Source: Shinella zoogloeoides (GTDB lineage: Bacteria > Pseudomonadota > Alphaproteobacteria > Rhizobiales > Rhizobiaceae). From it: 64,000 nt of DNA. Positions 1-64,000 of the stretch are shown one piece after another. A program made the translations under genes and the position numbers. Under the pieces are notes generated by a model. It had not been told where the DNA came from. It ran no database searches and worked only from the letters and a program-made list of their open reading frames with translations. Numbering within the stretch: the stretch's first letter is position 1; each line of letters begins with the position of its first letter. Location: the NCBI RefSeq assembly GCF_003574625.1, contig NZ_QNUJ01000002.1, positions 310,001 to 374,000 on the forward strand. The letters run 5' to 3'.

Positions 1-629
1 CCGTCGTCGGTCTCCTCCTGTCGCTCGCCCGGCAGAAGAGCCCGGTTCATGCCGTCGGCGTTCTCGGCATTGCCGAGAACCTGCCCTCCGGCACGGCGCT
101 GAAGCCCCGCGAGATCATCACCACCGGGTCGGGCCAGACCGTCGAGGTCTTCGATACCGACGCGGAAGGCCGCCTCATCCTTGCCGATTGCCTCTACTAT
201 ACGGCGACACGCTTCGAACCCTCCGCCATCGTCGATCTTGCGACGCTCACCTATTCCGTGATGCGCGGCCTCGGCTCGATCTTCGCCGGCCTCTTCAGTA
301 CGGACGACGCGATCGCCGCGCAGATGATCGCGGCCGGCGAGACGGTCGGCGAGCGCTTCTGGCAGCTGCCGCTTGACCGCGCCTATGACGAAGGGTTGAA
401 ATCGCCACTGGCGGACCTGCGCCACCATGCCAAGGACATGGAGGACGGCGATGCGCCCTATGCCGCCGCCTTCCTCCGCCATTTCACGGAAGACCGTCCC
501 TGGGTGCATCTCGACATCGCCGGCAAGGAGCTGGCTGGCGAGGATCGCCCGCTCGGCCGGGAAGGCGCCACGGCCTTCGGCGTTCAGATGCTGGAGGAAT
601 GGGTGCAGATGAATAGAAAGAGCGCTTGA
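1..629 (+). CDS. Leucyl aminopeptidase (M17) C-terminal part, 5' truncated by window edge
   Basis: The reading frame is open from the first bases (codons in phase with position 3) and gives about 208 residues of an M17 leucyl aminopeptidase, a metal-dependent cytosolic enzyme that removes N-terminal residues from peptides. The DTDAEGR motif, the family signature holding metal ligands and the catalytic arginine, lies at about 159-179. The C-terminal stretch with RHHAKDMEDG and a WVHLDIAG motif is also typical. The N-terminal domain lies outside the window. It sits 28 bp before a second peptidase-like gene and a peptide ABC transporter, which suggests a peptide-scavenging group. Confidence 0.9.
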   Translation, partial: VVGLLLSLARQKSPVHAVGVLGIAENLPSGTALKPREIITTGSGQTVEVFDTDAEGRLILADCLYYTATRFEPSAIVDLATLTYSVMRGLGSIFAGLFSTDDAIAAQMIAAGETVGERFWQLPLDRAYDEGLKSPLADLRHHAKDMEDGDAPYAAAFLRHFTEDRPWVHLDIAGKELAGEDRPLGREGATAFGVQMLEEWVQMNRKSA

Positions 630-657
630 CGCGACTTCGGCCTTGGGAGAGGGAAAC

Positions 658-1563
658 ATGTCGGATCGGATCAACAGCACGGAAGGGCGGGCACCGTTCC
701 GGGGCTACGAGACCTGGTACCGCGTCAGCGGCGACCTTCGCAGCGGCAAGCTGCCGGTGGTCATCTTGCATGGCGGACCGGGCGTCGCGCACAATTATGT
801 CGACGCCTACAAGCTGCTGGCCCGCGACGGCCGGACGGTCATCCATTACGATCAGCTTGGCTGCGGCAACTCCACCCTGCTGCCGGAAAAGGGCGCGGAC
901 TTCTGGACGCCGCAGCTCTTCATCGACGAGCTGGAAAGCCTCGTCGACCATCTCGGCATCCGAGGCGGCTTCCATGTGCTCGGCCAGAGCTGGGGCGGCA
1001 TGCTGGGCGCCGAATATGCCGTGCTGCAGCCCGAAGGCCTCGTCTCCCTGACCATCGCCAATTCGCCCGCCTCCATGAAGCTCTGGGTCGAGGAAGCCAA
1101 CCGGCTGCGCGCCGACCTGCCGCAGGACGTGCAGGACACGCTGACGCGGCACGAGACGGCCGGCACGACGGACCATGCGGATTACCAGCAGGCGACGAAC
1201 GTCTTCTACGAGCGGCATGTCTGCCGCGTCGTGCCCTTCCCGCCGGAGGTGACGGCGAGCTTCGAGCAGGCGGCGCGCAATCCCACCGTCTACACGCTGA
1301 TGAACGGGCCGAACGAATTCCACGTCATCGGCACGCTGAAGACCTGGAGCGTCATCGACCGCCTTCCGGCCGTCGACGTGCCGACGCTCATCATTTCCGG
1401 GCGCTACGACGAAGCCACGCCCGCCACGGTGCAGCCCTTCAAGGACGGCATCAAAGGCGCGCGCTGGGAAATATTCGAGCATTCCAGCCACATGCCGCAT
1501 GTCGAGGAACAGGAAAACTGCATGCGGGTGGTCGGGGACTTCCTCAATCAGCACGATCGATAG
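658..1563 (+). CDS. Proline iminopeptidase-family alpha/beta hydrolase (S33)
   Basis: This 301-residue protein is an alpha/beta hydrolase of the proline iminopeptidase / L-amino-acid amidase family. HGGPG at residues 38-42 forms the oxyanion region, GQSWGG places the nucleophile at Ser111, and a GRYDE acid and a C-terminal SSHMPH histidine complete the triad. The ATG at 658 follows a GGGAGAGGGA ribosome site. A TTG 15 bp upstream is possible but lacks this spacing. No signal peptide is seen, so it should act in the cytosol, releasing N-terminal proline or hydrolysing amino-acid amides. The peptide transporter gene begins 14 bp downstream, implying shared transcription. Confidence 0.85.
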   Translation: MSDRINSTEGRAPFRGYETWYRVSGDLRSGKLPVVILHGGPGVAHNYVDAYKLLARDGRTVIHYDQLGCGNSTLLPEKGADFWTPQLFIDELESLVDHLGIRGGFHVLGQSWGGMLGAEYAVLQPEGLVSLTIANSPASMKLWVEEANRLRADLPQDVQDTLTRHETAGTTDHADYQQATNVFYERHVCRVVPFPPEVTASFEQAARNPTVYTLMNGPNEFHVIGTLKTWSVIDRLPAVDVPTLIISGRYDEATPATVQPFKDGIKGARWEIFEHSSHMPHVEEQENCMRVVGDFLNQHDR

Positions 1564-1577
1564 AAAAGGGGACAGAC

Positions 1578-3239
1578 ATGAAGAAACTGCTTTTGACGGC
1601 CTCGACCGTCGCGCTCCTGGCCGGCGGATGGCTGGCTCCGGCGCAAGCCGAATACCAGCAGGACCACCGCGGCGGCACGATGCGCCTTCTCGCCCGCTCG
1701 GCGGCCGGCACGCTCGACCCGCATATCAACTACACCGACCAGGGCTGGCAGATGTATCAGCCGATCTATGACGGCCTCGTCGCCTTCCGCAAGGCCGAGG
1801 GCACGGACGGCTTCACCATCGTCCCGGACCTCGCCGAAGCGCTGCCGGAGGTCACCAACGACGGCAAGACCTTCACCTTCAAGCTGCGCAAGGGCATCAA
1901 GTTCTCCACCGGCCAGGAGGTCGGCGTGAAGGACGTGGTCGCCTCGTTCCAGCGTATCTTCAAGATTTCCGGCCCGACCTCGGGCACCTTCTATGCCGGC
2001 ATCGTCGGCGCGGACAAGTGCCTTGCCGAGACGAAGACCTGCACGCTGGAAGGCGGCGTCGTGGGTGACGAGGCCGCCGGCACCGTGACGATCAACATCG
2101 TCAAGCCGGATGCCGAATTCCTCTACAAGCTCGCCCTTCCCCACGCCGTGACGCTGCCGGCCGACACGCCCGCCGAGGATGCCGGCTCCGTGCCGATCCC
2201 GAGCACCGGCCCCTACATGATCTCGGCCTTCGACCCCAACAAGGGCATGACCGTCTCGCGCAACCCGCACTTCAAGCAGTGGAGCGAGGAAGCGCAGCCG
2301 GACGGCTATCCGGACGTGGTGCAGTACGACTTCGGCCTTTCGGAAGAAGCCGCCGTGACGGCGATCCAGAATGGCGAGGCGGACTGGATGTTCGACGCGC
2401 TGCCGAGCGACCGCCTTGGCGAACTCGGCACCAAGTACAAGGACCAGCTCCACATCGCGCCGCTTTCGGCCTGGTGGTATGCGCCGCTCAACACGCGCCT
2501 TGCGCCCTTTGACAACATCAAGGCCCGCCAGGCGGTGGCCTTCGCAATCGACCGCAACACGCTGGTCAAGCTCTTCGGCGGCAAGGTTCTCGCCTCCCCG
2601 GTCTGCCAGGTCCTGCCACCGGACTTCCCCGGCCATGTCGACTATTGCCCCTATACGAAGGATCCGGGCGCCAAGTGGTCGGCTCCCGATCTCGAAAAGG
2701 CCAAGCAGCTTGTCGAGGAATCCGGCACCAAGGGCCAGAAGGTCACGATCATCGTCGAGGATACCGCGGTCTCGCGTTCGATCGGCGTCTACCTGCAGAG
2801 CGTCCTAACGAGCATCGGCTATGTCGCCGACGTCAAGCCGATCTCCGCCAACATCCAGTTCACCTATATCCAGAACACCAACAACAAGGTGCAGATGTCG
2901 GTGACCCAGTGGTACAAGGACTATCCGGCCGCTTCCGACTTCCTGCACATCCTGTTCGGCTGCGCCTCGTTCCGCGAAGGTTCGGACGCCTCGATCAACA
3001 TTGCAGGCTTCTGCGACGAGGCGATCGATGCCAAGATGCAGAAGGCGCTCGACCTCGGCGTGACCGACCAGGCCGCGGCAGACGCGCTCTGGGCCGAGAT
3101 CGACCATGAAGTCACCGACCAGGCGCCGGCCGTCGGCCTCTTCACGCCCAAGCGCCTCGACTTCGTCAGCAAGCGCCTCGGCAACTTCCAGTTCAACCCC
3201 CAGTTCAACTGGATGATCACCCAGTCCTGGGTACAGTAA
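1578..3239 (+). CDS. Family 5 extracellular solute-binding protein (peptide type) of ABC transporter
   Basis: This 553-residue protein has a clear signal peptide (MKK start, hydrophobic core, cleavage after about residue 24 at AQA) and the SBP family 5 fold used by DppA/OppA/NikA proteins. It would capture peptides or peptide-like ligands in the periplasm. The start has a strong AAAGGGG site. It heads a five-gene transporter operon (1578-7198) behind two peptidase-type genes. Several cysteines in the mid-region (for example around KCLAETKTC) are more than usual for the family. The exact ligand cannot be read from sequence. Confidence 0.9.
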   Translation: MKKLLLTASTVALLAGGWLAPAQAEYQQDHRGGTMRLLARSAAGTLDPHINYTDQGWQMYQPIYDGLVAFRKAEGTDGFTIVPDLAEALPEVTNDGKTFTFKLRKGIKFSTGQEVGVKDVVASFQRIFKISGPTSGTFYAGIVGADKCLAETKTCTLEGGVVGDEAAGTVTINIVKPDAEFLYKLALPHAVTLPADTPAEDAGSVPIPSTGPYMISAFDPNKGMTVSRNPHFKQWSEEAQPDGYPDVVQYDFGLSEEAAVTAIQNGEADWMFDALPSDRLGELGTKYKDQLHIAPLSAWWYAPLNTRLAPFDNIKARQAVAFAIDRNTLVKLFGGKVLASPVCQVLPPDFPGHVDYCPYTKDPGAKWSAPDLEKAKQLVEESGTKGQKVTIIVEDTAVSRSIGVYLQSVLTSIGYVADVKPISANIQFTYIQNTNNKVQMSVTQWYKDYPAASDFLHILFGCASFREGSDASINIAGFCDEAIDAKMQKALDLGVTDQAAADALWAEIDHEVTDQAPAVGLFTPKRLDFVSKRLGNFQFNPQFNWMITQSWVQ

Positions 3240-3259
3240 GACCCGGCGGAGGGGTTTGC

Positions 3260-4276
3260 GTGTCGAATGAAGCCGTTGCCGTGCAGCGCCGGACGCGGGG
3301 GCCATGGGCCCTCGCTTTCGCGCGGCTGAGGCGCAACAGGGCCGCGATGGCGTCCCTTAGCGTCTTCCTCATCATCGTCCTCGCCTGTCTCAGCGCGCCG
3401 CTCTACGCGCGCTGGGCGGGCGTCGATCCGTTCACGTCGACGCTCGACGCGGTCATCCACGTCGACGGCGTGGAGGTTCCGGTGATGGAGCCTTCGACGG
3501 AAGGCCTCGGGCTCGGCTACACGCCGATCGGCCCGACCTGGGAACTCGGCAACTACTTCCTCGGCTCGGACAACCAGGGCCGCGACGTCATGGCCCGCCT
3601 CCTTTACGGCGGGCTGAATTCCCTGATGATCGCGGGGGCCGCGACCATCTTCACGCTGATCATCGGCACGGCGGCGGGCCTGACGGCCGGCTATTTCGGC
3701 GGCCTCACCGACACGGTGCTGTCGCGCCTGCTCGACGTCCTCTGGGCGTTTCCGATCTACCTGCTCGCAATCTCGCTTTCCATCGTGACGATCGCGCAGG
3801 GCATTTCCATCGGGCCGATCCTCATCGAATCCGGCAGTCTCTGGCTGCCGGTCATCATCATCGGCATCGTCTACGTGCCCTATGTGGCCCGGCCGATCCG
3901 CGGCCAGGTACTCTCGCTGCGCAACAGCGAATTCGTGCTCGCCGCCATCAATCTCGGCGTTCCCGGCTGGCGCATTCTCCTGCGCGACATCCAGCCGAAC
4001 ATCACGACGACCCTCATCGTCTTCGTGCCGCTGATGATGGCGCTGAACATGCTGACGGAATCGGCGCTGTCCTTCCTGTCCATCGGCGTGCAACCGCCGG
4101 CGGCAAGCTGGGGCACGATCATCCAGGACGGACAGGCGCTGCTCTATACGCGCCCGCTCGTGGCGCTCGCGCCGGGCATCGCCATCGCGCTGTCCGTCAT
4201 GGTCCTCAACGTCTTCGGCGACGGTCTGCGCGATGCGCTCGACCCGCGCTCGAAGGTCCAACTGGGGCGCACGTGA
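3260..4276 (+). CDS. Peptide-type ABC transporter permease, DppC-like
   Basis: This 338-residue inner-membrane permease belongs to the DppC/OppC group. It has an N-terminal cytoplasmic stretch, a first membrane segment at about residues 30-50, a longer than usual periplasmic region carrying GSDNQGRDVMARLLYG, and the EAA-type loop near LGVPGWRILLRDI. It starts with GTG at 3260 after a GGCGGAGGGG site. The DppC-like subunit comes before the DppB-like one, the reverse of the usual order. Its stop overlaps the next start by 4 bp, so the two permeases are translationally coupled. Confidence 0.9.
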   Translation: MSNEAVAVQRRTRGPWALAFARLRRNRAAMASLSVFLIIVLACLSAPLYARWAGVDPFTSTLDAVIHVDGVEVPVMEPSTEGLGLGYTPIGPTWELGNYFLGSDNQGRDVMARLLYGGLNSLMIAGAATIFTLIIGTAAGLTAGYFGGLTDTVLSRLLDVLWAFPIYLLAISLSIVTIAQGISIGPILIESGSLWLPVIIIGIVYVPYVARPIRGQVLSLRNSEFVLAAINLGVPGWRILLRDIQPNITTTLIVFVPLMMALNMLTESALSFLSIGVQPPAASWGTIIQDGQALLYTRPLVALAPGIAIALSVMVLNVFGDGLRDALDPRSKVQLGRT

Positions 4277-5247
4277 TGATCTACGCCATCCTGCGCCGCT
4301 TCGGTCAGATGCTGTTCGTCATGTTCGGCATTTCCGTGATCGTCTTCCTGATCTTCTTCGCAACGCCCGGCTCCGATCCCGCCGCGCGCATCGCGGGCCG
4401 CAACGCCTCGCCCGAGGTGCTGGAGGCCGTGCGCCACTCCTTCGGCTTCGACCGCCCGCTCTATGTCCAGTACGGGCTGATGATGCAGAAGATCTTCGTC
4501 ACCGGCGACCTCACCTCCTTCGTCAACCGCGGCTGGAAGGTCGTGCCGGCCGTGCTCGATGCCATCCCCGTCACGCTGTCGCTGGTCTTCGGCGCGGCGA
4601 TCCTGTGGGTGGTGATCTCCGTCATCATCGGCATCGTGGCGGCCGCCACGCGCGACAGCTGGCTGGACAAGCTCCTGATGGCGCTCGGCCTCATCGGCAT
4701 TTCCATGCCCGTCTACTGGCTCGGCGAGGTGATGAACCTCATCACCCAGAGCCGCTATCACGATACCTGGCTGTTCTCCTGGGTACCGCCGCTCGGCTAC
4801 AAGCCGCTGATGAGCGACCCGAAGGGCTGGTTCCTGACGCTGGTCATTCCATGGATCACGCTCGCCGTGCTCTATATCGGCATCTATGGCCGCGTGCTGC
4901 GCGCCGCGATCATCGAATCCATGCAGGAGGACTTCATCCGCACCGCGCGGGCCAAGGGCCTGTCGGAGACGCGCATCCTGCTGCGCCATGCCCTGCGCAC
5001 CTCGCTGATCGCCTTCGTCACCCTGTTCGGCCTCGATTTCGGCGCGCTCGTCGGCGGCTCGGCGCTGCTGACCGAGGTGGTGTTCGGCCTCAACGGCATC
5101 GGCAAGCTCACCTATGACGCCATGCAGAACCTCGACCTGCCGATGATCATGGCGACGGTGATGTATGCCTCGATGTTCGTCGTCATTGCCAATGCGGTGG
5201 TCGACTTCGTCTATATCCTTCTCGATCCCCGTGTGAGGACGTCATGA
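4273..5247 (+). CDS. Peptide-type ABC transporter permease, DppB-like
   Basis: This 324-residue permease resembles DppB/OppB. It opens with a membrane segment in the characteristic ILRRFGQMLFVMFGIS context, keeps the GFDRPLYVQYG motif after the first periplasmic loop, and has the EAA loop near RTARAKGLSETRILLRHALR. It would form the membrane channel with the preceding DppC-like protein. Start choices are GTG at 4273, overlapping the previous stop, or ATG at 4276. It ends in a TGATG overlap with the first ATPase gene. Confidence 0.9.
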   Translation: MMIYAILRRFGQMLFVMFGISVIVFLIFFATPGSDPAARIAGRNASPEVLEAVRHSFGFDRPLYVQYGLMMQKIFVTGDLTSFVNRGWKVVPAVLDAIPVTLSLVFGAAILWVVISVIIGIVAAATRDSWLDKLLMALGLIGISMPVYWLGEVMNLITQSRYHDTWLFSWVPPLGYKPLMSDPKGWFLTLVIPWITLAVLYIGIYGRVLRAAIIESMQEDFIRTARAKGLSETRILLRHALRTSLIAFVTLFGLDFGALVGGSALLTEVVFGLNGIGKLTYDAMQNLDLPMIMATVMYASMFVVIANAVVDFVYILLDPRVRTS

Positions 5248-6203
5248 TGCTCTCCGTGCGCGACCTCAGGGTATCGTTCCGCACCGAAGACGGCCTGGTG
5301 CGAGCCATCGACGGCGTCTCCTTCGACCTCGACGAGGGCGAGATCCTCGGCGTCGTCGGCGAATCCGGCTCCGGCAAGACCGTCTCGCTCCTGGCGGTGA
5401 TGGGCCTCATCACCGATCCCAACGCCACGATCGAAGGCTCGATCCGCTACAAGGGCCGCGAGCTGATCGGGCTTCCCGCCCGCGAGCTCAGGCGCCTGCG
5501 CGGCAACGAGATCGCCATGATCTTCCAGGATCCGATGACGGCGCTGACGCCCGTCTACACGATCGGCTGGCAGATTGCCGAGCAGATCCGCGCCCACCGG
5601 AGCATCAGCAAGGCGAAGGCCTTGGCCCAGGTGGAGGAACTGCTGGCGGAAGTGAACTTCCCCAATCCGCGCGAGGCCATGTCGCGCTATCCGCACCAGC
5701 TTTCCGGCGGCATGCGCCAACGTGCGGTCATCGCCATGGCGCTGTCCTGCAATCCGGCGCTGCTGGTGGCGGACGAGCCGACGACGGCGCTCGACGTCAC
5801 CGTGCAGGCCGGCATTCTCGACCTCGTGCGCAAGCTGCGGTCCACGCACAATTCGGCAGTCGTCTTCATCACGCACGACATGGGCGTGGTCTCCGAGCTC
5901 GCCGACCGGGTGATGGTCATGTATGCGGGCCGGGTGGTGGAGCGTGGCAGCCGCGCGGCGCTGTTCTCCGATCCGCGCCATCCCTATACCCGCGCGCTGC
6001 TCGGCTCGATCCCGCCGCTGACCGGCGACAAGCCCCATCGCCTGCCGGCCATTCCGGGCTCGCCGCCATCGCTGCTGCGCCTGCCGCAGGGTTGCGCCTT
6101 CGGGCCGCGCTGTCCGGTGCGCTTCGAAGCCTGCACGGCGGAAAAGCCGGCCCTTGGAAGCGGCCCCCACGCCGCCGCCTGCCTCCGCGAGGCGCAAGCA
6201 TGA
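5244..6203 (+). CDS. Peptide-type ABC transporter ATPase, DppD-like
   Basis: This 319-residue ATPase has Walker A GESGSGKT at residues 39-46, the LSGGM signature, Walker [13 protein letters not shown], and the C-terminal oligopeptide/dipeptide domain with a cysteine-containing GPRCP motif that marks DppD/OppD proteins. It energises the transporter with the following DppF-like subunit. ATG at 5244 overlaps the upstream stop by 4 bp, and its own stop overlaps the next gene by 4 bp. Confidence 0.92.
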
Positions 6204-7198
6204 GCGACACGATGACCAAGACCGAAGGCCCCATCCTCGAAACCCGCGCGCTGATGAAGCGCTTTTCGATCGGCAGCCGCTTTTCGGCGGAAGGCCGGCG
6301 CACCGTCCATGCCGTCGACAACGTGTCTCTGACGGTACGGCGCGGCGAGACTCTGGGTCTCGTCGGCGAATCGGGATGCGGCAAGTCCACGCTCGCGCGC
6401 TGTCTCGTGCGGCTCTACGACATCACCGACGGCAAGCTGTTCTTCGAGGGCGAGGACATCACGGGCAGGTCGCTGAACGAGTTGCGGCCGATGCGCCGCC
6501 GCCTGCAGATGGTGTTCCAGGACCCGTCCGCCTCGCTCAATCCGCGCCGCCGCGTCGGCGACCTCGTCGCCGAGCCGCTGCGCATCCACACGAAGCTCTC
6601 GACCGCCGAGATCAACCGGCGCGTCGCCGAACTCTTCGACATCGTCGGCCTCCTGCCGGACCATGTCACGCGCTATCCGCACGAATTTTCCGGCGGCCAG
6701 CGCCAGCGCGTCGGCATCGCGCGGGCCATCGCGCTCAATCCGGACCTCGTGGTGCTGGACGAGCCCGTCTCGGCGCTCGACGTGTCGGTGCAGGCGCAGA
6801 TCGTCAACCTGCTCGCCGACCTGCAGGAGAAGCTGAACCTCACCTATATCTTCATCGCCCACGACCTGTCCGTGGTGCGCCAGGTCTCGACCCGCATTGC
6901 GGTGATGTATCTGGGATCCGTGGTCGAGGAAGGCCCGGCGGAAGCGGTGTTCTCCGCACCCGCCCATCCCTACAGCCAGGCGCTGATCTCCGCCGTGCCG
7001 GTGGTGGAGACGACGCCCGGCGGATCGCGCCGGCGCATTCTCCTGACCGGCGACGTGCCGAGCCCGCTCAACCCGCCCTCCGGCTGCCGCTTCCACCCGC
7101 GCTGCCCGATCGCGCAGGACCGCTGCCGCACGGAGCGGCCCGAGCCGACGGCCTATGAGGGCGGCCGCAAGGTCGCCTGCCACTTCCCGACGATCTGA
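6200..7198 (+). CDS. Peptide-type ABC transporter ATPase, DppF-like
   Basis: This 332-residue ATPase is the DppF/OppF partner. Walker A GESGCGKS is at about residues 56-63, followed by the signature FSGGQRQR, Walker [12 protein letters not shown], and the C-terminal domain with a FHPRCP motif. The frame is open further upstream, but ATG at 6200 forms the ATGA overlap with the previous gene and begins the conserved region, so I chose it. It is the last gene of the operon and faces iolD, with a GC-rich hairpin in the 33 bp between them. Confidence 0.92.
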
Positions 7199-7222
7199 GG
7201 CCGCCGGCTTTCGTCGGCGGCC
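7199..7222. terminator. Hairpin between convergent dppF-like gene and iolD
   Basis: GGCCGCCG (7199-7206) and CGGCGGCC (7215-7222) form a perfect 8-bp stem with an 8-base loop between two convergent genes. There is no U-tract on either side. The position suggests a bidirectional transcription end. Confidence 0.5.
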
Positions 7223-7231
7223 GTGTCGGCG

Positions 7232-9073
7232 TCAGACGCCGACGCGCTGCTTCTTGCGGCCGGCCTGCTGGTCTGCGGCGGCGGCGTTGACTGCGGACCG
7301 TGCGCTCACCTGCGGCACGCCGACATCCCACCAGGCATCGCCCGGCGTCCAGGTGAAGGCATCGGAAACGATGGTGATGACCGTGGTGCGATCCGTGGTC
7401 TGCGCCCATTCGACCGCATCGCCGAGATCGGCAAGGCTCTCGACATGGCGCGTCAGCGCGCCCATCGCCTCGGCGTGCTTGGCGAAGTCGACGGCGAAGG
7501 GCTCCTTGACGCGGCAATCCTTGATCAGGTTGTTGAAGCCCGGCGTGCCCTTGGCGTTCTGCAGGCGGTTGATGACCGCATAGCCGCCGTTGTCGCAGAC
7601 GATGAGGATCATCTTGTGGCCGGAAAGCACGGTCGAGTAGATGTCCGAATTCATCATCATGTAGGTGCCATCGCCGATCATCACGATGGGCGTGCGGGTC
7701 GGGTCGGCCATGGCCGCACCCCAACCGGCGGCGATCTCGTAGCCCATGCAGGAGAAGCCGAACTCGCAGTCGAAAGTGTTGGGCGCCTTGACGCGCCAGT
7801 TCTTCATCACCTCGCCCGGCAGGCCGCCGGCAGCGGTGATGAGGAGGTCGCGCTCCCTCGCTTTGGAATTGACGATGCCGACGACCTGGGCATAGGTCGG
7901 CACCGGCGCGTTGGTCGGCTTCTGGTAGCCGTCGAGCGCGGCATTCCATTTGGCGAATTCCTGCCGGCCCTTTTCCGTCCAGCCGGCATCCGCCCTGTAG
8001 TCGCCGATGGCGGCTTCGAGCTCGCTCACCGTCTCCAGCGCATCGCCGACGACGGCAACGGCGCGGTGCTTGTTCGCGTCCCAGCGCGCCGCGTTGATCG
8101 AGACGAAACGGGCATCCGGCGAAAACGCCGTCCACGAGCCGGTGGTGAAATCCATAAGGCGCGTGCCGACGGCCAGCACCACGTCGGCCTCGCCGGCCAG
8201 CGCATTGGCCGAGGTCGAGCCGACGATGCCGATGGGGCCGACATGAGCCGGATGGTCATGGGTGACGGTGCCCTTGCCGGCAATGGTCTCGCAAAGCGGG
8301 ATGCCGTGCTTTTCCGCGAAGGCCGCAAGCGCCGCCTCCGCGCCGGAATAGCGCACGCCGCCGCCGGAGATGATCAGCGGACGCTTGGCCGCCTTCAGCA
8401 CGCGAACGGCCTCGGCGAGGCTGCCGCGATCCGGCCGCGGGCGCGGGGCCTTATGGACGGTCGGCGCGAAGAAGCTTTCCGGATAATCCCAGGCGATCTC
8501 CTGCACGTCCTGCGGCAGGCCAATGAAGGCCGGGCCGCAATCGGCCGGGTCCAGCATGACGGCGACGGCCTGCGGCAGCGAGGCGATGATCTGCTCGGGA
8601 TGGGTGATGCGATCCCAGTAGCGCGTCACGGCCTTGAAGGCGTCGTTGACGGTGATCGTCGGATTGCCGAAATGCTCGACCTGCTGCATGACCGGGTCGG
8701 GCCGGCGATTGACGAAGCTGTCGCCGGCCAGCAGCAGCACGGGCAGGCGGTTGGTATGCGCCACGCCCGCCGCCGTCACCATGTTCAGCGCGCCGGGGCC
8801 GATGGAGCTGGTCGCCACCATGATCTGGCGGCGGCGCGTCGCCTTGGCGAAGCCGATGGCGGCGAGCGCCATGGACTGCTCGTTCTGGCCGCGCCAGGTC
8901 GGCAGCGTATCCTTCACCGCTTCCAGCGCCTCGGAAAGGCAGGTAACGTTGCCGTGGCCGAAAATGGCGAAGACGCCGGGAAACAGCGGCTCGCGCTTGC
9001 CGTCGATCTCGGTGAACTGGTTGCAGAGATAACGCACCAGGGCTTGCGCCATGGTCAGGCGGATGGTGGACAT
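7232..9073 (-). CDS. iolD: 3D-(3,5/4)-trihydroxycyclohexane-1,2-dione hydrolase (IolD)
   Basis: This 613-residue thiamine-diphosphate enzyme matches IolD, which opens the ring of trihydroxycyclohexane-1,2-dione to 5-deoxy-glucuronate in inositol catabolism. The N-terminal PYR domain has catalytic Glu65 in RGQNEQ. A central domain follows, and the PP domain carries the thiamine-diphosphate motif beginning GDGTYMMMN and ending at DNGGY. The length is normal for the family. A TTGCAA-type element lies 72 bp upstream of the start. The next two pathway genes iolB and iolC are not adjacent, unlike many rhizobial clusters. Confidence 0.94.
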   Translation of the reverse strand: MSTIRLTMAQALVRYLCNQFTEIDGKREPLFPGVFAIFGHGNVTCLSEALEAVKDTLPTWRGQNEQSMALAAIGFAKATRRRQIMVATSSIGPGALNMVTAAGVAHTNRLPVLLLAGDSFVNRRPDPVMQQVEHFGNPTITVNDAFKAVTRYWDRITHPEQIIASLPQAVAVMLDPADCGPAFIGLPQDVQEIAWDYPESFFAPTVHKAPRPRPDRGSLAEAVRVLKAAKRPLIISGGGVRYSGAEAALAAFAEKHGIPLCETIAGKGTVTHDHPAHVGPIGIVGSTSANALAGEADVVLAVGTRLMDFTTGSWTAFSPDARFVSINAARWDANKHRAVAVVGDALETVSELEAAIGDYRADAGWTEKGRQEFAKWNAALDGYQKPTNAPVPTYAQVVGIVNSKARERDLLITAAGGLPGEVMKNWRVKAPNTFDCEFGFSCMGYEIAAGWGAAMADPTRTPIVMIGDGTYMMMNSDIYSTVLSGHKMILIVCDNGGYAVINRLQNAKGTPGFNNLIKDCRVKEPFAVDFAKHAEAMGALTRHVESLADLGDAVEWAQTTDRTTVITIVSDAFTWTPGDAWWDVGVPQVSARSAVNAAAADQQAGRKKQRVGV

Positions 9074-9144
9074 GGTAAACCTCCCTGAGCCGGCCTTCCG
9101 GCGCCGGCTCCTATCGAGAAACTTTTATTTCATACTAATTTATT

Positions 9145-9162
9145 TTGCAATACTCGTTGCAA
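9145..9162. promoter_or_regulatory. Candidate IolR operator upstream of iolD (site a)
   Basis: TTGCAA, six bases, TTGCAA stands in an AT-rich island between the upstream dehydrogenase gene and iolD. Related TTGCAA or TTGCAATA elements occur in five other promoter regions of this cluster (near 10391, 12433, 19521, 21728 and 27130). Assignment to the RpiR regulator encoded at 11465-12376 is inference. Confidence 0.5.
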
Positions 9163-9163
9163 T

Positions 9164-10354
9164 TCACGCCGGGAGCCGGCAATCCGCCCAGTCGCCCGAC
9201 CGGCTGGACGCCAGCGCGGCCTCGATGAACTTAACGCCGAGCGCGCCGTCCGTCACCGTCGGATAGTCCAGCAGCCCCTCGGGCAGCGTCCGGCCGAGCC
9301 GGCGCGCCTCGACGGCGATGGCGAATTCCTCGTAGAGGTTGCCCCAGGCGTCGCTCAGCGCCTCGGGATGGCCGCGCGGCATGTGCACGAAACGGGCGGC
9401 ATGGATGCCGATGCCCGCGCCCTCGCCGCGCGTCAGCAGGCGGGCCGGCTCGCCGAAGCGGCGGAAATGCAGCACTTCCGGCTCCTCCTGGTTCCATTCG
9501 AGACTCGCCTTGTCGCCGAAGGCGCGGATGCGCAGGCCGCAATGGGCGCCGGGCGCCACCTGCGAGATCATGATCGTACCGGGAATGTCGCCCTCGTAGC
9601 GCACATGCATGAAGGCGGTGTCCTCCAGCGGCTTTTCCGGGCCGAGCGTGTGGAACTCCGCCCGCACCGACGTCACCGGCCGGCCGCAGACGAAGGCGCC
9701 GAGATGGTGGCAATGGGTGCCGATATCGCCCGTCGTGAAGGTAGGGCCGACGATGGCGGGATCGACGCGCCATTGCGCGCCCGCCCCGCCCTCCTTCGGC
9801 GGCGTCAGCGCCCATTCCTGGAAATATTCGACATGGACCTGCTTGAGCGTCCCGAGCGCGCCCTCGCGGATCATCTGCCGCGCCTGCCGCACCATGGCGG
9901 AGGAGGCATAGGCATAGGTGACGGCGAAGACGAGGCCCGTCTCCTTCTGCCGGCGGACGAGGTCGAGCGCGTCGTTAAGCGTCGTCGTCAGCGGCTTGTC
10001 GCTGATGACGTCGATGCCCTTTTCCATGAAGGCGACGGCGATGGCGTGGTGCGAATTGTTCGGTGTGGCGATGGCGACGGCGTCGATGCCGTCCGGCCGC
10101 GCCGCCTCGCGCTCGGCCATCACGCGGTAGTCGGTATAGGCGCGGTCCTCGTCGAACAGCCATTCGCGGCCCGATTCCTTCGCGACCTGCGGGCGCGACG
10201 ACAGGGCCCCCGCCACCACGTCCCAACGGTTGGAAAGCCGCGCGCCGCGTGCATGCACCTTGCCGATGAAACTGCCCTGCCCGCCGCCGACGACACCCAG
10301 CCGCAAGCGCCGCTCCGCCTGCGGAAACGCCGCCTTGTCCGAATTTCCTGCCAT
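9164..10354 (-). CDS. Gfo/Idh/MocA family oxidoreductase (inositol cluster, long form)
   Basis: This 396-residue protein has an N-terminal Rossmann fold (GVVGGGQGSF at about residues 20-29), the DKPL motif with the expected catalytic lysine, and a C-terminal substrate domain with GDIGTHCHH. It is an NAD(P)-dependent dehydrogenase of sugars or cyclitols. It is longer than the 330-residue IolG group and resembles the 370-400-residue forms acting on stereoisomers or keto sugars. The ATG at 10354 has a GAGGGAGG site. The frame stays open far upstream, but that part is antisense to iolG. It is divergent from iolG across a shared regulatory region. Confidence 0.85.
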   Translation of the reverse strand: MAGNSDKAAFPQAERRLRLGVVGGGQGSFIGKVHARGARLSNRWDVVAGALSSRPQVAKESGREWLFDEDRAYTDYRVMAEREAARPDGIDAVAIATPNNSHHAIAVAFMEKGIDVISDKPLTTTLNDALDLVRRQKETGLVFAVTYAYASSAMVRQARQMIREGALGTLKQVHVEYFQEWALTPPKEGGAGAQWRVDPAIVGPTFTTGDIGTHCHHLGAFVCGRPVTSVRAEFHTLGPEKPLEDTAFMHVRYEGDIPGTIMISQVAPGAHCGLRIRAFGDKASLEWNQEEPEVLHFRRFGEPARLLTRGEGAGIGIHAARFVHMPRGHPEALSDAWGNLYEEFAIAVEARRLGRTLPEGLLDYPTVTDGALGVKFIEAALASSRSGDWADCRLPA

Positions 10355-10390
10355 GATCGCCTCCCTCGTCTCCTCTGCCCGAAAACGGGC

Positions 10391-10439
10391 TTGCAGAATT
10401 AATATTGAGAGAATATCAAAAACGCAATGAATTTTGCAA
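10391..10439. promoter_or_regulatory. Candidate IolR operators in divergent Gfo/iolG promoter (site b)
   Basis: TTGCAGAATTAATATTG (10391-10407) and GCAATGAATTTTGCAA (10424-10439) lie in the 99 bp between two divergent dehydrogenase genes. Both resemble the TTGCAA-type element seen upstream of iolD and elsewhere in the cluster. The second copy ends just before the ribosome site of iolG, a position suited to repression. Confidence 0.5.
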
Positions 10440-10453
10440 ACGGAGGAGAACCG

Positions 10454-11455
10454 ATGACGAGGATTGCACTGCTCGGCTGCGGACGCATCGGCAAGATGCA
10501 TGCGGCAACCATCGTGCGCGCCGAGGGCGCGGAACTGGCCGCGGTCTACGACCCCGTGACCGCCGCCGCCGAGGAGACGGGCCGCCGCCACGGCTGCACC
10601 GTCGCCGCAAGCGCGGAGGAAGCAATCGCGCTTGCCGACGCCGTGCTGATCGCCACCTCGACGCCGACCCATGCCGACCTCATCGAGGCTTCCGCGAGAG
10701 CCGGCAAGGCGGTGTTCTGCGAAAAGCCCATCGACCTCTCGCTCGCCCGCGTCGTCGCCTGCCGCAAGGCGATCGCCGGCTTTACGCGCCCCGTGCAGAT
10801 CGGCTTCAACCGCCGCTTTGATCCCGGCCACCGCGCCGCCCGCGATGCCGCCCGGGCGGGCGAGATCGGCGACCTCCAGCAGGTCATCATCACCTCGCGC
10901 GATCCCGGCCTTGCCCCGCGCGACTATCTCAAGGTCTCCGGCGGCATCTTCCGCGACATGACGATCCACGACTTCGACCTTGCCCGCTTCATGCTGGGCG
11001 AGGAGCCGGTCGAGGTCTTCGCCACCGGCAGCGCGCTGGTCGATCCGACACTCGCGGAACTGAACGACGTCGATTCCACGATGATCGTCATGCGCACGGC
11101 GAGCGGCAGGCTCTGCCACATCAACAACTCCCGCGCCGCCGCCTATGGCTACGACCAGCGCGTCGAGCTGTTCGGCTCGAAGGGCATGCTGATCTCCGGC
11201 AACCGCCGCGCTCACCAGGTCGAGCGCTTCAATGCGTCCTCGACCGGCGCGGGCGAACCCTATCTCGACTTCTTCATCGAGCGCTATGTCGAGGCCTTCG
11301 AGCTCGGCCTGCAATCCTTCCTGCGCTGCGTCGCGGAGAGCCGCACGCCGGACGTCACCTTCGACGACGGCGAGAAGGCGCTGGTTCTCGCCGAGGCCGC
11401 CATCCGCTCGCGCGCCGAGGGGCGCTTCGTCAACGTCGCGGAGATCACGGGCTGA
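10454..11455 (+). CDS. iolG: Inositol 2-dehydrogenase (IolG/IdhA-type)
   Basis: This 333-residue Gfo/Idh/MocA enzyme fits IolG, which oxidises myo-inositol to 2-keto-myo-inositol with NAD+. Features are the GCGRIG dinucleotide motif at residues 8-13, EKPIDL with the catalytic lysine, QIGFNRRFD, and the MTIHDFDLARF region with Asp and His of the active site. ATG at 10454 follows a GGAGGAG site. It is a single gene, divergent from the long dehydrogenase and convergent with iolR. Of the four Gfo/Idh/MocA enzymes here it is the best match to the myo-inositol enzyme. Confidence 0.86.
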   Translation: MTRIALLGCGRIGKMHAATIVRAEGAELAAVYDPVTAAAEETGRRHGCTVAASAEEAIALADAVLIATSTPTHADLIEASARAGKAVFCEKPIDLSLARVVACRKAIAGFTRPVQIGFNRRFDPGHRAARDAARAGEIGDLQQVIITSRDPGLAPRDYLKVSGGIFRDMTIHDFDLARFMLGEEPVEVFATGSALVDPTLAELNDVDSTMIVMRTASGRLCHINNSRAAAYGYDQRVELFGSKGMLISGNRRAHQVERFNASSTGAGEPYLDFFIERYVEAFELGLQSFLRCVAESRTPDVTFDDGEKALVLAEAAIRSRAEGRFVNVAEITG

Positions 11456-11464
11456 GGCGTCCCC

Positions 11465-12376
11465 TCAGCCCTTGCGCCGCTGCTTGCCCGTGACCGTCGG
11501 GATCTCGGGCGAGCCCTTCTTGTCCTCCTGCAGCAGCGCGGCGAGCGCGACGGCGATGGCCTGCGTCAGGCACATGGGCGCGGCGAGCGAGCGCGAGAAG
11601 GAATATTCGTCCTCGGGGATGGTGAAGAGCACCGTGGCATTCTTGGCAAGCGGCGAGAGCTGGCTGTCGGTGATCGCCACGATGGGCGTGCCGTTCTCCG
11701 CCGCGACATCGGCGATGGTCACCACCTCCTTCGCATAGTGCCGGAAGGCGATGGCGACGAGCACGTCCTTCTTGCCCATGACCTTCGCCATCTCCGAGGC
11801 GAGCCCGCCGGCTGGATCGAGCAGGATGACGCGGCATTGCAGCATGGAGAGCACGTAGCGCAGGAACTTGGCGATGGGCTCGGAGCGGAGCTGGCCGGCG
11901 ATGAAGATCGTGTCGGCGTTCTTCAGCGTACGGGCCGTCCGCGTCAGGTTCTCTTCCGTCGTGGTGTTGAGAAGCTCCTGCAGGGTCGCGATGTCGCGCA
12001 CCACGAGGTCGTGCAGGAAGCCGAGATTGCCCTTGCGCTTGGTCTTCTCGAGGTCGACGTCGAGCGCGCTGATGCGCTCGCGATAGCCGGGCGCCGCCGT
12101 CGAAAGCCGGCTCTGGAACACCGACTGGAGCTGCTTGAAGCCGGAAAAGCCGAAATGCTGCGCGAAGCGCACGAGGATGGAGGGATGGGCGCCGCACTGT
12201 TCGGCAATCGCATTGATCGACTGCATGGCGACGATGTTCGGATTCTGCGTGACGAAGCGGGCGACCTGCTGGAAGCGGTCGGAAAGGTTCGGATAGGCTT
12301 GCGTGACGAGGTTGACGAAGGTCTCGTAATTCGCCGTCTTCGGCGGCGGCTGGTCGGACTGCTTTACCCTCGGCAT
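11465..12376 (-). CDS. iolR: MurR/RpiR family transcriptional regulator, probable inositol regulator IolR
   Basis: This 303-residue protein has an N-terminal RpiR-type helix-turn-helix domain (about residues 1-85, including AIAEQCGAHPSILVRFAQHFGF) and a C-terminal SIS phosphosugar-binding domain (about 125-260). In Sinorhizobium and relatives, an RpiR-type IolR represses inositol genes and responds to a pathway intermediate. Its position beside iolG and iolD supports that role. Its promoter region carries the same TTGCA-type elements as the other cluster promoters, suggesting autoregulation. The 3' end is 9 bp from iolG in convergent orientation. Confidence 0.8.
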   Translation of the reverse strand: MPRVKQSDQPPPKTANYETFVNLVTQAYPNLSDRFQQVARFVTQNPNIVAMQSINAIAEQCGAHPSILVRFAQHFGFSGFKQLQSVFQSRLSTAAPGYRERISALDVDLEKTKRKGNLGFLHDLVVRDIATLQELLNTTTEENLTRTARTLKNADTIFIAGQLRSEPIAKFLRYVLSMLQCRVILLDPAGGLASEMAKVMGKKDVLVAIAFRHYAKEVVTIADVAAENGTPIVAITDSQLSPLAKNATVLFTIPEDEYSFSRSLAAPMCLTQAIAVALAALLQEDKKGSPEIPTVTGKQRRKG

Positions 12377-12432
12377 ACGCCTACTCCCGAATATCCTCTT
12401 GCCGGCCGGAAGGCTCCGGCGCCGGTTTCATG

Positions 12433-12462
12433 TGCAGTATTGCATAAAAGCAAAGTCTGCAA
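12433..12462. promoter_or_regulatory. Candidate IolR operator upstream of iolR (site c)
   Basis: TGCAGTATTGCA (12433-12444) and CTGCAA (12457-12462) lie 57-86 bp upstream of the iolR start. They are weaker versions of the TTGCAA-type element at the other cluster promoters and could mediate autoregulation. Confidence 0.4.
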
Positions 12463-12536
12463 CGTTCGGTCTGCGGACGGTGTGGGCGTGGCTTCGGCCT
12501 ACCGGCTCGAAGAAGGCGGCCGTTCATGCGCGTTTG

Positions 12537-12684
12537 CCCCTCACCCTAACCCTCCCCCCGCAAGCGGGGAGAGGGGACTTGCCCCACCAACGGTCGTTGA
12601 TGGGGAAAACGGTCCGGCACATCTCCTTCTCCCCGCTTGCGGGGAGAAGGTGGCCGGCAGGCCGGATGAGGGGCAGCGCCCCAC
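12537..12684. repeat. RIME-like palindromic intergenic repeat
   Basis: Two inverted, related units face each other. The left unit reads from CCCCTCACCC to GCAAGCGGGGAGAGGGG (about 12537-12576). The right unit runs from CTTCTCCCCGCTTGCGGGG to CCGGATGAGGGGC (about 12626-12673). Each has its own CCCCGC/GCGGGG hairpin, and together they can form a long stem. The composition matches the Rhizobium-specific intergenic mosaic elements. It occupies the gap between iolR and the 3' end of the sugar-binding-protein gene and may stabilise the operon transcript. Confidence 0.75.
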
Positions 12685-12689
12685 CCCGG

Positions 12690-13637
12690 TCAGTAAGGCG
12701 CGTCGGGGAAGTAATATTCTGCGGCGTTGTCCTTGGTGATCAGCGGGCTGCCGAGCACGTAGCGGCCGTTGATCGGGGCCTGGGTCGCATATTTCATCGT
12801 GACGAGCTCGATAGCCGGGATGATCAGGGTCGGCGGGTAGAAGATGTCGGCATCGACCATGTCGTGGCCGTCCTGCACCAGCTTGATGACCTTGTTCATG
12901 CCCGAGCCGCCGAGCACGGCGACATTCTTGCGATCGGCCTGCTTGATCGCCTCGATGGCGCCGAGCGCCGCGTCGTCGTCGCCGGCCCAGACGCCGTCGA
13001 TCTGCGGGAAGCGCTGGAGATAATCCTGCATGACTTCAAAACCCTTGTCCGGGTTCCAGTTGGCGTACTGCATGTCGAGCACCTCGATCTTGGTGCCCTT
13101 CAGCGCCTCGTTGAAGGCCTCGATGCGGATATTGTCGATGGCCGTCGGGATGCCGCGCATCACGACGATCTTGCCGCCGTCGGGGAACTTCTTCTTGAAG
13201 TATTCGGCCGCCGCCTTGCCGTATTGCGGGTTGTCGCCGCCGACATAGAGGTCCTCGATGCCCTCTTCCGCAAGGCCGCGGTCGACGGTGGCGATGAAGA
13301 CGCCCTTGGCCTTGGCGGCCTTGACCGGCTCGGTCAGCGGATCGGATTCGAAGGGCAGCACGACGAGCGCGTTGATGTTGCGCGCCATCAGGTCCTCGAT
13401 GTCGTTCACCTGCTGGGTGGCGCTCGACGATGTCGCCAGCACGAAATCGATGTTCGGGAAGGCTTCCTTCATCCGGTCGATAGTGCGCTTGGTGTGGTAG
13501 TTGAGGCCGCCCGTCCAGCCATGCGTGGCGGCAGGAATGGAAATGCCGATCACGGCATCGGCGGAAAGCGCCGGCGAGGCAAGGCCCGCGACGGCCACCG
13601 CACCCGCGGCGATGAAGGATTTCAGTCTGTTGAACAT
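12690..13637 (-). CDS. Sugar/cyclitol ABC transporter periplasmic binding protein (PBP type 1)
   Basis: This 315-residue protein has a signal peptide (cleavage after about residue 26 at ALSA) and the RbsB-type periplasmic binding fold, with ATHGWTGGLNYHTK near the first ligand-binding segment, DRGL in the middle and GDDDAALGA near the hinge. It would deliver a monosaccharide or cyclitol to the permease encoded 37 bp upstream. Being last in a six-gene operon with catabolic dehydrogenases and an aldolase suggests its ligand feeds that pathway. Similarity in type to inositol-binding IbpA/MocB proteins is inference. Confidence 0.9.
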   Translation of the reverse strand: MFNRLKSFIAAGAVAVAGLASPALSADAVIGISIPAATHGWTGGLNYHTKRTIDRMKEAFPNIDFVLATSSSATQQVNDIEDLMARNINALVVLPFESDPLTEPVKAAKAKGVFIATVDRGLAEEGIEDLYVGGDNPQYGKAAAEYFKKKFPDGGKIVVMRGIPTAIDNIRIEAFNEALKGTKIEVLDMQYANWNPDKGFEVMQDYLQRFPQIDGVWAGDDDAALGAIEAIKQADRKNVAVLGGSGMNKVIKLVQDGHDMVDADIFYPPTLIIPAIELVTMKYATQAPINGRYVLGSPLITKDNAAEYYFPDAPY

Positions 13638-13674
13638 TCACACGTCTCCCTGTTGAAGTGAAAAGGTGGCGGCG

Positions 13675-14691
13675 TCAGCCCTGCGAACGATCCCGTTGCA
13701 GGAGGACGGCGATGATGATGATCGCGCCCTGGAATGCGCCGTTGAGATAGGGGCTGATGAAGCCCGTGAGGTTGAGGATGTTGCTGATGAAGCCGAGGAT
13801 CAGCACGCCGACGATGGTGCCCCAGATGCGCCCGAAGCCGCCGGAAAGCGCCGTGCCGCCGATGATGACCGCGGCGATCGCCTCCAGCTCCCACATGAGG
13901 CCCGTCGAGGGCGTGGCCGCGCCGAGGCGCGGCACGTAGATGACCGTGGCGACGGATACGCAGAGGCCCTGGATGACATAGGTGAGGATGCGCACGCGGC
14001 TGACGGGGATCGCCGAATAGAAGGCGACGTGCCGGTTCGAGCCGATGGCCGCGACATGCCGGCCGAAGCGCATGCGCCGCAGCGTCAGCTCGCCGATGAC
14101 GGCGATGACCGCGAGCACGATGATCGGCACGGCGATGCCGAGGACCTGGCCGTAGTAGATCGGCCGGGCCGCGTCGCGCAGCGAGAAGTCGAGCGAGATC
14201 GAGCCGCCGTCCGCAAGCCAGGTGATGACCGAGCGGAAGATGCCCATGGCACCGAGCGTGACGATGAAGGCCTCCACCCGGCCCTTGACGATCATGAAAC
14301 CGTTGATGAAGCCCGCGAAGGCGCCGATGGCGAGCGAGAAGGCGATGCCGGCGGCAACGAGCAGCCAGCCGTCGCCGAGCGTGGCGGCGGCCGCGTTCAT
14401 GAACATGATCGTCATGCCCGCGACGAGCGCCGAGAGCGAGCCGACGGAAAGGTCGAGCCCGCCCGCCGTGATGACGAAGGTCGCCCCGACCGCGATGATG
14501 CCGATGATGGCGCTGCGGGTGAAGACGTTGGAAAGGTTCTCCGCGCCGAGGAAGCTGTCGCTCATCAGCGAGCCGACGATCATCAAGAGGATGAGGGCGA
14601 GGAGCGGGCCGGCGGCCTCCAGAAGGCGCACGAGGGAGCGCCCGGGCGACGCAGCGGCGACGCCCGCGGTCGTTGCGGTCATGTCAGTCAA
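13675..14691 (-). CDS. RbsC-type sugar ABC transporter permease
   Basis: This 338-residue inner-membrane protein has about eight to ten hydrophobic segments and the RbsC/AraH family motifs, including TAGGLDLSVGS in the first third and GGTALSGGFG in the last third. It forms the channel for the sugar transporter and overlaps the ATPase gene by 4 bp. It is followed by the binding protein gene. Confidence 0.93.
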   Translation of the reverse strand: MTDMTATTAGVAAASPGRSLVRLLEAAGPLLALILLMIVGSLMSDSFLGAENLSNVFTRSAIIGIIAVGATFVITAGGLDLSVGSLSALVAGMTIMFMNAAAATLGDGWLLVAAGIAFSLAIGAFAGFINGFMIVKGRVEAFIVTLGAMGIFRSVITWLADGGSISLDFSLRDAARPIYYGQVLGIAVPIIVLAVIAVIGELTLRRMRFGRHVAAIGSNRHVAFYSAIPVSRVRILTYVIQGLCVSVATVIYVPRLGAATPSTGLMWELEAIAAVIIGGTALSGGFGRIWGTIVGVLILGFISNILNLTGFISPYLNGAFQGAIIIIAVLLQRDRSQG

Positions 14692-16196
14692 TGGCTTGCC
14701 TCCTCCTGTGGACTTGCCTCTTCAAGGCCCATGGCAAATCGGATGATGTCGTTCTCGGTGATGGCGTCGCCCGAAAGCTCACCGGCGATGCGCCCGCGGC
14801 GCATCACGAGCACCCGGTCGGAAAGGCCGACGATCTCCTGCATCTCCGAGGAGATGACGACGATGGCCTTGCCTTCGGCGGCGAGCCCCGCGATGATCTC
14901 GTAGATCTGCTGCTTGGCGCCGATGTCGACGCCGCGCGTCGGTTCGTCGAAGACGACGAGGTCCGGCTCGACACCGAGCGTCTTGGCGATCAGCACCTTC
15001 TGCTGGTTGCCGCCGCTGAGCGCGCCCGCCGTCACGTCCAGACGGCCGGCGCGGATGTCGTAGCGCTCGACCGCCGCCTCCAGATCGCGCCGCTCGGCCC
15101 GCCGGTCGATCCATGCGGCCCCGGCGATGGCGCCCCTTGTCAGCGCGACGTTCTGGTCGAGCGGCTTGGCCAGCAGCAGGCCCTTGCCCTTGCGGTCTTC
15201 CGTGAGATAGGCAAGCTTCAGCGCCCAGGCCTCGCGCGCCGCCGGCAGACGGCGTTCCCTGCCGCGCAGCACGAAGGAGCGGCATTTCGCCGGACGAAGG
15301 CCGAGCAGCGCCTCGAAGAGTTCCGTGCGGCCCGAGCCGACGAGGCCGGAAATGCCGAGCACCTCGCCCTCGCGGATATCGAGCGAGGCATCCTCGACGG
15401 CGCCCGGCGCGGACAGGCCGGCAACGCTGAGGAACGCCTTGCGCGGCGTGGCCTCGCGACGGGGCGGGTAGATCTCCGCCAGCGGCCGGCCGACCATGGC
15501 CTCGGCCATCTCGTTCTCGGAAATGGCGCTCGTCTTCTCCACCCGCACGATCTGTCCGTCGCGCAGCACCGCGACGCGGTCGGCAATGGCCTTGACCTCG
15601 TCGAGGCGGTGCGAGGTGAAGATCACCGAGCCGCCGCTCTTACGGAAGGCGCGGATGCGGGTAAAGAGATTGCCGGCCTCGGTGGCGGAGAGGACGGCGG
15701 TCGGCTCATCCATCAGGATGAGCTTCGGCTGGCGGGCGAAGGCTTTCGCAAGCTCGATCATCTGCCAGTCGGAGACCGGCAGGTCGCGAAGCCGCGCCCT
15801 GACGGGGGCGGCTGAGCCGAGTTCGGCGAGAAGCGCGCGCGCCTTCACCTCCATCGCCTTGCGGTCGGTAAAGAGGCCGCGCGTCAGCTCGCGGCCGAGG
15901 AAGACGTTCTCCGCCACCGTCAGGTGCGGGGCGAGGCAGAATTCCTGGTGCACCATGACGATGCCGGCGCGCTCGGCCTCCTGCAGCGTCGTAGGCGCGG
16001 GCGCACCGTCGAGCAGCATGGTGCCGGCCGAAGGGGCGGCAAGGCCGGCCGCGATGCGCATGAGCGTCGACTTGCCGGCGCCGTTCTCCCCGACGAGGGC
16101 GAGAACCTCGCCCGGCTCGACGGCAAGCTCGATGCCCTTGAGGACCGGCACGACGCCGTAGGATTTCTCGATCTGGCGGAAGGTCAGGAGCGCCAT
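14688..16196 (-). CDS. RbsA-type sugar ABC transporter ATPase (two-domain)
   Basis: This 502-residue protein has two fused nucleotide-binding domains, as in RbsA/MglA. The first has Walker A GENGAGKS at residues 36-43 and Walker B LILMDEPTAVLS. The second has a degenerate GLVGSGRTE Walker A, the usual state in this family, the signature LSGGNQQKV and Walker B LVVFDEPTRGVD. It powers the transporter formed with the next two genes, and its start is 2 bp from the stop of the hydroxyacid dehydrogenase gene. Confidence 0.93.
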   Translation of the reverse strand: MALLTFRQIEKSYGVVPVLKGIELAVEPGEVLALVGENGAGKSTLMRIAAGLAAPSAGTMLLDGAPAPTTLQEAERAGIVMVHQEFCLAPHLTVAENVFLGRELTRGLFTDRKAMEVKARALLAELGSAAPVRARLRDLPVSDWQMIELAKAFARQPKLILMDEPTAVLSATEAGNLFTRIRAFRKSGGSVIFTSHRLDEVKAIADRVAVLRDGQIVRVEKTSAISENEMAEAMVGRPLAEIYPPRREATPRKAFLSVAGLSAPGAVEDASLDIREGEVLGISGLVGSGRTELFEALLGLRPAKCRSFVLRGRERRLPAAREAWALKLAYLTEDRKGKGLLLAKPLDQNVALTRGAIAGAAWIDRRAERRDLEAAVERYDIRAGRLDVTAGALSGGNQQKVLIAKTLGVEPDLVVFDEPTRGVDIGAKQQIYEIIAGLAAEGKAIVVISSEMQEIVGLSDRVLVMRRGRIAGELSGDAITENDIIRFAMGLEEASPQEEASH

Positions 16197-16198
16197 GG

Positions 16199-17188
16199 TC
16201 AGGCCCCGACGGCCGAAAGGCGCTGCGCGGCGATCTCGGAGCGGTTGACGACCAGCGCCGGATCGAGCGTGCCCTTGAAATAGTCGACGATGTTCGTGGC
16301 CGCCGAAATCGCCATGCGGCGCGCGCAGGCTTCCGTCAGGCCCGCATTGTGCGGCGAGAGCACGACGCGCTCGCAGGCGAGCATCGGGTCGCCCGGAGCC
16401 GGCGGCTCGGCGTCGAACACGTCGAGGCCGGCGGCGGCAAGACGGCCCTCGTTCAACGCGGCAAGCAGCGCCGCCTCGTCGATCAGCCCGCCGCGCGCCG
16501 TGTTGACGAGGACGGCCGAGCGCTTCATGGCGGCCAGTTCCGCCACACCGATCAGCGGTTCGGCGCCGGATTTCGGCACATGCAGCGAGACGACGTCGGC
16601 GCGCTTCAGCCCGTCCATGAGGTCGCCGACCGGGGTGACGCCCGCCGCCGCGATCTCGGCGGCGTCCTGGAACCTGTCATAGGCGATGACCGCCATGCCG
16701 AGCGCCGCCGCGATCTGCGCCAGCCGCCGGCCGATGCGCCCGAAGCCGACGATGAGGAGCGTGCGCCCGTCGAGTTCGTCCGCATCGAGGCTGTTGCGGT
16801 AGTTCCAGTCGCCGGCGCGCATCTTGCGGTCGAAGAGCACGGTGCGTCGCGCGGCCGCCAGCATCAGCATGACGGCATGCTCGGCGACGGCGCGCGAATT
16901 GACGTCGCCGACGACGGCGAGCGGAATGCCCCGGGCATTCAGCGCCGCGACATCGACGGAATCGTAGCCGACGCCGTGGCGGGAGACGATGCCGAGCCGG
17001 GGCGCCTTCTCGACGAAGGCGGCCGGCAGCGGCTGGGTGCGGATGAGCAGCGCATCGGCGGCCGGCAGGAACGGCTCGTAGCTCGCCGCCGAGACCTCCT
17101 CGACATAATCCACCGTCACCCCGGGCGCAGCATGAAGGACGGCGAGGCCGTCGGCGTGGATCTTGCCCGCGACGAGAACCCTCGGCAT
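16199..17188 (-). CDS. D-2-hydroxyacid dehydrogenase, NAD-dependent
   Basis: This 329-residue enzyme is a D-isomer-specific 2-hydroxyacid dehydrogenase of the SerA/glyoxylate-reductase type. GFGRIGRRLA is the Rossmann motif, and Arg in NTARGG, Glu in FDAEPP and His in LSPHNAG form the catalytic set. It lacks the C-terminal ACT domain of long SerA proteins. It begins directly after the stop of the aldolase gene, so the two are very tightly coupled. A reasonable role is oxidation or reduction of a C3 hydroxyacid made by the aldolase or aldehyde dehydrogenase, but the substrate is unknown. Confidence 0.88.
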   Translation of the reverse strand: MPRVLVAGKIHADGLAVLHAAPGVTVDYVEEVSAASYEPFLPAADALLIRTQPLPAAFVEKAPRLGIVSRHGVGYDSVDVAALNARGIPLAVVGDVNSRAVAEHAVMLMLAAARRTVLFDRKMRAGDWNYRNSLDADELDGRTLLIVGFGRIGRRLAQIAAALGMAVIAYDRFQDAAEIAAAGVTPVGDLMDGLKRADVVSLHVPKSGAEPLIGVAELAAMKRSAVLVNTARGGLIDEAALLAALNEGRLAAAGLDVFDAEPPAPGDPMLACERVVLSPHNAGLTEACARRMAISAATNIVDYFKGTLDPALVVNRSEIAAQRLSAVGA

Positions 17189-18004
17189 TCAGTATCCTCC
17201 CGTGTCGATCTTGTTTGCCGGAACGACTTCCTGCGTCAGCTCGCGGAACTTTCGAACGCTCGCCTCCGCCGCGCCGGCGAGCAGGCGCACGTCGTTGGAG
17301 ACGGTCACGAAATCGAAGCCCCAGCTCACCGCCTCGGCGGCATAGTCCGGCGTGCCGTTGTGCAGCGCGGCGCGCTTGCCCGCCTTGTGGGCGGCGTGGA
17401 GGATGGTCTTGATCGCCTCGATCATCTCTGGCTCGCGGCGGTCGAAGCCCGGCGCATATTTCTTGCCCTGCAACCCGAGCGTCAGGTCGGCGGGGCCGAT
17501 ATAGACGCCGTCGAGGCCTGGGGTCGCGAGGATATCCTCGAGGTTCTCATAGGCCTGCGCCGTCTCGATCATGGCGAGGCAGATGATCTCTTCGTCGGCT
17601 TCCGCCGCATAGCCGGGGCCGGCGGAAAAGAGCGCCCGGCTCGGGCCGAAGCTGCGCACGCCGGCGGGCGGATAGCGCACATAGGAGACCAGCCGCTCTG
17701 CCTCGGCGCGGGTATTGATCATCGGGCAGATGACACCGTAGGCCCCGGCATCCAGCGCCTTCATGATGTCGGCGGGGTCGAGCCAGGGCACGCGCACCAG
17801 CGGCGTCACGCCGCTCGCCCGCATCGCTTGCAGCATCGGCACCGCGCCGTCATAGCCGACGATGCCGTGCTGCATGTCGATGGTGACGCTGTCATAGCCC
17901 TGCGCGGCCATGATCTCCGCGCTGAAGGAATTGGCGATGGAGAGCCAGCCGTTGAGCACCGGCCTGCCTTCCGCCCAGCGCTGCTTGACACCGTTCCTGA
18001 TCAT
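17189..18004 (-). CDS. HpcH/HpaI family class II aldolase
   Basis: This 271-residue protein belongs to the HpcH/HpaI aldolases, metal-dependent enzymes that cleave 2-keto-3-deoxy acids to pyruvate (or hydroxypyruvate) and an aldehyde. Family residues seen are DMQHG with His46, LVRVPW with Arg71, the metal ligand Glu in MIETAQA, and Asp in GPADLTLG. The start at 18004 follows a GGAGGC site; the frame is open upstream but only as antisense of the next gene. Its place between an aldehyde dehydrogenase and a hydroxyacid dehydrogenase in an inositol-type cluster suggests cleavage of a deoxy-keto acid derived from the cyclitol. Confidence 0.88.
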   Translation of the reverse strand: MIRNGVKQRWAEGRPVLNGWLSIANSFSAEIMAAQGYDSVTIDMQHGIVGYDGAVPMLQAMRASGVTPLVRVPWLDPADIMKALDAGAYGVICPMINTRAEAERLVSYVRYPPAGVRSFGPSRALFSAGPGYAAEADEEIICLAMIETAQAYENLEDILATPGLDGVYIGPADLTLGLQGKKYAPGFDRREPEMIEAIKTILHAAHKAGKRAALHNGTPDYAAEAVSWGFDFVTVSNDVRLLAGAAEASVRKFRELTQEVVPANKIDTGGY

Positions 18005-18015
18005 GGATGCCTCCC

Positions 18016-19452
18016 TCAGACCGTCATCTGCGCAAGCTTGACGTTGGAATAGTCGAGGATGCCCTCGGTGCCGCCCTCGCGGCCCATGCCGCTGGCCTTG
18101 ATGCCGCCGAAGGGCGCCTCGGCCGCCGCCAGCGCAAAGCTGTTCACGCCGACCATGCCGGCCTCCAGCCGCGCCGCCGCCTCGCGGGCGCGGCCCGCAT
18201 CGCGGGTGAAGACATAGGCCGACAGGCCCATTTCCGAGGCATTGGCGCGCTCGAAGACCTCGTCCACCTTCGAGAAGGGCGTTATCGCGGCGATGGGGCC
18301 GAAATTCTCCTCGGCGATGGCCTTGGCGTCGTCGGGAAGGCCGGTGATGACGGTCGGCTCGAAGTAGAAGCCGGCATTCATCTCCGCCGGGCGGCGACCG
18401 CCGGCAAGGATCTTTCCGCCCCGGTCGCGCGCATCGGCGACGATCTCCTCGATGGCGGCGATGCGACGCTCGTTGATCAGCGGGCCCATCTGCGTCGCCT
18501 CGTCGAGGCCATGGCCGAGCTTCAGCGCCCGGGCGCGGGCGGCAAAGCCCTCGGCGAAACGGTCGTGCAGTGCCTCGTGCACGTAGAAGCGGTCCGGCGT
18601 GACGCAGACCTGGCCGGCATTGGCGTATTTCGTCGGCACGGCGAGATCGAGCGCCCTGTCGAGATCGGCATCGTCGAAGACGATCATCGGCGCATTGCCG
18701 CCGAGCTCCATGCTGACGCGCTTCACCGTCTCGGCGCTGTCGCGGATCATCTGCTGGCCGACGCGGGTGGAGCCGGTCAGCGAGACCTTGCGCACCAGGG
18801 GCGAGGCCATGATCGGCTTGTAGGTATTGGCGGTCGGGCCGGTGAGGAGATTGGCGACGCCGGCCGGAAGGCCCGCCTCGCGCAGGCAGTCGAACAGGAT
18901 CATCGCCACGCCCGGCACCTCGACGGAGGGCCGCACGATAACCGAGCAGCCGGCGGCAAGGGCGGGCGCGACCTTGCGCGCGATCAGCGCCGCCGGGAAG
19001 TTCCAGGCCGTGAAGGCTGCGACAACGCCGACCGGCTCGTGCGACACCTCCAGCCGGCCGCCCGGCGCGCGGCTCTCGACGATGCGGCCGTAGATGCGGC
19101 GGGCTTCCTCGGCATACCAGCGGAACTGGTCGACGGCGAGGCCCCATTCGCGGCCCGACTGGGCGAGCGGCTTGCCGGTCTCCAGCGTGATCTGGCGGGC
19201 CGCTTCCGCCGCCCGGACGGCCATGACGTCGGCGGCCTTGTGCAGGAGGTCGGCGCGCATCCAGGCGGGCGTCGCCTTCCAGCTCCGGAAGGCGCGGTCT
19301 GCAACGGAAATCGCGCGCTCCGTATCCTCGACGCTCGCGGCGGGCACCGTGCCCAGCACCGCGCCGTTGCCGGGATCGGTGATCTCGGTGGAAGCCCCCT
19401 TTGCCGGCCCCGACCAGGCGCCGTCAATGAACAAACCGTATGAGCCGTACAT
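18016..19452 (-). CDS. NAD(P)-dependent aldehyde dehydrogenase
   Basis: This 478-residue protein is a standard aldehyde dehydrogenase. The catalytic pair is Glu249 (MELGG) and Cys283 (NAGQVC), and the cofactor-fold motif GSTRVGQQ is present. It is closest in style to succinate-semialdehyde/glycolaldehyde dehydrogenases and lacks features that would mark it as the CoA-dependent malonate-semialdehyde enzyme IolA. ATG at 19452 follows AGGAGATGAC. It is the first gene of the operon ALDH, aldolase, hydroxyacid dehydrogenase, ABC ATPase, permease, binding protein, with a TTGCAA-type element 70-86 bp upstream. Confidence 0.9.
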   Translation of the reverse strand: MYGSYGLFIDGAWSGPAKGASTEITDPGNGAVLGTVPAASVEDTERAISVADRAFRSWKATPAWMRADLLHKAADVMAVRAAEAARQITLETGKPLAQSGREWGLAVDQFRWYAEEARRIYGRIVESRAPGGRLEVSHEPVGVVAAFTAWNFPAALIARKVAPALAAGCSVIVRPSVEVPGVAMILFDCLREAGLPAGVANLLTGPTANTYKPIMASPLVRKVSLTGSTRVGQQMIRDSAETVKRVSMELGGNAPMIVFDDADLDRALDLAVPTKYANAGQVCVTPDRFYVHEALHDRFAEGFAARARALKLGHGLDEATQMGPLINERRIAAIEEIVADARDRGGKILAGGRRPAEMNAGFYFEPTVITGLPDDAKAIAEENFGPIAAITPFSKVDEVFERANASEMGLSAYVFTRDAGRAREAAARLEAGMVGVNSFALAAAEAPFGGIKASGMGREGGTEGILDYSNVKLAQMTV

Positions 19453-19520
19453 GTCATCTCCTCCATGCGGGTCGCGGCCCCAAGCCGCGTCCGCACCCAT
19501 ATTTCCATGATCAGAAGAAT

Positions 19521-19538
19521 AGCAATTATTATTGCAAG
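19521..19538. promoter_or_regulatory. Candidate IolR operator of the ALDH-aldolase-transporter operon (site d)
   Basis: GCAATTATTATTGCAA (19522-19537) is an imperfect palindrome in an AT-rich island just upstream of the six-gene operon. On the other strand it reads TTGCAATAATAATTGC, very close to TTGCAATAATATTG at site e. Confidence 0.5.
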
Positions 19539-19579
19539 TCAAGAGCGATCCGCAACGCACCATGCGCCGGCCGGCCCGT

Positions 19580-20554
19580 TCAGCGCGGCTTTTCGGGCAG
19601 TGTGAGCGGGGTGCGCCGGCGCGTTTCCATCGCGGCGACGATCTGGTCGGCAAGGCAGGTGGCGACGAGGCCGTCCCAGGCGGTCGAGCCGTCCGCGGGC
19701 GGCGTGCCGGCGCGGATGCCGTCGACCCAGGCCTGGTCCTGGATGCGGTAGGCATCGCGGAAGCGTGGAATCCAGTTTTCCGGGAAAGCCCCCTCCTCCG
19801 CGCCGTCGCGGCGGGTGCGGATCGGTGCGGGATGCGCCATGCCGACCGTGCCCTTCGCGCAGACGGCCTCCGCATGGACATGGTAGCCATAGGCGGCGTT
19901 CATGAAGACCTCGACGGAAACGATGCTGCCGGCCTCCGTCTCGAAGACGAAGAGCGCGGGGTCGCCCCCGGGAGACGGGATGACGGTGACGGCGCTGTAT
20001 TCCGTCGACAGCAGCCAGCGGCAGACGTCGATCTCGTGCACCAGCGAATTGGTGACGGCCATCGCGCCGGTGAACCAGGCGGGCGCGGCGAGATTGCGGT
20101 GCTGGCAATGGAGGATGCGCACGCCGCCGAGCGCGCCGCCGTCGACGGCCGCCTTCATCTCGCGATAGGCGGGATCGAAGCGGCGCATGAAGCCGGTCTG
20201 CACCAGCGGACGGCCGGCGCGCGCCTCGGCCACGACGATCTCCAGGCACTCCTGCGTGCTGGCGGCGAGCGGCTTTTCGCAGAGCACCGGCTTGCCGGCG
20301 GCGATCGCCGCCAGCACGAGCCGCTGGTGCGTCGCATCCGGCGAGGCGATCAGCACGGCCGCGACCGAAGGATCGGCGATGAGGGCCTCGGGGTCCGTCA
20401 TCGCCCGGCCGCCATGCGCCGCCGCCTCGGCCCGCGCCGGGTCCGCGTCGGCGACGGCGGCAAGATGCGCGCCGGAGACCTCGCGGGCGATGATGCGCGC
20501 ATGTTCCGCGCCCATCACGCCCGCCCCGATGACGCCGATACCGATGCTTCTCAT
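19580..20554 (-). CDS. Gfo/Idh/MocA family oxidoreductase (inositol 2-dehydrogenase-like)
   Basis: This 324-residue dehydrogenase has the GVIGAGVMGAEH Rossmann motif at about residues 7-18, CEKPLAAS with the catalytic lysine, QTGFMRRFD, and a SLVHEIDVCRWLL segment with the active-site Asp. Length and motifs are near IolG, so oxidation of an inositol isomer or inositol-like polyol is likely. ATG at 20554 follows GAGGGAGGAAGAG. It is second in a two-gene operon, 17 bp after another dehydrogenase of the same superfamily. Confidence 0.85.
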   Translation of the reverse strand: MRSIGIGVIGAGVMGAEHARIIAREVSGAHLAAVADADPARAEAAAHGGRAMTDPEALIADPSVAAVLIASPDATHQRLVLAAIAAGKPVLCEKPLAASTQECLEIVVAEARAGRPLVQTGFMRRFDPAYREMKAAVDGGALGGVRILHCQHRNLAAPAWFTGAMAVTNSLVHEIDVCRWLLSTEYSAVTVIPSPGGDPALFVFETEAGSIVSVEVFMNAAYGYHVHAEAVCAKGTVGMAHPAPIRTRRDGAEEGAFPENWIPRFRDAYRIQDQAWVDGIRAGTPPADGSTAWDGLVATCLADQIVAAMETRRRTPLTLPEKPR

Positions 20555-20571
20555 GGCTCTTCCTCCCTCGC

Positions 20572-21687
20572 TCAGTCCACCGCCAGCCAGCTTCCGGCGC
20601 GGGCGGACTTCTGGATCGTTTCCACCAATGTCTGGATGCGCAGGCCCGCACGGAAATTGAACGGCTCGGGCCGAAGGCCGGCGATCGCCTCCAGATAGCC
20701 TGCAACCTCGATGGCCTTCAGGTCGTTGAAGCCGAGCTGATGGCCGGGTGCCACGCAGAAACGGCCATAGGGCACATGGTCCGGCCCCGCCTCGATGCGG
20801 CGGAACCCCTGCCGGCCCCTGGCATCCGCCGTCGAGTAGAAATGCAGCTCGTTGAAGCGCTCCTGCGAGAAGGCGAGCGCGCCCTTCGTGCCGTAGACCT
20901 CGAAATCGTGCTGCATCTTGCGGCCGGTAGCGATCCAGTTGCCCTCGACGGAGCCGCTCGCACCATTCGCAAAGCGCAGGAAGGCGCGGCCGACATCGTC
21001 GGTCTCGACCGGGCGCGTGCCGCCCCTGCCGTCCGGCCGCTGCGCGATCATCGTCACGCAATCGCCCATGACGCGGGTGATCGGGCCGAGCAGATATTCG
21101 GCGGTCGCCAGCGCATGGCTGCCGATATCGGCGAGCGCCCCGCCGCCCGCCGGATCGTGCCGGAAGGTGAAGGGCGCGCCGGCATCGGCCATGTAGTCCT
21201 CGGCATGGAGGCCACGATAACCGCGGATCTCGCCGAGCTCGCCGCCGGCGATCATCTCCTTCGCGAGGGCGAGCATGGGATTGCAGAGATAGTTGAAGCC
21301 GACCTGCGTCTTGATGCCGGCCTTCTCGGCCGCCTCCGCCATCTCGCGCGCGTCAGTGGAAAGCGGGGCGAGCGGCTTTTCGCAATAGACGTGCTTGCCA
21401 GCGGCAATGGCGGCAAGCGCCATCTCCTTGTGCAGCGCGTTCGGCGCGGTGATGTCGATGAGGTCGATCTCGGGATCGGCGACGAGGCTGCGCCAGTCGT
21501 CGGTGGCGCGCTGGAAGCCGAGCGCGGCGCGGGCGGCCTCGGCCTGCGCCATCGTCACGTCGGCGATGGCGGTCAGTTCCACCTCGTAAGGCAGGTCGAA
21601 CACCCGCGCGGCGGCGGCAAAGCCGAACACATGCGTCTTGCCCATGAAACCCGACCCGATGAGGCCAAGGCGGAGCGTCTTCTTCAT
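20572..21687 (-). CDS. Gfo/Idh/MocA family oxidoreductase (371 aa form)
   Basis: This 371-residue protein has GLIGSGFMGKTH at about residues 8-19, CEKPLAP with the catalytic lysine, QVGFNYLCNP, and GGGALADIGSHA. The longer form with a GGALxDIGSH motif is typical of scyllo-inositol/L-glucose-type dehydrogenases and related sugar oxidoreductases. ATG at 21687 lies after GAGGATCAGCAGA. It is divergent from iolE over a region with several TTGCAA-type elements, so both are likely induced together. Confidence 0.85.
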   Translation of the reverse strand: MKKTLRLGLIGSGFMGKTHVFGFAAAARVFDLPYEVELTAIADVTMAQAEAARAALGFQRATDDWRSLVADPEIDLIDITAPNALHKEMALAAIAAGKHVYCEKPLAPLSTDAREMAEAAEKAGIKTQVGFNYLCNPMLALAKEMIAGGELGEIRGYRGLHAEDYMADAGAPFTFRHDPAGGGALADIGSHALATAEYLLGPITRVMGDCVTMIAQRPDGRGGTRPVETDDVGRAFLRFANGASGSVEGNWIATGRKMQHDFEVYGTKGALAFSQERFNELHFYSTADARGRQGFRRIEAGPDHVPYGRFCVAPGHQLGFNDLKAIEVAGYLEAIAGLRPEPFNFRAGLRIQTLVETIQKSARAGSWLAVD

Positions 21688-21727
21688 TCTGCTGATCCTC
21701 GGATATGCGGCTCCTGCGGCCGGCAAA

Positions 21728-21757
21728 TGCAATTATCTTTGCAATAATATTGAAATG
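21728..21757. promoter_or_regulatory. Candidate IolR operators between divergent dehydrogenase and iolE (site e)
   Basis: TGCAATTATCTTTGCAAT (21728-21745) and, overlapping it, TTGCAATAATATTG (21739-21752) stand in an AT-rich island between the two divergent start codons. This is the densest copy of the shared element. Confidence 0.55.
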
Positions 21758-21838
21758 TCAATATTTGTTTTGTATGACCGTCCTGCCGGGCCGGGAGGCG
21801 GCCGGCATTCCCGTTTTCCGCGAGCCCGGAGCCCGAAC

Positions 21839-22738
21839 ATGAAAGCCAGACTTGGCATTGCCCCCATTGCATGGTGGAACGACGACCTGCCGGAAATCAG
21901 CAGCGACATCTCGCTGGAAGGCTGCCTTGCCGAAGCCGCAGAGGCCGGCTTCACCGGCATGGAGACCGGCCGGCGCTTCCCGATGGACGCGGCCGTGCTG
22001 CGCCCCATCCTCGAAAAACATGGCATCCAGGTCTGCGGCGGCTGGTTCTCCGGCCTCCTGCTCGACGGCGACATCGAGGCGGAGAAGGACCGGATCGCCG
22101 CGCAGATGGCGCTGTTCAAGGCGGTCGGCGCGCCCTGCATCGTCTATGGCGAGACGGCCGGCACCATCCAGGGCGACCGCAACGCGCCGCTCTCCACCAA
22201 GCGCCGGCTCTCCGAGGACGAGATCCGCGCCTATGGCCGCAAGATGACCGCCTTCGGCGAATGGTGCGCCGATCAGGGCATGCCGATCTCCTATCACCAC
22301 CACATGGCCGCGCCCATCGAGACCGAGGAAGAGCTCGATCTCCTGATGAAGCATTCCGGCGAGGGCCTGCCGCTGCTCTTCGACGCCGGCCACATGGCCT
22401 TTGCCGGCGGCGACGTGCTGCGCGTCATCGACAAACACCACAAGCGCATCAGCCATGTCCACACCAAGGACGTCCGCCTGCCCGTCATCGCAGCCCTCGA
22501 CCGCACGAAGGAAAGCTTCCTCGACGCGGTGATCAAGGGCGCCTTCACGGTCCCCGGCGACGGCAGCCTCGACTTCGAGGCCATCGTCAAGCGCCTCGCC
22601 TCCCATGGCTACGAGGGCTGGTTCGTCGTCGAGGCGGAGCAGGATCCCACCCACAACCCGCCGCTCGGCATGGCGAAGATCGGCCATAAGGAACTCCTGC
22701 GCGTCATGGCGGCCGCCGGTTACGAGGTGGTCCGCTAA
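21839..22738 (+). CDS. iolE: Myo-inosose-2 dehydratase (IolE/MocC family)
   Basis: This 299-residue TIM-barrel protein matches IolE, which dehydrates 2-keto-myo-inositol to the trihydroxycyclohexane-dione substrate of IolD. Family motifs are IAWWNDDLPE near the start, ISYHHHM with barrel histidines, LLFDAGHMAFAGGD, HTKDVR, and the C-terminal GDGSLDFEAI and VEAEQDP strings. The start at 21839 follows CCGGAG. Rhizopine-catabolic MocC belongs to the same family, so a role on a modified inosose is also possible. It is monocistronic, with a strong hairpin after its stop. Confidence 0.92.
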   Translation: MKARLGIAPIAWWNDDLPEISSDISLEGCLAEAAEAGFTGMETGRRFPMDAAVLRPILEKHGIQVCGGWFSGLLLDGDIEAEKDRIAAQMALFKAVGAPCIVYGETAGTIQGDRNAPLSTKRRLSEDEIRAYGRKMTAFGEWCADQGMPISYHHHMAAPIETEEELDLLMKHSGEGLPLLFDAGHMAFAGGDVLRVIDKHHKRISHVHTKDVRLPVIAALDRTKESFLDAVIKGAFTVPGDGSLDFEAIVKRLASHGYEGWFVVEAEQDPTHNPPLGMAKIGHKELLRVMAAAGYEVVR

Positions 22739-22755
22739 GCTCCCTCCGCCGTCAC

Positions 22756-22787
22756 GGCCGGCCCTCGGTTTGACCTGAGGGCCGGCC
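22756..22787 (+). terminator. Strong hairpin downstream of iolE
   Basis: GGCCGGCCCTC (22756-22766) and GAGGGCCGGCC (22777-22787) form a perfect 11-bp stem with a 10-base loop, 17 bp after the iolE stop. No U-tract follows, so it may act as a transcript-stabilising end rather than a classical terminator. Confidence 0.5.
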
Positions 22788-22812
22788 ATCCACGCCGGGA
22801 GGTGTCGCGTGG

Positions 22813-22833
22813 ATCCCGGCTCAGGTCCGGGAT
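22813..22833. repeat. Short palindromic repeat unit (CCCGG...CCGGG type)
   Basis: ATCCCGG, seven bases, CCGGGAT followed by GACG is the common alphaproteobacterial intergenic palindrome. It lies between iolE and the convergent ATPase gene. Confidence 0.5.
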
Positions 22834-22877
22834 GACGTGGGAGAACGGGGTGGGGCCGCAGCCCCCGAACATTCGAC

Positions 22878-22909
22878 AAGGCGTGCCGGGCAAACGTCCG
22901 CCACGCCTT
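22878..22909 (-). terminator. Hairpin downstream of second sugar ABC ATPase gene
   Basis: AAGGCGTG (22878-22885) pairs with CACGCCTT (22902-22909) across a 16-base loop, about 10 bp past the stop of the minus-strand ATPase gene. There is no clear U-tract. Confidence 0.4.
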
Positions 22910-22918
22910 TCCTCGTTT

Positions 22919-23695
22919 TCAGATCGTGCCGCCGAGCGAGCTTTCCAGCAAGGCGAGCTCCTGCCCGCCCGCCATCATGTCCTGCAGGGCGGCGGCGTCC
23001 ACCGTGCCGCGCTCGGCCGTGCCCAGCGTCTGGCCGCGGTTGAGCACGGTGAAGCGGTCGCCGACGGCGAGCGCGTGGCGGACGTTGTGCGTGATGAAGA
23101 CGACGCCGATGCCCTGCTTGCGCACGCGGTCGATGGTGCTGAGGACATTGGCCGTCTGGCGCACGCCGAGCGCCGAGGTCGGCTCGTCGAGGATCAGCAC
23201 CTTGGCGCCGAAATAGACCGCCCGCGCGATGGCGACGGTCTGCCGCTCGCCGCCCGAGAGCGTGCCGACGGCCTGGTCCGGCCCGCGCAGGTTGATGCCC
23301 ATCTTGCGCATCTCCGTCACGGTGATCTCGTCTGCCTTCGACGTATCGAAGGTCTTGAACGGCCAGATGCCCCGCTCCGGCTCGCGCCCCATCCAGAAAT
23401 TGCGGCTGACGCTCATCAGCGGGATCATCGCGAGGTCCTGGTAGACCGTGGCGATACCCGCGGCCATGGCGTCGCGCGGGCTGTGGAAGGGTGTCGGCGT
23501 GCCCTCCACCAGCACTTCGCCGTCGCTCGGCTTGTAGACGCCGGACATGATCTTGATGAAGGTCGACTTGCCGGCCCCGTTGTCGCCGAGCAGGCAATGG
23601 CACTCGCCCGGCCGGATGTCGAAGGAGACGCCGGCCAGCGCGATGACATGGCCGAAGTGCTTCTGGATGTTCCTCATCTCCACGATGGCGGTCAT
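22919..23695 (-). CDS. Sugar ABC transporter ATPase, single-domain (FrcA-like)
   Basis: This 258-residue ATPase has one nucleotide-binding domain. Walker A GDNGAGKS is at residues 37-44, then the signature LSGGERQTV and Walker [13 protein letters not shown]. Single-domain ATPases with RbsC-type permeases are typical of rhizobial fructose/cyclitol-type systems such as FrcBCA. ATG at 23695 overlaps the permease stop by one base (TGATG). The frame stays open upstream, but that part is antisense-like to the permease gene. Confidence 0.9.
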
Positions 23696-24816
23696 CAGCG
23701 TTCTCCCGTGATGATGCGGCGGATATAGGTGTTCATGATCACCGCCGTGAGCAGGATGACGCCGAGAAAGACGCGGAACAGCGAGCTTTCGGCATTGGCG
23801 AAGAACAGGCCCTGCTGCACCACGCCGAAGATGATGGCCCCGAGCGCCGCACCGATGACGGAGCCGTAGCCGCCCGTCAGAAGCGCCCCGCCGATGACCA
23901 CGCAGATGATCGCCTCGAACTCCTTGAGGAGGCCGCGGTCGGCCGCCGCCGAGCCGAACTCCATCACCTGGCAGGTGGCGAAGACGCAGGCGCAGAAGGC
24001 CGAGAACATGAACATCAGGATCTTCACCCGGTTGACCGGCACGCCGACATAGCGCGCGGCGAGCGGGTCGCCGCCCGAGGCGAAGATCCAGTTGCCGAAC
24101 TTGGTGCGGGTGAGCAGCCAGTGGCCGAAGACGACGAGCACGATGGCCCAGACGACGAGCATCGGGACGCCGTCGATCACCGGCTGGCCGGCGCGGTTGC
24201 CGCGGGTGAAGGTGGCGATCCAGCCCGCCTCGCCCATCCAGGCAAAGAAGCCGGTCAGGATCTTGCCGCCGAAGAGCGGCGCCAGCCAGTCGCCGGCCGC
24301 CTTCTCGCCGACACCGCCGATGATCGTCTGGCGGGTGAAGTAGACCGAGCCCCAGATCGTCAGGCCGCGCAGGATATAGAGGAAGGCGAGCGTGACGATG
24401 AAGGACGGCAGCCCCGTGCGGATGACCAGCCAGCCGTTCACCGCGCCGATGAAGACGCAGAAGACGAAGGTGGCAATGATGGAAAGCCACAGCGGCACGC
24501 CGAGATGGACGGAGAGGATCGCCATCATCACACCGGAAAAGCCGATCATCGAGCCGGTGGAAAGGTCGAACTCGCCCGCGATCATCAGAAGGCAGGCGCC
24601 GACCGCGATGACCATGAACTGTGCCGAGACCACGGTCCAGTTCATCACGCCCTCGGCGGCGAACATGCCGCTGTCGCCGGCGACGATGGCGAACAGCAGG
24701 AAGACCAGGATGGTGCCGCAGATGCCGCCGAGCTCGGGCCGGATCAGCGCGCGCCGAAGCGGCGAGACGGGCTTGATGCGCTCGTCCTTCGACGCGCCGT
24801 TAATGACGTCCGTCAT
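23695..24816 (-). CDS. Sugar ABC transporter permease (FrcC/RbsC-like)
   Basis: This 373-residue inner-membrane permease of the RbsC/FrcC group has an extra cytoplasmic N-terminus of about 30 residues, multiple membrane segments, the [10 protein letters not shown] motif near residue 80 and [10 protein letters not shown] in the last third. It also has a long periplasmic insertion at about residues 160-225. It is preceded by the binding-protein gene, with a strong stem-loop between them. Confidence 0.9.
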
Positions 24817-24844
24817 GAATGCATTCTCCTCCCTCGAAAATCGT

Positions 24845-24875
24845 TCGGGGCGCGCCGTCGACCGGCGCGCCCCGA
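24845..24875 (-). promoter_or_regulatory. Intra-operon stem-loop between binding-protein and permease genes
   Basis: TCGGGGCGCGCCG (24845-24857) and CGGCGCGCCCCGA (24863-24875) form a perfect 13-bp stem with a 5-base loop, 13 bp after the binding-protein stop codon. Such hairpins commonly protect the upstream binding-protein mRNA and lower downstream permease expression. Confidence 0.65.
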
Positions 24876-24887
24876 CGGACCGTCAGG

Positions 24888-25832
24888 TCAGCGGTACTGA
24901 CCCGCCAGCGACTCGACGAGCGCGATATTGTCCTTGGTCACGAAGCCCGGACCCGTGAAGATCGAGTTGGCCGGGGCGACGCCGTAGCGGACATAGTTCG
25001 TCAGCACCTGGATCGGGATAGAGCCCTGGAGGAAGGGCTGCTGGTCGATGGCGAAGTTGATCGTGCCGTCCTTGATCGCCGCCGAGATCTCGGAGGAGAG
25101 GTCGAAGGTGCCGAAATAGATGTCGCCGTCGAGGCCCATCTCCTTGACCGCGCGGATCGAGGGTTCGGCCGAGTTCGGGCCGAGCGTGAGGATCGCGCCG
25201 GTATCCTTGTTGGCCGTCAGGTAGGCTTTCACCTTGTTCTGCACTTCCGACGGGTCGATGCCGGAATCGATCATCTGGTTGCCGAGTTCGACGCCGATGC
25301 CGTCGGCAAAGCCGCGGCAGCGCTCCACGGAGGCCGGGTTGGTGATGTAGTGGTTCACGCACACGAAGCTCTTGACGCCCGCTTCCTTGGCACGCTTGCC
25401 GGCACCGAGCCCCGCCTCGTATTCCGGCTGGCCGACATGCAGCAGCGCGCCGAGCTTCTGGCTTTCCTCGACCGTGCCGGAATTGACGGTGACGACCGGG
25501 ATGCCCTTGGCGACGGCGTCCTTGATCGGCCCTTCGAGCACGTTGTAGTCGGCGATGGTGACGATGATGCCGTCGACGCCGGCCGCCGAGCTCTGCTGGA
25601 CGATACGCGCCATGTCGGCAAGGTCGCCCGTCGGCGGGTTGCGGTATTCGGTCTCGACATGCATCTGCTCGTTCGTGACCTTGATGGCGTTCTTGATGAC
25701 GTTGAACCAGCTGTCGCTGTCCGGTCCATGGCTGATCCAGACGAACTTCTCGCCGTCGGCATGGGCCGCGCCGGCAAGCGCGGTCGTGGCCAGAAGCGCG
25801 CCGAGCGCCAGCGATTGCAGAATCTTCTTCAT
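24888..25832 (-). CDS. Sugar/cyclitol ABC transporter periplasmic binding protein (second system)
   Basis: This 314-residue protein has a signal peptide cleaved after about residue 25 (AAHA) and a PBP type 1 fold, with ISHGPDSDSWFNVIKN at the N-terminal ligand-binding segment and FGTFDLSSE later. It binds a sugar or sugar-like ligand for the following permease and ATPase. It starts 85 bp after the PhyH dioxygenase gene on the same strand, and no TTGCAA-type element lies in that gap, so it may be read from the dioxygenase promoter. Confidence 0.9.
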   Translation of the reverse strand: MKKILQSLALGALLATTALAGAAHADGEKFVWISHGPDSDSWFNVIKNAIKVTNEQMHVETEYRNPPTGDLADMARIVQQSSAAGVDGIIVTIADYNVLEGPIKDAVAKGIPVVTVNSGTVEESQKLGALLHVGQPEYEAGLGAGKRAKEAGVKSFVCVNHYITNPASVERCRGFADGIGVELGNQMIDSGIDPSEVQNKVKAYLTANKDTGAILTLGPNSAEPSIRAVKEMGLDGDIYFGTFDLSSEISAAIKDGTINFAIDQQPFLQGSIPIQVLTNYVRYGVAPANSIFTGPGFVTKDNIALVESLAGQYR

Positions 25833-25917
25833 ATGTGACTTCCTCCCGAAGTTGGCTTCCTGTTCGCTCCCCGCCCGAAGCCTTTGCGGGTAACCCTCTG
25901 TTTCTTATTAAGTCCGC

Positions 25918-27027
25918 TCAGGCCGCGCGCTTGGCGCCCTGTGCATCGAGAGCGGCATCGAGCCGCGCCTGGTCCCAGCCCTCCGCGACGGCGCGGGCGA
26001 GCAGTTCCTGTTGGCTTTCCGGCGCAAGGCCGCCCAGCGGCGGGTCGGTGTCGAGATTGGTCGGGAACGGATAACCGTCCGCCGTCGCCGCGATCACCGC
26101 CCGCCGCCCCGCCGGAGAAAGAGCCGCCAGGTGCGGATAGACTGCGCGCGCCATCGCCGTGCGGTCAAGGCTTTCCATGTGGCGCGCGAAGGCGGAGGCC
26201 GTCTGGATGAGGTTGACCATGCGCACGACGTCGCTCGTGCGGTTCTCGCCGGCGGCGTGGAAGAGCGCCGGGCTGAAGAAGATGGCATCGCCCTTTTCCA
26301 GCGGAAGCTGGACGCAGTGCTCCTCGAAATAGTCGCGGAATTCCGGGCGCGTGGCGGCGATATAGCCCGGCAGGTAGCGCTGCGAATGCGGCAGCAGCTT
26401 CGTCGTGCCGCTCTCCACCGGCATGTCGCAATGGGCGACGCCCCCCTGCAGGATCAGCGTCGGGCCGGTCGCGTGGATATGGGCCGGATATTCCGCCATC
26501 TGCTCGGGCTTCATGAAGCCGAGATGGTAGTCGCGGTGCGGGGCCTGCGCCTTGCCGCCCGGTCGCACCTGGTTGACCTGGGTGGCGATCTGGTAGCCGG
26601 GGCCTAGCCAGGCGCGGCAGGCGATGTCGATCACCGGGTTGGCCATGTAGCGGGCATAGACGGCGGGATCGCGCAGGCACAGCTTCTGCAGGCTGTTCCA
26701 GATGCGGTCGTTGGCGCCGGCCTTGGCGAAATGGTCGCCCGCCGCCGTGCCGGCCGCCCGCTCGTCGGCGATGATTGCGCGGAACACTTCGCTCGCCGCG
26801 TCGATGGCGCCAGGATCGGTGAAGGCGCGCTTGACGACGAAGACGCCCGGCCCCTCGCCGATGACCGAGGCCCATTCCGCGGCGATGCCGTCGTTGACGG
26901 CAGCGCCGTCATAGATGGGGATGTTCTTCTCGATGGCGATCGCCGTCGGGCACATCGCCATCGTCGTCTCGGTTTCCACCTGGCGCCGGAATTGCGCAAG
27001 GTCGACAACCGTTGCAATATCATTCAT
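25918..27027 (-). CDS. Phytanoyl-CoA dioxygenase (PhyH)-type Fe(II)/2-oxoglutarate oxygenase
   Basis: This 369-residue protein has the PhyH facial triad, His164-x-Asp166 (PHRDYH) and His257 (ALFHAAGENR), with Arg263 as the likely 2-oxoglutarate anchor. Such enzymes hydroxylate or oxidatively demethylate small molecules in the cytosol. ATG at 27027 follows CAGGAGG. It is upstream of a complete sugar ABC transporter on the same strand and has a TTGCAA-type element in its promoter region. I infer that it modifies the transported compound, for example removing an O-methyl group from a methylated inositol; the substrate is not known. Confidence 0.82.
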   Translation of the reverse strand: MNDIATVVDLAQFRRQVETETTMAMCPTAIAIEKNIPIYDGAAVNDGIAAEWASVIGEGPGVFVVKRAFTDPGAIDAASEVFRAIIADERAAGTAAGDHFAKAGANDRIWNSLQKLCLRDPAVYARYMANPVIDIACRAWLGPGYQIATQVNQVRPGGKAQAPHRDYHLGFMKPEQMAEYPAHIHATGPTLILQGGVAHCDMPVESGTTKLLPHSQRYLPGYIAATRPEFRDYFEEHCVQLPLEKGDAIFFSPALFHAAGENRTSDVVRMVNLIQTASAFARHMESLDRTAMARAVYPHLAALSPAGRRAVIAATADGYPFPTNLDTDPPLGGLAPESQQELLARAVAEGWDQARLDAALDAQGAKRAA

Positions 27028-27129
27028 CGAAATCCTCCTGTCCGATGTCCGAAGATCGTCCGACGGCAGCATCCATCGGTCCCGCACCGCCCCTCCAAGG
27101 CCGCGCGGGCCGCATGCACAGATCAAAAA

Positions 27130-27172
27130 TTGCAGCCATCAACTGTCTGCAATATTAATTGTGAAATTTTGC
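27130..27172. promoter_or_regulatory. Candidate IolR operators upstream of the PhyH gene (site f)
   Basis: TTGCAGCCATC (from 27130), and CTGCAATATTAATTGTG followed by AAATTTTGC (27147-27172), lie about 100-145 bp upstream of the PhyH start. They resemble the elements at sites b, d and e of the inositol cluster. Confidence 0.45.
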
Positions 27173-27228
27173 CGGTGTCAACACATAAGGCGTGACCGGC
27201 GCAGGTTTCCGCGCCAGCGACGGCGGCG

Positions 27229-28122
27229 TCAGAAAATCTCGTCCTTCCGCCCCGCTTCCGCCGGTGCGAGGCCGGCGAACCCCTTGCCGAAGCGCTCGCG
27301 CACCTTGCGGGAAAAGGCCGAGACGGTGGCGTGGTCGGCCGAACGCGCGGTGACCAGCACGAATTCCACATCCTCCAGCGCCGGCAGGAGCGGCGGCGCA
27401 ATCTCGCGAAGGCCCGCGGGCGCGAGGCTGCGCGGCTGGACCAGCACGCCCATGCCGGCGCGCGCGGCCGCCGTCAGCCCGCTGAGGCTCTGGCACGAAC
27501 AGACGATCCGCCAGGGCATTCCGCTGCGCTCCAGCGCCTCCATCAGCAGGAGGCGCGTGAGGCTCGGCGGTGGGAAGACGATCAGCGGAAGCGCCGGCTT
27601 GGCGAGCATAGCCTCGGGATCGCCGGCAAGCCATACCAGCGGCTCGCGCAGGATCGCATCGCCCCGCCGTTCGCCGATCCGCCGCTTGGCCATGACGAGG
27701 TCGAGCTCGCCGCGATCCTGCATCTCGGTGAGCGTCTTGGAGAGCGCGACGGAAAGCTGGAGGTCCACCGACGGATAATCTGCGATGAAATCCTCCAGAA
27801 GCCCCGGCAACGGCCCGCTCACGAGGTCTTCCGAGATGCCGAGGCGGAAGGGGCCGCGCGGCGCGAACGTGTCGAACTGCGCGGATGCCTGGCGCTCCAG
27901 CGCCAGAAGCTGGCGGGCATGGGGAAGCAGGGCTTCGCCGTCGGCGGTGAGACGGACGGCATGGGTGTCGCGGTCGATCAGCCGCCGGTCGAGCCCGCGC
28001 TCCAGCCGTTGCAGGTGCTGGCTGACCGTCGACTGGCCGAGGCCCAGCCGCTCGGCGGAGAGCGTGAAGCTGCGCGTCTGGGCCACCATGACGAAGCTGC
28101 GGAGCTGCACGAGATCAAGCAT
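27229..28122 (-). CDS. LysR family transcriptional regulator
   Basis: This 297-residue regulator has an N-terminal winged helix (about residues 1-60, AERLGLGQSTVSQHLQRLER) and a LysR effector domain. ATG at 28122 starts the conserved MLDLVQLRSF segment; an ATG 33 bp upstream is less likely because it runs through the divergent promoter. It is divergent from a BASS-type transporter gene, and a perfect inverted repeat with LysR-type spacing lies between them, so it probably controls that gene and itself. Confidence 0.88.
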   Translation of the reverse strand: MLDLVQLRSFVMVAQTRSFTLSAERLGLGQSTVSQHLQRLERGLDRRLIDRDTHAVRLTADGEALLPHARQLLALERQASAQFDTFAPRGPFRLGISEDLVSGPLPGLLEDFIADYPSVDLQLSVALSKTLTEMQDRGELDLVMAKRRIGERRGDAILREPLVWLAGDPEAMLAKPALPLIVFPPPSLTRLLLMEALERSGMPWRIVCSCQSLSGLTAAARAGMGVLVQPRSLAPAGLREIAPPLLPALEDVEFVLVTARSADHATVSAFSRKVRERFGKGFAGLAPAEAGRKDEIF

Positions 28123-28132
28123 ATCACGAACC

Positions 28133-28149
28133 TCGATAAGCGTTATCGA
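28133..28149. promoter_or_regulatory. LysR-type operator in divergent LysR/symporter promoter
   Basis: TCGATAA, GCG, TTATCGA is a perfect inverted repeat containing the T-N11-A core expected for LysR regulators. It lies 11 bp upstream of the LysR start and about 50-80 bp upstream of the symporter start. Confidence 0.6.
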
Positions 28150-28199
28150 TTGCATCGCAAAACAGGATAGCTAAACTGGAAGGCCTGTCGAGACCAACA

Positions 28200-29198
28200 T
28201 TGCCGAAAGACATGAAGCGCCTTCTTCCCGATACGTTCACCTGGCTCCTGATCGGGGCCGTCGTCCTCGCTTCGCTCCTGCCGATCTCCGGCGTGCCGGC
28301 GGAATGGTTCTCCGTCGCCACGAATGTGGCGATCGCGCTCCTGTTCTTCCTGCACGGCGCGCGCCTTTCGACGGATGTGGTGATCGCCGGCTTCCTGCAC
28401 TGGCGCCTCCAGCTCTTCATCCTCGTCATGACCTTCGCGGTCTTCCCGCTGCTCGGGCTCGGGCTCGGACTGTTCTCGCCCTGGCTGATCGACGAGCCGA
28501 TCTATCTCGGCATCCTCTTCCTGTGCGTGCTGCCCTCCACGGTGCAGTCCTCCATCGCCTTCACCTCGATTGCCGGCGGCAACGTGCCGGCCGCGATCTG
28601 CGCCGCCTCGACCTCCAACATCCTCGGCATCTTCCTGACGCCGGCCCTCGTCGCCCTGCTCTTCTCGGCGGGCGGGCATGTCGGCGTCTCCTTCGACATG
28701 GTCTGGAAGATCATGCTGCAGCTCTTCCTGCCCTTCGTCGCCGGCCAGCTTTTGCAGCCCTTCATCGGCAACTGGGTGCGCTCGAAGAAGTCGCTGCTCA
28801 CCCCCTTTGACCGCGGCTCGATCCTGATGGTCGTCTATCTCGCCTTCTCCGAGGCGGTGACGGAGGGCATCTGGCACCGGCTGGCGGCGCAGGACCTCGC
28901 GCTCCTCATCCTCGTCGACTGCCTGCTGCTCGCCGCCGTGCTCGTCATCACCAGCATCGGCGGGAAGCTGCTCGGCTTCCGCCGCGAGGATGGCATCACC
29001 GCCGTCTTCTGCGGTTCCAAGAAGAGCCTTGCCAGCGGCGTGCCGATGGCGAGCGTCATCTTCGCCGGCCAGTCCATCGGCGCCATCGTCCTGCCGCTGA
29101 TGCTGTTCCACCAGATCCAGCTCATGGTCTGCGCCTGGCTCGCTCGCCTCTATGCCGACCGGCGCAAGGCCGCCGAGGCCGGCGCGGCCACCGCCTGA
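28200..29198 (+). CDS. Bile acid:sodium symporter family (BASS/SBF-like) transporter
   Basis: This roughly 330-residue inner-membrane protein has nine to ten hydrophobic segments and the SBF-like pattern LPSTVQSSIAFTSIAGGNV in the centre plus CGSKKSLASGVPMA near the end. Family members move organic anions with sodium. Translation may start at TTG 28200 or ATG 28212; neither has a strong ribosome site. It is divergent from a LysR gene and followed after 8 bp by a kinase-like gene. Confidence 0.87.
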   Translation: MPKDMKRLLPDTFTWLLIGAVVLASLLPISGVPAEWFSVATNVAIALLFFLHGARLSTDVVIAGFLHWRLQLFILVMTFAVFPLLGLGLGLFSPWLIDEPIYLGILFLCVLPSTVQSSIAFTSIAGGNVPAAICAASTSNILGIFLTPALVALLFSAGGHVGVSFDMVWKIMLQLFLPFVAGQLLQPFIGNWVRSKKSLLTPFDRGSILMVVYLAFSEAVTEGIWHRLAAQDLALLILVDCLLLAAVLVITSIGGKLLGFRREDGITAVFCGSKKSLASGVPMASVIFAGQSIGAIVLPLMLFHQIQLMVCAWLARLYADRRKAAEAGAATA

Positions 29199-29206
29199 CC
29201 GAAACG

Positions 29207-30100
29207 ATGCATGACGACCAGCTCCAGATAGACGCCACCGTCGCAGGCGCGATGATCCGGGCGCAGTTCCCGCGCTACCGCGACGCGCCGGTGATCCCGC
29301 TCGCCGCCACCGGCACGGTGAACGCCATTTTCCGGGTCGGGGCGCATGCGGCTGCGCGGTTCCCGCTGCGCGCCGCCGAGCCGGTGGCCTGCGAGGCGAT
29401 GCTGCGCCGCGAGGCGGAAGCCATGGCCGCCTTCGCCGCGCATTCGCCCTTTCCTGCGCCGCGCCCGCTCGGCATCGGCGCGCCGGGGCCGCAATACCCG
29501 TTGCCCTGGTCGCTGCAGAGCTGGCTGGAGGGCGATGTTGCGACGCCCGACGGGCTTGCCGCCTCCGCCGCCTTCGCCGGAGACATCGCCACCCTGATCG
29601 CACGCCTTCGCCGCGTGGACACGCAAGGCCGGCGCTTTGCCGGTCCGGGACGCGGCGGCCATCTGCCCGACCACGATGGCTGGATGGAAACGTGCTTCAA
29701 GAAAAGCGAGGGGCTTCTCGACGTGCCGCGCCTTCGCGCCCTGTGGCACCGGCTGCGCCTCCTGCCCGCCGCAGGCCCTGACTGCATGACGCATGGCGAC
29801 CTCATTCCCGCCAACCTCCTGGTGCGCGGCGAGGCTCTTGCCGGCGTGCTCGACACCGGCGGCTTCGGGCCGGCCGATCCCGCGCTCGACCTCGTCGCGG
29901 CCTGGCATCTCTTCGACCGGGAATGCCGCGGGCTGATCCGCGTCCGCCTCGGCTCCGGTAACGTCGAATGGAAGCGCGGTGCGGCTTGGGCCTTCCAGCA
30001 GGCCATGGGGCTCGTGTGGTATTACCGCCTCAGCCATCCGGCGATGGCCGCGCTCGGCCGGAGCACGCTTGCCCGCCTGCTCGACGACGCCGACCTTTGA
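29207..30100 (+). CDS. Aminoglycoside phosphotransferase-family small-molecule kinase
   Basis: This 297-residue protein has the APH/choline-kinase-like fold. The catalytic loop THGDLIPAN contains His196, Asp198 and Asn203, and the metal-binding segment reads LDTGGFGPADP, keeping the aspartate. It also has the QSWLEG hinge-like motif. It probably phosphorylates a small cytosolic metabolite rather than an antibiotic. It follows the BASS transporter by 8 bp and is likely co-transcribed, so the imported compound could be its substrate. Confidence 0.83.
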   Translation: MHDDQLQIDATVAGAMIRAQFPRYRDAPVIPLAATGTVNAIFRVGAHAAARFPLRAAEPVACEAMLRREAEAMAAFAAHSPFPAPRPLGIGAPGPQYPLPWSLQSWLEGDVATPDGLAASAAFAGDIATLIARLRRVDTQGRRFAGPGRGGHLPDHDGWMETCFKKSEGLLDVPRLRALWHRLRLLPAAGPDCMTHGDLIPANLLVRGEALAGVLDTGGFGPADPALDLVAAWHLFDRECRGLIRVRLGSGNVEWKRGAAWAFQQAMGLVWYYRLSHPAMAALGRSTLARLLDDADL

Positions 30101-30112
30101 GGCTTTCTAGGG

Positions 30113-31069
30113 TCAGGACGATCCGGCTTGCGCGCTGCGGCCGGCACGGCGCTGGCCGATCCACGGATAGGCGCTGACGATCATGATGCCGACGAGCACG
30201 CCCGCCGTGCCGATGGAAAATTCCGGCGTCAGCGGCTCGCCGAGCAAAAGGATGCCGAGGACGACGCCGAAGACCGGCGTCATGAAGGAGAAGACGCCGA
30301 GCTGCGAGGCGCGGTATTTCGTCAGCAGCCAGAACCAGGTCAGGAAGCTGAGGAAGGACACCGCAAGCGCCTGGAAGGCGATGTTGAGCAGCAGCGGCCG
30401 CGTAGGAACGAAGGCCGCCTCGCCGCCGGCCACGGCCGCGCCCGTCAGGATGACGAAAGCGGTCGCGAGCTGGTAGAACAGCACATGGGTCGCGGGGATT
30501 GCGCTCAGCCGCGTCGTGCGGATGAGGACGGTCGTCAGGCCCCAGGCCGCGCCGCCCAGAAGCGCCAGACCGTCGCCCCACAGCATGGCGCCGAGGCCGC
30601 CGGCCGCTTCCCCGCCGCCCTGCGGCGCGAGGAAGGCGAAGGCGATGCCCGCCGCCGCAACCGCGATGCCGCCCCATTGCACCGCCGCAAGCCGCTCGGA
30701 CGGCAGCTTCCAGTGCAGGCCGAGGGCCGCGAAGATCGGGGCCGTATAGAGGAAGACGACGACATGGGAGGCGGAGGTATGCTTCAGGGCCTCGCCGACC
30801 ATGAAGAACTCCATGGCGAAAAGCAGCCCTGCGAGTGCCCCGAGCCCGGCCGTCCCGCCGAAGAACTCCATCCTCTGCCCCTTGAGCTTCACGATGGCGA
30901 GGACGCACAGGGCCGCGATGCCGGAGCGAAGGCCGATCTGCAGCACGGGCGCGGCGAAGACGGCGGTCGATTTCAGGCCGATCGGCTGCAGGGCCCAGAT
31001 GAGACAGATGCCGACCATGAGGCCGACGGCCGTGATGTCGATGGATTTGCGGCTGTCCAAGATCGTCAC
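30113..31069 (-). CDS. EamA family (DMT) transporter
   Basis: This protein of about 318 residues has ten predicted membrane segments in two EamA repeats, typical of drug/metabolite exporters. I chose GTG at 31069 (MTILDSRK start) because it stands just before the first membrane segment and after a CGGA site; the open frame upstream overlaps the divergent AraC gene. It is divergent from the AraC regulator 54 bp away, which probably controls it. Confidence 0.85.
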   Translation of the reverse strand: MTILDSRKSIDITAVGLMVGICLIWALQPIGLKSTAVFAAPVLQIGLRSGIAALCVLAIVKLKGQRMEFFGGTAGLGALAGLLFAMEFFMVGEALKHTSASHVVVFLYTAPIFAALGLHWKLPSERLAAVQWGGIAVAAAGIAFAFLAPQGGGEAAGGLGAMLWGDGLALLGGAAWGLTTVLIRTTRLSAIPATHVLFYQLATAFVILTGAAVAGGEAAFVPTRPLLLNIAFQALAVSFLSFLTWFWLLTKYRASQLGVFSFMTPVFGVVLGILLLGEPLTPEFSIGTAGVLVGIMIVSAYPWIGQRRAGRSAQAGSS

Positions 31070-31123
31070 TCCGATTGTCCGCGCCGCATAGCATCTGGCA
31101 GGAATGAATGATATAACGATCTC

Positions 31124-31945
31124 ATGACAGTCGGTATCGGAATCCTGACAGGCGGCAAGACGGACGGCATCGCGCATTTCCGCGACGTGCCCTTCCGCGA
31201 TGCGCTTCCCCACCCGCTTTACTTCCGCTCGGCGCAGATGCCGGACAATGCGACCTATCCACGGCACAGCCACCCATGGGGCGAGTTCGTCTATTCCTAT
31301 AGTGGCATGATGGAGGTGAGCCTCAACGACGCGCATTACCTCGCCCCGCCGCAATATGCCGTGTGGCTGCCGCCCGATGTCGAGCATCGCGGCCTCAACC
31401 GGCACGCTGCCGTGCATTGCTCGCTCTATGTCGCACCGGCCCTATGCGCCGCTCTGCCGCGGGAAACCACGGCACTGGAGGTCAGCCCCCTGCTGCGCGC
31501 GATGCTGGAACACCTGCGCGAAGAGGACGACGCGGACCACGGCTCCCCCGCGCATCTGCGCTTCCTGGAAGTGGTCGTCGATCTGGTGGCCGCCGCGCCG
31601 AAGGTCGGCACCTATCTGCCCTGGTCCACCGACCCGGTCCTCGAGCGGGTGCTCGCCCATCTCCAGAAGGACCCGGCCGACAACCGCTCCCTCGCCGAAC
31701 ATGCACGGCTGGCCGGCGCCGCCGAGCGGACGCTGATCCGCCGCTGCCTGCGCGACCTCGGCATGCCGTTTGCCGAATGGAAGCAGCGGCTGCGCGTCGT
31801 CAAGGCCATGCCGATGCTGGAGGCGGGCGAGACGGTGGAGCGCATTTCCGCGGCGCTGGGCTACAGCAACGCCTCCTCCTTCATCGCCATGTTCAAGCGG
31901 ATGACGGGGATGACGCCGGACGATTACCGGGCCTCTGCCCGCTGA
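31124..31945 (+). CDS. AraC family transcriptional regulator with cupin N-terminus
   Basis: This 273-residue regulator has an N-terminal cupin-like sensor (HSHPWGEFVYSYSG, about residues 48-61) and a C-terminal double helix-turn-helix AraC domain (about 180-270, ending in ALGYSNASSFIAMFKRMTG). It is divergent from the EamA exporter, suggesting local control of efflux. Confidence 0.9.
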   Translation: MTVGIGILTGGKTDGIAHFRDVPFRDALPHPLYFRSAQMPDNATYPRHSHPWGEFVYSYSGMMEVSLNDAHYLAPPQYAVWLPPDVEHRGLNRHAAVHCSLYVAPALCAALPRETTALEVSPLLRAMLEHLREEDDADHGSPAHLRFLEVVVDLVAAAPKVGTYLPWSTDPVLERVLAHLQKDPADNRSLAEHARLAGAAERTLIRRCLRDLGMPFAEWKQRLRVVKAMPMLEAGETVERISAALGYSNASSFIAMFKRMTGMTPDDYRASAR

Positions 31946-32087
31946 ACGGCCGCCTGCCTCAAAGCCCGTCACGAACCGCCTGTTTTTTGTGCAAACCGCT
32001 TCTTCCATGCGCGTCCTCGCGCCGTTGCGGCTTCGCGTGGGCGGAAAGAAGCGCTTTTTCCGGGCCCTCCATCACCAAATTTCGAAC

Positions 32088-32104
32088 TGGCACGCTTCCT
32101 GCTT
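32088..32104 (+). promoter_or_regulatory. Sigma-54 promoter of glnII
   Basis: TGGCACGCTTCCTGCTT has GG at 32089-32090 and GC at 32101-32102 with exactly ten bases between, as required for RpoN promoters. It lies about 75 bp upstream of glnII, a gene known to be NtrC/sigma-54 dependent in rhizobia. I do not see a clear NtrC site pair upstream by eye. Confidence 0.8.
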
Positions 32105-32179
32105 TCTCATTGGCATCGGCTGCCGGGCCGATCCCAAGGCCCGGCGTCCCGGCAAACCAGCGTGACGTGAGAGAACGAA

Positions 32180-33220
32180 ATGACCAAGTACAAGCTCGAA
32201 TATATCTGGCTCGATGGCTACAAGCCCACGCCGAACCTGCGCGGCAAGACCCTCGTCAAGGCGTTCGACGCCTTCCCGACGCTGGAAGAGCTTCCGCTCT
32301 GGGGCTTCGACGGTTCCTCGACGATGCAGGCCGAAGGCAACAGCTCCGATTGCGTGCTCAAGCCCGTCGCCGTCTATCCCGACCCGGAGCGCAAGAATGG
32401 CGTGCTCGTTCTCTGCGAAGTCATGATGCCGGACGGCAAGACGCCGCATCCGTCCAACACCCGCGCGCCGATCCTCGACGACGAAAGCGCCTGGTTCGGT
32501 TTCGAGCAGGAATATTTCTTCTTCAAGAACGGCCGCCCGCTCGGCTTCCCGGACGCCGGCTTCCCCGCGCCGCAGGGCCCCTATTATACCGGTGTCGGCT
32601 ACAGCAATGTCGGCGACATCGCCCGCAAGATCGTCGAGGAGCATCTCGACATCTGCCTTGCCGCCGGCATCAACCATGAAGGCATCAATGCCGAGGTCGC
32701 CAAGGGCCAGTGGGAATTCCAGGTCTTCGGCAAGGGCTCCCGCAAGGCCGCCGACGAGATCTGGCTCGCCCGCTACCTGCTCCAGCGCCTGACCGAGAAA
32801 TACGGCATCGACGTTGAATATCACTGCAAGCCGCTCGGCGACACCGACTGGAACGGCTCGGGCATGCACGCCAACTTCTCCACCAGCTACATGCGCGAGA
32901 TCGGCGGCAAGGCCTATTTCGAGGACCTGATGGCGGCCTTCGCCGAAGCGCGCGCCGACCACATCGCCGTCTACGGCCCGGACAACCACATGCGCCTGAC
33001 CGGCAAACACGAGACGGCCTCGATCCACCAGTTCAGCTACGGCATTGCCGACCGCGGCGCCTCGATCCGCGTGCCTCACAGCTTCGTCAACAACGGCTAT
33101 CGCGGCTATCTGGAAGACCGCCGCCCGAACTCGCAGGGCGACCCCTACCAGATCGCCTCGCAGATCCTGAAGACCATCTCCACCGTCCCGACGGACGTGG
33201 AAAGCCGCGAAGCGGCCTGA
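32180..33220 (+). CDS. glnII: Glutamine synthetase type II (GlnII)
   Basis: This 346-residue enzyme is the eukaryote-like glutamine synthetase II found in Rhizobiaceae. It joins ammonia to glutamate using ATP. Motifs are WGFDGSST near residue 45, FGFEQEYFF with metal-binding glutamates, INAEVAKGQWEFQ, the WNGSGMHANFST stretch and the C-terminal DRRPNSQGDPY. Length is normal, and it lacks the adenylylation loop of GSI. A sigma-54 promoter lies upstream and an intrinsic terminator downstream, so it is a single-gene unit for nitrogen limitation. Confidence 0.96.
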   Translation: MTKYKLEYIWLDGYKPTPNLRGKTLVKAFDAFPTLEELPLWGFDGSSTMQAEGNSSDCVLKPVAVYPDPERKNGVLVLCEVMMPDGKTPHPSNTRAPILDDESAWFGFEQEYFFFKNGRPLGFPDAGFPAPQGPYYTGVGYSNVGDIARKIVEEHLDICLAAGINHEGINAEVAKGQWEFQVFGKGSRKAADEIWLARYLLQRLTEKYGIDVEYHCKPLGDTDWNGSGMHANFSTSYMREIGGKAYFEDLMAAFAEARADHIAVYGPDNHMRLTGKHETASIHQFSYGIADRGASIRVPHSFVNNGYRGYLEDRRPNSQGDPYQIASQILKTISTVPTDVESREAA

Positions 33221-33243
33221 TCCTTCCGGCTTGCGCTTCCCGT

Positions 33244-33277
33244 GGCCGCCCCGTCTCCGGACGTGGCGGCCTTTTTT
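33244..33277 (+). terminator. Rho-independent terminator of glnII
   Basis: GGCCGCC (33244-33250) pairs with GGCGGCC (33265-33271), directly followed by six T residues. It lies 24 bp after the glnII stop and just before the convergent sulfhydrylase gene. Confidence 0.85.
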
Positions 33278-33280
33278 CAA

Positions 33281-34564
33281 TCAGGCCTGATCCAGGGCCA
33301 GGGTCAGGTCGGCGATCAGGTCGTCGGGATGCTCGATGCCGATGGACAGGCGAATGGTCGATTCGAGCACGCCGATGCGTTCGCGCACGTCGGCGGGAAT
33401 GCCCGAATGGGTCATCGTCGCGGGATGGGAGGCCAGCGATTCCGTCCCGCCGAGGCTGACGGCGAGCTTGAAGATCTTCAGCGCGTTGAGGAAGCGGAAC
33501 GAGGCCGGCTGGCCGCCCTTGATGTCGAAGGAAAAGGTCGAGCCAGCGCCGCTGCACTGGGCGGCGAAGACGCGGGCCGTCGCCGAGCCCGGATCGTTGA
33601 AGGGCAGGTAATGGATGCCCTCGACCTTTGGATGGCCGCGCAGGAACTCCGCGACGGCGGCCGCATTGCCGTTCGCCCTCTCCATGCGGATCTGCAGCGT
33701 TTCCAGCGAGCGCCCGAGCATCCAGCAGGAATGCGGGTCGAGCTGCGTGCCGATGGCCCCGCGCAGTGCCTTGACCGGCTTCATGACCGCCTTGCCCCCG
33801 AGCGCCGCGCCGGCGATGAGGTCCGAATGGCCGCCGACATATTTCGTCAGCGAATAGAGCGAGATATCCGCGCCATGCTCGATGGGCCGCTGGTAGACCG
33901 GGCCGAGCAGCGTGTTGTCGCAGGCGACGACGGGCCGGTGGCCCTGCCGCTCGCCGATCGTCTCGGCAATGCGCCGGATCATCGGGATGTCGACGAGGCT
34001 GTTGGTGGGGTTGGCCGGCGTCTCGACGAGGATGACGGAAACGCGGCCCTTCTGCATGGCCGCCTCGGCGGCGGCCGTCACCGACGCCTCGCTGACGCCG
34101 TCGGCAAAGCCCACCGCCGTAACGCCGAGATCGCGGAAGGTCCGGCCGAGCAGCGTCTCACTGCCGCCATAGAGCGGCTGCGAATGCAGCACCGCATCGC
34201 CCGGCCGCACGAAGGCGAGCAGCGTCGTCGCGATGGCCGACATGCCCGAGGAGAACAGCGCGCAGCTTTCCGTGCGCTCGTAGACGGCAAGGCGGTCCTC
34301 GACGATCTCGCTGTTGGGATGGTTGAAGCGGGAATAGACGAGGCCGGCGCCCCTGCCCTCCGGCGGCTCCTTGCGGCCGGAAACGTAGTCGAAGAAATCG
34401 CGGCCGTCCTCGGCCGTGCGGAAGACGAAGGTGGAGGTCAGGAACACCGGCGGCTTGACCGCGCCCTCGGAAAGCTCGGGGTCGTAGCCGTAGTTCAGCA
34501 TCTGCGTCTCGGGATGCAGGGCGTGGTTGCCGATATGGGTTCGGGGCGGATGCGGCGCGGTCAT
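33281..34564 (-). CDS. PLP-dependent Cys/Met metabolism enzyme (cystathionine gamma-synthase / methionine gamma-lyase family)
   Basis: This 427-residue enzyme has the Cys/Met-metabolism PLP fold. YSRFNHPN and [10 protein letters not shown] bind the phosphate of [11 protein letters not shown] carries the stacking tyrosine, and [11 protein letters not shown] holds the PLP lysine. It could act as a gamma-lyase or gamma-synthase on sulfur amino acids. ATG at 34564 follows AAGGGAGAG. It is divergent from an Lrp/AsnC regulator, an arrangement typical for amino-acid degradation under local Lrp control. Exact specificity cannot be read. Confidence 0.88.
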
Positions 34565-34685
34565 GGAACTCTCCCTTGGCGGTGAAGGTCTTGACGGCAA
34601 ATTATATCAAATCCCGTGGCGCATTCTTGCTATTTCCGGCGCCTTGCTGTTTCTGAAAGCAATATCCTGCGGAGATTTCGGGAAT

Positions 34686-35153
34686 ATGTCGCAGAAAATT
34701 GCCGACGGCATCGACCGCCGCATCCTCAGGGAACTGGCGGCCGACGCCCGCGTCGCCAACAACGAGCTGGCCGAGCGGGTCGGCCTTTCCGCCTCGGCCT
34801 GCCTGCGCCGGCTGCGGCGGCTGGAGGAGACCGGCATCATCCGCGGCTATGCCGCCATCGTCGATCCCGCAGTCGAGGGCTGGACGATGACCGCCATCGC
34901 CTCGATACGCCTCAGCCGCCAGCACGAGGACGAGATCCGCATGTTCGAGGAGGCCGTGAAGGGCTGGGACGAGGTGATCGAATGCCAACTCGTTACCGGC
35001 GCGCGCGACTATGTGCTGACCGTCATGAGCGCCGGCCTCGACCATTACGAGCGCTTCATCAAGGACAAGATTGCCAAGCTGAAATGCGTCGACACCATCG
35101 AGACCAGCTTCGTGATGAACACGATCAAGGCGCGACGGTTCCAGGGCGGCTGA
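34686..35153 (+). CDS. Lrp/AsnC family transcriptional regulator
   Basis: This 155-residue protein has an N-terminal winged helix (about residues 8-60, NNELAERVGLSASACLRRL) and a C-terminal RAM ligand-binding domain. ATG at 34686 starts immediately before IADGIDRRIL, the usual Lrp opening. It is divergent from the PLP enzyme gene, probably sensing an amino acid and regulating it. Confidence 0.92.
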   Translation: MSQKIADGIDRRILRELAADARVANNELAERVGLSASACLRRLRRLEETGIIRGYAAIVDPAVEGWTMTAIASIRLSRQHEDEIRMFEEAVKGWDEVIECQLVTGARDYVLTVMSAGLDHYERFIKDKIAKLKCVDTIETSFVMNTIKARRFQGG

Positions 35154-35170
35154 CAGTAGGCAACAGATTT

Positions 35171-35195
35171 AAAAAGGGGCGCCTCGGAGCGCCCC
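35171..35195 (-). terminator. Rho-independent terminator of the etfA remnant (minus strand)
   Basis: On the minus strand GGGGCGC, six bases, GCGCCCC is followed by TTTTT and AAATC. The hairpin (35176-35195) stands 7 bp past the etfA stop codon and looks intact. Confidence 0.85.
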
Positions 35196-35201
35196 TTGCC
35201 A

Positions 35202-35565
35202 TTACATCGCCTTCTCAAGCTCCGGGAGGATTTCGAAGAGGTCACCGACGAGGCCGTAGTCTGCGACCTGGAAGATCGGCGCCTCCTCGTCCTTGTTGAT
35301 GGCGACGATGACCTTGCTGTCCTTCATGCCGGCAAGGTGCTGGATGGCGCCCGAGATGCCGCAGGCGATGTAGAGCTGCGGGGCAACCACCTTGCCCGTC
35401 TGCCCGACCTGCCAGTCGTTCGGCGCATAGCCGGCATCGACGGCCGCGCGCGACGCACCGACGGCGGCACCCAGCTTGTCGGCGACAGGCAGGATCACTT
35501 CCTGGAATTTTTCAGACGAGCCGAGCGCACGGCCGCCCGAGATGATGATCGGCGCGCCGTGCTCT
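35202..35565 (-). pseudogene. etfA: etfA 3' fragment (electron transfer flavoprotein alpha subunit, C-terminal FAD domain only)
   Basis: About 120 codons match the C-terminal FAD-binding half of Etf[59 protein letters not shown], and DYGLVGDLF near the end. A full EtfA has about 310 residues. Upstream of about 35565 the sequence is the racemase gene in another frame, so the N-terminal part and any etfB are missing. The fragment keeps its own terminator. It looks like a rearrangement or duplication scar; a working etfBA copy is expected elsewhere in the genome. Confidence 0.85.
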
Positions 35566-36262
35566 GCTGCACATAATTGATCATGGTGATGAAGTCGAAG
35601 ACCGGCCGGCCGGTCGCCGCCTGGACCGCATGGGCATAGGGCGGCAGGTCGCTGCATTCGAGCAGGATCGACCGCACATCGGGATTCTCCTCGACGAGCC
35701 GCCGGGCGACCTCCGTCACCTCGCGCTCGATGGCCGCCGAATCCAGCGTGCCGCGCTCTTCGAGGATCGCCTCGCGGAACTCCGTCTGCTCCTCCATGCC
35801 GGCAATGGCGAGCGGCACGTGATCACCCACATTGCAGGCGGAAAAGTGTCGGCGGGTCAGCCGGGAGGCATTGGCGGTGATGACGCCGACGCGCCCGCCG
35901 CAGAGCGCATGCATGAAGGGGATCTGCATGAGGCTGGAGAGGAAGACGGGAATGTCGACGGCCGCCGCCACTTCCTCCTGGAAATAGGCCATGAAGCCAC
36001 AGGCCCCGGTGATCGCCTTGACGCCGCGGTTCTGCAGTTCGACCGCCGCCTCCACGAAGACCTCCTTGAGGGCCGGGTCGCGCTGGTTCAGCAGCCGGTC
36101 GATCGAGGCGCCGCGCACCTCCTGGAACCGCACCGGATAATCATAGGTGGTCGCATTGCCGACATTTCCCGGCACGCAAGGATAGGCCGCGTCGAGGATG
36201 AGGATGCCGATCTGCTCGCCGTACCACGACTGCGTCCGCCGCGTGACCGTGTAGACAGTCAT
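35495..36262 (-). CDS. Aspartate/glutamate (hydantoin-type) racemase family protein with foreign C-terminus
   Basis: This 255-residue product has the Asp/Glu/hydantoin racemase fold with the two expected cysteines, in GACGFMAYF (mid-protein) and [10 protein letters not shown] (late). It would interconvert enantiomers of an amino acid or hydantoin. Homology ends near residue 231 (ITMINYV). The last 24 residues are read out of frame from the etfA remnant and are arginine- and serine-rich. Both catalytic cysteines lie before the junction, so activity may persist. It is the last gene of the amino-acid ABC operon, 64 bp after the binding-protein gene. Confidence 0.8.
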
Positions 36263-36296
36263 CGTTGGTATCTCCAGATAATCATGTCAGGAAGGA

Positions 36297-36317
36297 CGGG
36301 GGAGCCGCGCTCCCCCG
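36297..36317 (-). promoter_or_regulatory. Intra-operon stem-loop between binding-protein and racemase genes
   Basis: CGGGGGAGC (36297-36305) and GCTCCCCCG (36309-36317) form a perfect 9-bp stem with a 3-base loop, 10 bp after the binding-protein stop. It probably stabilises the binding-protein transcript or attenuates the racemase. Confidence 0.6.
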
Positions 36318-36326
36318 CTTTATGGC

Positions 36327-37166
36327 CTACTCGACGAGGCGCGGCGCGCCGGTCTCGGCGGCGGTGCCGTCAAGGCCGTAGGACTTGAGGATGGTCACGA
36401 TCGTGCCGTCCGCATGCATGTCGGTGATCGCGGCGTCGAGGGCGACACCGAATTCCTTGGCGCTCAACGCATAGGGGAAGGCCGCCTGCGCGGCTTCCTT
36501 GGTCGCCTTCACGCGGTCGTCCGGCGCGGCGACATTGACCTTGACGTCACCCAGCGCGCCCTTCTGCGCCGCGACGACGCCGGTCGAATAGCCGTCCACC
36601 GCCACATCGATGCGGCCGGAGGACAGGTCCTGCTGCATGTTGACCGAGTTCGGGTAGAGCTTCAGCGAGCCGCCCAGCATGGCCTTGAGGTCGGCGACCC
36701 AGAGATAGCCCTGAACCGTGCCGACCTGCTTGCCTTCGAGGTCGGAGACGTTCTTGAAGCCTTCCTTGGAATAGATGCCCATCTGGTCGGTATAGAGCGG
36801 GGCGGAAAGGCTCATGACCTTGGCGCGCTCGGCCGTGCGGTACCAGTCGCCGGTAGTGATGTCGGCCTGACCGGAGAGCACGTACTGGATGGCCGCGGCC
36901 GGATCGACCGCGATGGCCTTGACCTTCAGGCATTCGCGCTTGGCGAATTCGGCGGCGATATCGCCATCGATGCCCTTCATGGTGCCGCTGTCATCGACGA
37001 AGGAATGGGGAACGAAGGTGGTGACGGCGACCGTCAGCGTGCCGGCCTCGATGGTGGAGAACTGGTGCTTCGGCGTGCAATCCTCGGCAGAGGCGATCCC
37101 GGCCGAAAGGGCCAGGCCGGCGATGCCGGCAAGAAGGAACTGCGTGGTGGTCGTGATTTTCGGCAT
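36327..37166 (-). CDS. Amino-acid ABC transporter substrate-binding protein (family 3)
   Basis: This 279-residue protein has a signal peptide cleaved after about residue 27 (IASA) and the SBP family 3 fold (MKGIDGDIAAEFAKR, VLSGQADITTGDWYRT). It binds a polar amino acid or related compound in the periplasm. Two cysteines (about residues 30 and 75) may form a disulfide. It follows the two permease genes and the ATPase gene on the same strand. Confidence 0.9.
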   Translation of the reverse strand: MPKITTTTQFLLAGIAGLALSAGIASAEDCTPKHQFSTIEAGTLTVAVTTFVPHSFVDDSGTMKGIDGDIAAEFAKRECLKVKAIAVDPAAAIQYVLSGQADITTGDWYRTAERAKVMSLSAPLYTDQMGIYSKEGFKNVSDLEGKQVGTVQGYLWVADLKAMLGGSLKLYPNSVNMQQDLSSGRIDVAVDGYSTGVVAAQKGALGDVKVNVAAPDDRVKATKEAAQAAFPYALSAKEFGVALDAAITDMHADGTIVTILKSYGLDGTAAETGAPRLVE

Positions 37167-37189
37167 GCAGGTGTCCTTTCAGCTTGGTT

Positions 37190-37852
37190 TCAACGTTGCG
37201 CGTAGAGGCCGGCGCGCCTTTCGACGTGATTGACGAGAAGAGCGGCGGGAATGGAAATGGCGGCATAGAGCACGCCCGCGGCGAGAAGCGCCGGGAAGTA
37301 GCGGAAGGTGGTCGAGCCGATCTCATAGGCCCGGCTCACCAGCTCCGGCAAAGCGATGGTGAAGCAGAGCGAGGTGCCTTGGAAGATGAGGATCGAGAAG
37401 CCGAGCAGCGCCGGCAGCGCAACCCGAAGTCCCTGCGGCAGCAGCACGTAGCGCAGCTCGTCGAACCGGTTGAGGCCGAGCGCTTCGGCCGCCTCCCGCT
37501 GGCCATGTGCGACGGATTGCAGGCTGGCGCGGATGATCTCGCTGGTATAGGCGCCGGTATTCCAGGCAAGCGCGATCACCGCGGCCGAGAAGGAGCCAAG
37601 TGTGAGCCCGGTCGTCGGCAGGCCGAAATAGATGAACTGCAGCAGCACCAGCGCGGGCGCGCCGCGGCCGACCTCGACCAGGAAGAGGCTGAGCCCCTTC
37701 AGGAAGCGGCTCTTTGCCAGCACCCCGAGCGCCAGCACGAGGCCGAAGGGAATGCCGATAGCGAGGCTGAGCGCCGTCACCTGGAGGCTGATGGAAAGGC
37801 CGCCCAGAAGGTCCGGCAGCCAGGCGGCGATTTCGTCTTGGGTCGGAAACAT
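37190..37852 (-). CDS. Polar amino-acid ABC transporter permease 1
   Basis: This 220-residue permease is of the HisM/GlnP type, with about five membrane segments and the EAA loop REAAEALGLNRFDELRYVLLPQ. It pairs with the second permease, whose stop overlaps its start by one base. Confidence 0.92.
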   Translation of the reverse strand: MFPTQDEIAAWLPDLLGGLSISLQVTALSLAIGIPFGLVLALGVLAKSRFLKGLSLFLVEVGRGAPALVLLQFIYFGLPTTGLTLGSFSAAVIALAWNTGAYTSEIIRASLQSVAHGQREAAEALGLNRFDELRYVLLPQGLRVALPALLGFSILIFQGTSLCFTIALPELVSRAYEIGSTTFRYFPALLAAGVLYAAISIPAALLVNHVERRAGLYAQR

Positions 37853-38496
37853 CAGCGTGCCACCTTTGCCCGGAGATAACCATCGGCGACGCGCGAGAGC
37901 CAGGCGATGGGCAGGCTCAGCAGCACGTAGAACAGGCCGACCAGCGCGAAGACCTCAAGCCCCCGGAAGGTGAGCTGCGAGAGCTGGTTGCCCTGATAGG
38001 CAAGCTCGGCCACGCCGATGGTCGAGGCAACCGCGGTCTCCTTCATGAGGCCGATGAGGTAGCTTGCCGCGGAGGGCAGCGCGACGCGGAAGGCCTGCGG
38101 CGCGACGATGTCGCGGAAGGTCGACCAGCGGCCGAGATCGAGCGCGGCGGAGGCTTCCCACTGGCCGTGATGGATGGAGGCGACGGCGCCGCGGTAGATT
38201 TCCGCCATGTTCGCGGCCGCGATCAGGCCGAGGCCCATCAGCGCGGCATTGAAGGGATTGATCGGCATGACGCTCATGCCGAGGCCGAAGAAGATGATGA
38301 AGAGCCAGAGGATCGGCGGGATGGCGCGCACGATCTGGATGACGGTCATGGCGAGGAAGCGGACCGGCCAGAGCCGGCTCTGCCGCGCGGCGAGCAGGGG
38401 AACGCCGAGCACGGCGCCGATGAGGAACGCCCCGCCGGTGAGCGCGACGGTCCAGACGAGGCCCCGCAGCAGCGGGACGAAGTCCGCCGCGTTCAT
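37852..38496 (-). CDS. Polar amino-acid ABC transporter permease 2
   Basis: This 214-residue HisM/GlnP-type permease has the motif [17 protein letters not shown] and the EAA loop [25 protein letters not shown] at 38496 overlaps the upstream ATPase stop by 4 bp; the frame is open further upstream only inside that gene. Confidence 0.92.
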
Positions 38497-39257
38497 CGGT
38501 CGTGCACCGCGCGCAGGAAGCGCTTCGTGCGCTCCTCCCGCGGATTGCGCATGACGTCCTTGGACGGCCCCTTCTCGATGATGTTGCCGTCGGCCATGAT
38601 CATGACCGTGTCGGAGACATTCTCGGCAAAGCCCATCTCGTGGGTGACGACGATCATCGTCATGCCGCTTTCGGCAAGTTCCCGCATGACGGCGAGCACT
38701 TCGAGGCCGAGTTCCGGGTCGAGCGCCGAGGTCGGTTCGTCGAACAGCATGATCTCCGGATCGAGGGCGAGCGCGCGGGCAATCGCGATGCGCTGCTGCT
38801 GGCCGCCGGAACACCGCACGGGAAACTGCCCCGCCTTGTCGGCAAGGCCGACGCGCTTGAGGAGCTGCATGGAGCGCTCGTCGGCCTCTGCCCGGCTGCG
38901 GCCGAGCGTTCGCTCCTGCGCGAGGCTGACATTGCGCAGCACCGACATGTGCGGGAAGAGGTTGAAGGACTGGAACACCATGCCGACGCGGCGGCGAAGG
39001 CCCGACAGCTCCGGCCGCCCCACCGGCCGCGCGGCGTCGATCGTCATGGAGCCGATGGAGATGGTGCCGCCGTCCGGCGGCTCGAGATAGTTGATGCAGC
39101 GCAGGAGCGTGCTCTTGCCCGACCCGCTCGGCCCGATGATGGCGAGCACTTCGCCGGAGCGCACCTCGAGATCGATGCCGTCGAGAACCGTATGGCTGCC
39201 GTAATGCTTGCTGAGGGATGTGAGGCGAATGAGCACGTTGTCGGAGGCTGGCATCAT
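38493..39257 (-). CDS. Amino-acid ABC transporter ATPase (GlnQ/HisP-type)
   Basis: This 254-residue ATPase has Walker [10 protein letters not shown] at about residues 38-46, [11 protein letters not shown], an unusual signature CSGGQQQR (Cys in place of the common Leu) and Walker [15 protein letters not shown]. It energises the polar amino-acid importer and is the first gene of the operon ATPase, permease, permease, binding protein, racemase. Confidence 0.92.
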
Positions 39258-39617
39258 TTCAGGTTATGCCCCGCTCCGTCCGCAACGCGGCCGACCTTCG
39301 CTTCGAAGATAAAGGATGGCTTCAAGCAGACCATCATGTCCCCCCATAAAGCGGCCTCTGCGCGCCAGCCTGACGGGCTGGTCGCCTCCGAACCGCTCTT
39401 TCGTGCAAATGGCCGCCGGATGATCCGTTTCGGCCGTGTTCCCTTGTTATTTCAACGGATGTTAACACTCTGACACATGCTGAGCAGGCAGAAAAAATTG
39501 CACACTCGCCAAACCTGAAGTTATGCCGCTGGTCATGGGGAATGGCGCCGGCAAAGCACGGCGTCAGGCAGCGGAACGCCGGAAGCCTCCGGCCTCCGGC
39601 ACCGCGAATGGCAGGTT
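39258..39617. other. Intergenic region without a supported gene
   Basis: This 360-bp gap separates the start of the amino-acid ABC operon from the 3' end of a minus-strand secreted-protein gene. It should hold the ABC operon promoter. A hairpin at about 39578-39600 (GCCGGA ... TCCGGC) may end the secreted-protein gene. No coding signal was convincing. Confidence 0.5.
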
Positions 39618-40193
39618 TCAGTTGATCGAGACGAAATTGCCGCCCTTGTCGAACCAGCAATTGAAGAAAGCCGTGCCCTTGCCGTCGGGATAATTGCCCT
39701 GCACGACATAGCCCCGGCCGCTCATGAAGGGCCGGTTCGTCGTGATGCGCGATGGCCTGACGCGGAACTGCGCGGAGACTTCGCCGCGGCAATAGGCCGG
39801 CATCATACCGAGCGCGACGCCATCGGAGCGCCGGCGTGGCCGGCTTTCCCCATAACCGCCGCCGTCCTCGTCCTGCATCTGCGCGGCGCGGTCGCCCTTG
39901 ACGCGGCACACGCCGTTGGCCCCGCCCGGCCCCGTATAGGAGACATCGGGGCTGCCGTCGCGATTGACGGAGACGGAAATGGTCAGCCGGCCGAGGCGGG
40001 CCTCGTAGTAATTGTTGTTGAAGCGCTTCAGCCGGGCCTCCCGGCCGTTGATGAAGACCGGCCCGCCTTCATCGGCATGCACGCTCACCCGGCCCGGACA
40101 CGCGGCGTTGAAGAAAGGAACCTTTGCCTCCGCGGCAGAGGCGAACAACGCTCCCGCGGCCACGAGAACGGCAGTAAGAATCGGCTTGTGCAT
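39618..40193 (-). CDS. Secreted protein of unknown function
   Basis: This 191-residue protein has a signal peptide cleaved after about residue 23 (AAEA). The mature part has cysteines near residues 32, 97, 138 and 179, consistent with disulfides, and a polar low-complexity stretch with DEDGGGYGESRPRRR in the middle. I do not recognise a family. ATG at 40193 follows GGAGGGAG. The frame is open far upstream, but that is antisense to the amidase gene and not credible. It is probably periplasmic or extracellular. Confidence 0.7.
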   Translation of the reverse strand: MHKPILTAVLVAAGALFASAAEAKVPFFNAACPGRVSVHADEGGPVFINGREARLKRFNNNYYEARLGRLTISVSVNRDGSPDVSYTGPGGANGVCRVKGDRAAQMQDEDGGGYGESRPRRRSDGVALGMMPAYCRGEVSAQFRVRPSRITTNRPFMSGRGYVVQGNYPDGKGTAFFNCWFDKGGNFVSIN

Positions 40194-40352
40194 GGAGAAC
40201 TCCCTCCGGGTTTCGCCCGGATACTTTGCCGCCTTCAAGACCGATTGCAAGAGGCGGCGCATGGATGACTCTTTCGCGTCAAGAAGGGCTGCGCGCCGCG
40301 TGAAATCCACTATTTTGATCCGGTCTGATTCGGCCATGGCGGGAGAAAAGCA

Positions 40353-41699
40353 ATGCGCGCAACACTGAACGACCTTGCGAGGGACCTTGCGGCGGGCAAG
40401 GTCACGGCCGCGCAGCTCATCGAGGAGTCGCTGGCGCGCATCGCCGAACCGGCGGGAGAAGGCGCACGCGCCTTCGTGAAGGTCCATGCCGAAAAGGCCC
40501 GCGTCGCGGCGAAGGCCGCCGACGAACTGCGCAGGGCCGGCCTCGCCCCCTCGCGCTTCGCCGGCATTCCCATCGCCGTGAAGGACCTTTTCGACCTTGC
40601 CGGCGAGCCGACTCCGGCAGGTTCCACGGTGCTGGCCGATGCCGCGCCTGCGACGAGCGATGCGCCCGCCATCGCCCGCCTCAAGGCCGCCGGCTTCATC
40701 GTCGTCGGCCGCAACAACATGACCGAATTCGCCTTTTCCGGCGTCGGCATCAACCCGCATTACGGCACGCCCGCCAATCCCTACGACCGGGCAACCGGCC
40801 GCATTCCGGGCGGCTCCTCCTCCGGTGCCGCCGTCAGCGTGGCGGACGGCATGGCGGCGGCCGCCATCGGCTCGGATACCGGCGGCTCCTGCCGCATCCC
40901 CGCCGCGCTCTGCGGCATCGTCGGCTACAAGCCGACCGCCAGCACAGTGCCGCTTGCCGGTGCGCTTCCGCTCTCCTTCACGCTCGATTCCATCGGCCCG
41001 CTGGCAAACAGCGTCGATTGCTGCGCCAGCCTCCACGAGATCCTGAGCGGCACCTCGCTTGATCAGGAAAGCCAGCGCGGCGTCGCGGGCCTGCGCATCG
41101 TCGTGCCGCAATCCGTCGTCTTCGACGGCATCGAGCCGCATGTGGCGAGAACCTTCGAGGCAACCCTCAAGCGCCTTGCCGAAGCCGGTGCGGTGGTGAG
41201 CGAGATCGCGCTGAAGGAATTCGAGATGGTCGGCCAGATCAACGTCAGGGGTGGCTTCCCGGCCCCGGAGGCGCTCGCCTGGCACCGCGACCTCCTCGAG
41301 GAACACGGCGAGGCCTACGACCAGCGCGTGCGGGCCCGCATCCTGCGCGCCCGCGAACAGACGGCTGCGGACTATATCGATATGCTGCACCTGCGCCGCG
41401 CCTATATCGAGGCGACGAACCGTGCGATCTCGGCCTATGACGTCCTCGCCATGCCGACCGTGCCGATGGTCGCCCCGGCCATCGGCGCGCTGGAAGCCGA
41501 CAACGATCTCTTCGTGAAGACCAACCTCACGCTGCTGCGCAACCCGGCGCTGATCAACATGCTGGACGGCTGCGCCATCTCGCTGCCGGCCCATGCCGAG
41601 GGGGAGGCCCCCGTCGGCCTCATGCTCGCCGCCGCCGGCGGCAGGGACGCCGCGCTCCTTGCCAATGCGCGGGCGGTGGAGGCGGCATTGCGGCGCTAG
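40353..41699 (+). CDS. Amidase signature family hydrolase
   Basis: This 448-residue enzyme has the Ser-cisSer-Lys machinery of the amidase signature family: Lys77 in VKDLFD, cis-Ser near 155 in GGSSSGAAV, and nucleophile Ser179 in GSDTGGSCR. It hydrolyses carbon-nitrogen bonds of an amide, carbamoyl or related substrate in the cytosol. No GatB or GatC partner is nearby, so a catabolic rather than tRNA role is likely. It ends in a 4-bp overlap with the convergent LysR gene. Confidence 0.88.
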   Translation: MRATLNDLARDLAAGKVTAAQLIEESLARIAEPAGEGARAFVKVHAEKARVAAKAADELRRAGLAPSRFAGIPIAVKDLFDLAGEPTPAGSTVLADAAPATSDAPAIARLKAAGFIVVGRNNMTEFAFSGVGINPHYGTPANPYDRATGRIPGGSSSGAAVSVADGMAAAAIGSDTGGSCRIPAALCGIVGYKPTASTVPLAGALPLSFTLDSIGPLANSVDCCASLHEILSGTSLDQESQRGVAGLRIVVPQSVVFDGIEPHVARTFEATLKRLAEAGAVVSEIALKEFEMVGQINVRGGFPAPEALAWHRDLLEEHGEAYDQRVRARILRAREQTAADYIDMLHLRRAYIEATNRAISAYDVLAMPTVPMVAPAIGALEADNDLFVKTNLTLLRNPALINMLDGCAISLPAHAEGEAPVGLMLAAAGGRDAALLANARAVEAALRR

Positions 41700-42550
41700 A
41701 GCCGCGGCCCATCCCCCTGATGCGCGATCTGCTTGAGGCCGCGCAGCGCATCCTCCACGTCCCGCCGCCCCGCCGCCGCTTCCGGATAGACGGCATAGGC
41801 GGGATAGGTGAATTCGGGCGCGCCCTCGACGCGTTCGATCTCGCCGGACGCAAGATGGCGCGCCACCGTTCCCTTGCGGAAATAGCCCATGCCGCCGGCG
41901 CGCAGGATGTAATGAAGGGCGAGCGGCCCGAAGCCCACCTGCAACGCCGGCTCGGCAAAGCCGGCAAGCCCATAGCCGCCCTGCCCGGCGAACTGCGATC
42001 CCCAGTCGACATGCACATAGTCCGGCTCGCCCTCCTCCCCGGCCTTGCGCACGAGGATGAGCTGTTCCTCCTCGATCAGCTCCACCTTGAAGCCCGGCAT
42101 CAGCTTGGGCGCATAGAGCACGGCGATGTCGAGCACGCCGGTACGCAGCTGTTCCAACAGCTGGTCTGGAACGCCGACCGCCGCGTGAATGGCGATCTCG
42201 GGGCAGTTCCCCTTCATCCAGACCAGCCAGTCGAGCAAGAGCGGGTTCCACAGGCTGACCTCGCCGCCGACCGCGACGACGGACGTGCGGCCGGGCGGAA
42301 CGGTGAGCTGCTGGCGCGCCCGCTCCCACACCTGCACGAAGGACTGCGCGAAGCGCTCGAATTCCCGCCCCGCCGGCGTCAGCGCGGCACCGTTGCGGGT
42401 GCGGATGAAGAGCTTGCGCCCGAGCGCCTCCTCCAGCGTGCGGATACGCGCGCTCACCGTAGTCTGGGTGATGTGCAGCCGCTCCGAGGCCTTGAGGAAA
42501 CTGCCCGTATGGACGATCTCAAGAAAGGTTCGTGCCCGGTCTATATCCAT
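41696..42550 (-). CDS. LysR family transcriptional regulator
   Basis: This 284-residue regulator has a winged helix at about residues 1-60 (ASERLHITQTTVSARIRTLEE) and a LysR effector domain. ATG at 42550 starts the conserved MDIDRARTFLEIV. It is convergent with the amidase gene. A TGCAATTTTCTTGCA element lies 15-30 bp upstream and could be its own operator. Confidence 0.88.
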   Translation of the reverse strand: MDIDRARTFLEIVHTGSFLKASERLHITQTTVSARIRTLEEALGRKLFIRTRNGAALTPAGREFERFAQSFVQVWERARQQLTVPPGRTSVVAVGGEVSLWNPLLLDWLVWMKGNCPEIAIHAAVGVPDQLLEQLRTGVLDIAVLYAPKLMPGFKVELIEEEQLILVRKAGEEGEPDYVHVDWGSQFAGQGGYGLAGFAEPALQVGFGPLALHYILRAGGMGYFRKGTVARHLASGEIERVEGAPEFTYPAYAVYPEAAAGRRDVEDALRGLKQIAHQGDGPRL

Positions 42551-42615
42551 GGAAAGCCCCGCTCGATGCAATTTTCTTGCAGCTATAGCGCACTCGACGC
42601 GGCAGGGCTTGCCCT

Positions 42616-42897
42616 TTAATCCTTCGGCCGCTGCATTTCCCGCCGCAGCTCGGCAAGCGCCCGGCGCATGCCGTGCAGCTGGTCCATCAGATGCAGAATG
42701 ACGTCGATGCCGGCCTCGTTCGCCCCGATGCCGGATTGCAGTTCACCGATCAGCCGCGCCCGGGCGACATCGATTTCCGAAAAGCTCAGGCCCGACGGCG
42801 TCCTTTCCGGCAGAAGCCATTCCTGCTCGATCCACAGTTCCAGCACCGTCACTTTCAGGCCGGAAGTTTTGAGGAACTCGTCCTTGCTCATCGCCAT
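42616..42897 (-). CDS. cbpM: Chaperone modulator CbpM
   Basis: This 93-residue protein has the MerR-like helix-turn-helix and coiled-coil layout of CbpM, the specific inhibitor of the DnaJ-like co-chaperone CbpA. It overlaps the cbpA stop region by a few bases. WIEQEWLLPE and the helical C-terminus (MDQLHGMRRALAELRRE) fit the family. Confidence 0.85.
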   Translation of the reverse strand: MAMSKDEFLKTSGLKVTVLELWIEQEWLLPERTPSGLSFSEIDVARARLIGELQSGIGANEAGIDVILHLMDQLHGMRRALAELRREMQRPKD

Positions 42898-42899
42898 GA

Positions 42900-43802
42900 T
42901 CAGGCCTCCTCACGCGGATTGAACGCCTGCCCCTTCGCCCAGCCGGCCACGAAAGCCTCGAGCTCGGCATCGGGCGGGCTCGGCAGCACCACCTTCAGCT
43001 TGACGAACTGGTCGCCGAAGCCGCCGCCGCGCTTCGGCGCGCCCTTGCCCTTCAGCCGCAGCGTCGTGCCGGTGTTGGAGCCCTTCGGCACCGTCATCGT
43101 CACCGCACCGGTCGCCGTGGGAACATGGACACGCCCGCCGAGCACCGCCTCGTTCAGGGAAACGGGCAGTTCGATGGTAATGTCGTCGCCCTCGCGGGAA
43201 AAGCGCGGATCGGGCAGCACCTCCACCTCGATCAAGGCATCGCCCGGCCCGCCCGTGCCGAGACCCGGCGCCCCCTTGCCCTTGAGGCGGATCGTCTGGC
43301 CGCTGACGAGGCCCGGCGGGATCTTCACGTCCAGCGTGCCGCCATCCGGCAGGGTGATGCGTCTCGTCGCCCCGGCGATGGAATCGGCAAAGCCGATCTC
43401 CAGGTGGTAATGCCGATCCTCGCCGCGACGGTTCGCCCGCGCCTTCTGGCCGCGGCGCAGGAGATCGGCGAAGATGTCGTCGCCGTCCATGAAGTCGGCA
43501 AAGCCCGAGGCATCCGCATAGGGATGCTCAGCCTGCCCGCCGGCATAGTTGCGGTAATAGTCCTGGCGCGGCGGGCGCTCGGCGCCGGACGCGTCGATCT
43601 CGCCGGCGTCGAAGCGCTTGCGCTTGTCGGCGTCGCCCAGCAGGTCATAGGCGGCGGCGACCTCCTTGAACTTCTCCTCCGCCGCCTTGTCGCCCGGATT
43701 GAGGTCCGGGTGCAGCTTCTTGGCGAGCTTGCGATAGGCGCTCTGTATCTCGGCCGCCGTCGCCGTGGACGGCACGCCGAGAACCTCATAGGGATTTCTC
43801 AC
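42900..43802 (-). CDS. cbpA: DnaJ-class co-chaperone CbpA
   Basis: This 300-residue protein has an N-terminal J domain with HPD at residues 31-33, a glycine-poor linker, and two C-terminal substrate domains. It lacks the cysteine zinc fingers of DnaJ, so it is CbpA-type. It stimulates DnaK. Start is GTG at 43802 with CCGGAG upstream. It is coupled to cbpM. Confidence 0.92.
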   Translation of the reverse strand: MRNPYEVLGVPSTATAAEIQSAYRKLAKKLHPDLNPGDKAAEEKFKEVAAAYDLLGDADKRKRFDAGEIDASGAERPPRQDYYRNYAGGQAEHPYADASGFADFMDGDDIFADLLRRGQKARANRRGEDRHYHLEIGFADSIAGATRRITLPDGGTLDVKIPPGLVSGQTIRLKGKGAPGLGTGGPGDALIEVEVLPDPRFSREGDDITIELPVSLNEAVLGGRVHVPTATGAVTMTVPKGSNTGTTLRLKGKGAPKRGGGFGDQFVKLKVVLPSPPDAELEAFVAGWAKGQAFNPREEA

Positions 43803-44005
43803 GACGGGCTCCGGAATGGATTGAACTTGCTCTCTATATTAGGCTGCAATGCGCGCTCGGCAACGCATCGCGCCCGCCTCCTGGCCTTTTTCTCGCTACC
43901 CCCGGCCGCAACCATTGCCCGAAGGCTTGCCACCCGCCAGGCAAGGTGAAAGAAAAGGCCGGCGAACCGGATCGGTCCGCATCGCCCGCCGCAGCAGAGA
44001 AGCCC

Positions 44006-44902
44006 ATGATCCTGCGCTCGAAGCCGAGCTTCAAAGACATTCTCTTCACCATCAACGGCTCGATCCTGCCGCGGATCGCCTGGCATCTCGTTGCCGTCGC
44101 GGTGCTGAGCATCATTGCCGTCTTCGCTGCCCAGCACCATCCAGGCATCTTCGTCAAGATCAGCGCCATTCCCTTCACGCTGACGGGCATCGCGCTCTCC
44201 GTCTTCATGAGCTTCCGCAACAATGCCTGCTATGCCCGCTGGTGGGAGGGCCGCATGCTCTGGGGCGACCTGATCATCGCCGCCCGTTCCTTCGCCCGGC
44301 AGACCGCGCTTCTCAATGAGGACGACCGGCGTTTTCTGCTCACCCATGTCTGCGCCTTCGCCGCCGGCCTTGCCGCCCGGCTGCGCAACGAGGACGAAGC
44401 CGCCGCGATCGCCCGCTGGTCCGACACGGCCCCGCGCGAAAACAGCCCCAACCCGACGAACGAGGTGCTCGACCGCATCGGCCGGCACTGCATCACGCTG
44501 ATGCAGACGCACCGCATCGACGCGATCCACTATTCGGTGCTGGAGACCCAGCTTGCGGCGCTCGCCCGGGTGCAGGGCGGCTGCGAGCGGATCGCGATGA
44601 CGCCGGTGCCCTTCGCCTATTCGCTGCTGCTGCACCGCACGGCGCTGATCTTCTGCATCACCCTGCCCTTCGCGCTGGCCGGCTCGCTGGACTGGTGGAC
44701 GCTGCTGCCCGTGCTGCTCGTCGCCTATACCTTCTTCGGCCTCGAAGCGCTCGGCCACCAGCTCGAGGACCCGTTCGGCCTCGAGCCGAACGCCCTGCCG
44801 CTCGGTGCAATGCTGCGCACGGTGGAGCGCGACATGCTTTCCCTGCTCGGCGAAGCGGAGCTGCCCGAGCCCGTCCAGCCGCGGAACCATGTGCTGGACT
44901 GA
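44006..44902 (+). CDS. Bestrophin family (YneE-type) membrane protein
   Basis: This 298-residue inner-membrane protein matches bacterial bestrophins, pentameric ion channels. It has RSKPSFKDILFTINGS near the start, FMSFRNNACYARWWEGR and a C-terminal LGHQLEDPFG motif that conserves acidic residues. I chose ATG at 44006, because homologues begin with M-I-x-R-S-K-P; a GTG at 43946 would add 20 poorly conserved residues. Confidence 0.88.
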   Translation: MILRSKPSFKDILFTINGSILPRIAWHLVAVAVLSIIAVFAAQHHPGIFVKISAIPFTLTGIALSVFMSFRNNACYARWWEGRMLWGDLIIAARSFARQTALLNEDDRRFLLTHVCAFAAGLAARLRNEDEAAAIARWSDTAPRENSPNPTNEVLDRIGRHCITLMQTHRIDAIHYSVLETQLAALARVQGGCERIAMTPVPFAYSLLLHRTALIFCITLPFALAGSLDWWTLLPVLLVAYTFFGLEALGHQLEDPFGLEPNALPLGAMLRTVERDMLSLLGEAELPEPVQPRNHVLD

Positions 44903-44982
44903 GCCGGAAAAGCGTAAAATCCCAATCGCTTAACCCGGAGGGACGGCACTCCTGCAACGAGCCGCCTGACTACGCGCCTGTA

Positions 44983-44998
44983 TTATACATCCGTATAA
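44983..44998. promoter_or_regulatory. Palindromic operator candidate upstream of the TMADH-like gene
   Basis: TTATAC, ATCC, GTATAA is a perfect inverted repeat 86-101 bp upstream of the flavoprotein start, in an AT-rich spot of a GC-rich region. It would suit a GntR- or TetR-type dimer. No such regulator gene is adjacent. Confidence 0.45.
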
Positions 44999-45083
44999 CA
45001 ATTCTCTTGCCTGTCCCGGCATTCCCGATATGGTGGCCTCATCCGCGTGGCGCGCGGAGCAAATCGCTTCAGGATGGCATGAC

Positions 45084-47159
45084 ATGTCGCGAGACCCCCG
45101 CTTCGATATTCTCTTCGAACCCGTCAGGATCGGCCCGGTCACGGCGCGCAACCGTTTCTACCAGGTGCCGCACTGTTCCGGCATGGGCTACCGCTATCCC
45201 AATGCGGAAGCCGAGTTGCGCGGCATGAAGGCCGAGGGCGGCTGGGCGGTCGTCTCCACGCAGGAGGCGGAGATTCACCCGACTTCCGACCTGACGCCAG
45301 CCAACGAGGCGCGGCTGTGGGACGAGGGCGACCTGCCGGCGCTTGCCGCCGTCACCGACAGCATCCACGCCCATGGCAGCCTCGCCGCCATCCAGCTCGT
45401 GCACAACGGCCTGCATGTCGCCAACCGCTTCAGCCGGATGATCCCGCTCGCCCCCTCCCATGTCATCAGCGACTGTCTCGATCCCGTGCAGGCGCGCGCC
45501 ATGGACAAGACCGACATCGCCGACATGCGCCGCTGGTACCGCAACGCGGCGCTGCGCGCGAAACAGGCCGGTTTCGACATCGTCTATCTCTATGCCGGCC
45601 ACGACATGAGCGTGCTGCAGCATTTCCTGTCGCGCCGCCACAACGACCGCACGGACGAATATGGCGGCTCCTTCGAGAACCGGCTCCGGCTCTTCCGCGA
45701 AATCATCGACGACACGCGCGAGGCCGTCGGCGACAGTTGCGCGCTCGCCATCCGCCTTGCCGTCGACGAGCTGCTCGGCCCTTCGGGCATCACCTGCGAA
45801 GGCGAGGGCAAGGATATCGTCACGGCGCTCGCCGAGCTTCCCGACCTCTGGGACGTCAACCTCTCCGGATGGTCGAACGACAGCCAGACGGCCCGCTTCT
45901 CCGAGGAAGGTTTCCAGGAGCCCTATATCCGCTTCGTCAAGTCCGTCACCACCAAGCCGGTGGTCGGCGTCGGGCGCTATACCTCGCCGGACAGCATGGT
46001 ACGGGCGATCCGCCAGGGCATCCTCGATTTCATCGGCGCCGCCCGCCCCTCCATCGCCGATCCCTACCTGCCCAGGAAGATCGAGGAGGGGCGTATCGAC
46101 GACATCCGCGAATGCATCGGCTGCAATATCTGCACCTCGGGCGACAATACCAACGTGCCGATGCGCTGCACGCAGAACCCGACCATCGGCGAGGAATGGC
46201 GCAAGGGCTGGCATCCTGAGATCATCCCTACGGCGGCAACGCCCGAGCCCGCCCTCGTCATCGGCGGCGGGCCGGCGGGGCTGGAGGCGGCGCGGGCGCT
46301 CGCCCAGCGCGGCGTCGATGTGCTGCTGGCCGAAGGCGGCGGCGAATGGGGCGGCCGGGTGGCGCGCGAATGCCGCCTGCCGGGCCTTGCCACCTGGGGC
46401 CGCGTGCGCGACTGGCGCGTCGGCCAGCTCAACGTCCGCCCCAATGCGGAACTCTACCTGCACAGCCCACTTTCCGCCGAGGACGTGCTGCAATACGGCA
46501 TCCCCCATGTCGCCATCGCCACCGGCGCGCGCTGGCGCACCGACGGCGCGGGCCGCACCCATCGCCGGCCCCCCGCCTTCCTTGCGGAAGGCGCCGTCGT
46601 CTCACCCGACGCCATCCTCTCGGCGGGCGCTGAGGCCGTATCCGCCGATGGCCCGGTGGTGGTCTTCGACGACGACTGTTTCTACATGGCCAGCGTGCTG
46701 GCGGAACTGCTCGCCAGGGCCGGCCGCACGGTGACGTTCGTCACGCCCGAATCCCAGGTCTCCCCCTGGAGCCAGCACACGCTGGAACAGGGCCGGGTGC
46801 AGAAGCGCCTCATCGAGGTGGGCGTCAATATCGTCACGGCAAAGGCGCTCGCCGGCCGCACGAAGGACCGGCTGGACCTTGCCTGCATCTACAGCGACCG
46901 GATCGAGACTATCGACTGCGCGACGCTCGTGCCCGTCACCGCCCGCCTGCCGGACGAAACGCTCTGGCTGGAATTGAAGGCCCGCGAGGCCGAATGGGCC
47001 GATGCCGGCATCCGCAGCGTCACCCGCCTCGGCGACTGCCTCGCCCCCGGCCTCATCGCCGCCGCCGTCTATTCCGGCCACCAATATGCCCGCAGCTACC
47101 AGACGGAGCCCGACCGCGACGCGGTCCCGTTCCGGCGCGAGGACATCGCACGGCTCTAA
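45084..47159 (+). CDS. Trimethylamine/histamine dehydrogenase-like iron-sulfur flavoprotein
   Basis: This 691-residue protein is co-linear with trimethylamine dehydrogenase: an N-terminal FMN TIM barrel, a 4Fe-4S cluster and C-terminal ADP/FAD-binding domains. Cys31 in VPHC matches the 6-S-cysteinyl-FMN cysteine. The cluster cysteines are Cys344, Cys347, Cys350 and Cys362. VYLYAGHD and Trp263-x-x-Asp266 keep the catalytic region. By my recalled alignment the amine-binding bowl residues Tyr60 and Trp355 are Glu61 and Asp354 here, closer to histamine dehydrogenase. It likely demethylates or deaminates a cationic amine and passes electrons to an electron-transfer flavoprotein. Confidence 0.85.
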   Translation: MSRDPRFDILFEPVRIGPVTARNRFYQVPHCSGMGYRYPNAEAELRGMKAEGGWAVVSTQEAEIHPTSDLTPANEARLWDEGDLPALAAVTDSIHAHGSLAAIQLVHNGLHVANRFSRMIPLAPSHVISDCLDPVQARAMDKTDIADMRRWYRNAALRAKQAGFDIVYLYAGHDMSVLQHFLSRRHNDRTDEYGGSFENRLRLFREIIDDTREAVGDSCALAIRLAVDELLGPSGITCEGEGKDIVTALAELPDLWDVNLSGWSNDSQTARFSEEGFQEPYIRFVKSVTTKPVVGVGRYTSPDSMVRAIRQGILDFIGAARPSIADPYLPRKIEEGRIDDIRECIGCNICTSGDNTNVPMRCTQNPTIGEEWRKGWHPEIIPTAATPEPALVIGGGPAGLEAARALAQRGVDVLLAEGGGEWGGRVARECRLPGLATWGRVRDWRVGQLNVRPNAELYLHSPLSAEDVLQYGIPHVAIATGARWRTDGAGRTHRRPPAFLAEGAVVSPDAILSAGAEAVSADGPVVVFDDDCFYMASVLAELLARAGRTVTFVTPESQVSPWSQHTLEQGRVQKRLIEVGVNIVTAKALAGRTKDRLDLACIYSDRIETIDCATLVPVTARLPDETLWLELKAREAEWADAGIRSVTRLGDCLAPGLIAAAVYSGHQYARSYQTEPDRDAVPFRREDIARL

Positions 47160-47478
47160 GAACGCCACGCATCGTAGGCGTTAGGCGAAATCCACGGGTG
47201 TGCTGCTTCGACGTCGCCGCTCTTCCCTTTTCCCCTCGGGGAGAAGGGGTTGAGGCAACGGCTTCCCTTCAGATGCCATAGCCCTGCTCCGGAAGGAGCC
47301 GCCACGCGCGAACACGAAGACGCGGCGCACCGCCCCCATGCCGGCACCGTGTTGCCACTGCGGTCGCAAACCGTGAACGCACCGTTCTCTCCATCGCTCT
47401 TTTCAACCGTGGCACGATCACCCATCTTGCGGGACAACGTTTCCTCCCAACGGACGCTTCGCGTCGAGGCAGATATCC
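47160..47478. other. Intergenic region without a supported gene
   Basis: This 319-bp gap contains a hairpin at about 47225-47249 (CCCTTTTCCCC / GGGGAGAAGGG) of the same flavour as the RIME-like repeat at 12537-12684. I see no credible coding sequence; open frames here are short and composition-driven. Confidence 0.5.
47225..47249. repeat. Half-RIME-like hairpin
   Basis: CCCTTTTCCCC, TC, GGGGAGAAGGGG folds into a stem of about ten pairs with one G-T. It shares the CCCC-GGGGAGAAGG core with the repeat near 12626 and may end the flavoprotein transcript. Confidence 0.45.
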
Positions 47479-48501
47479 ATGAAGAAAATCGGTTTCCTTT
47501 CCTTCGGCCACTGGACCCCCTCCCCCCAGTCCGAAACCCGCTCGGCCGGCGATACGCTGCTGCAGTCGATCGACCTTGCCGTGGCGGCCGAGGAGCTCGG
47601 CGCGGACGGCGCCTATTTCCGGGTGCATCATTTCGCACGCCAGCTCGCCTCGCCCTTCCCGCTTCTCGCCGCCGTCGGCGCGCGCACGAAGAAGATCGAG
47701 ATCGGCACGGCCGTCATCGACATGCGCTATGAGAACCCGCTCTATATGGCCGAGGACGCCGGCGCGGCCGATCTCATCGCGCAGGGCCGCCTGCAGCTTG
47801 GCATCAGCCGCGGCTCGCCCGAACAGGTCATCGACGGCTGGCGCTACTTCGGCTACGAGCCGCAGGAAGGCATGGGCGACGCCGATATGGGTCGCCGCCA
47901 TGCGGAAGTCTTCCTCGACGTGCTGAAGGGCGAAGGCTTTGCCCAGCCGAACCCGCGGCCGATGTTTCCCAACCCGCCGGGGCTGCTGCGGCTCGAGCCG
48001 CATTCCGAGGGGCTGCGCGAGCGCATCTGGTGGGGCGCCGGCTCCAACGCCACCGCCGCCTGGGCCGCCAAGCTCGGCATGAACCTGCAAAGCTCCACGC
48101 TGAAGGACGACGAGACGGGCGAACCCTTCCACGTCCAGCAGGCCGCGCAGATCCGCGCCTATCGCGAGGCCTGGAAGGAAGCCGGCCATACGCGCAGCCC
48201 GCGCGTCTCGGTCAGCCGCAGCATCTTCGCCCTCGTCGACGACCGGGACCGGGCCTATTTCGGCCGCGGCGGCAAGGAGCAGGATTCCATCGGCTTCATC
48301 GACGACAAGACGCGGGCGATCTTCGGCCGTTCCTATGCCGACGAGCCGGACCGGCTGATCGAGCAGCTTGCCGCCGACGAGGCGATCAGCGAGGCCGACA
48401 CGCTGCTCCTCACCGTGCCGAACCAGCTCGGCGTCGAATACAACGCGCATGTCATCGAGGCCATCCTGAAGCACGTCGCCCCGGCCCTCGGCTGGCGTTA
48501 A
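47479..48501 (+). CDS. LLM class flavin-dependent oxidoreductase (luciferase-like)
   Basis: This 340-residue TIM-barrel protein belongs to the bacterial luciferase-like monooxygenases. Motifs are GADGAYFRVHH near residue 50, GTAVIDMRYENP near 80 and LQLGISRGSP near 110. It would use reduced flavin to oxidise an unidentified substrate. A purine-rich GAGGCAG precedes the ATG at 47479. No flavin reductase is adjacent. Confidence 0.87.
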   Translation: MKKIGFLSFGHWTPSPQSETRSAGDTLLQSIDLAVAAEELGADGAYFRVHHFARQLASPFPLLAAVGARTKKIEIGTAVIDMRYENPLYMAEDAGAADLIAQGRLQLGISRGSPEQVIDGWRYFGYEPQEGMGDADMGRRHAEVFLDVLKGEGFAQPNPRPMFPNPPGLLRLEPHSEGLRERIWWGAGSNATAAWAAKLGMNLQSSTLKDDETGEPFHVQQAAQIRAYREAWKEAGHTRSPRVSVSRSIFALVDDRDRAYFGRGGKEQDSIGFIDDKTRAIFGRSYADEPDRLIEQLAADEAISEADTLLLTVPNQLGVEYNAHVIEAILKHVAPALGWR

Positions 48502-48517
48502 CCCGCGCAAACGAAAT

Positions 48518-48546
48518 GGCATCGCCCCCTTGAACGGGGCGATGCC
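48518..48546. terminator. Hairpin between convergent LLM oxidoreductase and chemoreceptor genes
   Basis: GGCATCGCCCC (48518-48528) and GGGGCGATGCC (48536-48546) form a perfect 11-bp stem with a 7-base loop. There is no T-run, but it lies between two convergent stop codons and is likely a shared end. Confidence 0.6.
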
Positions 48547-48587
48547 TCGGTAATTCAGGATTCAGCGCGTTCTAATTCCAACCGGCC

Positions 48588-50534
48588 TCAGAACTCTTCC
48601 CAGTCGTCCTGCCTGTTGGCCGTCGCCTGTCCGCCGAAGGTGGACATCAGCTTGTTCACCATGCGCCGGGCCGGCGAGGGCGCGGGACGCGCGGAAGCGG
48701 CCACCGGTACGGGACGGGCGGCCAACGGCGCAGCGTCCCGTGTGTCGCCGAGCTGAAAGCGGGCGATCAGGTGGCGAAGGCGGTCGGCTTCCGTCGCCAG
48801 CGAGCTGCTGGCGGCATTGGCTTCCTCCACCATGGCCGCATTCTGCTGCGTGACCTGGTCCATCTGGTTGACCGCCACATTGACCTGAGAGAGGCCGACC
48901 GACTGCTCCCTGGCGGAGGTGGCGATGGCGTCGAGCTGGCTGTTGATAGCGGCGACACGCTCCTCGATACCGGCAAGCGCCTCGCCCGTGGCGCTGACGA
49001 GCCGCACGCCGCTCTGCACCTCTTCCTCCGAATGACGGATGAGGTCCTTGATCTCCTTCGCCGCCTTGGCCGAGCGCTGCGCCAGCTCGCGCACCTCCTG
49101 CGCGACGACGGCAAAGCCCTTGCCGGCTTCCCCGGCACGCGCCGCCTCGACGCCCGCGTTGAGGGCGAGAAGATTGGTCTGGAAGGCGATATCGTCGATG
49201 ACGCCGATGATGTTGGAAATCTGCGAGGAGGATTCCTCGATCCGCTGCATGGCGTCGACCGCCTTGGTCATCACCCCTGCCGACTGGCGGGCGGATTCGT
49301 TCGCGGCCACCGCCATGGCGCGGGCTTCCTCCGTGCGGCTGGAGGAGCTGGAGACGTTGACGGTGATCTGGTCGAGCGCGGCGGCGGTCTCCTCCAGCGA
49401 GGCGGCCTGCTGCTCAGTGCGCTTGGAAAGGTCGTCGGCGCTGCCGGAAAGTTCGCGCGAGCCGGAATCGATGGCGGCGGTCGCGGCGGCAACGGCGCCG
49501 AGCGTCTCGCGAAGCTGCGTGACGGCCGCGTTGAAATCGCGGCGCAGACCTTCGAATTCCTCGGCGAAGGGATTGGCGAGCGCCACCGTCAGGTCGCCGG
49601 ACGAAAGACGTGTCAGGCCGGAGGCAAGACCCGCGGTCGCCGCCGCCATGGCCTCGGCACGCTGGCGGTCGATCTCGGCGGTGCGCAGGCGGTCGGCCTC
49701 GCGCGCCTCGCGGGCGGCATCCGCATCGCGGGAAAGCTGGCGCGCCCGCAGCCCCTCGTCCTTGAAGACCTGGACGGCCTTGGCCATGGCGCCGACCTCG
49801 TCCCCGCGGTCGCTGCCTTCGATGGCAACCGTGAGATCGCCGCCGGCCAGAACCGTCATCGTGGCTTCCAACTTGCGGATCGGCAGCACCAGCCAGCCGC
49901 GGATCGCGACATAGCCGAGGCCGATGACGGCGAAGAGGCCGATGAAGACCGAGGCGAGCATGGTCTTCACCGTCGAGGCGGTCATGATTTCGAGGTCGAG
50001 GCTCTTGCGGTCCGCCTCGTCGACGACGAGGTTGGTTTCCTCCGTGAAGCGATCCGCCAGGGCCCCGAACTGCGGCTGGCAATCCGCCGTGAAGACGTCC
50101 TGCGACTTGACTATATCCGCGCTGACGGTCGCCGCGCCGGCAAGCGCGATGGCGGGGCCGCAGATATCGTTGAGGAGGCGTGTGCCTTCGTCCCTGAGGC
50201 GGCCCAGCGCGGCATTTCCGGGCATGGCGGCCATCGCCTTGCCCATGAATTCCTCGAATTTGGCCTTGTCGCCCTGCAATTCGGCGAGGGCGGCGGCGTT
50301 GCGTTCCGGATTGCGGGCGATCATCAGGTCGCCAATGGAGCCGCGTGCAGCCTGCAACGCGCGGTTGGCGCGCGCCATCATCAGCGCCGCCTTGGATTCA
50401 TTGTCGAGCAGAGCGGTATTCGCGTCGTCGATATGCTTGACCTGGAGACTGCCATAAATGGCGACGGCGAGCGAAAAGGCGCCGAAAATCGCCATGATGA
50501 CGATGAATTTGCCAATGATCGGGATATTTTTCAT
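48588..50534 (-). CDS. Methyl-accepting chemotaxis protein with C-terminal WEEF tether
   Basis: This 648-residue chemoreceptor has a first membrane segment at about residues 8-30, a four-helix-type periplasmic domain of about 155 residues, a second membrane segment near 188-210, two HAMP-like stretches (about 212-265 and 300-345), and a signalling domain with the hairpin tip [23 protein letters not shown] split around residue 450. The C-terminus ends DDWEEF, matching the CheR/CheB docking pentapeptide. The ligand is unknown. No other che genes are present. Confidence 0.93.
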
Positions 50535-50549
50535 GGAACTGCTCGTAGT

Positions 50550-50569
50550 AGAGTGGCACGTACCACTCT
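50550..50569. promoter_or_regulatory. Perfect hairpin in the 5' leader of the chemoreceptor gene
   Basis: AGAGTGG, six bases, CCACTCT is a perfect inverted repeat 15-35 bp upstream of the chemoreceptor ATG. It could be a leader hairpin affecting translation or a dimeric operator. Confidence 0.4.
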
Positions 50570-50716
50570 TTTTCCGGGTAGTTCCTAAAAAAGTAATTAA
50601 ATCGGCGATTGTTTTTCAGCAAACTTTCAATCAACCGCCAATGCAGCCTCCCCGCCTTGGCAGGGCAAGCCGCAGGTTGTGCTGCGCGCCCGCCTTGGAG
50701 CGCGCAGCACGGCCGC

Positions 50717-51721
50717 TCAAAACAGGCCGGCGGCGGTCATCAGTTCGACGACCTTCTTGTTGTCGAGCGTCGAGGCCTCGACCTTGGGGGCGTCGAGGTC
50801 CTTCAGCGGCACCAGCTTGGGATTGGACTCGCCGGCGATCGCATATTCATAGGATGTGCCGTCACGCAGGATGGCCTGGCCGCCCTTGCCGGTAATCCAC
50901 TTGAGGAAGGCCTGTGCTTCCTTCTGGTGCTTGCCGGACTTCAGCACGCCGCCGCCCGAAATGCTGACGAAGGCGCCCGGATCCTGGTTCTTGAAGTAAT
51001 GCAGCGCGACATTGTTGCTGTTCTCGCCGGTCTTCGCCTGATCGCCGAACCAGTAATAGTGATAGATGACCGCGCCCTCGATCTCGCCGGCATTGACAGC
51101 CTTCATGGCGACACTGTTGCCCTTGTAGGGCGTGGCGTTTTCCTTCATGGCCTTGAGCCAGCCGGCCGTCGCCTCCTCGCCCTTCAATTGCAGGAGCGCG
51201 CCGACGATCGCCTGGAAGTCCGCGCCGGCCGGAGAAGCGCCCCAGCGGCCCTTCCAGGCGGGATCGGCAAGGTCCATCATGGATTTCGGCAGCTTGTCCT
51301 CGGTCAGCTTGGTCTTGTCATAGGCGAAGACCGTCGAGCGGGCGGCGATACCCGTCCACATGCCGTCCGCTGGGCGGTATTCCGTCGGCACCTGGTCGAG
51401 CGTTTCCTTGTCGACCGGCGCGAAGCGGCCGGATTCGTCAAGCAGCACCATCGCCGGAGAATTCTCCGTCAGGAAGATGTCGGCCGGCGACAGGTCGCCC
51501 TCTTCCAGGATCAGGTTGGCGAGCTGCATGTCGCTGCCCTTGCGCACGACGACCTTGATGCCGGTCTCCTTGGTGAACGCCTCGATCCAGGCATTGCCGA
51601 GCGCTTCGTGCTGGGCATTGTAGACGACAAGTTCATCGGCTTCCTGCGCGCGGGCGCCCGACGCCAGCATCGCCGTTGCAAGCGATAGCGCCGCGAATGT
51701 TACCCGGATCGATTGGTTCAT
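50717..51721 (-). CDS. Iron(III)-type ABC transporter substrate-binding protein (FbpA-like)
   Basis: This 334-residue protein has a signal peptide (cleavage after about residue 25, GARA) and the ferric-binding fold of FbpA/AfuA. LVVYNAQHE opens the mature domain, and IYHYYWF has the paired tyrosines that bind iron in this family. The start at 51721 follows GAAGGAG. It is transcribed away from its permease and ATPase genes, an uncommon layout. Confidence 0.9.
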   Translation of the reverse strand: MNQSIRVTFAALSLATAMLASGARAQEADELVVYNAQHEALGNAWIEAFTKETGIKVVVRKGSDMQLANLILEEGDLSPADIFLTENSPAMVLLDESGRFAPVDKETLDQVPTEYRPADGMWTGIAARSTVFAYDKTKLTEDKLPKSMMDLADPAWKGRWGASPAGADFQAIVGALLQLKGEEATAGWLKAMKENATPYKGNSVAMKAVNAGEIEGAVIYHYYWFGDQAKTGENSNNVALHYFKNQDPGAFVSISGGGVLKSGKHQKEAQAFLKWITGKGGQAILRDGTSYEYAIAGESNPKLVPLKDLDAPKVEASTLDNKKVVELMTAAGLF

Positions 51722-51943
51722 GACAGTCTCCTTCGTGGATCGTGGCTGCGCGGGCGGCGGATGCGGGTCTGCAACTCCGGCGCCGGCAATTGCGCCCTTC
51801 CAATAGCCGAATGCGGCCTGCGGCACCAGAAACCATTGCGTTTTACTCAAGAAATCCTTAGGGCAAGGGCAGGCCGCCATTGCCGCGCAATGGGGACCGG
51901 CTCCTCGTGATGGCATGAAGGCACGGCCTTGTTGCAGCAGAAT

Positions 51944-53508
51944 ATGGCAGAAACCCTCGATAGCGCCTGGCCGGTGCCCACAAGGCGGCGGACGGCCCGC
52001 ATTCCCTATGCTCCTGTCGTGGTGCTCGCCATGCTGGTCGCGCTGGTCAGCCTCGTGCCGCTCGGCTTCATCGCGCTCGTCACCTACGATGTCGGCTGGG
52101 AAACGGTGAAGACGCTGGTCTTCCGACCGCGCGTCGGCGAGCTGGTGCTCAGCACGGTCTATCTGGAGCTTCTCACCATTCCGCTATCGATCTCGGTTGC
52201 CGTCGGCATGGCCTGGCTTACGGAGCGCACCGATATTCCCTTCCCGCGCCTGTGGGCCTGGCTCGCCGTGACGCCGCTCGCGGTGCCGGCCTTCGTGCAC
52301 AGCTACGCCTGGGTCAGCCTCGTGCCGGGCATGCGGGGGCTGGCAAGCGGCGTCTTCGTCGCCGTCATTGCCTATTTCCCCTTTCTCTACCTGCCGGTCG
52401 CCGCCGCGCTGCGGCGGCTCGACCCGGCCGTGGAAGATGCCGCGGCCTCTTTGGGGCTCGCCCCGACCGCCGTCTTCTTCCGCGTGGTGCTGCCGCAGCT
52501 TCGCATCCCCATCTGCGGCGGCTCGCTGCTGATCGCGCTGCATCTGCTGTCGGAATACGGCCTCTTCGCCATGATCCGCTTCGATACGCTCGCCACGGCC
52601 ATCGTCGACCAGTTCCAGTCCTCCTATAACAGCCCCGCCGCCAACATGATCGGCGGCGTTCTGGTGACGTGCTGCCTGCTGCTGCTCGGCCTCGAAGTGC
52701 TGCTGCGCGGCAACGAGCGCTATGCGCGCGTCGGCTCCGGTACGGCGCGGCCGAACGATCGGCGCCGCCTCGGCCGGCTGCGGCTGCCCGTCATGCTCCT
52801 GCCGCTGGGCCTTGCCGTGCTCACGCTCGGCGTGCCGCTCGCAACGCTCTGCCGCTGGCTCTGGGTCGGCGGGCTCGGCATCTGGACCGGCGGCGTGGCG
52901 CAGGCCGTGCTCCAGACCATCGTGCTGGCCCTTGCCGGCGGTGTCCTCGCCACCGTCGCCGCCTTTCCCATGGCCTGGCTTTCGGTGCGCGCGCCCGGCC
53001 GGCTGCAACGGGTGCTGGAGGCCTGCCACTACTATGTCGGCTCGCTGCCCGGCGTCGTCGTGGCGCTGGCGCTCGCCTCCCTCACCGTGCGCTACCTGCT
53101 GCCGCTCTACCAGACCTTCGCCATGCTGCTCGCCGGCTATATCCTGCTCTTCCTGCCGCGTGCCATGGTGGGCCTTAGGGCCAGCATCGCGCAGGCCCCG
53201 GTGGAGCTGGAACGCGCGGCCATGGCGCTCGGGCGCACGCCGGGACAGGCGGTGCGACAGATCACGCTGCGGCTTGCCGCGCCGGGAGCTGCGGCCGGCA
53301 TTGCGCTCGTCGCGCTCGGCATCGTCAACGAGCTGACAGCGACGCTCATGCTTTCGCCCATCGGCGTCGAGACACTCGCCACCCGCTTCTGGTCGCTGAC
53401 GAGCGAGATCGATTATGTCGCGGCCGCGCCCTATGCCGTCATGATGGTCGTGCTTTCCCTGCCGCTCACCCTTCTCCTTCATGCCCAGTCGAAAAGGACG
53501 GCCGGCCA

Positions 53509-53512
<4 letters not shown>
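51944..53512 (+). CDS. Iron(III)-type ABC transporter permease (FbpB-like, fused double permease)
   Basis: This permease of about 522 residues has two homologous halves, each with about six membrane segments and an EAA loop (EDAAASLGL in the first, [20 protein letters not shown] in the second), as in FbpB. Start may be ATG 51944 or the TTG 15 bp before; neither has a strong ribosome site. It overlaps the ATPase gene by 4 bp. It is the likely partner of the divergent binding protein. Confidence 0.88.
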
Positions 53513-54543
<1,031 letters not shown>

Positions 54544-54583
54544 CGGGCACTGCCGCGCAGGCAACCGGGCCATCCGGCTACCG

Positions 54584-55477
54584 CTATCGCCGCCCTATTG
54601 CATTTCCCGCCGCCGGCTTTGCGGGCACCGGCAGGCCGTGGCCTTCGCGAAAGGCGCTGGGAGCGATGCCGACGGTGCGGGAGAAGTCACGGCTGAAATG
54701 GTATGGATCGGCATAGCCGCAGGCGAGCGCGACGGCGGCGACCTTCTCCGCCGTGCGGGTCAGCAGCCCCTTGGCGTGGTTCATCCGCTCGTGCCGCAGC
54801 CAGTCCATCGGCGTCGTGCCGGTCAGGCGGCGGAAGCGGCGGTGAAGCTGCGACGGGCTGAGGTCCGTGATGGAAGCGAGCGCCTCGACGCTCCAGCCGC
54901 GGGCAAGGTCCGCCCGCATGGCCTGGATGGCAAGGCCGATACGGTCGCCGTCGTCCTCCCCCTCCTCCCCGCGTTGCGCCGCCAGCAGCGCGACGATCTG
55001 CGCCACGAACGCGTTCGACACCGCTTCCGCCGCCGCAGGCCGGGTGCGTAGCGCCTCGACCGCCGCCTCGAAGAGCGGGCGGGCACCGGCGGTCCCACCC
55101 GGCTCGAAAAGCGGCGCCCGGCCGACCTGCAGCAGATGGAAGACGCGCTCCAGGGCCGCACCCTCGCAGCCGAGCCAGACATAGTGCCAGTGCCGCGCCT
55201 GCGGGTGGCAGCCGTGGCGGTAGGCGAGAGCCGTATCCAGCCAGGCGACGCTACCGGGCGCTGCCGTGCTCACCGCGCCGCCGACCCGGATCTCCCCGAG
55301 ACCGGAAAGCGTGCAGATCAGGGTCTGGTGATGGAAGCGGCGGGCGACCGGCGGGTCGGCCGGCGTGAAATAGGTGTGGCCGCCGACGAGGATCCGATAG
55401 GGATAGGCGGCCGCATGCCGCCCCGGCGTCTGGAAGAAGATGGCATTGTCCCTGTTGTCGGGGTCCTTGTCGGGCAT
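54584..55477 (-). CDS. AraC family transcriptional regulator
   Basis: This 297-residue regulator has an N-terminal cupin-type sensor and a C-terminal AraC domain at about residues 185-280 (SITDLSPSQLHRRFRRLTG, CGYADPYHFSRDFSRTVG). It lies divergent from the cytochrome P450 gene across 158 bp, so control of P450 and ferredoxin is plausible. Confidence 0.9.
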   Translation of the reverse strand: MPDKDPDNRDNAIFFQTPGRHAAAYPYRILVGGHTYFTPADPPVARRFHHQTLICTLSGLGEIRVGGAVSTAAPGSVAWLDTALAYRHGCHPQARHWHYVWLGCEGAALERVFHLLQVGRAPLFEPGGTAGARPLFEAAVEALRTRPAAAEAVSNAFVAQIVALLAAQRGEEGEDDGDRIGLAIQAMRADLARGWSVEALASITDLSPSQLHRRFRRLTGTTPMDWLRHERMNHAKGLLTRTAEKVAAVALACGYADPYHFSRDFSRTVGIAPSAFREGHGLPVPAKPAAGNAIGRR

Positions 55478-55635
55478 CTCTGTCGCCTTCGCATGTCGCT
55501 CGGAAAAGGGACTATCACGCCGCGACCGTCCATGCGAGTTTTATCCATCATCCTGCGCCTGCGATGCATTCCCTCGCCGGCGGAATCCTCTAGTTTGGCG
55601 TGCTTCCGCCGGCAGGCGATGTTTTCGGAGACTTG

Positions 55636-56886
55636 ATGGACATGACCGCGCCGCTCCAGGCTGAGATGGATTTTCAGCCGCTTTCCACCGCCTTCGCCCA
55701 GAATCCCTACCCGGCCTATGCGGCGCTGCGCGCCCGCGGCGAACCGGTCTACTTCGCCGATTTCGACATCTGGCTGGTTACCCGCTTCGACGACGTCGCG
55801 GCCATCGCCCGCGACAACGCCATGGTGCGCTCGGCGGAGTTTTTCATGTCGCCGGAGGAGATCGAGGCACAGCAGCGGGCGCAGAACTGGCATGACATGC
55901 CGCACCATTCCCGCTTCGTGCAGTTCTCCATGCTCGACAGCGACGGCGCGGTGCACGACCGCCTGCGCAAGCAGGTCTTCCGCGAGTTCACGCCCGCCTT
56001 CATCGCCCGCCAGCGCGGCATGATCCAGGACTTCGTCGATCGGCTCGTCGACGGCCTGATCGACCGCGGCGAGATCGATTTCGTCGAGGACCTCGCCGCG
56101 CATGTGCCCGGCCATATCATCGGCCGCGTGCTCGGCGTACCGGACGAGGACTGTCCGCAGCTGCGCGTCTGGTCGGAAAACGTCGTGCGCTTCTTCGACA
56201 TCGACCGTTCCGACGCGCGCAAGGCCGCCGCCGAAAAGGCGACCACCGAATTCTACCACTATCTCCTGAAGCTGATGGCCGCCCGCAGGGCCGTCCCTGA
56301 GGACGACATGATCACCCGCCTGATGGCGGCGCAGGATGCCGGGCACCTCAACGAGGACGAGCTGGTCTCCACCTGCATGCTGATCCTCATGGCCGGCCAC
56401 GGCTCGACCATCGATGTGCTGGGCTCGGGCATGCATGCATTGCTGCGCTATCCCGACCAGATGCAGCGCCTTCGCCAGGAGCCGGGCGTCATCCAGACCG
56501 CGATTCAGGAAATGTTCCGCTTCGAATCGCCGCTGCCCTTCTTCCATCGCTATGCGACGGCGGACTGTCAGATCGGCGGCCGGTCGTTTGCCCGCGGCAC
56601 GAAGTTCGGCCTGCTCTACGGCGCGGCGAACCGCGATCCGGACGCCTTCGGCGCGGATGCCGATACGTTCAACATCGCCCGCAATCCCAACCGGCACCTT
56701 GCCTTCGGCGGCGGCGCGCATTTCTGTCTCGGCAACCATCTGGCGCGGCTCGACATGGAGGTGATCTTCACCACCCTGCTCAAGCGCATGGAGACGATCT
56801 CGCTCGCCGAAGCCGAGCCGCAATACAAGACCGGCCTTTCGGTCCGCGGCCCCAGGGCGCTGAAGATCGCCTTCAAGCCGGCCTGA
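55636..56886 (+). CDS. Cytochrome P450 with atypical I-helix motif
   Basis: This 416-residue soluble P450 has the heme-thiolate Cys364 in FGGGAHFCLGNH, the K-helix ExxR (Glu292-Arg295) and a normal bacterial length. The I-helix motif is AGHGST at residues 253-258 instead of AGxE/DTT: the acidic residue is Gly256, and Ser257 replaces the first threonine. This pair normally manages oxygen protonation. ATG at 55636 is preceded by CGGAG. A 2Fe-2S ferredoxin gene follows after 26 bp, a typical electron donor. No reductase gene is near. Substrate is unknown. Confidence 0.9.
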   Translation: MDMTAPLQAEMDFQPLSTAFAQNPYPAYAALRARGEPVYFADFDIWLVTRFDDVAAIARDNAMVRSAEFFMSPEEIEAQQRAQNWHDMPHHSRFVQFSMLDSDGAVHDRLRKQVFREFTPAFIARQRGMIQDFVDRLVDGLIDRGEIDFVEDLAAHVPGHIIGRVLGVPDEDCPQLRVWSENVVRFFDIDRSDARKAAAEKATTEFYHYLLKLMAARRAVPEDDMITRLMAAQDAGHLNEDELVSTCMLILMAGHGSTIDVLGSGMHALLRYPDQMQRLRQEPGVIQTAIQEMFRFESPLPFFHRYATADCQIGGRSFARGTKFGLLYGAANRDPDAFGADADTFNIARNPNRHLAFGGGAHFCLGNHLARLDMEVIFTTLLKRMETISLAEAEPQYKTGLSVRGPRALKIAFKPA

Positions 56887-56912
56887 CCCATTCCCAAAAT
56901 CACGGAAATCCC

Positions 56913-57233
56913 ATGCTCAAGATCAGTTTCATCGGCAATGACGGCAGCACCATCGAGGCGAGCGTCGAGGATGGCCAGAGCGTCATGTCGGCGGCTGTCA
57001 GCAACGGCGTCGATGCCATCGCCGCCGAATGCGGCGGAGCCTGCGCCTGCGGCACCTGTCATTGCTACATCGACGAGGATTGGCTGGACCGGCTTTCGCC
57101 GCCCGACGACTTCGAGGAGGCGATGCTGGAATGCGTCTCCAACCCGACGCCGCAGAGCCGCCTGAGCTGTCAGGTCAAGATGTCCGCGGCGCTGGACGGC
57201 CTCGTCGTACGTCTGCCGCCCTCGCAGTACTGA
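56913..57233 (+). CDS. 2Fe-2S ferredoxin (adrenodoxin/putidaredoxin type)
   Basis: This 106-residue ferredoxin has cluster cysteines 40, 46, 49 and 86 (C-x5-C-x2-C-x36-C), the spacing of adrenodoxin-type proteins that donate electrons to P450s. Two additional cysteines, 44 and 51, lie in the cluster loop, and there is another at 74. It is co-oriented with the P450 gene and almost certainly its redox partner. Confidence 0.93.
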   Translation: MLKISFIGNDGSTIEASVEDGQSVMSAAVSNGVDAIAAECGGACACGTCHCYIDEDWLDRLSPPDDFEEAMLECVSNPTPQSRLSCQVKMSAALDGLVVRLPPSQY

Positions 57234-57277
57234 CCCGGTTGGGCATGCCCGCCCTGCCAGTCTTTCATCCCTTCCCA

Positions 57278-57302
57278 CCGCCGAATAGGCGATATTCGGC
57301 GG
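57278..57302. terminator. Hairpin downstream of the P450-ferredoxin pair
   Basis: CCGCCGAATA (57278-57287) and TATTCGGCGG (57293-57302) form a perfect 10-bp stem with a 5-base loop, 44 bp past the ferredoxin stop. No T-run follows. Confidence 0.55.
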
Positions 57303-57321
57303 GTTGCGACCAAATTTGCCT

Positions 57322-57349
57322 TTGACAGACGGGCAGGCGGGATTAAATC
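57322..57349 (+). promoter_or_regulatory. Sigma-70-type promoter candidate for the ClC gene
   Basis: TTGACA at 57322-57327 and TTAAAT/TAAATC at 57343-57349 are separated by 15-16 bp. They lie about 60 bp upstream of the ClC start and just after the preceding hairpin. Confidence 0.45.
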
Positions 57350-57410
57350 CCCTTACCGATCATCCCGCACCACGGGAACAAGGACCGTCGCACGCTCGGC
57401 CGGAAGGACG

Positions 57411-59231
57411 ATGAAACAGCATACGATTCGCCATTTCGGCCTGCGCAAGCGGCTGCGGCAGTTGCGCCCCTCGGTGCTCTACCGGTTCCTCAGCCTGGAA
57501 CTGATGCGCACGCTGCCGCGGCGAAGCGAATTCGGCCTCGTCATCGCCGGTGTGCTGGTCGGCATCGCCGCCGGTCTTTCCGTCGCCGCCATGACCCTCA
57601 TCGCGCGAACGATGCATTCGACGATCTTCGGCCTGGCCCCTGACCAGCGCCTCAGCGGCGCTGCCGTCGAAAATCCCATCCTGCTGCTCGTCGCGCCCAT
57701 TGCAGGCGGGATCCTGCTCGGCATTCTCCTGCTGCTGCTCGCCCGCTGGCGCAAGCGGCCGCTGGTCGACCCGATCGAGGCCAATGCCCTGCATGGCGGC
57801 CGGCTGTCGCTGACCGACAGTCTCGTCGTCGCGGTGCAGAACCTCATTTCCAACGGCTTCGGGGCTTCGGTGGGGCTGGAGGCGGGCTATACGCAGGTCG
57901 CCGCCGGCTTCGCCTCGAAATTCGGCAGCAAGCTGAAACTGCGCCGATCGGACATGCGCATCCTCGTCGGGTGCGGCGCGGCGGGCGCCATCGCCGCCGC
58001 CTTCAATGCGCCGCTGACCGGCGCCTTCTATGCCTTCGAGCTGATCATCGGCGCCTATACCATCCTCTCGCTGACGCCGGTGGTCGTTTCCGCGCTCGTC
58101 GCCAATCTCGTCGCCCGCCTGCTCTCGCCGAGCGATGCCGGCATCGATGTCGGCAGCGTCGGCTCGGTGCTGCCGGCGGACTATGTGCCGGCCCTCCTGC
58201 TCGGCGCCATCTGCGGCGGCGTCGGCATCCTGCTCATGCAGGGCGTCGCGCTGGTCGAGGAGACCGCCCGCAAGAGCGCCATTCCCGGCTATGTGCGCCC
58301 GGCGATCGGCGGGATCATCGTCGGCCTGCTGGCCATGGTCAGCCCGCAGGTGCTTTCGGGCGGCCATGGCGCGCTCCATCTCAATCTCGAGGCGAACGTG
58401 ACGATCCTCGGCCTGCTCGGCCTGTTCCTCCTCAAGGCGGTGGCATCGGCCGTCTCGATCGGCTCGGGCTTTCGCGGCGGCCTGTTCTTCGCCTCGCTCT
58501 TCATGGGCGCGCTGATCGGCAAGCTCTTCGCCTTCGCCGCGCCCTATCTCGGCCATGCCTCGCTGGCGCCGGCAAGCTATGCCGTGGTCGGCATGAGCGC
58601 GCTCGCCGTCGCCGTCATCGGCGGCCCACTGACCATGACCTTCCTGGCGCTGGAGGTGACGGGCGACTTTCCGATGACCGCGCTGGTGCTGGCCGCCGTT
58701 ATCACCTCGTCCTTCATCGTGCGCACGCTGTTCGGCTACTCCTTCGCCACCTGGCGCTTCCACCTGCGCGGCGAGACCATCCGCAGCGCGCACGATGTCG
58801 GCTGGATCCGCAATCTCACGGTCGACAAGCTGATGCGCGCTGACGTGCGCACGGCGGACGCCGCCATGCCGCTCGCCGAATTCCGCGCGCGCTTTCCCAT
58901 CGGCTCGACGCAGCGCGTCGTCCTCGTCGACGAAGCCGGGAAATATGCGGGGCTGGTGCTGGTGCCGGAGGTTCACGCCGATCTGGTGGAGGCCAAAGAT
59001 GGCAGCGTGCTGGTGCGCGACGTCGCGCGCCACCGCAGCGACGTGCTCCTTCCCACCATGAACGCACGGCAGGCCGTCGCCCTCTTCGACCAGACCGAGA
59101 GCGAAGCGCTCGCGGTGGTCAGCGACATGATCGGCCAGCGCGTGATCGGCCTTCTCACGGAAAGCCATACGCTGCGTCGCTACAGCGAGGAACTCGACCG
59201 CAACCGCCGCGAAATCTCCGGCGAGCTTTGA
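57411..59231 (+). CDS. ClC family chloride channel/transporter with C-terminal CBS-like region
   Basis: This 606-residue membrane protein has the ClC fold. The gating glutamate is kept as Glu157 in GLEAG. GSGFRGGLFF and an APLTGAFYAFEL segment match other conserved helices. After the membrane part, a cytosolic region of about 130 residues (from about 470) has two CBS-like repeats. It exchanges or conducts anions across the inner membrane. A sigma-70-like promoter lies upstream, so it seems to be a single gene. Confidence 0.88.
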   Translation: MKQHTIRHFGLRKRLRQLRPSVLYRFLSLELMRTLPRRSEFGLVIAGVLVGIAAGLSVAAMTLIARTMHSTIFGLAPDQRLSGAAVENPILLLVAPIAGGILLGILLLLLARWRKRPLVDPIEANALHGGRLSLTDSLVVAVQNLISNGFGASVGLEAGYTQVAAGFASKFGSKLKLRRSDMRILVGCGAAGAIAAAFNAPLTGAFYAFELIIGAYTILSLTPVVVSALVANLVARLLSPSDAGIDVGSVGSVLPADYVPALLLGAICGGVGILLMQGVALVEETARKSAIPGYVRPAIGGIIVGLLAMVSPQVLSGGHGALHLNLEANVTILGLLGLFLLKAVASAVSIGSGFRGGLFFASLFMGALIGKLFAFAAPYLGHASLAPASYAVVGMSALAVAVIGGPLTMTFLALEVTGDFPMTALVLAAVITSSFIVRTLFGYSFATWRFHLRGETIRSAHDVGWIRNLTVDKLMRADVRTADAAMPLAEFRARFPIGSTQRVVLVDEAGKYAGLVLVPEVHADLVEAKDGSVLVRDVARHRSDVLLPTMNARQAVALFDQTESEALAVVSDMIGQRVIGLLTESHTLRRYSEELDRNRREISGEL

Positions 59232-59252
59232 GGGAAAAGAAAGCGCCTCGGC

Positions 59253-59576
59253 CTAGCGATCGGCAAGCGCATGCTCGGGCCGCGCCGCGTCTCTCGCTTC
59301 CAGCGCCGCCTCGATCTGTCGGATCACCTTGACGGCTTCCAGCAGGATCGCCTGCATCTCGTCGTCGTAAAGATGCAGCGGCATCCTTCCCGCCTGGATG
59401 AGATCGACGGCCTCGGCCGATTCCTGGAGGTGGTCGGACTGGCCGAGCGCCTCCCAGCCCTCATGGATCGTGATATAGGCGCGTCCCAGGAGGCGGAGCT
59501 TTTCTCCCTCCGAGAGCGTGGGAACTTCAGCCGCAGCGCGGCTCAGTTCGGCAATGACGTCCGGAATGCTTTTCAT
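59253..59576 (-). CDS. Small helical protein of unknown function
   Basis: This 107-residue protein is predicted to be mostly helical and acidic in the middle (AVDLIQAGRMPLHLYDDEMQ). No signal peptide or membrane segment is seen. I do not recognise a family. It is convergent with the ClC gene and first in a group of small genes. Confidence 0.6.
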   Translation of the reverse strand: MKSIPDVIAELSRAAAEVPTLSEGEKLRLLGRAYITIHEGWEALGQSDHLQESAEAVDLIQAGRMPLHLYDDEMQAILLEAVKVIRQIEAALEARDAARPEHALADR

Positions 59577-59780
59577 GGGGCACCTCGGATGCGCGAAAAT
59601 ACGCGGCGCAACCGGTTCATCGTTTATAAAAGTTAGCGCTTATATGAACAAAAACAAGCTGCTTTTACTCGCTTGCCGCGAATTTTTCATGAAGCCCGGA
59701 GAAGGGCGCCCGGATGCCGCAACGTTCGCGCAAGGACGCTGGCGCATCTTCCGCGGCCAATGAAATGGCAGGAGAAATGC

Positions 59781-59996
59781 GTGTACGACAAATCGGGCAT
59801 CTTCACATCGAGCACCGAGCGCGCGGCCTGGAGCATCGCGGCGCGCCATCTTGCCCGCGGGCAGAAGGACCCGGTGCAGATGATCGTCGAAGGCATCGAG
59901 GAGGAGCGCCGGCGCTGCATCGAACTGCTCTATGCCGCGGCGGGCGAGGATGCGAAAATCCCCTCCTTCCTCGCCGATCCCGACAGCGAATGGTAG
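59781..59996 (+). CDS. Small acidic protein of unknown function
   Basis: This 71-residue protein would start at GTG 59781 after GGAGA with a five-base spacer. An ATG at 59760 would add seven residues. It contains a helical segment IVEGIEEERRRCIELLYAA and ends DPDSEW. No family is recognised. The codon bias of the frame agrees with a real gene. Confidence 0.55.
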   Translation: MYDKSGIFTSSTERAAWSIAARHLARGQKDPVQMIVEGIEEERRRCIELLYAAAGEDAKIPSFLADPDSEW

Positions 59997-60097
59997 CCGC
60001 TCCCTCTCCCGATTTTTTGAAGGGACCGGCGGTGCCCGCACCTTGAACACCGGCGGCCCGATGCCCAGATCAGCGGACACGACGACGGGTGGACGTT

Positions 60098-60328
60098 ATG
60101 GGCGATATCTTTTCCAAGGGCACGTTTGAACCGGAAGAACTGGGCGCGTTGCAGCAGATCTTCACCGAAGTGACCTCGCAGCCGTGGTTCGACCAGGCGG
60201 ACGAGGCCAAGGTGGAGTTCGCGAAATATCTCTTCGAGACCTTCCCGGCCGTCTCCTTCGATGCGCGCAAGCACCGCTCCATCATCGAGGCGTCCGCGCG
60301 GATGTTCTATTCCCGCGAGGCCTCCTGA
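60098..60328 (+). CDS. Small protein of unknown function
   Basis: This 76-residue protein starts at ATG 60098, or GTG 60089. It is rich in aromatic residues and glutamate (EVTSQPWFDQADEAKVEFAKYLFETF), with predicted helices and no membrane segment. I do not recognise the family. It lies among other small genes near the DUF982 gene. Confidence 0.6.
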   Translation: MGDIFSKGTFEPEELGALQQIFTEVTSQPWFDQADEAKVEFAKYLFETFPAVSFDARKHRSIIEASARMFYSREAS

Positions 60329-60351
60329 GGCGGCAAGGCGGGCCGTTCCCC

Positions 60352-60612
60352 CTACTGCAGATGCATGAGGATATGCGCTTCTTCCGCCGCCTCCACGAAG
60401 GCGCGGCGGACGTCTTCGTCCTGCGCTTCCTCTTCCAGGGCGTCCGCACAGACTTCCAGCGCATGAATGAAGGCGCGGCCATGATCGACGGGCCAGCAGT
60501 CCGTCAGGAGGATAGCGGCTTCCCGCGTCGACCCCACCATGAAGGGCCCACCCAGGGCTTCCAGGTTGATCGCGACGCCGGCCGGCCAGTCTATGAGCAA
60601 GGACGTATCCAT
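60352..60612 (-). CDS. DUF982 domain protein
   Basis: This 86-residue protein matches the rhizobial DUF982 pattern: VGSTREAAILLTDCWP, then HALEVCADAL and a helix RRAFVEAAEEAHIL. Function is unknown. A GGAAC-N17-CATT string upstream is near the general-stress EcfG consensus (GGAAC-N16/17-CGTT) but deviates at one position, so I do not claim it. Confidence 0.8.
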   Translation of the reverse strand: MDTSLLIDWPAGVAINLEALGGPFMVGSTREAAILLTDCWPVDHGRAFIHALEVCADALEEEAQDEDVRRAFVEAAEEAHILMHLQ

Positions 60613-60708
60613 GGTCTTGCCTCCTGCGCTATCAATGCAGGAATGCTACTTTAGGTTCCAGAAAATTCCGCACTATCGGGCATATGACGGGCCGGGATCA
60701 AGGCCCGC

Positions 60709-61023
60709 TCAGGGTATCAGCATCACGCCGAGATAGAGGATCACGCCGACGAGCACGGTCGCAAAGAGGCTGCGCGTCAGGAAGGCCACCACCGTGCAGC
60801 CCACGGCAGCCGCCACGGTCGCGGCCGTTCCGCCATCCTCGCCGGCATATTTCACCAGTTCCAGCGTCACGATCGCGATCATGATGCTGGAGGGGATGAA
60901 GCCGAGCCAGGCCATGGCGAAGGCCGGCAGTCTTGCGCCGGCCAGGAAGACGATGGGCAGGGCGCGGATGCAGATGGTGATCGCCGCACAGATCGCGACG
61001 GTCAGCAGGAAGGAACCTGTCAT
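60709..61023 (-). CDS. azlD: AzlD family small subunit of branched-chain amino-acid exporter
   Basis: This 104-residue membrane protein has four hydrophobic segments and the AzlD pattern (ICIRALPIVFLAG, LGFIPSSIMIAIV). With AzlC it forms a two-component exporter. ATG at 61023 overlaps the azlC stop by 4 bp. Confidence 0.88.
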   Translation of the reverse strand: MTGSFLLTVAICAAITICIRALPIVFLAGARLPAFAMAWLGFIPSSIMIAIVTLELVKYAGEDGGTAATVAAAVGCTVVAFLTRSLFATVLVGVILYLGVMLIP

Positions 61024-61760
61024 GACAGCCTCCCCCGGCGTTCGCGGATTTGCAGCACGGTCGCGCAGATCGTCGCGGCAAGGGCCGTCGCGACCAGGAC
61101 GGAGACATTGACGTCGAGGACGCGCATCGTCGCCAGCACGGCGGCGGCCGACGTGACCATCGCCACGATCTCCAGCCGCTTCCGGGCGCTGCCGAAATAG
61201 TTGAGCGCCAGCAGCCCGATGAACATGGCCGTCAGGCTGAAACCGAGGCCATGCGAGATGCCGGCGGGGATGACCGCCGCGAAGAGGGCGCCCATGAAAT
61301 TGGCGACGATCCAGTTTACATAGGCCGCCACGTTGAGCCCGAGCATCCAGCGATAGGGCAACGCCCCGCGTCCCGTTGCGAACTGCGTGGCGACGCCGAA
61401 GGTCTCGTCGGTCAGCAGCACGCCGCTGACGAATTTCTGCATGGTCGAGGCGCCCGAGAAGAAGCGCGCGAGATAGGAACTCATCAGCAGGTAGCGGATA
61501 TTGACGAGCAGCACCGCCAGCACGACCGCCGACGGCCCCGCCCCCGCCGTCCAGAGGGAATAGAAGAGGAACTGCGCGGAGCCCGCATAGAGCAGGGCGG
61601 AAAGCAGCAGGATCTCGCTGATGCTGAAACCCGAGATCGCGCCGATGGCGCCGGAGGCGAAGCCGATGCTCCAATAGCCGAGGATCGTCGGCCCGCAGGC
61701 GATGACGCCCTCGATGAATGCGGAGCGCGCACCGGCTGCCGTGATGTTCTGTTCTGGCAT
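61020..61760 (-). CDS. azlC: AzlC family branched-chain amino-acid exporter large subunit
   Basis: This 246-residue inner-membrane protein has the AzlC fold with FIEGVIACGPTILGYWSIGFASG at the N-terminal signature (split across residues 15-40), YAGSAQFLF and NIRYLLMSS. It exports branched-chain amino acids or related compounds. A TTG 9 bp upstream is an alternative start. Confidence 0.9.
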   Translation of the reverse strand: MPEQNITAAGARSAFIEGVIACGPTILGYWSIGFASGAIGAISGFSISEILLLSALLYAGSAQFLFYSLWTAGAGPSAVVLAVLLVNIRYLLMSSYLARFFSGASTMQKFVSGVLLTDETFGVATQFATGRGALPYRWMLGLNVAAYVNWIVANFMGALFAAVIPAGISHGLGFSLTAMFIGLLALNYFGSARKRLEIVAMVTSAAAVLATMRVLDVNVSVLVATALAATICATVLQIRERRGRLS

Positions 61761-61908
61761 GTCACTCAAGTGTCTGTTCGTTGACCCGCCTGTTGCGGCG
61801 GGGCGGGAATTTCGGCCTGCACGACCGGAGCGCAGATATAGCGATCCGAAGGAAGGGTGTCACGGGCTGACGACCCGTTCCACCAACCGCCGGCTCTTCA
61901 CATGAAAG

Positions 61909-62385
61909 CTACTCCCGGCATTCCGCCGGCACGGCCTCGTCGAGGCTGCCCGCGGCGGCCGGCTTCAGGCTGCCCTTCTCGATCTGGAGGGGGCGAAAGG
62001 GCGGCTCCTGGATCGCGGGGTTCACCTGTCGCACCACGTAGCAACCCGCGAAGATCTCTTCCTTGCCGTCCGCGCGATGGGCGCGGATGGCGAGGGGAAC
62101 CTGAAAATAGACGCTGCCGGCAGCGCCCTCCTCGCTGACAGCGCCGAGCGCCACGCCGACGGCCTCGGTGCCGGCATAGCCTTCAGCAAAGGCCGCAAAG
62201 TCCGCCGCCGGCTTGCGGTCGCCGAAATAGTCCCAGGCCCGGGCATATTCCTTCCGGTCGATGGCGTTGTAGAGCGACCTGACGAGCGAAGCCGCATCGG
62301 AGCGGTCGTCACGGTAGGCGGGGTCGGCGGCTGCGGCATGGGCAGCGGCAAGAACGACGGCGGCAACCGAAAGATATCTGATCAT
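61909..62385 (-). CDS. Secreted protein of unknown function
   Basis: This 158-residue protein has a signal peptide cleaved after about residue 20 (AAAA/DPAY). The mature part has a YNAIDRKEYARAWDYFG segment resembling small NTF2-like folds and one cysteine pair. No confident family assignment. It is probably periplasmic. Confidence 0.7.
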   Translation of the reverse strand: MIRYLSVAAVVLAAAHAAAADPAYRDDRSDAASLVRSLYNAIDRKEYARAWDYFGDRKPAADFAAFAEGYAGTEAVGVALGAVSEEGAAGSVYFQVPLAIRAHRADGKEEIFAGCYVVRQVNPAIQEPPFRPLQIEKGSLKPAAAGSLDEAVPAECRE

Positions 62386-62435
62386 GGCGATCCTCCTCTT
62401 TCGCGACCGGGCATGGCGGGCCGGCGAACCGGGCC

Positions 62436-63488
62436 CTAAGACGGACGCCGGGCGGGAACCGGCACATCCTTGAGATTGTCGTTGGCCCAGGTCCTGATCG
62501 CACGGACCTCGCCGGGAATCTCGTCCTTCAGATAGCTCTCGTGGCCCGGCAGGCCCATGGGGTAAAGCGCATCCCGGCTTGCCTCATAGGCCGCGCTCTT
62601 GTCGGTGCACAGGCGGATGCGCATGTCCTCCGGCTGCAGATCGCCCCGGTTCTTCAGGTCCTCAAGGCGCCCCGCGCCGCTCGCAAGGCGCCCGTCGAAG
62701 GCCTGCGTCAGATATTGCGCCGAACGTTCGTTGCGCTCGCGCTCGGTCGTCGCCCCCATCATGACGACCATGACGCGCTTTCCGTTGCGCGTGGCGAGCC
62801 CGACATAATTCCGGCCGGAGGCACAGAGAAAGCCGGTCTTCATGCCGATCGTGCCGCTGAAACGCGTCAGCAGCAGGTTGTTCGACTTGATCTCCTTGCC
62901 GTCGATCGTCACCGCGGCCGCCTGGAAGAAGCGGCTATATTCGGGAAAGGCCCGGTCCACTTCCAGTCCCAGCAGCGCGAGGTCGCGCGCGGTCGTATAG
63001 TTGGTCTTGTCGAAAAGCCCGTTCGGATTGGAAAAATGCGTGCCGGTCATGCCGAGGCGCGCGGCCGCATCGTTCATCCGCTGGACGAAGGCCTTCTCGT
63101 CGGGCACCACCGCTTCGGCAAGCGCCACGGCGACGTCGTTGGCCGAGGCGGTCAGCATGGCGAAGAGCGCGTCTTCCAGCGTCATGGTCCGCCCGAGGGT
63201 GAGGCCGGATTCCAGGAACGCCTGCTTCGTCGCATTGCGGGTCATGGTGACGGGGGTGGCAAGATTCACCTCGCCGGCCCGGATGGCCTCGAACACCACG
63301 AAGGCGGTCATGAGCTTGGTCGTCGAGGCGGGATACCAGGGCGCGCCCGCCTCTTCCTGATAGAGCACCTGATGGTTCCCGGCATCCACCACGAGCACGG
63401 GCGTGGCATGCGCCGGGGCTGCGAGCAGAAGGGATGCGATGAACGCCAGTCGTGTCCATGGCCGTCCGGCCGTCGGGGTCTTGATCAT
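62436..63488 (-). CDS. D-alanyl-D-alanine carboxypeptidase (S11, DacF/PBP5-type)
   Basis: This 350-residue protein has a signal peptide (AHA cleavage near 28) and the three S11 motifs: S55-T-T-K58, S115-A-N117 and KTG in GMKTGF. It trims pentapeptide stems of peptidoglycan in the periplasm. It lacks the long beta-rich C-terminal domain of PBP5 and ends PVPARRPS. Confidence 0.92.
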   Translation of the reverse strand: MIKTPTAGRPWTRLAFIASLLLAAPAHATPVLVVDAGNHQVLYQEEAGAPWYPASTTKLMTAFVVFEAIRAGEVNLATPVTMTRNATKQAFLESGLTLGRTMTLEDALFAMLTASANDVAVALAEAVVPDEKAFVQRMNDAAARLGMTGTHFSNPNGLFDKTNYTTARDLALLGLEVDRAFPEYSRFFQAAAVTIDGKEIKSNNLLLTRFSGTIGMKTGFLCASGRNYVGLATRNGKRVMVVMMGATTERERNERSAQYLTQAFDGRLASGAGRLEDLKNRGDLQPEDMRIRLCTDKSAAYEASRDALYPMGLPGHESYLKDEIPGEVRAIRTWANDNLKDVPVPARRPS

Positions 63489-63681
63489 GCGCCAGTCTCC
63501 GGAGGAAGGCCCCTAATGCCATGAGGCGCGGCCGGAAGACAAGCATTTAGGTCGGTAAAGATGTCGCGGCTACCCGCTCACGTTCGCCTCTGCATTCTCC
63601 ACAGCCTTTTCCTCCGGGCGGCATGATGCCGCCACGATCCGGGCCCAAGGCGCGGAGTGACATGCATCTGACAGGCCCTTC

Positions 63682-64000
63682 ATGCTCGATTTCGATACCG
63701 ATCTGTTTCTGCTCCTGAATGCCGGCACAACGCCGAATACGGTTGTCGCGTGGCTCGCGATCTTCATCGCGAAGTTCGTCATTCTGGTCATTCCGCTTTA
63801 TCTCGCCTGGCTGTGGATCGCGGGCGGCCGGCGCAACCGGCTGACGGCCGTCGCCCTCGTTCTCGCCTTCCTGCTGGCAATCTTGCTGAGCTATCTCATC
63901 GGGCTCGTCGCCTTCCGGCCGCGTCCCTTCATGGCCGGCGTCGGGCATGCGCTGGTCGAGCACCGGCCGAACGGCTCCTTCCCGAGCAATCACGGCCTTG
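63682..64000 (+). CDS. PAP2 family phosphatase (undecaprenyl-diphosphatase type), 3' truncated by window edge
   Basis: About 106 residues of a membrane PAP2 phosphatase are seen. The protein begins MLDFDTDLFLLLN, has two membrane segments, and carries FRPRPF and SFPSNHG, the first two of three PAP2 catalytic motifs. Family members such as BcrC recycle undecaprenyl diphosphate, but a broader lipid phosphatase role is possible. The rest lies beyond the window. Confidence 0.85.
   Translation, partial: MLDFDTDLFLLLNAGTTPNTVVAWLAIFIAKFVILVIPLYLAWLWIAGGRRNRLTAVALVLAFLLAILLSYLIGLVAFRPRPFMAGVGHALVEHRPNGSFPSNHGL

Follow-up and report, generated by a model that had tools for sequence, protein, structure and literature searches.

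The RpiR-family protein encoded in the inositol gene cluster of a 64-kb Shinella window (the whole stretch of DNA analysed) is very likely a second IolR with an operator of its own and, judging from its sequence context, would control the cluster, a PhyH-family dioxygenase and both ABC transporters included. We propose with good confidence that this diverged IolR would bind as a dimer to the dyad GCAA-N6-TTGC at five promoter regions and keep them repressed until its SIS domain takes up a pathway intermediate. The dyad very probably represents a variant of the known IolR operator with one letter changed per half.

Gene content of the inositol cluster

The window contains the following genes of the cluster and its border:

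7232..9073, minus strand: iolD (TIGR04377, 839.2 bits, cut-off 715)
9164..10354, minus strand: Gfo/Idh/MocA dehydrogenase
10454..11455, plus strand: iolG (TIGR04380, 395.6 bits, cut-off 355)
11465..12376, minus strand: rpiR, proposed cognate regulator, RpiR family (HTH_6 and SIS)
12690..16196, minus strand: ABC transporter 1, downstream genes of the aldehyde-dehydrogenase operon (binding protein 12690-13637, permease 13675-14691, ATPase 14688-16196)
16199..17188, minus strand: D-2-hydroxyacid dehydrogenase
17189..18004, minus strand: HpcH/HpaI-type aldolase
18016..19452, minus strand: aldehyde dehydrogenase
19580..21687, minus strand: two Gfo/Idh/MocA dehydrogenases (19580-20554 and 20572-21687)
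21839..22738, plus strand: iolE (TIGR04379, 393.6 bits, cut-off 290)
22919..25832, minus strand: ABC transporter 2, in the PhyH operon (ATPase 22919-23695, permease 23695-24816, binding protein 24888-25832)
25918..27027, minus strand: PhyH-family dioxygenase, first gene of the transporter-2 operon
27229-28122: LysR gene adjoining the PhyH operon

The RpiR protein belongs to the MurR/RpiR family by its scores for PF01418 (42.5 bits, cut-off 28.3) and PF01380 (70.6 bits, cut-off 25). The binding protein of transporter 2 (24888-25832) is rhizopine-type and scores under the cut-off of that family.

A dyad at five promoter regions

The sequence-only reading had proposed a TTGCAA-type element shared by AT-rich islands at six promoter regions. 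The strings noted in these islands are present at every position, and TTGCAA itself shows no enrichment in the window (8 copies, 7.97 expected, 57 of 100 shuffles reaching 8), a chance-level count by which it was ruled out as the shared unit. GCAA-N6-TTGC is found six times against 0.84 expected, and none of 100 shuffles reached six. Four of these exact copies sit in the noted islands (9147, 10424, 19522 and 21729), the remaining two (10622 and 29491) are inside ORFs with low matrix scores of 4.4 and 6.7, and the PhyH island holds a copy with one mismatch at 27149; thus five of the six islands contain the dyad and the rpiR island does not. The fuller form of the dyad is near TTGCAA-WWWWWW-TTGCAA, and the palindrome centre is A/T.

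Sites were scored with a matrix trained on 93 exact-core sites outside called gene bodies, taken only from non-Shinella loci of RpiR orthologues; its core is therefore fixed by choice. The sites and one further element are:

9147..9160, no strand: candidate operator GCAATACTCGTTGC, 74-87 bp upstream of the iolD start; score 25.3, 0/2000 shuffles
10424..10437, no strand: candidate operator GCAATGAATTTTGC, between divergent genes, 17-30 bp before iolG and 70-83 bp before the Gfo/Idh gene; score 25.2, 0/2000 shuffles
19522..19535, no strand: candidate operator GCAATTATTATTGC, 70-83 bp upstream of the aldehyde-dehydrogenase operon; score 30.3, 0/2000 shuffles
21729..21742, no strand: candidate operator GCAATTATCTTTGC, between divergent units, 42-55 bp to the Gfo/Idh pair and 97-110 bp to iolE; score 27.6, 0/2000 shuffles
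27149..27162, no strand: candidate operator GCAATATTAATTGT, one core mismatch, 122-135 bp upstream of the PhyH gene; score 21.8, 1/2000 shuffles
12433..12444, no strand: a different element, TGCA-N4-TGCA, upstream of rpiR, shared by 12 of the 13 loci that rpiR has in the genus

Five of the six noted regions are the five best matrix positions of the 64 kb (21.8-30.3), and the next position scores 13.6. The GCAATTATTATTGC site has the top score of the window and is the best match listed for the genome in a profile search. Elsewhere, the best matrix score in 20 sampled stretches of the genome was 16.7; the 240-kb matrix background excludes the surroundings of other RpiR and iolD genes, and two of these excluded stretches have best scores slightly above that background (L081, 16.7; L079, 16.4). 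Nor is the motif at background frequency in AT-rich islands, a point on which the sequence-only reading had made its proposal depend: none of 210 sampled islands outside the cluster reached a score of 18, a threshold chosen by us, and all five cluster sites exceed it. The placement of the sites agrees with the earlier claim that the dioxygenase and both transporters are part of the regulon, as one site precedes the operon of PhyH and transporter 2 and another precedes that of the aldehyde dehydrogenase and transporter 1.

The sixth proposed site, at rpiR, is absent. The best score in its island (12433-12462) was −8.4, matched by 1159 of 2000 shuffles, and across the genus no dyad was found upstream of rpiR at the 12 loci, out of 13, that a script could orient, where the best score was 7.8. 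Direct autoregulation through the dyad in Shinella is thus unsupported. The IolR of Salmonella is reportedly autoregulated, with an effect on its own promoter. Ensifer aridi IolR is described as affecting its own promoter as well (PMC8877191). Since both regulators act on their own promoters, the lack of an rpiR site in Shinella counts against our main reading.

The distance from site to start codon varies widely, from 17 to 135 bp, as might be expected if the RpiR protein acted as an activator, or as activator and repressor, rather than as a plain repressor. RpiR-family activators exist, and the papers on GlaR and NanR are said to describe such proteins. We consider this rather unlikely, as the nearest regulators studied are the IolR proteins of Caulobacter and Sinorhizobium, for which repression is described (PMC2597717, PMC8877191). 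In the preferred reading, repression by the RpiR dimer would be lifted when a pathway intermediate binds the SIS domain, by analogy with canonical IolR.

Conservation of the dyad and comparison with known IolR regulators

Among 4352 dyad forms, GCAA-N6-TTGC ranked first in the loci of 47 RpiR orthologues spanning several proteobacterial groups, with 148 copies against 24.9 expected and presence in 45 of 47 loci (L050 and L055 lack the exact dyad). It was also first in 28 non-Shinella loci (83 against 14.9 expected; 27/28 loci), representatives hand-picked from 38 with the site-less L050 among the ten omitted (36/38 when all are counted), as well as in nine Shinella stretches, the window included (46 against 4.8 expected). 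The iol part of the window alone ranks it only third (5 seen, 0.38 expected), and across the whole genome a relaxed pattern allowing one mismatch occurs about as often as its control (39 against 38); the case for the dyad is made by its clustering, its position and the comparison with other genomes. Called gene bodies take up 70% of the bases, and 127 of the 148 copies fall outside them, against 8/18, 3/17, 4/5, 6/28 and 2/13 for five other dyads; the relatives' gene maps come from automatic calling that overlooks genes (for the window itself iolG, the HpaI gene, one Gfo/Idh gene and one ATPase), therefore these counts are somewhat too high for the dyad and the control dyads alike.

This RpiR is found in 13 of 21 genus genomes, own genome included, and the same 13 have PhyH, with a PhyH-upstream site scoring 14.2-24.4 in every one. 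The 13 genomes, which account for the excess of strict sites in the genus, contain 64 of them and the other eight contain 11 (reversed control, 21 and 10), and 38 of the 64 lie at most 25 kb from rpiR, in 12 of 13 genomes. A profile search of the genome with E up to 10 listed three matches, all in this cluster; the profile, R1, was built from 79 of 87 distinct sites, eight having been removed by hand (seven coding- or GC-rich-looking and one near duplicate). As evidence this search is weak, since its best E is 0.44, it scored 150 out of 273 candidates and its listed matches omit two of the five sites in the window; no regulon member outside the cluster was among its matches listed from the 150 candidates scored, nor does the relaxed pattern show an excess genome-wide.

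The 14-base mirrored element accompanies this RpiR in many other bacteria and is very probably its operator. The proposal that RpiR ties the cluster into one regulon is upheld in its main point, as the dyad follows RpiR across genomes, and finds no support at rpiR itself.

A different regulator always travelling with the cluster would yield the same picture, and that factor could be, for example, an inositol regulator of the LacI type or the product of the LysR gene beside the PhyH operon (27229-28122); LacI-type IolR regulators are described in PMC4052901. This explanation seems improbable to us, since the 47 loci were retrieved by RpiR and 45 of them have the dyad, with the same N6 spacer length as in the operator of RpiR-type IolR. 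LacI-type IolR also controls inositol genes through palindromes, but it belongs to a different protein family, and LacI-type palindromes are even and mostly centred on a CG pair (1173 of 1303 TFs in PMC4052901), whereas the regulator proposed here is of RpiR type and the dyad centre is A/T. That AT-rich promoter composition in a GC-rich genome accounts for the likeness of the strings, with no common regulator, is scarcely credible and already disfavoured unless the samples are unrepresentative: TTGCAA alone and the relaxed dyad are at chance or control level, but composition-matched shuffled islands almost never reach the observed scores (0/2000 at four sites, 1/2000 at PhyH), sampled AT islands outside the cluster stay below 18, and the dyad ranks first in loci of other genera.

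The alphaproteobacterial IolR operator is given as GGAA-N6-TTCC, a 14-bp palindrome, in PMC2597717. The canonical IolR of the same genome is 31% identical to the window RpiR and has GGAA-N6-TTCC nearby, and canonical IolR loci contain GGAA-N6-TTCC in 11 of 18 cases and GCAA-N6-TTGC in two of 18. The window has a single exact GGAA-N6-TTCC, at 5648 and outside the cluster, with one-mismatch copies close to the chance level (25 against 19.8 expected); this operator was ruled out at the cluster promoters, five of which have GCAA-N6-TTGC-type sites instead. The earlier suspicion that the operator may differ from the GGAA-N6-TTCC model is supported, with one base changed per half-site and equal spacing.

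The residue before the recognition helix is His in 47 of 47 orthologues and Gln in 18 of 18 canonical IolR, the latter being a feature observed here and no published criterion; in the window RpiR, His64 directly precedes a predicted helix (65-74). A second difference, Lys in the window group (Lys81 in the window protein) for Ser/Thr in canonical IolR, is located near the start of the helix after the recognition helix. These two replacements may match the operator change, although residue and operator may each have changed just once, which would make their match one correlation, not many. The same-genome paralogue offers a natural control, with two residues available to swap.

Compared with alphaproteobacterial IolR (Caulobacter crescentus CC1297, Sinorhizobium meliloti), the proposed regulator is alike in its RpiR family and SIS domain, in its predicted control of inositol enzymes and ABC transporters, and in a 14-bp palindrome with N6 spacer; it differs in GCAA-N6-TTGC with an AT-rich spacer, His instead of Gln, and a cluster without iolB and iolC. 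Salmonella IolR likewise represses inositol promoters, most of which have two or more of its sites; the paper describing it does not contain the words motif, consensus or palindrome, and the likeness concerns repression and the number of sites. A visual impression has in this way become a testable regulator-operator pair recurring in several bacterial groups. We recognised no report of this operator or of a kinase-free inositol route in the literature covered, where subscription journals are thinly represented and absence is weak evidence.

A candidate kinase-free inositol route

The genome has one copy each of iolB and iolC over cut-off, both at C6, where the iolC-iolD-iolE-iolB set adjoins another RpiR and not the window RpiR. 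With the C6 copies as queries, tblastn (E 1e-15) gave no match in the window or the 47 orthologue loci, and the cluster lacks the IolB isomerase and IolC kinase of the classical myo-inositol pathway (IolG, E, D, B, C, then IolJ or DUF2090). The 47 loci, several of them cut by contig ends, contain iolD in 42, iolE in 37, HpaI in 36, the hydroxyacid dehydrogenase in 38 and iolB/iolC in none. The top solved relatives of the HpaI-type aldolase include the hydroxyketoacid aldolase 6r62 (SwHKA), which converts hydroxypyruvate. The lack of iolB and iolC together with this aldolase suggests a kinase-free inositol route.

Tentatively, and with somewhat more doubt than belief, regulator and operator may mark a separate kinase-free pathway, whose steps we propose by chemical reasoning. 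IolG, IolE and IolD would yield 5-deoxyglucuronate; oxidation of this compound at the aldehyde by the aldehyde dehydrogenase and at the 2-hydroxyl by a dehydrogenase would give a 2-keto acid, which the HpaI-type aldolase would cleave to hydroxypyruvate and malonate semialdehyde. A phosphorylated ligand has been proposed for canonical IolR (PMC8877191); as a kinase-free route would contain no IolC product, this IolR would have to sense another ligand, which raises the question of what the regulator of this cluster senses. The dyad also provides a search handle for inositol-type clusters in which the isomerase and kinase of the classical pathway are missing. Elsewhere in this genome, another iolD locus is likewise accompanied by a hydroxyacid dehydrogenase and an HpaI-type gene.

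A fixed-spacer dyad in the inositol cluster

The cluster contains iolD, iolG, iolE, genes for three more Gfo/Idh dehydrogenases and an aldehyde dehydrogenase, as well as those for an HpaI-type aldolase, a D-2-hydroxyacid dehydrogenase, two ABC transporters, a PhyH dioxygenase and RpiR. The genome has 5.375 Mb, and the window corresponds to positions 310001-374000 of contig C12. The closest named relatives of the RpiR gene belong to Shinella (up to 96% identity), taken here as the genus of the window.

The sequence-only reading proposed TTGCAA as a unit shared by six AT-rich promoter islands; this string is at chance level (8 in the window vs 7.97 expected). Reading of the islands shows that their TTGCAA strings are halves of a dyad, GCAA-N6-TTGC, found six times in the window vs 0.84 expected, a number reached by 0 of 100 shuffles. 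A common element thus holds for five of the six promoter regions, four with exact copies and PhyH with one core mismatch, and fails for the rpiR island, where no copy was found.

9147, site upstream of iolD
10424, site upstream of iolG
11465..12376 (-), RpiR gene
19522, site upstream of the aldehyde dehydrogenase gene
21729, site upstream of iolE
27149, site upstream of the PhyH gene

Exact copies are also located inside ORFs at 10622 and 29491 (scores 4.4 and 6.7 with the matrix described below). When the scan was confined to the iol portion of the window, GCAA-N6-TTGC came only third among 4352 forms (5 vs 0.38 expected), so the question could not be decided from this stretch without other genomes. 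Upstream of rpiR, 12433-12444 shows TGCA-N4-TGCA; this element, which differs from the operator dyad, is found in 12 of the 13 rpiR loci of the genus.

Conservation and specificity of the proposed operator

One scan with the RpiR protein gave 47 loci (60-96% identity), mostly from Alpha-, Beta- and Gammaproteobacteria, with one short contig binned as Acidobacteria. Among all dyads of 256 four-base words and 17 spacers, GCAA-N6-TTGC ranked first (148 vs 24.9 expected; 45 of 47 loci), and outside Shinella it reached 83 vs 14.9, in 27 of 28 loci hand-picked from 38. Most copies (127/148) lie outside called gene bodies, commonly before iolD (32), in the aldehyde dehydrogenase/rpiR gap (25) or before the aldehyde dehydrogenase gene (18), and 11 of these 127 have no called gene start nearby. 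Eight enterobacterial loci (L049, L054, L056, L057, L060, L062, L066 and L072) show two copies in the aldehyde dehydrogenase/rpiR gap at a near-constant spacing of 218-220 bp, which could allow DNA looping. Pairs 28-29 bp apart are found in L035, L036, L052, L058 and L061.

A matrix built from 93 non-Shinella sites placed the five cluster sites on top of the 64 kb (30.3, 27.6, 25.3, 25.2 and 21.8), followed by 13.6. The top score was 15.2 in background of the same genome (239,772 positions) and 16.7 in eight further stretches around other RpiR and iolD genes. For four islands, none of 2000 shuffled versions scored as high as the original; for the PhyH island, one of 2000 did. The sites are above AT-island background: none of 210 islands in sampled own-genome stretches (L079-L097) scored 18 or higher, a value reached by 5 of 23 in the window, all in the cluster. 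A weak operator-like site (39485-39504, score 12.6) lies outside the cluster. Whole-genome profile search (79 sites, E up to 10; 150 of 273 candidates scored) matched three sites only, all in the cluster, with a modest best E of 0.44 and without the iolD and PhyH sites. The dyad relaxed by one mismatch was at control level genome-wide (39 vs 38), with four of the 39 inside the 18-kb cluster.

This RpiR was found in 13 of 21 genomes of the genus, our own counted, and PhyH in the identical 13, all with an upstream site scoring 14.2-24.4. Strict sites (GCAA-NWWWWN-TTGC) numbered 64 in these genomes vs 11 in the other eight (reversed-pattern control, 21 vs 10), and 38 of the 64, in 12 of 13 genomes, were within 25 kb of rpiR (rank test of the counts, p 0.0006, on genomes related to one another). 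The dyad is a real, cluster-specific element and very likely an operator, with RpiR as its probable regulator. Judging by family and position, an RpiR dimer would bind the sites, 17-135 bp upstream of the start codons, and repress. The 19522 site would govern aldehyde dehydrogenase, aldolase, hydroxyacid dehydrogenase and transporter 1 (gaps up to 37 bp), and the 27149 site PhyH and transporter 2 (gaps up to 85 bp).

Relation to the canonical IolR

Three genes of the genome exceed the iolD family cut-off. On contig C6, iolD belongs to a classical RpiR-iolC-iolD-iolE-iolB set, with one GGAA-N6-TTCC in the RpiR/iolC gap and another about 9.6 kb further on; no exact GCAA-N6-TTGC was found in these 20 kb. 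GGAA-N6-TTCC is the published IolR motif; in Caulobacter, the iolC promoter became more active when one copy was mutated and did not when a second one was (PMC2597717). Among 18 loci with C6-type RpiR (121 genomes searched), 11 show GGAA-N6-TTCC and two GCAA-N6-TTGC. Residue 64, immediately before helix 65-74 in a structure model (mean pLDDT 79.8), the recognition helix, is His in 47/47 window-type proteins and Gln in 18/18 C6-type proteins, and position 81 is Lys in the former vs Ser or Thr in the latter. RpiR and its proposed operator very likely form a diverged counterpart of the canonical IolR pair.

The third iolD, on contig C1, lies beside hydroxyacid dehydrogenase and HpaI-type aldolase genes (L078:15222-19654), and inspection by eye places regulators of IclR and LacI type in the vicinity. 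An exact dyad 3.3 kb before it (L078:11923) scores low (9.9). A GGAA-N6-TTCC-like string with one mismatch, matching the canonical operator, lies upstream of rpiR, within the final codons of the gene for the binding protein (12707-12720); it is exact in eight rpiR loci of the genus and probably reflects coding constraint.

Candidate pathway and transported substrates

In our genome, iolC and iolB exceed cut-off only on C6, and tblastn with the C6 IolC and IolB proteins (E 1e-15) matched neither the window nor any of the 47 loci. In these loci iolD (42), iolE (37), HpaI (36) and hydroxyacid dehydrogenase (38) recur, and SwHKA (6r62), an enzyme that converts hydroxypyruvate (PMC10099721), is among the aldolase's highest-ranking relatives of solved structure. 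This suggests a kinase-free inositol route, of which we recognised no report in the literature searched. The binding protein of transporter 2 (24888-25832) shows rhizopine-family likeness (266 bits vs cut-off 420); given this and PhyH in the operon, a methylated inositol may, speculatively, be its substrate. Finally, the transporter 1/rpiR gap contains, by eye, a palindromic, repeat-like stretch (12520-12690), which may be a transcription end or a dispersed repeat.
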